Source: Synechococcaceae cyanobacterium RL_1_2
GTDB taxonomy: Bacteria; Cyanobacteriota; Cyanobacteriia; Cyanobacteriales; JAAUPO01
Reading direction: 5' to 3'
Length of the DNA stretch: 18,603 nucleotides
NCBI GenBank assembly: GCA_012033095.1
Contig: JAAUPO010000005.1
Location: forward strand, 1-18,603
Shown in pieces: positions 1-18,603 of the stretch. How positions within the stretch are numbered: the stretch's first letter is position 1; the number at the start of each line of letters is the position of its first letter. The notes beneath the pieces were generated by a model. It worked only from the letters and a program-made list of their open reading frames with translations, did not search any database and had not been told where the DNA came from. Both the position numbers and the translations under genes were made by a program.

Positions 1-281
1 GTATTGGTGGGGTGCGATGGAGTTGGGCCACTTTGCTCCGCACCAGGGCTGGCATCGAGTTTAACGGCATTAGCCAAAGTAAATATTTGGGCTTACTGAA
101 ACGCATTCAGGCCCCGATCACTTTAATTTACGGAAAACAAAGCCTGTTTAACCGCTCCCAGGATTTATCCAAACAAAGTTCAGCCATGGCCGATGCCCGC
201 CGTTTTGAAATTGAAGGGGGCCACAATCTCCATTTAGAATCACCTCTGCAGGTGGCAGAAATCATCGATCGGGCAATTTAA
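1..281 (+). CDS. alpha/beta-fold hydrolase, C-terminal part (5' end outside window)
   Basis: The frame is open from the left edge to the TAA at 279-281, so only about the last 92 residues are visible. A hydrophobic strand followed by IYGKQSLFNR is typical of the strand that carries the catalytic acid region. GGHNLHLESP near the end supplies the catalytic histidine; a GGHHLHLE-like motif close to the C-terminus is usual in cyanobacterial alpha/beta hydrolases. The GTG at position 12 is an internal Val, because the frame continues upstream of it. The nucleophile elbow lies outside the window, so the substrate cannot be inferred. The protein is probably cytoplasmic. The fold call is firm; the specific enzyme is unknown. 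Confidence 0.8.
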   Translation, partial: IGGVRWSWATLLRTRAGIEFNGISQSKYLGLLKRIQAPITLIYGKQSLFNRSQDLSKQSSAMADARRFEIEGGHNLHLESPLQVAEIIDRAI

Positions 282-383
282 TCCCTCGTTGCTCCTGGTG
301 ACAATGGGATTAATCTAGGGCGTGCCATCAATTAGCATTAAAACGTTGATCCTGAGCCAGGTTCAGAAATTGGTAGTCCTATG

Positions 384-481
384 TAGTTATACCAAAACCG
401 TTTTGTTTGGTATGGGATTTTTGTTCCTTACCATAGGCTAACTTTAGGTCTATTTATTTCCCATAATATCCCAAAAGATTA
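384..481 (+). mobile_element. MITE family 2, diverged copy A
   Basis: The right half (CTATTTATTTCCCATAATAT then a CCAAAAGATTATA-like end) closely matches the copies at 10498-10586, 10708-10801 and 13349-13439. The left part keeps only TAGTTA and TATGGGAT. A TA follows the right end, but the left flank is TG, so the TA target duplication has decayed or the boundary is shifted. This is the oldest-looking copy. It lies in the spacer between the hydrolase and pilD, upstream of the pilD start. Confidence 0.6.
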
Positions 482-565
482 TATTTATTTCCCATGGTGT
501 CAAAGGGGAGTAAGGGGGCTTAAAATAACAAGCAACATCACAAGCAAAGAACCCAGAAATTTAAG

Positions 566-1376
566 TTGTTAGTACTACTTGAGACCATCCCATTATTATT
601 AGTTTTTTGGTTAGGGGCCTGCGTAGGGAGCTTTTTGAATGTGGTGATTTATCGCTTGCCAGCCGGTTTATCCCTAATCCGACCGGGTTCCCATTGCCCA
701 AAATGTAACCATAGCTTAGGGGCAACGGAAAATGTGCCGATCGCGGGTTGGTTATGGTTGAAGGGGAAATGTCGTTGGTGTCGAGTTAAGATTTCCCCCC
801 GTTATCCCCTCGTTGAAACCATTACTGGTATTTTATTTACCGCGATCGTGATGAGGTATGGTTTTACCCTCACTACCCTAGGCTACGAAATTTTAGTTAG
901 TTTTTTTTATCTGTCTAGCTCTCATTGATTTAGATACCTTAACGTTGCCCCACCCCTTAACCAAATGGGGATTAATTTTGGGAGTAGTGTATCAAACCTT
1001 GATTGCTGGGCCCAATGTCATTACGGGCTTGATCTCTGCCATTACCGGTGCAGTCGTCGCCCTGTGGTTATTAGATGCGATCGCGTTTTTAGGATCGGCT
1101 TTCCTAGGCAAAAAAGCAATGGGAGGCGGTGATCCCAAATTATTAGCCATGATTGGGGCGTGGTTAGGTTTACCGTTAGCATTACTAACGCTGTTTTTAG
1201 CTTGTGGATTAGGAACAATTATTGGCGGTAGTGTGACCTGGGCTGAACGAAAAATCTATGGGCGATCGCCAAAAATACCCTTTGGCCCATTTCTAACCCT
1301 AGGAGCGATGGTCAGTATGATGTGGGGTCAACCAATAATTAATTGGTACTTAGAGTTTAATGGTCTTGTTCCCTAA
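566..1376 (+). pseudogene. pilD: type IV prepilin peptidase / N-methyltransferase (PilD), frameshifted
   Basis: PilD is an inner-membrane aspartic protease that cleaves and N-methylates type IV prepilins. The first half (566-928) has the family start [17 protein letters not shown] and a zinc-binding CPKC...CRWC domain. The second half, in the next frame, carries the two aspartate sites [10 protein letters not shown] (about 921-950) and GGGDPKLLAMIG, plus several membrane helices. The frames join at a run of eight T (901-908): removing one T gives a continuous reading of about 269 residues, normal for cyanobacterial PilD, with ...[15 protein letters not shown] across the join. No ATG lies in frame upstream before the stop at 521-523, so TTG at 566 is the likely start. 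The stop TAA lies within the CTAAG flank of a MITE. As given, both catalytic Asp are lost from the first ORF; sequencing error is the likeliest cause. Confidence 0.88.
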
Positions 1377-1377
1377 G

Positions 1378-1473
1378 GATCGTGAATTAAATAACTTAGA
1401 AATTTGTAAGGTATCCTTCAAGGGAGCGTAAACCATCGATATTTAAGTTTTAGATGTTATTAAATTCTTATTC
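1378..1473 (+). mobile_element. MITE family 1, copy 1 (96 bp)
   Basis: It starts GATCGTGAATTAAATAAC and ends TTATTAAATTCTTATTC. The two ends form an imperfect inverted repeat (the reverse complement of the right end reads GAATAAGAATTTAATAAC). Copies of the same element lie at 4765-4860 (inverted) and 10430-10616 (with an insert). The left flank is CTAAG, which contains the pilD stop codon; the right flank is CTTAA, so this copy's target duplication is imperfect. It has no coding capacity. Confidence 0.82.
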
Positions 1474-1514
1474 CTTAACCATGGGGGATGAAGTCAAGCA
1501 AAAATGATCAAAAA

Positions 1515-2028
1515 TTATTGCTTAACCCAGACTGCTAAGCCCCCCCCTCGCCCCCTGGCTGCGATCGCGTTGGGGACTACAGTAAAATACTTAAAAAAAG
1601 CTTGGTAAGCTACGGTTAACTTGGGAAATCTCGCCTCCCGTTCTTGCCCTTTGCGAATATAGCCGCTATAGATTTTGATCCCTAGAGCATAGAGATCTAA
1701 ATGGGTAAAATCAAATGCCATAATATTTTTCCCTTCGTAAAAAGCGATCGGGCCGGTTACCACCATTTTGACCACCCCTAGGGCCAAGGTATTCCTCACT
1801 CGCTGATCTGCCCCGTAGGTAATGGCAATGGTTAAAAAACTAGGAACGTATAACCCCTTAGTTTGTTTTTTCGCCAGTAAAAATTTTAGCTGCCATTCCC
1901 CAATCAAGTCAGTAAAGGCATATTTACTTTTTATTTTTTTCCCCTTTCAATAAGGCTTGGGCTAATTCTTCGGAAGAGGGACGGTTTCCCTTCTCCTTGA
2001 CGCGATCGATGATGGCACTGAAGTTCAT
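1515..2028 (-). pseudogene. conserved cyanobacterial protein, possibly PAP/fibrillin-like, frameshifted
   Basis: Reading leftward, ATG at 2028 opens MNFSAIIDRVKEKGNRPSSE and stops at 1924. The next frame continues ...KYAFTDLIGEWQLKF and runs to 1515. Dropping one base in the run at 1934-1944 (seven T next to four C on the plus strand) fuses them into about 170 residues. The pattern IGEWQLKF, then GPIAFYEGKNIMAFDFTHLD, then AIAARGRGGGLAVW at the C-terminus resembles a conserved cyanobacterial family I associate with PAP/fibrillin-like, lipocalin-type proteins; that is from memory and unsearched. The alternative start, TTG at 1907, would remove the conserved N-terminus and has no clear ribosome site. 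No signal peptide or membrane segment is visible. It stands alone between spacers. Function unknown. Confidence 0.6.
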
Positions 2029-2280
2029 AAGTTCAATAACTTTGCAAGCACAAGCAAACAATTAGGGCAATTAGGGCATGGAGCTTCATTTTAACGCGCC
2101 ATTATGCCATCTATAGCAATTCTAAATAGCTTGCGGCAATTGAGTACATTAAAAGCCAAGTCTAGTAAGGATCTTCATGTTATGACCTAGTTAGGACTGC
2201 CATAGGTCAAAAGCCCCCCTAGGATAGGATCAGAATTTATGGCTAGAACTTAAGCAATAACCCACAGCCCGATTAGGCTT

Positions 2281-2508
2281 TTAAACCTGATCGTCAGGAT
2301 AAAGGTCTAAATATTCTGATTCTTCATCATGGTTTATAAAGGGTTTTAATCCTTCTTGTTTGGAGAGCAACAATAATTGGGCTAAGTTAGAGATGTCCCG
2401 TTCCTTTAACTTGGTGTTCGCCAATTCATCAAATAAGCCATGGTATAGCTCCTCCAAACGATGACGGAGGTGAAATTTAACTAGTTTAGGATCTTCTTTT
2501 TCACTCAT
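2281..2508 (-). CDS. small hypothetical protein
   Basis: It encodes about 75 residues from ATG at 2508 (MSEKEDPKLVKFHLRHRLEE); the frame is open further upstream, to a TTG at 2583 that would give 100 residues. I prefer the ATG because the extra 25 residues are unremarkable and neither start has a clear Shine-Dalgarno. The product is rich in Leu, Glu, Lys and Asp, probably mostly helical, with an acidic tail (EESEYLDLYPDDQ). There is no signal peptide or membrane helix. The codon use looks coding, but I do not recognise a family. It could be a small soluble regulatory or accessory protein; nothing in the context indicates which. Confidence 0.5.
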   Translation of the reverse strand: MSEKEDPKLVKFHLRHRLEELYHGLFDELANTKLKERDISNLAQLLLLSKQEGLKPFINHDEESEYLDLYPDDQV

Positions 2509-3123
2509 AGCATTTAAAGTGGGGTAGGGTTCCCCTAGATTCAGGCGTTGCTGAAATAAAAGATGAAAGTTTTGTTTTGGCAAAAGATTTTAAGGACGCA
2601 TATTTGACTAGATTTTAAAACCGATCCAACCGATCAAGCCGATCAATGTTTAAATTCATCCCGAAATTAACTAACGCCTAGACTCAAGTTGATCGATCAA
2701 CCAGTCGGCAGTTGTTACCATGGGACAAATATGACTCCTACATAAAATTTTTCGAAGTGTAGCGACATAAAGGGTTTGCTAACGTTATCAGAAGCCTAAC
2801 TACAATTTAGTCTTAGAAAACAAAAACCCTATGGAGATCGATCGCGTAACCAAGGAAATAGGGAGCGTGATTCATTATTAACGCGATGAAGGAGCAAACA
2901 ATTGATTATTCCTATAAAGTTCGCAAAATTATTGGGGTAATCAGCCTAGGCTACTTCTGACCAGGGAAGTTTTATCACGTTGAGCAACGGCACAATCATA
3001 GGGATAGGGTTTTTAGGTGGTTCTTCTCCAAACCATCGTCGCCATTGTCGCTGCGAAATCAATGCTGTAAGGTTCAAGCCCTAAAACGTTAACTTAAGTG
3101 TTGATCGTAAATTACAGTTGAAA
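2509..3123. other. spacer without a convincing gene
   Basis: About 600 bases lie between two small minus-strand genes. It holds a short direct repeat at 2621-2647 (three 9-base units starting CCGATC). An open stretch on the plus strand (2950-3084) has protein-like composition (GSFITLSNGTIIGIGFLGG) but no ATG. I see no tRNA, no intrinsic terminator and no full element copy. Confidence 0.4.
2621..2647. repeat. three tandem 9-bp units, CCGATCMAN
   Basis: CCGATCCAA, CCGATCAAG and CCGATCAAT follow one another without a gap. The array lies about 110 bases upstream of the ATG of the minus-strand small gene. It could be a binding site or simple slippage. Confidence 0.55.
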
Positions 3124-3315
3124 TTAACGGCCCTGACGGGAAATCAACTTTTCTAATTGGGCTTGGGTTTCGTGGAGTAGCTGGGTACGGGGATCTCCGG
3201 CTTCGGATTCATCAATATTCGGTAATAAATTACGGGCCTGAAGGGCCATGTGTAACTGAAGTTCCGCTACGTAATCGCTGATGGGTTCAAAGGTAGGAGC
3301 TGGGGATAAATTCAT
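3124..3315 (-). CDS. small hypothetical protein
   Basis: It encodes 63 residues from ATG at 3315 to TAA at 3124-3126. The N-terminal part is Pro-rich (MNLSPAPTFEPISDYVAELQ), followed by a likely amphipathic helix and a C-terminal helix (TQLLHETQAQLEKLISRQGR). It has no signal peptide, cysteines or membrane segment. It is divergent from the NurA-like gene, whose ATG lies 122 bases away, so the two may share a promoter region. The composition suggests a real coding gene, but I do not recognise a family and no function can be given. Confidence 0.5.
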   Translation of the reverse strand: MNLSPAPTFEPISDYVAELQLHMALQARNLLPNIDESEAGDPRTQLLHETQAQLEKLISRQGR

Positions 3316-3437
3316 ATCAGTTCAGGATCTGCTTTGATCTCTTTTTACGCCTTAAAAGTTAACATGGTTAGGATAATTTGGACGCAATAGGGCGATCTCT
3401 CTTCATATTTTGCAACACAAGTATTTGTTCCTAGGCC

Positions 3438-4633
3438 ATGCTCGATCTGACTAAATTAGCCAAACAAATGCCTGGGTTAGGAGCCCATTTAACCCAACAA
3501 GCGATCGCGTCCAATGAACGGATCGATCGTGCTTGTGAACTGTTTAACCAGGCCTATAGCCATCAAGCCCCATTGTTAGCGGCCCAAGAAAAGTACTATG
3601 AACAATTAATTTTTGCCGCAGCAACCCCCGTCGAAAGCCTCGATCATTACCCCTGGTTACCAAAAGCAGCCGATCGCTATAGTATTTTTGCCACCGACGG
3701 CTCCCAAATTGCCCCCTCCCACCATGAAATTGCCTTTTGTTATTTGATTAATATTGGTCGGGTCATGTTGCACTATGGCCAAGATCTTCACCCTCTTTTG
3801 GATAGCATTCCAGAAGTATTTTATGAAAGCAAGGATCTCTACGAATCTCGTCAGTGGGGGATCGCCATGGATGAATGGTTAGGTTATCGCCGCACTGTGT
3901 CAGAAATTCAGGTGCTAACGGAAACCGCCATTAAATGGGTGTTACCCCCTGGGGCCCACGATCAGGATCCTAATCTAGCGTTGGTGGATGGCTCGTTAAT
4001 TTATTGGTTTTTAGAAAGTTTACCCTCCCCAGCCCGCGATCGCATTTTGATGCCCATTATGGAAGCCTGGGAACAGTGCCGCCTCCACCGCATTCCCCTC
4101 ATGAGTTATGTTAGTGCCCCCCGGAGTGTGGACGTCTTAAACTTTATGCGCTTAGCAGCTTGTACCTTTGAGGAGCCTAACTGTAATGACCATTGCGGCC
4201 AACTACCAGGTAAAGCACCCTGTCAAATCTTTGAACCCCTCCGGGATGCAACGGTCTATCAATATTTACTAAAACCGGGCCAACGGAGTCCGATCTGGAA
4301 AAGCAATTCTCGGATTTTAGATCTGTACGATCGCCATCACCACATTCATTTTTGTTACCTCCATGTTGGTTCCGAGGTAGCACGGGTAGAAATGCCCGCT
4401 TGGTTGCTAGAGGAGCCAGCTTTATTAGAACAATCCCTAGGGTTGATCCTCGATCAAGTATATAAAGGCTTTGGTTACCCCGTCTCGATCGCGGAGGCCC
4501 ACAACCAAGCGGTAGTTAGAGGCGGCGATCGGCAAAGATTTTTGCCCTGCTAGAAAATATGATGATCAAACAGGGCCTTACCAATGTAAAAACCTCCTAC
4601 AAAGAAGCCCGTAAGCGCAACAGTATCGCTTAG
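3438..4633 (+). CDS. nurA: NurA-domain nuclease, tail frameshifted
   Basis: NurA-domain proteins are Mn-dependent 5'-3' nucleases that process DNA ends, in archaea together with the HerA helicase; a partner is not visible here. The motifs run in order: FATDGSQIAP (about residues 83-92, metal-binding Asp), LALVDGSLIYWF (about 182-193), and a C-terminal block with VGSEVARVEMPAWL and AEAHNQAVVRGGDR. The uninterrupted ORF ends at TAG 4551-4553 (371 residues). Adding one T to the T5 run at 4539-4543 extends it as RFFALLENMMIK...SYKEARKRNSIA to TAG 4631-4633, about 398 residues, which resembles the family's usual ending. The ATG at 3438 lies close behind CCTAGG. The first 371 residues keep all visible catalytic motifs, so even the short form might be active. 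The nuclease role is inferred from the family. Confidence 0.78.
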
Positions 4634-4644
4634 GGCTGATGTCT

Positions 4645-4725
4645 AAAGCCCCCCTGCCACCCATGCTGGGGGAGAAATTCCTGAAAAAGCATTAAAAGTC
4701 CCCCAAATTTGGAAATTTAGGGGGC
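4645..4725. repeat. diverged relative of MITE family 3
   Basis: The segment starts AAAGCCCCCCTGCCACCCAT and ends with a TTTAGGGGGC motif. It follows the same order of C-rich and G-rich blocks as the family 3 copy at 4865-4995 (AAGCCCCCC, GGGGGA, AGTCCCCCAA, ATTTAGGG). The TGTTTGAAAAG ends are missing, so it is a core fragment or an older copy. It lies directly downstream of the NurA-like gene; its GC-rich inverted blocks could form a hairpin, but no T-run follows. Confidence 0.55.
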
Positions 4726-4764
4726 AAAATGCAAATTTAATTAACTTTATAAACAGCCTCTTAG

Positions 4765-4860
4765 GAATAAGAATTTAATAACATCTAAAACTTAAATATC
4801 GATGGTTTACGCTCCCTTGAAGGATACCGTACAAATTTCTAAGTTATTTAATTCACGATC
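4765..4860 (-). mobile_element. MITE family 1, copy 2 (96 bp, inverted)
   Basis: This is the reverse complement of copy 1 with very few differences and the same length. Both flanks read CTTAG (4760-4764 and 4861-4865), a perfect 5-bp target duplication matching CTNAG. It directly abuts a family 3 element. Confidence 0.88.
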
Positions 4861-4864
4861 CTTA

Positions 4865-4995
4865 GAAGATGTTTGAAAAGCCCCCCTTGCCCCCTAGTCT
4901 GGGGGAAATTACCTAGATTTTTAAGCAATTAAGTCCCCCAAGTTGGGGGATTTAGGGAGCGACTCCACAACATTTGATACTTTTCAAACACATTC
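4865..4995 (-). mobile_element. MITE family 3, copy 1 (131 bp)
   Basis: The ends are GAAGATGTTTGAAAAG and CTTTTCAAACACATTC, a 16-bp terminal inverted repeat with two mismatches. The interior holds C-rich and G-rich palindromic blocks. TTA flanks it on both sides (4862-4864 and 4996-4998). It is the inverted counterpart of the copy at 15287-15418. It shares its left edge with the target duplication of MITE family 1 copy 2 and has no coding capacity. Confidence 0.85.
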
Positions 4996-5024
4996 TTAAG
5001 GCAATTTTTTATAGGATGGTGATC

Positions 5025-6035
5025 CTAAGTCGATTGATTTAATTTATCAAGTTGGCTCAACGCTTGATCCAAATTAAGGGGTTCTTTGCCTGGGCTCGCC
5101 TTCCCCATCACCGATTGCATTCCCTCGATCGTAGAAACCAAACTGTTCGGATCCATAAACATGACTTTGCTACTGCCACTTTGACCGATGGTGCTACCCA
5201 TATCCAAGTAACTCTGAGCCAAAATAAACTTTAATGCCTCATGGGCTTTCGGATCATTATTTAACTCACTAGCCACAATTTGAATCGCCTTGGCTGTAGC
5301 TTGAGCTTTTAACACTTGCTCCTGTTGCACCGCTTGAGCTTGAAGAATCGTAGATTCCTTTTTTGCCTCTGCCGCTAAGATAGCAGCCTTTTTCTCCGCT
5401 TCCGCTTCTAACACGTTCGCCTCAGCCCGTCCTTCCGCCGAATTAATCGCCGCCGCTTTTTCCCCTTCTGACGTAAGAATAGCTGCCCGTTTTCTGCGTT
5501 CTGCGGACATTTGCAGTTCCATGGAATCCATCACCGCTTTTGAAGGCACAATATCCCGTAGTTCAACCCTGGTCACCTTCACCCCCCAAGGATCCGTCGC
5601 CACATCCAATTCCCTCAGCAACAATTCATTAACTTCGGTGCGGGCTGTAAAAGTTTGATCCAATTCCAATTGGCCCATCTCTGAGCGAATTTGGGTTAAC
5701 ACTAAATTCACCATGGCTTGTCTCAGGTTTTCGACCTTGTAGTAAGCCTTATACATATCCACAATACACCAATAGACCACCGCATCCACCGTGATACTGA
5801 CGTTATCTTTGGTGATACAACCCTGGGGAGGAATATCTAAAACTTTCTCCCGAATGGTCTCCTGATAGACAATTTTGTCGATAAAAGGAGTAACCACATT
5901 CAATCCAGGGCCTAGTTTTTTCTTATAGCTACCCAAACTTTCCACTAAGTATTCATTTTTTTCGCTCACAATTTTGATCGAACCCAAAAATGCGGCTGAA
6001 AAGAACACCGCTATTACTGTAATAAACGGGCCCAT
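5025..6035 (-). CDS. SPFH/stomatin-like membrane protein
   Basis: It has 336 residues. Residues 1-20 form a membrane anchor ([18 protein letters not shown]). The SPFH/Band 7 domain spans about 25-190, with [18 protein letters not shown], the [16 protein letters not shown] strand pair and [11 protein letters not shown]. An Ala/Glu/Lys-rich coiled coil follows (about 175-250), typical of the stomatin/QmcA branch; it resembles the cyanobacterial stomatin homologue Slr1128. Such proteins oligomerise on membranes and organise microdomains or modulate proteases; the partner here is unknown. A good ribosome site (AGGAG, 8 bases before ATG 6035) fixes the start. It is divergent from gnd across a spacer of about 300 bases. 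No neighbouring NfeD gene is seen, which fits the slr1128-like stand-alone type. The frame is intact. Confidence 0.93.
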
Positions 6036-6334
6036 ACATTTAACTCCTGAAAAACGATAATTGCTATTGTTGCTGCTATTTTAATGGCAATTTTTCTGGT
6101 TACATCTAAAGATGAAGTTAAGTTATGCTCCGTCGTAGAAATTTTACGACAGGCAGATTTACGCAATATTTTGTAAAAAAAGTCCTTAACAGATCAAGAA
6201 ATATCATCAAAGTTCATAGTAACGGTAAGCAATCTAAAGATTTTCCATAATCCGGTAGGGGCTTCTAGCATCTTCATTACCATGATGGAGGCATTATTTT
6301 TTTGATAGATCCCTAGAGATATAGCTTAGAGCTT
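6036..6334. promoter_or_regulatory. divergent spacer between the SPFH gene and gnd
   Basis: The spacer must contain both promoters, but no -10/-35 pair is clear enough to place. A short inverted repeat TCGTAGAAATTTTACGA lies near 6133-6149. AT-rich runs (TTTTGTAAAAAAAG, ATTATTTTTTTGATAGAT) lie on the gnd side. There is no gene or element copy here. Confidence 0.4.
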
Positions 6335-7750
6335 ATGAAAAGAACCTTTGGTGTAATTGGTTTAGCGGTAATGGGTGAAAACCTCGCCCTTAATGTGGAA
6401 AGTAGAGGCTTTCCGATCGCTGTCTATAACCGTACCAGCGCAAAAACTGAGGCCTTTATGGCCACGAGGGCGGTAGGTAAGGATATAAAAGCAGCCTACT
6501 CCCTTGAAGAATTTGTCCAGACCCTTGAGCGGCCCCGCAAAATTTTAGTGATGGTGAAAGCGGGGGGCCCGGTGGATGGAGTGATTCAAGATTTAAAACC
6601 CTTACTAGAAGAAGGGGATATGATTATTGATGGAGGCAATTCCCTCTATCAAGATACAGAGCGGCGTACCCAGGAATTAGAGGCTAGTGGCCTAGGCTTT
6701 GTCGGCATGGGGGTCAGTGGTGGGGAAGAAGGAGCATTAAATGGCCCCAGTTTGATGCCCGGAGGCACCGCCAGTGCTTACCAAGAATTAGAACCGATCG
6801 TGACTAAAATCGCCGCCCAGGTGGATGAAGGCCCCTGTGTAACCTATATTGGGCCCGGTGGTGCCGGTCATTACGTCAAGATGGTGCACAATGGCATCGA
6901 ATACGGTGATATGCAACTGATCGCCGAAGCCTATGACATTCTCCATCAGGGGGTGGGGGTCACCAATGAAGAACTGCACACCACCTTTGCCGCATGGAAT
7001 AAAACCGAAGAGTTAGATTCCTTTTTGATTGAAATTACCACTGATATTTTTAAGCAAAAGGATGATCAAGGGGATGGTTTTCTCCTAGATAAAATCATGG
7101 ACTCCGCTGGTCAAAAAGGGACAGGTCGTTGGACAGTGGTCAGTTCCCTAGAGTTAGGGGTACCAATTCCTACTATGTATGCGGCGGTTAATGCGCGGGT
7201 TATTTCTTCGTTTAAGGAGGAGCGCATGGTGGCATCGAAGGAGCTAACCGGTGTGGTGGGTTCTTTTACTGGGGATAAAATGGATTTTATTGATAAGGTG
7301 CGGGATGCCCTTTATTGTTCCAAAATGTGTTCCTATGCCCAGGGCATGGCTTTGCTGGCTAAGGCTTCTGAGGAGTTTAAGTATGATCTGAAACTGGGGG
7401 AAATTGCCCGGATTTGGAAGGGTGGCTGCATTATTAAAGCGGGCTTTTTGGGCAAAATTAAAAAGGCTTTTGATGATAACCCCAGTTTGCCTAATCTGTT
7501 ATTGGCACCGGAGTTTAAACAATCGATCCTCGATCGCCAATCTGCTTGGCGGGAAGTAATTGTCACAGCGAATCAATTGGGGATTCCTGTGCCAGCGTTT
7601 AGTGCGTCCTTGGATTACTTTGATAGCTATCGCAGCGATCGTTTACCCCAAAATATTACCCAAGCCCAACGGGATTATTTTGGAGCCCACACCTATGAGC
7701 GCACAGATAAACCTAGGGGGGAATTTTTCCACACAGAATGGGGTAAATAA
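6335..7750 (+). CDS. gnd: 6-phosphogluconate dehydrogenase, decarboxylating
   Basis: The enzyme converts 6-phosphogluconate and NADP+ to ribulose 5-phosphate, CO2 and NADPH in the oxidative pentose phosphate pathway, in the cytoplasm. It has 471 residues, within the family's usual 468-475. The N-terminal Rossmann motif is GVIGLAVMGENLALN (6-20). The substrate and catalytic blocks are VGMGVSGGEEGALNGPSLMPGG, GHYVKMVHNGIEYGDMQLIA (catalytic Lys and the HNG motif) and DSAGQKGTGRWT. The C-terminal tail, with YFGAHTYERTDKPRG, reaches into the partner subunit of the dimer. The ATG at 6335 is the natural start. The frame is intact despite several short homopolymers, unlike many neighbours. A strong terminator follows, so it is probably monocistronic. 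Very firm assignment. Confidence 0.98.
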   Translation: MKRTFGVIGLAVMGENLALNVESRGFPIAVYNRTSAKTEAFMATRAVGKDIKAAYSLEEFVQTLERPRKILVMVKAGGPVDGVIQDLKPLLEEGDMIIDGGNSLYQDTERRTQELEASGLGFVGMGVSGGEEGALNGPSLMPGGTASAYQELEPIVTKIAAQVDEGPCVTYIGPGGAGHYVKMVHNGIEYGDMQLIAEAYDILHQGVGVTNEELHTTFAAWNKTEELDSFLIEITTDIFKQKDDQGDGFLLDKIMDSAGQKGTGRWTVVSSLELGVPIPTMYAAVNARVISSFKEERMVASKELTGVVGSFTGDKMDFIDKVRDALYCSKMCSYAQGMALLAKASEEFKYDLKLGEIARIWKGGCIIKAGFLGKIKKAFDDNPSLPNLLLAPEFKQSILDRQSAWREVIVTANQLGIPVPAFSASLDYFDSYRSDRLPQNITQAQRDYFGAHTYERTDKPRGEFFHTEWGK

Positions 7751-7788
7751 ATTGCTGGGGATTACCCTAAACCCTAATTAAACGCCAT

Positions 7789-7820
7789 CAGCCTCCTGGT
7801 ATTACGGGGGCTGTTTTTTT
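7789..7820 (+). terminator. intrinsic terminator of gnd
   Basis: CAGCCTCC (7789-7796) pairs with GGGGGCTG (7806-7813) around a 9-base loop and is followed by seven T (7814-7820). It lies about 40 bases after the gnd stop codon and separates gnd from the DUF3352 gene. This is the clearest terminator in the window. Confidence 0.88.
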
Positions 7821-7886
7821 GGGAGTTCCTTCAACCTTTATCAATAAGATCTATGATGGGAGAAAATAATTTAGACGAACAAAATC

Positions 7887-9492
7887 ATGAAAAAGTGGAG
7901 TTTCCTAGCCGCGATCGCAGCGGTCGGAGTTGGCGGTGCAGCAACCTGGGGGCTAGGCTCTTTTGTCTATCAAAAAATATTTGGCGGTGAAGAACTAACC
8001 CTGTCCCAAGGCACAGCATTGATGCCAGAGAATGCCCTAATGGCTGGTTTAATTGATTTGGAAAGTGGAGATTTAGAAGCAAATATTGAATCCTTAAATA
8101 AGCTAACCAAGGATGAGTTTGGCCAAGGGTGGAAAGCCCTTAACCAAGAGCTATTTAATAATCCAGATATTACCTATGAAAAGGATATTTCCCCATGGTT
8201 AGGCCAATATCTTTTTTGCCTTATTACCTGAACCAGAAGGCCCTGAGCCCGTGATCATCGCGGGGATCAAAGATAAGCTCCAAGCCCTGAGTTTTGCAAG
8301 CAAAATGGATGGAGAGGAAAAGCCCACCACCTATGACTATAAAGGGGTAGAAGTTAGTACAACTACTAATAATGCGTTTGCGGTGCTAGACGATTTTATT
8401 GTGGTCGCTCCTGTCCCGGCGCTAGTGGAAAAAATAATTGATACGGAGCAAGGGGCCCCCTCTTTGCAGGATCAGGGCATTGAGCCTCAATTTTCCCTTG
8501 ATCAGCCTTTTATCCAGGCATTTATTCCTAGTTACGCTAACTTAATGACACTGGCAACGGCAGAGCAAGGTGCCCAAGGCCTTTCCCCCCAGTTACAAGC
8601 AAGTTTAAGCATGATTAGTAATATCGGTTATGCCTTAGATTTTGAAGATAATCAAATTCAGATCCAAGGCACTATGGATATTGATCCTGCCGCGATCTCT
8701 AAACAACAACCGACTATGTTCACTTCCACGGCGATCAAAAAATTACCGGCGGATACATTAATGATGGTGAATATGGATTTGAGTCGTTTTAACCAAGGGT
8801 GGAGTGCCATGGTGGAAGCGTCCCAAGAGATCCCAGAAAGTAAGCGTGTCTTTGATGGGATACGTAATCTGGTGAAGCGTTTTACTGGCTTAAATCTAGA
8901 AGAGGATTTAGTTAACTGGATGGATGAGGAATTTGCCCTGGCCATTATCCCTAGCTCTAAACCCCTCGTCCCCCAGTTTCCGATTAGCGGTAATTTTTTG
9001 GTGGGTACCAGTAAACCCGCCGAAGCAACTAAAAGCCTGACTAAACTGGATAGTTTTATCCAAAAAAGTGTACGCCCCAACATGGTCAATAAAAGCCAAA
9101 CGAAGGTGGACGGCAAAGACATAACCCAATGGGATACTTTCCAAAAACAAACTGTATTTTCCTATGGTTGGTTAGACAAAAACACCCTCTTAACTTCGAT
9201 CGGGGATAGTGTGGGTAATACCGCGATCGGTAAAGGACAAAGCCTTGATCAAAACCCGAAGTTTAAGGAGTTAGCCAGTCAATTTCCCCAGAAAAACTTT
9301 GGTTATTTTTATTGGAATTTAGCGGATAGCGTTAAACTGATTCCCCCCGCCCAATTACAGTTGAGCACCCCTGGTCAGCAAAGTTTTATTCAATCCCTTG
9401 ATGCTGCCCTCACCACCTCGTTTTTCCTGGATGACGATACGATCGAATATAACTCCATCATTACCCTATCTCCACCGGAATCCCAGAATTAA
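7887..9492 (+). pseudogene. DUF3352 family protein, frameshifted
   Basis: ATG at 7887 opens MKKWSFLAAIAAVGVGGAAT, a positively charged end plus a hydrophobic helix (signal anchor). This suggests a protein tethered to the plasma or thylakoid membrane with its bulk outside the cytoplasm. The first frame stops at TGA 8229-8231, and the next frame covers 8251-9492. Removing one T from the T6 run at 8212-8217 joins them as SPWLGQYLFALLPEPEGPEP and gives about 534 residues, the usual size of the cyanobacterial DUF3352 family. Later blocks (LPADTLMMVNMDLSRFNQGW, FGYFYWNLADSV) fit the family's repeated layout. The biochemical function is unknown. It follows the gnd terminator, so it has its own promoter in the short gap. 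The break is probably a homopolymer length error. Confidence 0.8.
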
Positions 9493-9617
9493 TTAATCTC
9501 CCCTGGCCATAATCATTTTCCGCCAATGGATTAACATCGTCTCAACGCCATCCTCGCGTCCCGATCCCCCATCAGTGGAACCAGGGGTAAAGGCTCGATC
9601 GCCAATTATCACTATAG
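9493..9617 (-). pseudogene. C-terminal remnant of an unidentified gene
   Basis: On the minus strand, from about 9617 to a TAA at 9493-9495, an open frame reads ...IIGDRAFTPGSTDGGSGRED then GVETMLIHWRKMIMARGD. The composition looks like a real protein end, not random sequence. Its stop codon directly abuts the DUF3352 stop codon in convergent orientation. Upstream, the coding-like character ends at GAATTTTGAGAGATTTCAAG (9617 onward), a short sequence that recurs in variant form at 13190. I infer that the 5' part of the gene was lost by insertion or deletion. I cannot name the family. Confidence 0.4.
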
Positions 9618-9639
9618 AATTTTGAGAGATTTCAAGTAA
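9617..9639. repeat. 23-bp dispersed repeat, copy 1
   Basis: GAATTTTGAGAGATTTCAAG plus TAA is matched at 13190-13212 (GAATTTTCGAGAGTTTCAAG plus TAA) with two compensating one-base indels. This copy marks the truncated edge of the gene remnant. It may be an element end left after excision. Confidence 0.5.
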
Positions 9640-9796
9640 GTAATACCTTTTGCCTTTCACCTTTTACCTTATAAAAAAATCTTGATCAAGTCAGGTTTTC
9701 TTAATACCAAATTATCTGTTTAACATTACAAACGTGAAACTCCCAGAATTTTTAGCCATGTTCAATTTATTAACTGTGTGAGGTTTTCCTTCAATT

Positions 9797-10429
9797 ATGA
9801 TCATGCGTGACCTTCGCCAAAACTATGAGTTTGGTACATTAACTAGAGCTAATGCCCACCCCGATCCATTTGCTCAATTTGAAACGTGGTTCCAGGATGC
9901 TCTTAAAGCAGACATTGTAGAACCCAACGCCATGACCTTGGCCACCATTTCCCCAGAGGGTAAAGTTAATGCCCGCATTGTCCTTTTGAAGGTATGCGAT
10001 CGCCGGGGTTTCACTTTTTTTACTAATTATCAAAGTCAGAAGGGGCAAGATTTAACTGCAAACCCCCAAGCAAGCCTTGTTTTTTGGTGGGATCGGTTAG
10101 AGCGTCAAGTTCGGGTGGAAGGCGCGGTGATTAAAATTGCCCCAGCAGAATCCGATGAGTATTTTTATGCCCGGCCGAAGTCGTCCCAAGTGGGGGCCTG
10201 GGCTTCTCCCCAAAGTGCAGTGATTAAGGATCGAACGGAATTAGAAGCTAATTTTGAACGGTACGATCGCCAGGAAGAAACCATGGTGCGGCCTCCCCAT
10301 TGGGGTGGGTTTCGGGTGATTCCTACCGAGATCGAGTTTTGGCAAGGCCGCCCTTCCCGCCTCCACGATCGCTTGAAATACACGTTGATGGAGGATCAAA
10401 CCTGGCGGATTGATCGCTTAGCCCCTTAG
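9797..10429 (+). CDS. pdxH: pyridoxamine 5'-phosphate oxidase
   Basis: The FMN enzyme oxidises pyridoxine or pyridoxamine 5'-phosphate to pyridoxal 5'-phosphate (vitamin B6 salvage) and works as a cytoplasmic dimer. It has 210 residues, close to the family norm of 210-220. Visible are NARIVLLKVCDRRGFTFFTN (FMN-binding split barrel), SQKGQDL, RQVRVEG, YFYARPKSSQVGAWASPQS and the family signature EFWQGRPSRLHDR, ending in RIDRLAP as is usual. ATG at 9797 is followed two codons later by another ATG (9803); the ribosome site is weak, so either could start. The TAG stop lies within the CTTAG target duplication of a MITE, and the element begins at the next base. The frame is intact. Confidence 0.97.
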   Translation: MIMRDLRQNYEFGTLTRANAHPDPFAQFETWFQDALKADIVEPNAMTLATISPEGKVNARIVLLKVCDRRGFTFFTNYQSQKGQDLTANPQASLVFWWDRLERQVRVEGAVIKIAPAESDEYFYARPKSSQVGAWASPQSAVIKDRTELEANFERYDRQEETMVRPPHWGGFRVIPTEIEFWQGRPSRLHDRLKYTLMEDQTWRIDRLAP

Positions 10430-10616
10430 GATCGTGAATTAAATAACTTAAAAATTTGTAGGGTATCCTTCAAGGGAGCGTAACCCATCGATATTTATAG
10501 TTAATTTAATTTAAAATGGGATAGTTATTTATTGCTATGAGATGCTTTTAGCTCTATTTATTTCCCGTAATTATCCAAAAAGACTATAAGTTTTAGATGT
10601 TATTAAATTCTTATTC
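10430..10616 (+). mobile_element. MITE family 1, copy 3, interrupted by a family 2 element
   Basis: The ends match copies 1 and 2 (GATCGTGAATTAAATAAC ... TTCTTATTC). Both flanks read CTTAG (10425-10429 and 10617-10621), a perfect target duplication whose left copy supplies the pdxH stop codon. Subtracting the 91-base insert (89-bp element plus the extra TA) leaves exactly 96 bp, the length of the other two copies. Confidence 0.9.
10498..10586 (+). mobile_element. MITE family 2, copy B (89 bp), nested
   Basis: TAGTTAATTTAATTTAAAAT ... CCAAAAAGACTA is flanked by TA on each side (10496-10497 and 10587-10588). It sits inside MITE family 1 copy 3, at the TTTAAG site that is uninterrupted in the other copies. 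The TA duplication is typical of elements moved by IS630/Tc1/mariner-type transposases. It has no coding capacity. Confidence 0.88.
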
Positions 10617-10707
10617 CTTAGGAAAAATTTGAGCGATCGTTCTCAGGCTAATATTTTTGTGGTTTGAGCTGCTCCCAAGGGTTGTGATGGGTCAACTTCC
10701 ATAGATA

Positions 10708-10801
10708 TAGTCAATTTAATTTAGTATGGGATGGGATGGTTATTTCTTGCTATCCAATGCTTTCAGCTCCATTTATTTTCCGTAATTATTCAAAAAGACT
10801 A
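10708..10801 (+). mobile_element. MITE family 2, copy C
   Basis: TAGTCAATTTAATTTAGTAT ... CAAAAAGACTA is flanked by TA (10706-10707 and 10802-10803). It shares most bases with copy B, including TTTCCGTAATTATTCAAAAA-type sequence near the right end. Its right end lies 3 bases from the tmk stop codon, so it forms the 3' flank of tmk. Confidence 0.85.
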
Positions 10802-10804
10802 TAA

Positions 10805-11461
10805 CTAGGGATATTGGGATAATCGGGCCGCGATCGCTTGGCGTAGATCCGTCTGTACTTGGTCAGGAGGGCGGTTTGCGTCAATGGTCACTACGCGATC
10901 GGGGTGGGCGAGGGCCAACGCTTGAAAACCCTCCCTAACCCGGCGGTGAAAATCCAGGGATTCCTGTTCAATGCGATCGCCACCGGAGTAATTACCTTGA
11001 AGTCCCCGGGCCCTTTTTACCCCCTGACTTACGTCCACATCTAACCACAGGGTCAGATCACTGGTTAAGCCGGTGGTAGCGATCGCGTTTAATTGCTCGA
11101 TGAGGGTTAAATCCAATTGGCGGCCGTATCCTTGGTAAGCCACGGTGGAATCGGTGTAACGATCGCTCAACACAATACCCCCCTGGGCTAAATGGGGTTT
11201 AATCTGCTCCTCCACATGCTGGGCGCGATCGGCCGCATATAACAATAATTCCGTGAGGGGAACCATGGGGTTATCTGGGTTTAACAGCATTTGTCTGATC
11301 CCCTGGCCTAGGGCTGTGCCCCCCGGTTGACGGGTAACCAGTAAAGGGCGATCGGCGTAGGTGGTAGTTAACCATTGAGTAGTTAAGGCAATTTGAGTGG
11401 TTTTCCCAGCCCCTTCCGTCCCCTCCACCACAATAAATTTTCCTGGATGACCCATCGTCAA
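10805..11461 (-). CDS. tmk: thymidylate kinase
   Basis: It phosphorylates dTMP to dTDP with ATP, in the cytoplasm, for dTTP synthesis. It has 216-218 residues, normal for the family. Motifs: P-loop VEGTEGAGKTT near the N-terminus, TRQPGGTALGQGIR (dTMP-binding loop; the more usual form is REPGGT), LSDRYTDSTVAYQGYGR (DRY/S motif) and the LID with RARGLQGNYSGGDRIEQE. An Arg-bearing LID with no Arg in the P-loop resembles the bacterial type II enzymes. AGGAG lies 9 bases before TTG at 11461 and 15 bases before ATG at 11455. Spacing favours TTG and codon preference favours ATG; the difference is two residues. The frame is intact. It is followed closely by a MITE and preceded by two spacer hairpins. 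Confidence 0.96.
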   Translation of the reverse strand: MTMGHPGKFIVVEGTEGAGKTTQIALTTQWLTTTYADRPLLVTRQPGGTALGQGIRQMLLNPDNPMVPLTELLLYAADRAQHVEEQIKPHLAQGGIVLSDRYTDSTVAYQGYGRQLDLTLIEQLNAIATTGLTSDLTLWLDVDVSQGVKRARGLQGNYSGGDRIEQESLDFHRRVREGFQALALAHPDRVVTIDANRPPDQVQTDLRQAIAARLSQYP

Positions 11462-11504
11462 TCTTGATTACTCCTATGTTTGATTTCGTAACCCATCGCT
11501 GTAG

Positions 11505-11553
11505 CCCAATCATGATTGGGGGTTAACTATCGGGGTCAAGTATTATCGACCCC
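11505..11553. other. two inverted repeats between tmk and the amidase
   Basis: CCCAATCATGATTGGG (11505-11520) is a perfect 16-base palindrome. Shortly after it, GGGGTC (11532-11537) pairs with GACCCC (11548-11553). They lie upstream of tmk and downstream of the amidase, on the minus strand. No T-run follows either on that strand, so a terminator is doubtful; a protein-binding or RNA-structure role is possible. Confidence 0.4.
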
Positions 11554-11643
11554 TACAGGATAGGACAAATTTTTCCCCCATGAGGAGCGATGAAACTGGA
11601 ATCATCTCCTTTGAAATGATCGATCGCGAACCTCCCCCACAAG

Positions 11644-13094
11644 CTAATTTTTGATCGTCGGGTTAGGTGGATAGCGATCGCTCCAGGGTTGGGCCTGCTC
11701 CAATTGAGCGGCTAGAGCATATAACAACCTTTCATTACCAAAGGCGGCCCCGATTTGGATTCCTAAGGGTAAGTTATCTTGACTCCACCACAGGGGCACA
11801 TTCATGGCGGGGTTGCCACTAACGTTATACAACGCAGCAAAAGCCCCATAGGGTAAGCATTCCCCTAGATAGCGATCGAAGTTAAAATCATCGCCGCCGG
11901 TTTGACAATCGGAAATGGGGTAGGGATATTTAGCGATCGTGGGGGTCATTAAACAATCATACTCTGCAAAAAAATGGGCTAGCTGGGCTGTCACTTGATG
12001 GGTGTATTGAATGGCTAGACCATATTCTGCGGCGGAACATTGGGCCCCGATCGCGCCAAAAGCTTGGGTATGGGGTTCAAAGGGCAATTGGGAAAGGGGG
12101 GTTTGGGTTAATTTGGCTAAAGTTTGCATCAATAAATAGGTATTAACCCCAATGATAATGTTCAAATTTTGGGTAAATAATTGTCCATCAATGGAAAAAT
12201 TAGCTTCCCTTACTTGGTGCCCTAAATCCGTTAACAATTGGGCTGTTTTGGTCACAGCTTCGGCCTGCTCCGGCGCGATCGCTTCCCCAAAATAGGTTTG
12301 GGTCATGAAGGCAATGTTCAGGGGTTGGGGGGGTTGGGTGGTGGCCGATAAAAAAGTTCCGGAGGGTGGAGCCACTTGATAAGGAGCCCCTAATTCCGGC
12401 CCGGCAGTGGCATCCATTAACGCGGCGTTGTCCCGCACCGAGCGACTAATGCCATGGTTTCCCCCCAGGCCATTCCAAATTTCCCCCACATTGGGCCCCA
12501 CCGGAATTCTGGCCCGGGTTGGTTTCATGGCAAAGGTGCCACAACAGGCCGACGGTACCCGCAAGGACCCCCCCCATCACTGCCATGGGCCAGGGGGATC
12601 ATTCGACTACTCACCGCGATCGTGCCCCCCCGCTGGAGCCCCCCCATGTTCATAGCCCGATGCCAAGGGTTATAGCTTTGGCCCGTCAACGCAGAACTGG
12701 TGTTATAACTTAACCCAAACTCTGGGCTGGTGGTACTGCCCATAATCACCAAACCGGCTTGTTTATAGCGTTTGGTGAGTTCGTTATCGTAGGGGGCAAG
12801 GAAGTTATAACCCACCGCCCTCGTGCCCATGGTGCTGGGTAACCCTTCACACCATAATCCCAAATCTTTAATTAAAAATGGTACTCCCTGGAACGGGCCA
12901 GGGGGTAATCCTGCTGCGATCGCGTCCCGGCCATAATCGTAGGCTTTATGGCTCAGGGCCCGGTAATGGGGATCGAGGCGTTCAATGCGATCAATGGCAG
13001 TTTCCCATAGGTCTAGGGGGGTAACTTCTCCTTGGGCGATCAAAGCAGCTAAACCTAGGGCATCGTAGCGATCGTAGTCGGGGAATAGGGCCAT
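11644..13094 (-). pseudogene. amidase-signature family hydrolase, frameshifted
   Basis: The amidase signature family hydrolyses amide bonds with a Ser-cisSer-Lys triad. The N-terminal frame (ATG 13094) has GPFQGVPFLIKDLG with the catalytic Lys and runs into GSDGGG. The second frame continues (L)RVPSACCGTFAMKPTRARIP to TAG-free sequence ending at 11644. Adding one C to the C8 run at 12568-12575 restores SDGGGSLRVPSA with the nucleophile Ser. Two more C runs (12625-12631 and 12639-12645) appear to carry opposite errors: as given the protein reads MGGLQRGGTI, whereas C8 and C6 respectively give MGGSSGGGTI, the cis-Ser signature. The corrected length is about 483 residues. The layout suggests a NylA-like or general amidase, not GatA. 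It reads toward tmk, about 180 bases away. The substrate is unknown. Confidence 0.85.
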
Positions 13095-13189
13095 GGTTTT
13101 GTTGGAGTGGGAAAACTAAATAACCAATGATAAAAGTACTTCTAGGGTTGAGGCCAAGGATCAAGCCATTTCATTAACAGTCCATCTTT

Positions 13190-13212
13190 GAATTTTCGAG
13201 AGTTTCAAGTAA
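13190..13212. repeat. 23-bp dispersed repeat, copy 2
   Basis: GAATTTTCGAGAGTTTCAAG plus TAA matches 9617-9639 with two one-base indels. Here it lies in non-coding sequence upstream of the amidase gene. Confidence 0.5.
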
Positions 13213-13348
13213 TAATAGTTCGGAGTTCGGACGCTTTTTCGAGCAAGCTCTGAAACCATTGGTCTATCTTTGGCTAGAACATCGTGATCGAGACCTAAAA
13301 CCCATATTCTGCCGTTGACTACCAACAATTGTCCGGAGTATTGAAGTA

Positions 13349-13439
13349 TAGTATTTTTGAATAATTACGGGAAATAAATAGAGCTAAAAGCTTTGTATTA
13401 CAAGAAATAAAGCATTCCCATACTTAGTTAAATCAACTA
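13349..13439 (-). mobile_element. MITE family 2, copy D (91 bp, inverted)
   Basis: TAGTATTTTTGAATAATTAC ... AACTA is the reverse complement of the family consensus; it includes GGGAAATAAATAGAGCTAAA. TA flanks both ends (13347-13348 and 13440-13441). It lies downstream of the 5'-nucleotidase gene. Confidence 0.85.
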
Positions 13440-13550
13440 TAAGTCCTGGTTAAAAAAATCAACAATTAATTTCACCCCAGTTAGAGTAGTAGTAGCTATG
13501 GCTGATTTCCCATTGCTTCACCCTAGAGCCTGTTTCCCTTGTCATCGAAA

Positions 13551-15016
13551 CTACGGAGCAAGGTAATTGATCAAAGAAAAACGAATATCGTCCCCTATAT
13601 TCATAATTGCCACATCAGGATGGTCAGGGGTCAAATAGTCTAAGTTTTGTTCCAAGCCCGTTAATAAAAAGTCATTGATGGCGATCGTGTAAGTTGCTGA
13701 AGGTTCCACAAGGCGATCGCCGATTAACCACCCCCCATCAGTAGGGGTAACGTTAGCAGTTTGGAGATAGCCCCCATTGCCCATATTGGCTAGACCTTGG
13801 TTCAACACTTGCTGCAACAATGCTCCTTTCATCCCCACCGTCATAATTTTGCCCCCAAAGGGCATGATGCGAATAATGTCATATTGGGTTAGTTCCCCAG
13901 GGGGTAGGACATCATCAATGCGAATCATGCCACCATTGAAAATTGCCACCTCGGCCTCAGGGGTACTAGCTAACATGCCCGCCGCGATCGCTTCCGTTAG
14001 GGTTGTGGGCTGATTACGAACGCTTGACTCCAAACCATCTAACGGTGCTGGGATCGTTGCTACTACTTCCTCTGGCATAAAACCATTGGCACGAAAAGCC
14101 TCAAAGCTGACATTAACCCAATTATTCACAATCTCGGCTAGGGCGGGCTGCTCGGATAAATTTCCATCAATGGGTTTTAATTGGGAGTGAATCTCAAGGT
14201 GATCAGTGGCTGTGTCGTAGCTTAATCGATGAATATAGACCGTGCGGCCATTGCCATCGGCTTTAAAAATTGGAGTAAATCATCCCCGCGCCAAGCTTGG
14301 ATGTTTTCATGTTCATGGCCCCCTAAAATGAGATCAATTTCAGGAATGGTAACAGCTAGCTTCTCATCGTCCTCTAAGGCTAGGTGGGTAACGGCCACAA
14401 TTACATCGACATCGGTTTGTTCTTTGATCCCCTCGATGTCCCGTTTTATGGTCATAAAAGGATCATCATAGGACACATAATCCTTAGGGTTACTATCTAA
14501 CGTGGCCCCCACTAGACCCACGGTAATCATGGCCTCTTCCCCACGGATGGAGAGAAGAAGAGAAGACGGAACCCCAGGAAAGGCTTGGCCCTGGTTATCT
14601 AAGACATTTCCAGAAAACCACTGGAATTGTGACTCTGCTAAACGTTGATAAAATTGATGTTCTTTGAGGTCAAATTCATGGTTCCCAAAGGTGGCAAAAT
14701 CTAAACCCATGGCATTCATGACCGCCACCATTTGGGCCCCCGCGATCGCTTCCCCATCAATTTTGGCTGTTCCTAGGGCTGAGGGACTTAACATATCCCC
14801 AGCAATTAAGGTAAACGTATTGGGATTTTCTGCGATTAGTTGTTCTCGTAGGGTGGCAATCCTGGCTAAACCTCCACTTTTGCCACTGGAAACTGGGGTG
14901 ATTTCATAGACATCGTTTAGTTGTAATAGGGTAAACCTGATTATTTCTGCTTGTACCGGATTACCCACAACAACGGAGACTAACATCGCGGCCAAAATGG
15001 AGGCAGATAATTTCAT
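13551..15016 (-). pseudogene. secreted 5'-nucleotidase / metallophosphatase, frameshifted
   Basis: Members of this family hydrolyse nucleotides or cyclic phosphodiesters outside the cytoplasm with two metal ions. ATG at 15016 opens a signal peptide (MKLSASILAAMLVSVVVGNP, cleavage after VQA); a TTG at 15040 is less likely. The metallophosphatase motifs run in order: LLQLNDVYEI, AGDMLSPS, FGNHEFD, VTHLALEDD and ILGGHEHE. The first frame stops at 14222. One more A in the A5 run at 14265-14269 (a T on the coding strand) continues it as QFFKADGNGRTVYIHRLSYD into the C-terminal nucleotidase domain (FNGGMIRIDDVLPPGELTQY, MPFGGKI), ending at 13551. The corrected length is about 488 residues. A role in phosphate or nucleotide scavenging is likely; whether it is a 5'-nucleotidase or a cyclic phosphodiesterase cannot be told. 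Confidence 0.87.
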
Positions 15017-15232
15017 GGCATCAAATCCGTTTAACAACAAGGAACATTAGCTTCACCGTACTACAGCGATCGCTTAATCAAAATGACCGTAACAATCTCT
15101 TTAGTTCCCATGAGAATTTATCGCTACGGCCATAAACATCAAGTTATTTAGCCGATGTCCCATTTAACATAGGATGATGGTGGCAAGATCATAGATTAGG
15201 ATCTTAACTAGATTTATTTGCTGATCCTGTTG

Positions 15233-15287
15233 AAATAATTTTTTAAATAATTTTTTAAATATTATTTAGATTATTTAGATTATTTAG
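15233..15287. repeat. AT-rich tandem repeats (2 x 12 bp, 3 x 9 bp)
   Basis: AAATAATTTTTT occurs twice in a row (15233-15256), followed by three perfect ATTATTTAG units (15261-15287). The TTA used as target by the family 3 MITE is inside the last unit. It is probably slippage-prone AT-rich sequence. Confidence 0.75.
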
Positions 15288-15418
15288 AATGTGTTTGAAA
15301 AGTATCAAATGTTGTGGAGTCGCCCCCTAAATCCTCCAACTTGGGGGACTTAATTGCTTAAAAAGCTAGGTGATTTTCCCCAGACTAGGGGGCAAGGGGG
15401 GGCTTTTCAAACATCTTC
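15287..15418 (+). mobile_element. MITE family 3, copy 2 (132 bp)
   Basis: The ends GAATGTGTTTGAAAAG and CTTTTCAAACATCTTC form a 16-bp inverted repeat with two mismatches. TTA flanks both ends (15284-15286 and 15419-15421). Apart from a few bases it is the reverse complement of the copy at 4865-4995. The C-rich and G-rich interior can fold into a long hairpin. It lies upstream of the GTPase gene. Confidence 0.88.
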
Positions 15419-15440
15419 TTAGAAAATACTTTAAATAATA

Positions 15441-15470
15441 TTGGCATCATTTTGGCATCGTATTGGCATC
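15441..15470 (+). promoter_or_regulatory. three TTGGCATC direct repeats, 11-bp period
   Basis: TTGGCATC occurs at 15441-15448, 15452-15459 and 15463-15470, exactly 11 bases apart, and is followed by CATTTATTTAATTCC. The array ends 32 bases before the preferred GTPase start. Sites one helical turn apart suggest cooperative binding of a regulator on one face of the DNA; no regulator is known for this motif to me. Confidence 0.45.
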
Positions 15471-15502
15471 ATTTATTTAATTCCGGTGTGAGTGATTTAT
15501 CC

Positions 15503-16792
15503 ATGGCAAATCCTGAGCATAAGCAAAAAAATAACGAGTTTACTCGGCTTTGGCAGAATATTAAAAACCGGAACGATCGCAGGATTAGATCAAGTTACTA
15601 AAACTGCTACGGGCTGGTTCACCATCAAAGAGGAAGATTTATCGGAAATTTTAGCCCAGGTAAAGGAGCAGTTACCCACCACCGAAGCGATCTTGTTCGG
15701 AAAAACCCAATCGGGCAAAAGCTCCATTGTGCGAGCCATTACGGGGGTATCGGCGGAAATTATTGGGGAGGGTTATCGCCCCCATACCCAACATACCAGT
15801 CGTTATCTTTATCCCACGGATGATCTGCCCTTGATTACGTTTACCGATACGGTGGGCCTAGGAGATGTAAATCAAAGTTCTGCCGCGATCGCGGAGGAAA
15901 TCATTAAGGATTTAGGCCAGGAGACGGCTAAAGCAGCCATTTTAATTGTGACGATCAGAAGTAATGATTTTGCCACAGCTAGTCTCATTGAGACCCTCAA
16001 GAGCATTCGTCATCAATATCCCCAGCTTCCTTGTTTATTGGCTATTACCTGTGTTCATGAATTGTATCCCCCTACCATGGAGGATCATCCGGCCTATCCG
16101 CCCCAGTTGGACGCGGTGACTAGGGCGATCACCCAATTAGAACAGGATTTTGCAGGGTTATACGATCGCTCAGTGGTGGTGGACTTTACCCTAGAAGCAG
16201 ATGATTTTGAACCGATGTTTTACGGGATTGAGGCCTTTGGAGAACAGTTAGCGGAACTATTGCCCGCAGCGGAAGCCCAAACCATCCATGATTTACTCGA
16301 TCGGGACTGGGACAATCAATTAGGGAATATTTATCGAGATACGGCCCGCCGTTATTTGGTGGTATTTTCCGCAGCGGCGGCTACCATAGCTGCCGTACCT
16401 TTCCCGATCGCTACCATGCCCGCTTTGACTGCGGTGCAAGTATCCATGGTGGCCGTAATTGCCAAACTATATAACCAAAAATTAAATTTAGGCCAAGCAG
16501 GGGGAGTGGTGAGCGCGATCGCGGGGGGATTTTTAGCTCAAATGGTAGGCCGGGAACTGGTGAAATTTATTCCCGTGTTTGGTTCGGTGGTGGCGGCTTC
16601 CTGGGCTGCGGCCTATACCTGGGCCCTAGGAGAAGGAGCTTGTGTTTATTTTGGGGATTTGATGGGGGGGAAAAAAACCAGATCCGGCCAAAAATCCAAG
16701 AGGTCATGGCAACGGCCTTTGCCGATGCAAAAATTCGTTTTAAAGCCCTAGGGCAAGATCAACAAGATCAAACAGAAAAACCGGAAAGCTAA
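15503..16792 (+). CDS. P-loop GTPase with hydrophobic C-terminal domain (DUF697-like), frameshifted at both ends
   Basis: The uninterrupted ORF is 15492-16751 (419 residues). It carries a Walker A motif FGKTQSGKSS, switch residues in RPHTQHTSRY, Walker B TFTDTVGLGD, and a C-terminal region with hydrophobic helices (FSAAAATIAAVPFPIATMPA; GGVVSAIAGGFLAQMVG) as in DUF697 GTPases. The N-terminus looks better in another frame: ATG at 15503 reads MANPEHKQKNNEFTRLWQNI, and removing one A from the A5 run at 15563-15567 joins it to TGTIAGLDQVTKTATGWFTI. At the other end, one extra base in the G7A7 tract (16664-16677) replaces the odd basic tail with QEVMATAFADAKIRFKALGQ and ends at TAA 16790-16792. 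The corrected length is about 429 residues. The guanine-specificity motif is not clear (ITCVHEL may replace NKxD). It probably acts at a membrane; its role is unknown. Confidence 0.78.
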
Positions 16793-16852
16793 TACTTTTG
16801 AGTTACGGCAATGGAAGAGGAAAGTTTTAAATGAAAAATTTTAGGTAGTCCG

Positions 16853-17031
16853 ATAGAACCCATTTGGTATCTATCGGTAGATTTGTAATGATTGAACTGT
16901 ATTGATTTCATACTGATCGGGTTCATGTTGATTACGGTTTGTTCGGCTCAAGTCTTACGGTGCATTGACCGTTAAAAGAGATATACCTGAAAGCCTTATT
17001 GTTCAAGATCAAGATCTCAAATGGGTTCTAT
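16853..17031. repeat. 179-bp segment bounded by a 14-bp perfect inverted repeat
   Basis: ATAGAACCCATTTG (16853-16866) is matched by CAAATGGGTTCTAT (17018-17031). The interior is AT-rich, has no ORF, and resembles no other segment here. It could be a further small inverted-repeat element, but no other copy or clear target duplication is present. It lies between the GTPase gene and the DUF1499 gene, which converge on it. Confidence 0.5.
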
Positions 17032-17155
17032 ACAAGTAAGGATCAGGAAGATTAAACCTCTTGATCATCAATTATCCTGGGTTTAAATATCCTTACAGCT
17101 TTAGCACTATCAAATTTTAAGCAAGCTTATCTGCTGGGACTTAAACCTAAAAGGG

Positions 17156-17270
17156 TCAGAACTTACGCGCAAGCCCCCTAAATTCCTAAAATTTGGGGGA
17201 CTTACTGGAACGATTGTCCCCAAACATCATGGTTTCCAGGACAGAATCGAGATTTTTGCGTAAGTCCTGA
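17156..17270. mobile_element. small element with TCAGRACTTACGC ends (115 bp)
   Basis: TCAGAACTTACGC at the left pairs with GCGTAAGTCCTGA at the right, a 13-bp terminal inverted repeat with one mismatch. ACTTACGCA-type ends occur on other cyanobacterial insertion sequences and MITEs (from memory). The interior carries GCCCCCTAAATTCC and ATTTGGGGGACTTA blocks like family 3. The right end lies 2 bases before the DUF1499 stop codon. It has no coding capacity. Confidence 0.65.
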
Positions 17271-17272
17271 AT

Positions 17273-17779
17273 CTATACCCCTAAATCCTGAAGGGCTAGA
17301 CGAATTTGTTCAATACGGCGGCGGTTAACTCCTAAATCCGATTCCCCTAAACGGGCAGCCGAGCGCACCTGAATTACCTTAGCATCCTGGGGTAAATAGA
17401 ATTCTAGATCATCCACAAACCCAAGCAGTTTACTACTAGACTCGGCACGAATGTAATCCTCCGTAGTTTGGACAATTTTAGTGCGGGGTACCACAGCAAT
17501 TACTTTTTCTAAAATTGCTTTGACTTCTTCGCGATCGCCTTGGTAAGTTAATGGCTCAATGGTATGTTCCCCATCTCCCCCTTGGCTAACCACACAATTG
17601 GGGGTACTAGGACAGGGTTTGAGGGTGCCCGCTTTAAGGCCTAAATCTTTGGGGGCGGTACCGGCGAATTCTACTAGGCTGGCCATGGTTGGGGCGGGTT
17701 GGGCATAAACAACCCCAGTACTGAAAAAGCTGAGCATAATCGCGATCGCGATCGAAATCAATGGTTTAATAAATTTCAT
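17273..17779 (-). CDS. DUF1499 family secreted protein
   Basis: From ATG at 17779 it encodes 168 residues with a signal peptide ([20 protein letters not shown], likely cleavage after VVYA). An in-frame ATG at 17818 would add 13 residues before the signal peptide and overlap the trhO start, so it is unlikely. The mature part has [14 protein letters not shown], the Cys-containing DUF1499 motif, then [13 protein letters not shown] and [20 protein letters not shown] blocks and the [18 protein letters not shown] ending typical of the family. It is probably periplasmic or lumenal. The function is unknown. It is divergent from trhO with only 37 bases between the starts, so the promoters must overlap the coding ends. 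The frame is intact. Confidence 0.9.
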
Positions 17780-17816
17780 AGACTTGTATAAGCAATATTT
17801 AAAAGTGGAAGCTGCC

Positions 17817-18603
17817 ATGGGATATATTATCGCTACCTTCTATCGGTTTGTCGCGCTGCCAGATTATGAGCAACTACGACCCCAATTAAAAGAAGTGGGC
17901 ATTGATTATGGCATCAAAGGCACCATTTTATTAGCGGAAGAAGGAATTAACTCCACGATCGCCGGCTCAAGGGAAGCCATTGATCAATTTTTGGCCTATT
18001 TAAAACAAGATCAACGCTTCAAGGATTTGACCCATAAAGAATCCGAAGCCGAACTATGTCCTTTTTATCGGTTTAAAGTCCGACTCAAACAAGAAATCGT
18101 CACCCTCGGCCAACCAGAGGCTAATCCAACTAAATTGGTCGGTCAGTACGTCAAGCCCCAAGACTGGAATGATTTAATTGCAGATCCAGAGGTGGTGTTA
18201 GTGGATACCCGCAACGACTACGAAGTGGAACTAGGGACTTTTGATGGAGCCATTAACCCCCACACCGATAGGTTTCGCCAGTTCCCTGAGTACGTTGATC
18301 AAAATTTAGACCCCGCAAAAACCCCTAAAGTAGCAATGTTTTGTACTGGGGGTATCCGTTGCGAAAAAGCGACTTCTTTCATGTTAAGCAAAGGCTTTAA
18401 AGAGGTTTATCACCTAGAAGGGGGCATTTTAAAATATTTGGAAGAAGTGCCAGAAGAACAAAGTTTATGGCAAGGGGAATGTTTTGTTTTTGACCAACGG
18501 GTGAGCGTTAACCATAACCTCAAAGAAGGGGATTATGAATTATGTTTTGGTTGTGGCCACCCCATCACCGCAGAAGATAAGCGATCGCCCCATTATGAAG
18601 ATG
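17817..18603 (+). CDS. trhO: tRNA uridine(34) hydroxylase, rhodanese type (3' end outside window)
   Basis: TrhO (YceA) adds the oxygen in 5-hydroxyuridine at the wobble position of tRNAs, using molecular oxygen. ATG at 17817 starts [20 protein letters not shown]. The N-terminal acylphosphatase-like domain has [19 protein letters not shown]. The central rhodanese domain (about 115-215) has [16 protein letters not shown], the active-site loop [15 protein letters not shown] and the [18 protein letters not shown] end. A C-terminal CFGCG with later residues starts a cysteine-containing tail that is cut by the window edge after 262 residues. Family members are about 270-330 residues long, so little is missing. 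The frame is intact. It is divergent from the DUF1499 gene. Confidence 0.95.

What the first reader, a model, noticed from the sequence alone, without database searches (positions are those of the whole stretch)
566..16792. At least ten one-base indels, all in or beside homopolymers, break seven genes
pilD (T8, 901-908), the PAP-like gene (T7C4, 1934-1944), nurA (T5, 4539-4543), DUF3352 (T6, 8212-8217), the amidase (C8, 12568-12575, plus two compensating C7 runs), the 5'-nucleotidase (A5, 14265-14269) and the GTPase (A5, 15563-15567; G7A7, 16664-16677) each read as two or three frames that rejoin on changing one base. Both gains and losses occur. I see no nonsense substitution and no loss of conserved residues outside the joins. 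Real decay would leave mixed damage, so a homopolymer-prone read technology is the best explanation. An alternative is real slippage or phase variation, or early reduction in a symbiont. Automatic annotation would report about twice as many genes here as exist.
Basis: partly seen in the sequence, partly recalled or inferred. Interest (0 to 1): 0.8.

Follow-up and report, generated by a model that had tools for sequence, protein, structure and literature searches.

The report
Sequencing indel errors breaking cyanobacterial genes
The seven broken genes in this stretch of a cyanobacterial draft genome are very probably read errors: the same one-base slips run through the parts of the draft examined and hit even genes no cell can live without, so probably nothing biological is broken.

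Summary
In detail: seven window genes change reading frame at 11 sites. The window is one 18.6-kb contig of a fragmented cyanobacterial draft (2.88 Mb, 495 contigs, 61.67% complete).

In the window plus 60 other contigs (401 kb), 82 gene rows at least 50% identical to a relative carry 69 frameshift sites and 2 in-frame stops in 25,719 codons. Control cyanobacterial loci give 1 and 0 in 25,177 codons, of which 10,174 are not the gnd gene. A decaying endosymbiont locus gives 10 and 7 in 883.

Nine of 13 transcription, translation and replication genes are hit, rpoC2 (the only copy found) in three frames. Core genes overall are not spared (0.82 against 0.96 sites per kb). Sites gather at homopolymers. 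Contigs differ in rate; genes within contigs do not. Platform or assembly error is the best reading.

Against it: the same truncated NurA seems to stand in a second public record; intact window genes and a set of 14 metabolic core genes were spared more than chance suggests. No reads were available.

The parts
566..1376 (+). prepilin peptidase pilD in two frames; frame change near 902 in a T run
   Evidence: Pfam PF06750 on 566-928 and PF01478 on 945-1373; one frame change, 56% identity to G006; relatives hold one frame of 266-298 aa
1515..2030 (-). PAP-like gene in two frames; frame change near 1926 at a T/C run
3438..4633 (+). nurA, truncated near its 3' end; frame change near 4539 in a T run
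   Evidence: PF09376; one frame change against P0008, P0013 and P0035; relatives about 398 aa
7887..9492 (+). DUF3352 gene in two frames; frame change near 8205-8217 in a T run
   Evidence: PF11832 on both pieces; one frame change against P0003 and P0005, 31% identity
11644..13094 (-). amidase in two main frames plus a short out-of-frame stretch between about 12650 and 12622 holding the GGSSGG motif
   Evidence: PF01425 on both pieces; frame change near 12566; motif in another frame
13551..15040 (-). 5'-nucleotidase in two frames; frame change near 14280
   Evidence: PF02872 on one piece and PF00149 on the other; one frame change against G015 and G007
15492..16792 (+). DUF697 GTPase with three frame changes near 15563, 16665 and 16690
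   Evidence: PF01926, with DUF697 just under cut-off; three frame changes against P0127, 90% identity over 419 codons
5025..6035 (-). SPFH/Band 7 protein, intact
   Evidence: open frame 336 aa; PF01145
6335..7750 (+). 6-phosphogluconate dehydrogenase gnd, intact
   Evidence: 471 aa, 82% identity to G013; PF00393
9797..10429 (+). pyridoxamine 5'-phosphate oxidase pdxH, intact
   Evidence: PF01243 and PF10590
10805..11461 (-). thymidylate kinase tmk, intact
   Evidence: PF02223
17273..17818 (-). DUF1499 protein, intact
   Evidence: PF07386
17784..18603 (+). UPF0176/rhodanese protein, open at the contig end
   Evidence: PF17773 and PF00581

Best explanation
The frame changes are consensus errors of the assembly, not mutations. 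A read technology that miscounts repeated bases (454, Ion Torrent or unpolished nanopore; which one is inferred, not shown) left about 0.9 one-base indels per kb of coding sequence, more in contigs that were presumably thinly covered. The living cyanobacterium has intact genes. Shown in the sampled part of the draft: mostly one-base indels in both directions, almost no stops, essential genes hit, dependence on run length, variation by contig. Inferred: platform, low coverage, and that the cell's genes are whole.
For: 69 sites and 2 stops in 82 rows (25,719 codons), against 1 and 0 in 67 control rows (25,177 codons; without gnd 35 rows, 10,174 codons, still 1 and 0). Ratio unlike the EtSB locus (10 to 7 in 883 codons; Fisher P = 9e-5). 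rpoC2, the only copy found, is in three frames; valS lies in pieces. Of 13 information-processing genes 9 are broken (cysS, fusA, gatA, infC, polA, priA, proS, rpoC2, valS) and 4 whole; 1.17 sites per kb against 0.79 in the rest (P 0.14). Of 27 core genes 12 are broken; 0.82 against 0.96 per kb (P 0.55). Share of runs with a site nearby rises from 4 of 11,912 at length 2 to 6 of 31 at 7 and 3 of 6 at 8 (0 of 2 at 9); runs of 7 or more near 7 of 69 sites, null 0.4. Contigs differ (P 0.023), genes within contigs do not (P 0.50). A 93%-identical full-length GTPase exists.
Against: The identical truncated 371-aa NurA is listed with a longest contig of 2,587 bases, not 18,603, so a second record seems to hold it; if from other reads, that break is real. 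In the window none of 11 sites falls in six intact genes (5,067 of 13,230 bp; P 0.005, post hoc), tmk and gnd among them. The 14 metabolic and photosynthesis core genes alone have 0.33 sites per kb against 1.03 elsewhere (P 0.006, set chosen by me afterwards). More rows than expected carry no site (49 against 39.6, P 0.018). Repeat pairs at 98-100% identity (2,153 bp, not independent) show 1 one-base indel where about 4 were expected by my arithmetic, and 26 substitutions. 23 of 69 sites have no run over 3. Contig order looks like an ordinary length-ranked assembly, which names no platform.
Confidence: 0.91

Rival explanations
1. Real early gene decay in a host-bound or bottlenecked cyanobacterium, caught before substitutions and deletions accumulate.
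For: Low coding density by open frames (73% in 401 kb, 84% in G013), many interspersed repeats, the same truncated NurA seemingly in a second record, window genes gnd and tmk intact, metabolic core set hit less.
Against: rpoC2, valS, proS, cysS and infC are broken; almost no stops, unlike the EtSB locus; no difference among genes within contigs. Low coding density is itself expected if errors cut genes up.
Confidence: 0.05
2. A mixture: mostly read errors, with a few real breaks such as nurA.
For: Identical truncated NurA apparently on a second contig.
Against: The second record may be a reassembly of the same reads; its source is not shown.
Confidence: 0.02
3. A mismatch-repair-deficient mutator with true homopolymer indels.
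For: Run-length dependence and near absence of stops.
Against: Essential genes broken, rpoC2 without another copy in the draft; 23 of 69 sites away from any run over 3.
Confidence: 0.01
4. Phase variation, programmed frameshifting or polymerase slippage that rescues broken frames, as proposed for poly(A) tracts in insect endosymbionts (recalled).
For: Sites enriched at runs.
Against: About one site per kb, at different places in each gene, a third without any run over 3, many genes with two or more sites. Slippage would have to correct each transcript several times.
Confidence: 0.01

Closest known systems
Homopolymer indel error in pyrosequencing metagenomes (HMM-FRAME, PMC3115854; start of abstract seen in listing)
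   Same: gains and losses enriched at homopolymers that create frameshifts in metagenomic genes
   Different: platform of this draft unknown; a third of sites lie away from runs over 3
Gene-fragmenting indels in long-read draft assemblies (Kastor, PMC12007338; Trycycler, PMC8442456; starts of abstracts seen in listings)
   Same: errors that falsely pseudogenise genes in draft assemblies
   Different: contigs here are short and ranked by length, which I would not expect of most long-read assemblies (recalled)
Spheroid body of Epithemia turgida, a decaying cyanobacterial endosymbiont (EtSB, locus L031; PMC5638926, passages read)
   Same: cyanobacterium with many broken genes and a genome under 3 Mb (this draft is incomplete)
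   Different: EtSB shows stops as well as frameshifts and most photosystem genes appear absent; here psbC and psbD are whole and translation genes are broken

Membership tests
homopolymer read or consensus error | indels greatly outnumber nonsense substitutions | tested here: met
   69 sites to 2 stops
homopolymer read or consensus error | frequency rises with run length | tested here: met
   0 of 2 runs of length 9 had a site
homopolymer read or consensus error | essential and other genes hit alike | tested here: inconclusive
   27 core genes 0.82 per kb, rest 0.96 (P 0.55); 13 information-processing genes 1.17 against 0.79 (P 0.14), but 14 metabolic core genes 0.33 against 1.03 (P 0.006); window's intact genes spared (P 0.005)
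homopolymer read or consensus error | varies with contig, not with gene | tested here: met
   contig P 0.023, gene within contig P 0.50
homopolymer read or consensus error | disagrees with accurate reads or an independent assembly | not testable with these tools
   no reads held; the 2,587-base record agrees for nurA but its origin is not shown
reductive endosymbiont genome | mixed damage including stops | tested here: not met
   2 stops against 69 indels; EtSB locus 7 against 10
reductive endosymbiont genome | genes needed for transcription and translation spared | tested here: not met
   rpoC2, valS, infC, proS, cysS broken
phase-variable or slippage-rescued genes | breaks confined to long runs | tested here: not met
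   23 of 69 sites have no run over 3 nearby
mismatch-repair mutator | loss of mutS or mutL | not tested
   draft is 61.67% complete, so absence would say little

The most novel reading that the evidence does not exclude
A living cyanobacterium of a family with no other held genome really carries about one indel per kb, in rpoC2 and translation genes too, and survives by pervasive polymerase or ribosome slippage.
Probability: 0.01. Interest if true: 0.95.

Novelty: not a real feature. Interest (0 to 1): 0.1.

Why it matters
No relative from its own family came up among the 19 relatives searched, so this draft's false pseudogenes could distort gene counts, completeness estimates and any inference of symbiosis or genome reduction for that family. 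The stop-to-frameshift ratio and the within-contig test are cheap screens that help to separate read error from decay.

Tried and rejected
Plain tblastn chaining first suggested 19 in-frame stops in genes at least 50% identical. Frameshift-aware alignment left 2, so nearly all lay in stretches read in the wrong frame. rRNA could not be used: no 16S or 23S match in the draft, but these searches rang in only 9 and 10 of 14 control genomes and missed the cyanobacterial one. Self-repeats were too few at high identity to decide. A pattern at runs of 5 or more, A/T 17 losses to 5 gains and G/C 0 to 4, with one two-base gain each, does not hold in the window, where T runs gained a base and a C run lost one. 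EF-G is not a strict single-copy test, since a 51%-identical 727-aa paralogue exists, so I lean on rpoC2; 'only copy' rests on one family search of a 61.67%-complete draft.

My first core set (15 genes, 1.22 against 0.75 per kb) was drawn mostly from genes already known to be broken, so I dropped it. I then named the intact rows too and recounted with a 13-gene and a 27-gene set; those sets were also chosen by me after seeing the table. The control codons turned out to be mostly gnd (15,473 of 26,060 with EtSB), so I give the count without gnd as well. Of the 80 loci only the 15 of cyanobacterial type served as controls; the other 65 were not used. rpsJ is named by recall; the family search at E 1e-60 returned nothing for it. 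A search for papers on Epithemia pseudogenes with four terms found none; a looser one found PMC5638926. Slippage papers were seen only as a listing.
Full report
What was given.

The observation. The window is the whole of contig C249 (18,603 bases) in a draft cyanobacterial genome of 2,878,432 bases in 495 contigs, 61.67% complete and 1.91% contaminated. The 19 relatives the tool chose are all of the same order but other families. I aligned each named gene to relatives with a frameshift-aware aligner. All seven genes change frame near the stated places, and the best-scoring alignment of each holds no in-frame stop; the weaker DUF3352 alignment to P0005 reports the gene's own terminal stop at 9490. 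The GTPase has three sites against P0127. The amidase has, besides the change near 12566, a short stretch between about 12650 and 12622 in another frame, where its conserved GGSSGG motif lies; the low-penalty run that exposed it also gave several spurious shifts and one stop, so I rely on the motif. In all 11 sites, 7 gains and 4 losses. Relatives carry longer single frames for pilD (19 of 19), for the PAP-like gene (12 of 12 with a match, 7 without), for the amidase family (all matches but two in G010) and for the 5'-nucleotidase (the two close matches); NurA of about 398 aa and GTPases of 393-466 aa fill the lists (120 rows shown of 2,811 and of 2,883). Six other window genes, SPFH, gnd, pdxH, tmk, DUF1499 and the rhodanese protein, are intact.

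A census of part of the draft. As reference I took 1.6 Mb of the 3.16-Mb main contig of the relative G013, which gave 1,340 non-overlapping open frames of 90 aa or more. tblastn gave 180 best chains; after frameshift-aware alignment 82 rows (81 genes, polA appearing twice) were at least 50% identical, 25,719 codons in all; rows below 50% were set aside. They carry 70 frame changes, 69 after removing a duplicate, and 2 in-frame stops. The types are 43 losses of one base, 21 gains and 5 two-base gains, which a one-base loss would mimic. 41 of the 69 have at least 50% identity within 25 residues on both sides. The window adds five rows to the 82, all without a site: its seven broken genes lacked a reference or fell below 50%, so they are not counted in the census and are independent of it.

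Controls. The same method on 33 held loci (327,538 bases: 15 of the 80 loci, those of cyanobacterial type, and 18 gnd loci of relatives) gave, leaving out EtSB, 67 rows and 25,177 codons with 1 frame change and no stop. Much of this is gnd itself; without gnd it is 35 rows, 33 different genes, 10,174 codons, still 1 and 0 (P = 4e-9 for the difference in rate). The locus of EtSB, an endosymbiont whose gene decay is published (PMC5638926, passages read), gave 5 rows and 883 codons with 10 frame changes and 7 stops. The difference in ratio, 69 to 2 against 10 to 7, has Fisher P = 9e-5. EtSB is one 21-kb locus, six of its frame changes in one gene, so this is a small yardstick.

Which genes are hit. 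I ran 30 of the 33 broken reference proteins against curated families; 20 passed a cut-off. They include EF-G, fabF, proline, cysteine and valine tRNA ligases, ferrochelatase, GatA, RNA polymerase beta'' (rpoC2), DNA polymerase I, PriA, IF-3, TruB, alanine racemase, GroEL, DusA and PstB. rpoC2 has no other copy in the draft and reads in three pieces in different frames. valS lies in pieces on C121; the other matches look like related synthetases (my reading). EF-G has a 727-aa, 51%-identical relative elsewhere, so it is weaker evidence. rpoB has one open frame of 1,127 codons. I also named most intact rows. Of 13 transcription, translation and replication genes, 9 are broken and rpsL, rpsG, rpsJ and tufA are whole: 25 sites in 7,133 codons, 1.17 per kb, against 0.79 in the rest (P 0.14). 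Adding 14 metabolic and photosynthesis genes, 12 of 27 are broken: 0.82 against 0.96 per kb (P 0.55). Those 14 alone have only 5 sites, 0.33 against 1.03 per kb (P 0.006), which speaks for some sparing; the sets were chosen by me after seeing the table. By identity class the rate is 0.73, 0.88, 1.30 and 0.45 per kb. A cell without rpoC2 or IF-3 does not live (established knowledge), so these at least cannot be real breaks unless rescued or backed by a copy missing from the draft.

Where the sites lie. Within 8 bases of a site a run of 5 or more is found for 27 of 69 (null 7.8) and of 7 or more for 7 (null 0.4). The share of runs with a site nearby rises from 4 of 11,912 at length 2 to 6 of 31 at length 7 and 3 of 6 at length 8, with 0 of 2 at length 9 (70 changes before removing the duplicate, each given to the longest run near it). 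Even so 23 of 69 sites have no run over 3, so 'all in or beside homopolymers' fits the window better than the rest of the sample. Rates differ between contigs (P 0.023) but not between genes within a contig (P 0.50). That is what uneven read depth would give; decay should do the reverse.

Results against this reading. The protein collection lists a NurA identical to the window's truncated 371-aa frame with a longest contig of 2,587 bases, where the window's contig has 18,603. A second record therefore seems to hold it; if it comes from other reads, the nurA break is real. Its source is not shown. The window's own GTPase frame is not among the 120 hits shown, perhaps because it was annotated as a pseudogene (inference). 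In the window no site falls in the six intact genes (P 0.005, chosen after the fact). 49 rows have no site against 39.6 expected (P 0.018). The nearest-identical repeats show fewer indels than the error rate predicts, on little sequence. The metabolic core set is hit less.

Verdict. The simplest account is consensus error of about 0.9 indels per kb of coding sequence. Published work describes both kinds of source: homopolymer indels in pyrosequencing metagenomes (PMC3115854, start of abstract in listing) and gene-fragmenting errors in long-read drafts (PMC12007338, start of abstract in listing). The contig order, lengths falling by name rank with a floor near 3 kb, suggests an ordinary length-ranked metagenome assembly; this is inference and names no platform.

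Noticed in passing
4860-5012, 15283-15435, 17165-17270, 10430-10640: Short interspersed repeats, some folding into long hairpins, with 28 to 38 matches of 50 bp or more in the 401 kb held (the first two are one family in opposite directions); they look like miniature transposable elements.
   Followed up: partly
16853-17032: A 180-bp element with long terminal inverted repeats, three copies of about 93-94% identity in 401 kb.
   Followed up: no
1376-1490, 4759-4862, 10428-10502: A repeat family in three copies within the window, at the stop of pilD and of pdxH and about 130 bases after nurA; 16 matches in 401 kb.
   Followed up: no
L105: A contig titled Candidatus Gracilibacteria bacterium SU_1_2 encodes a gnd 79% identical to this cyanobacterial one; probably a misassigned cyanobacterial contig.
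   Followed up: no
G000:C433 (L258), G000:C115 (L139): rpoB has one open frame of 1,127 codons, while EF-G beside intact rpsL, rpsG and tufA has three frame-change sites.
   Followed up: yes
P0002, P0127: JGI metagenome contigs encode relatives 90 and 93% identical to window proteins, so a close relative is present elsewhere.
   Followed up: partly
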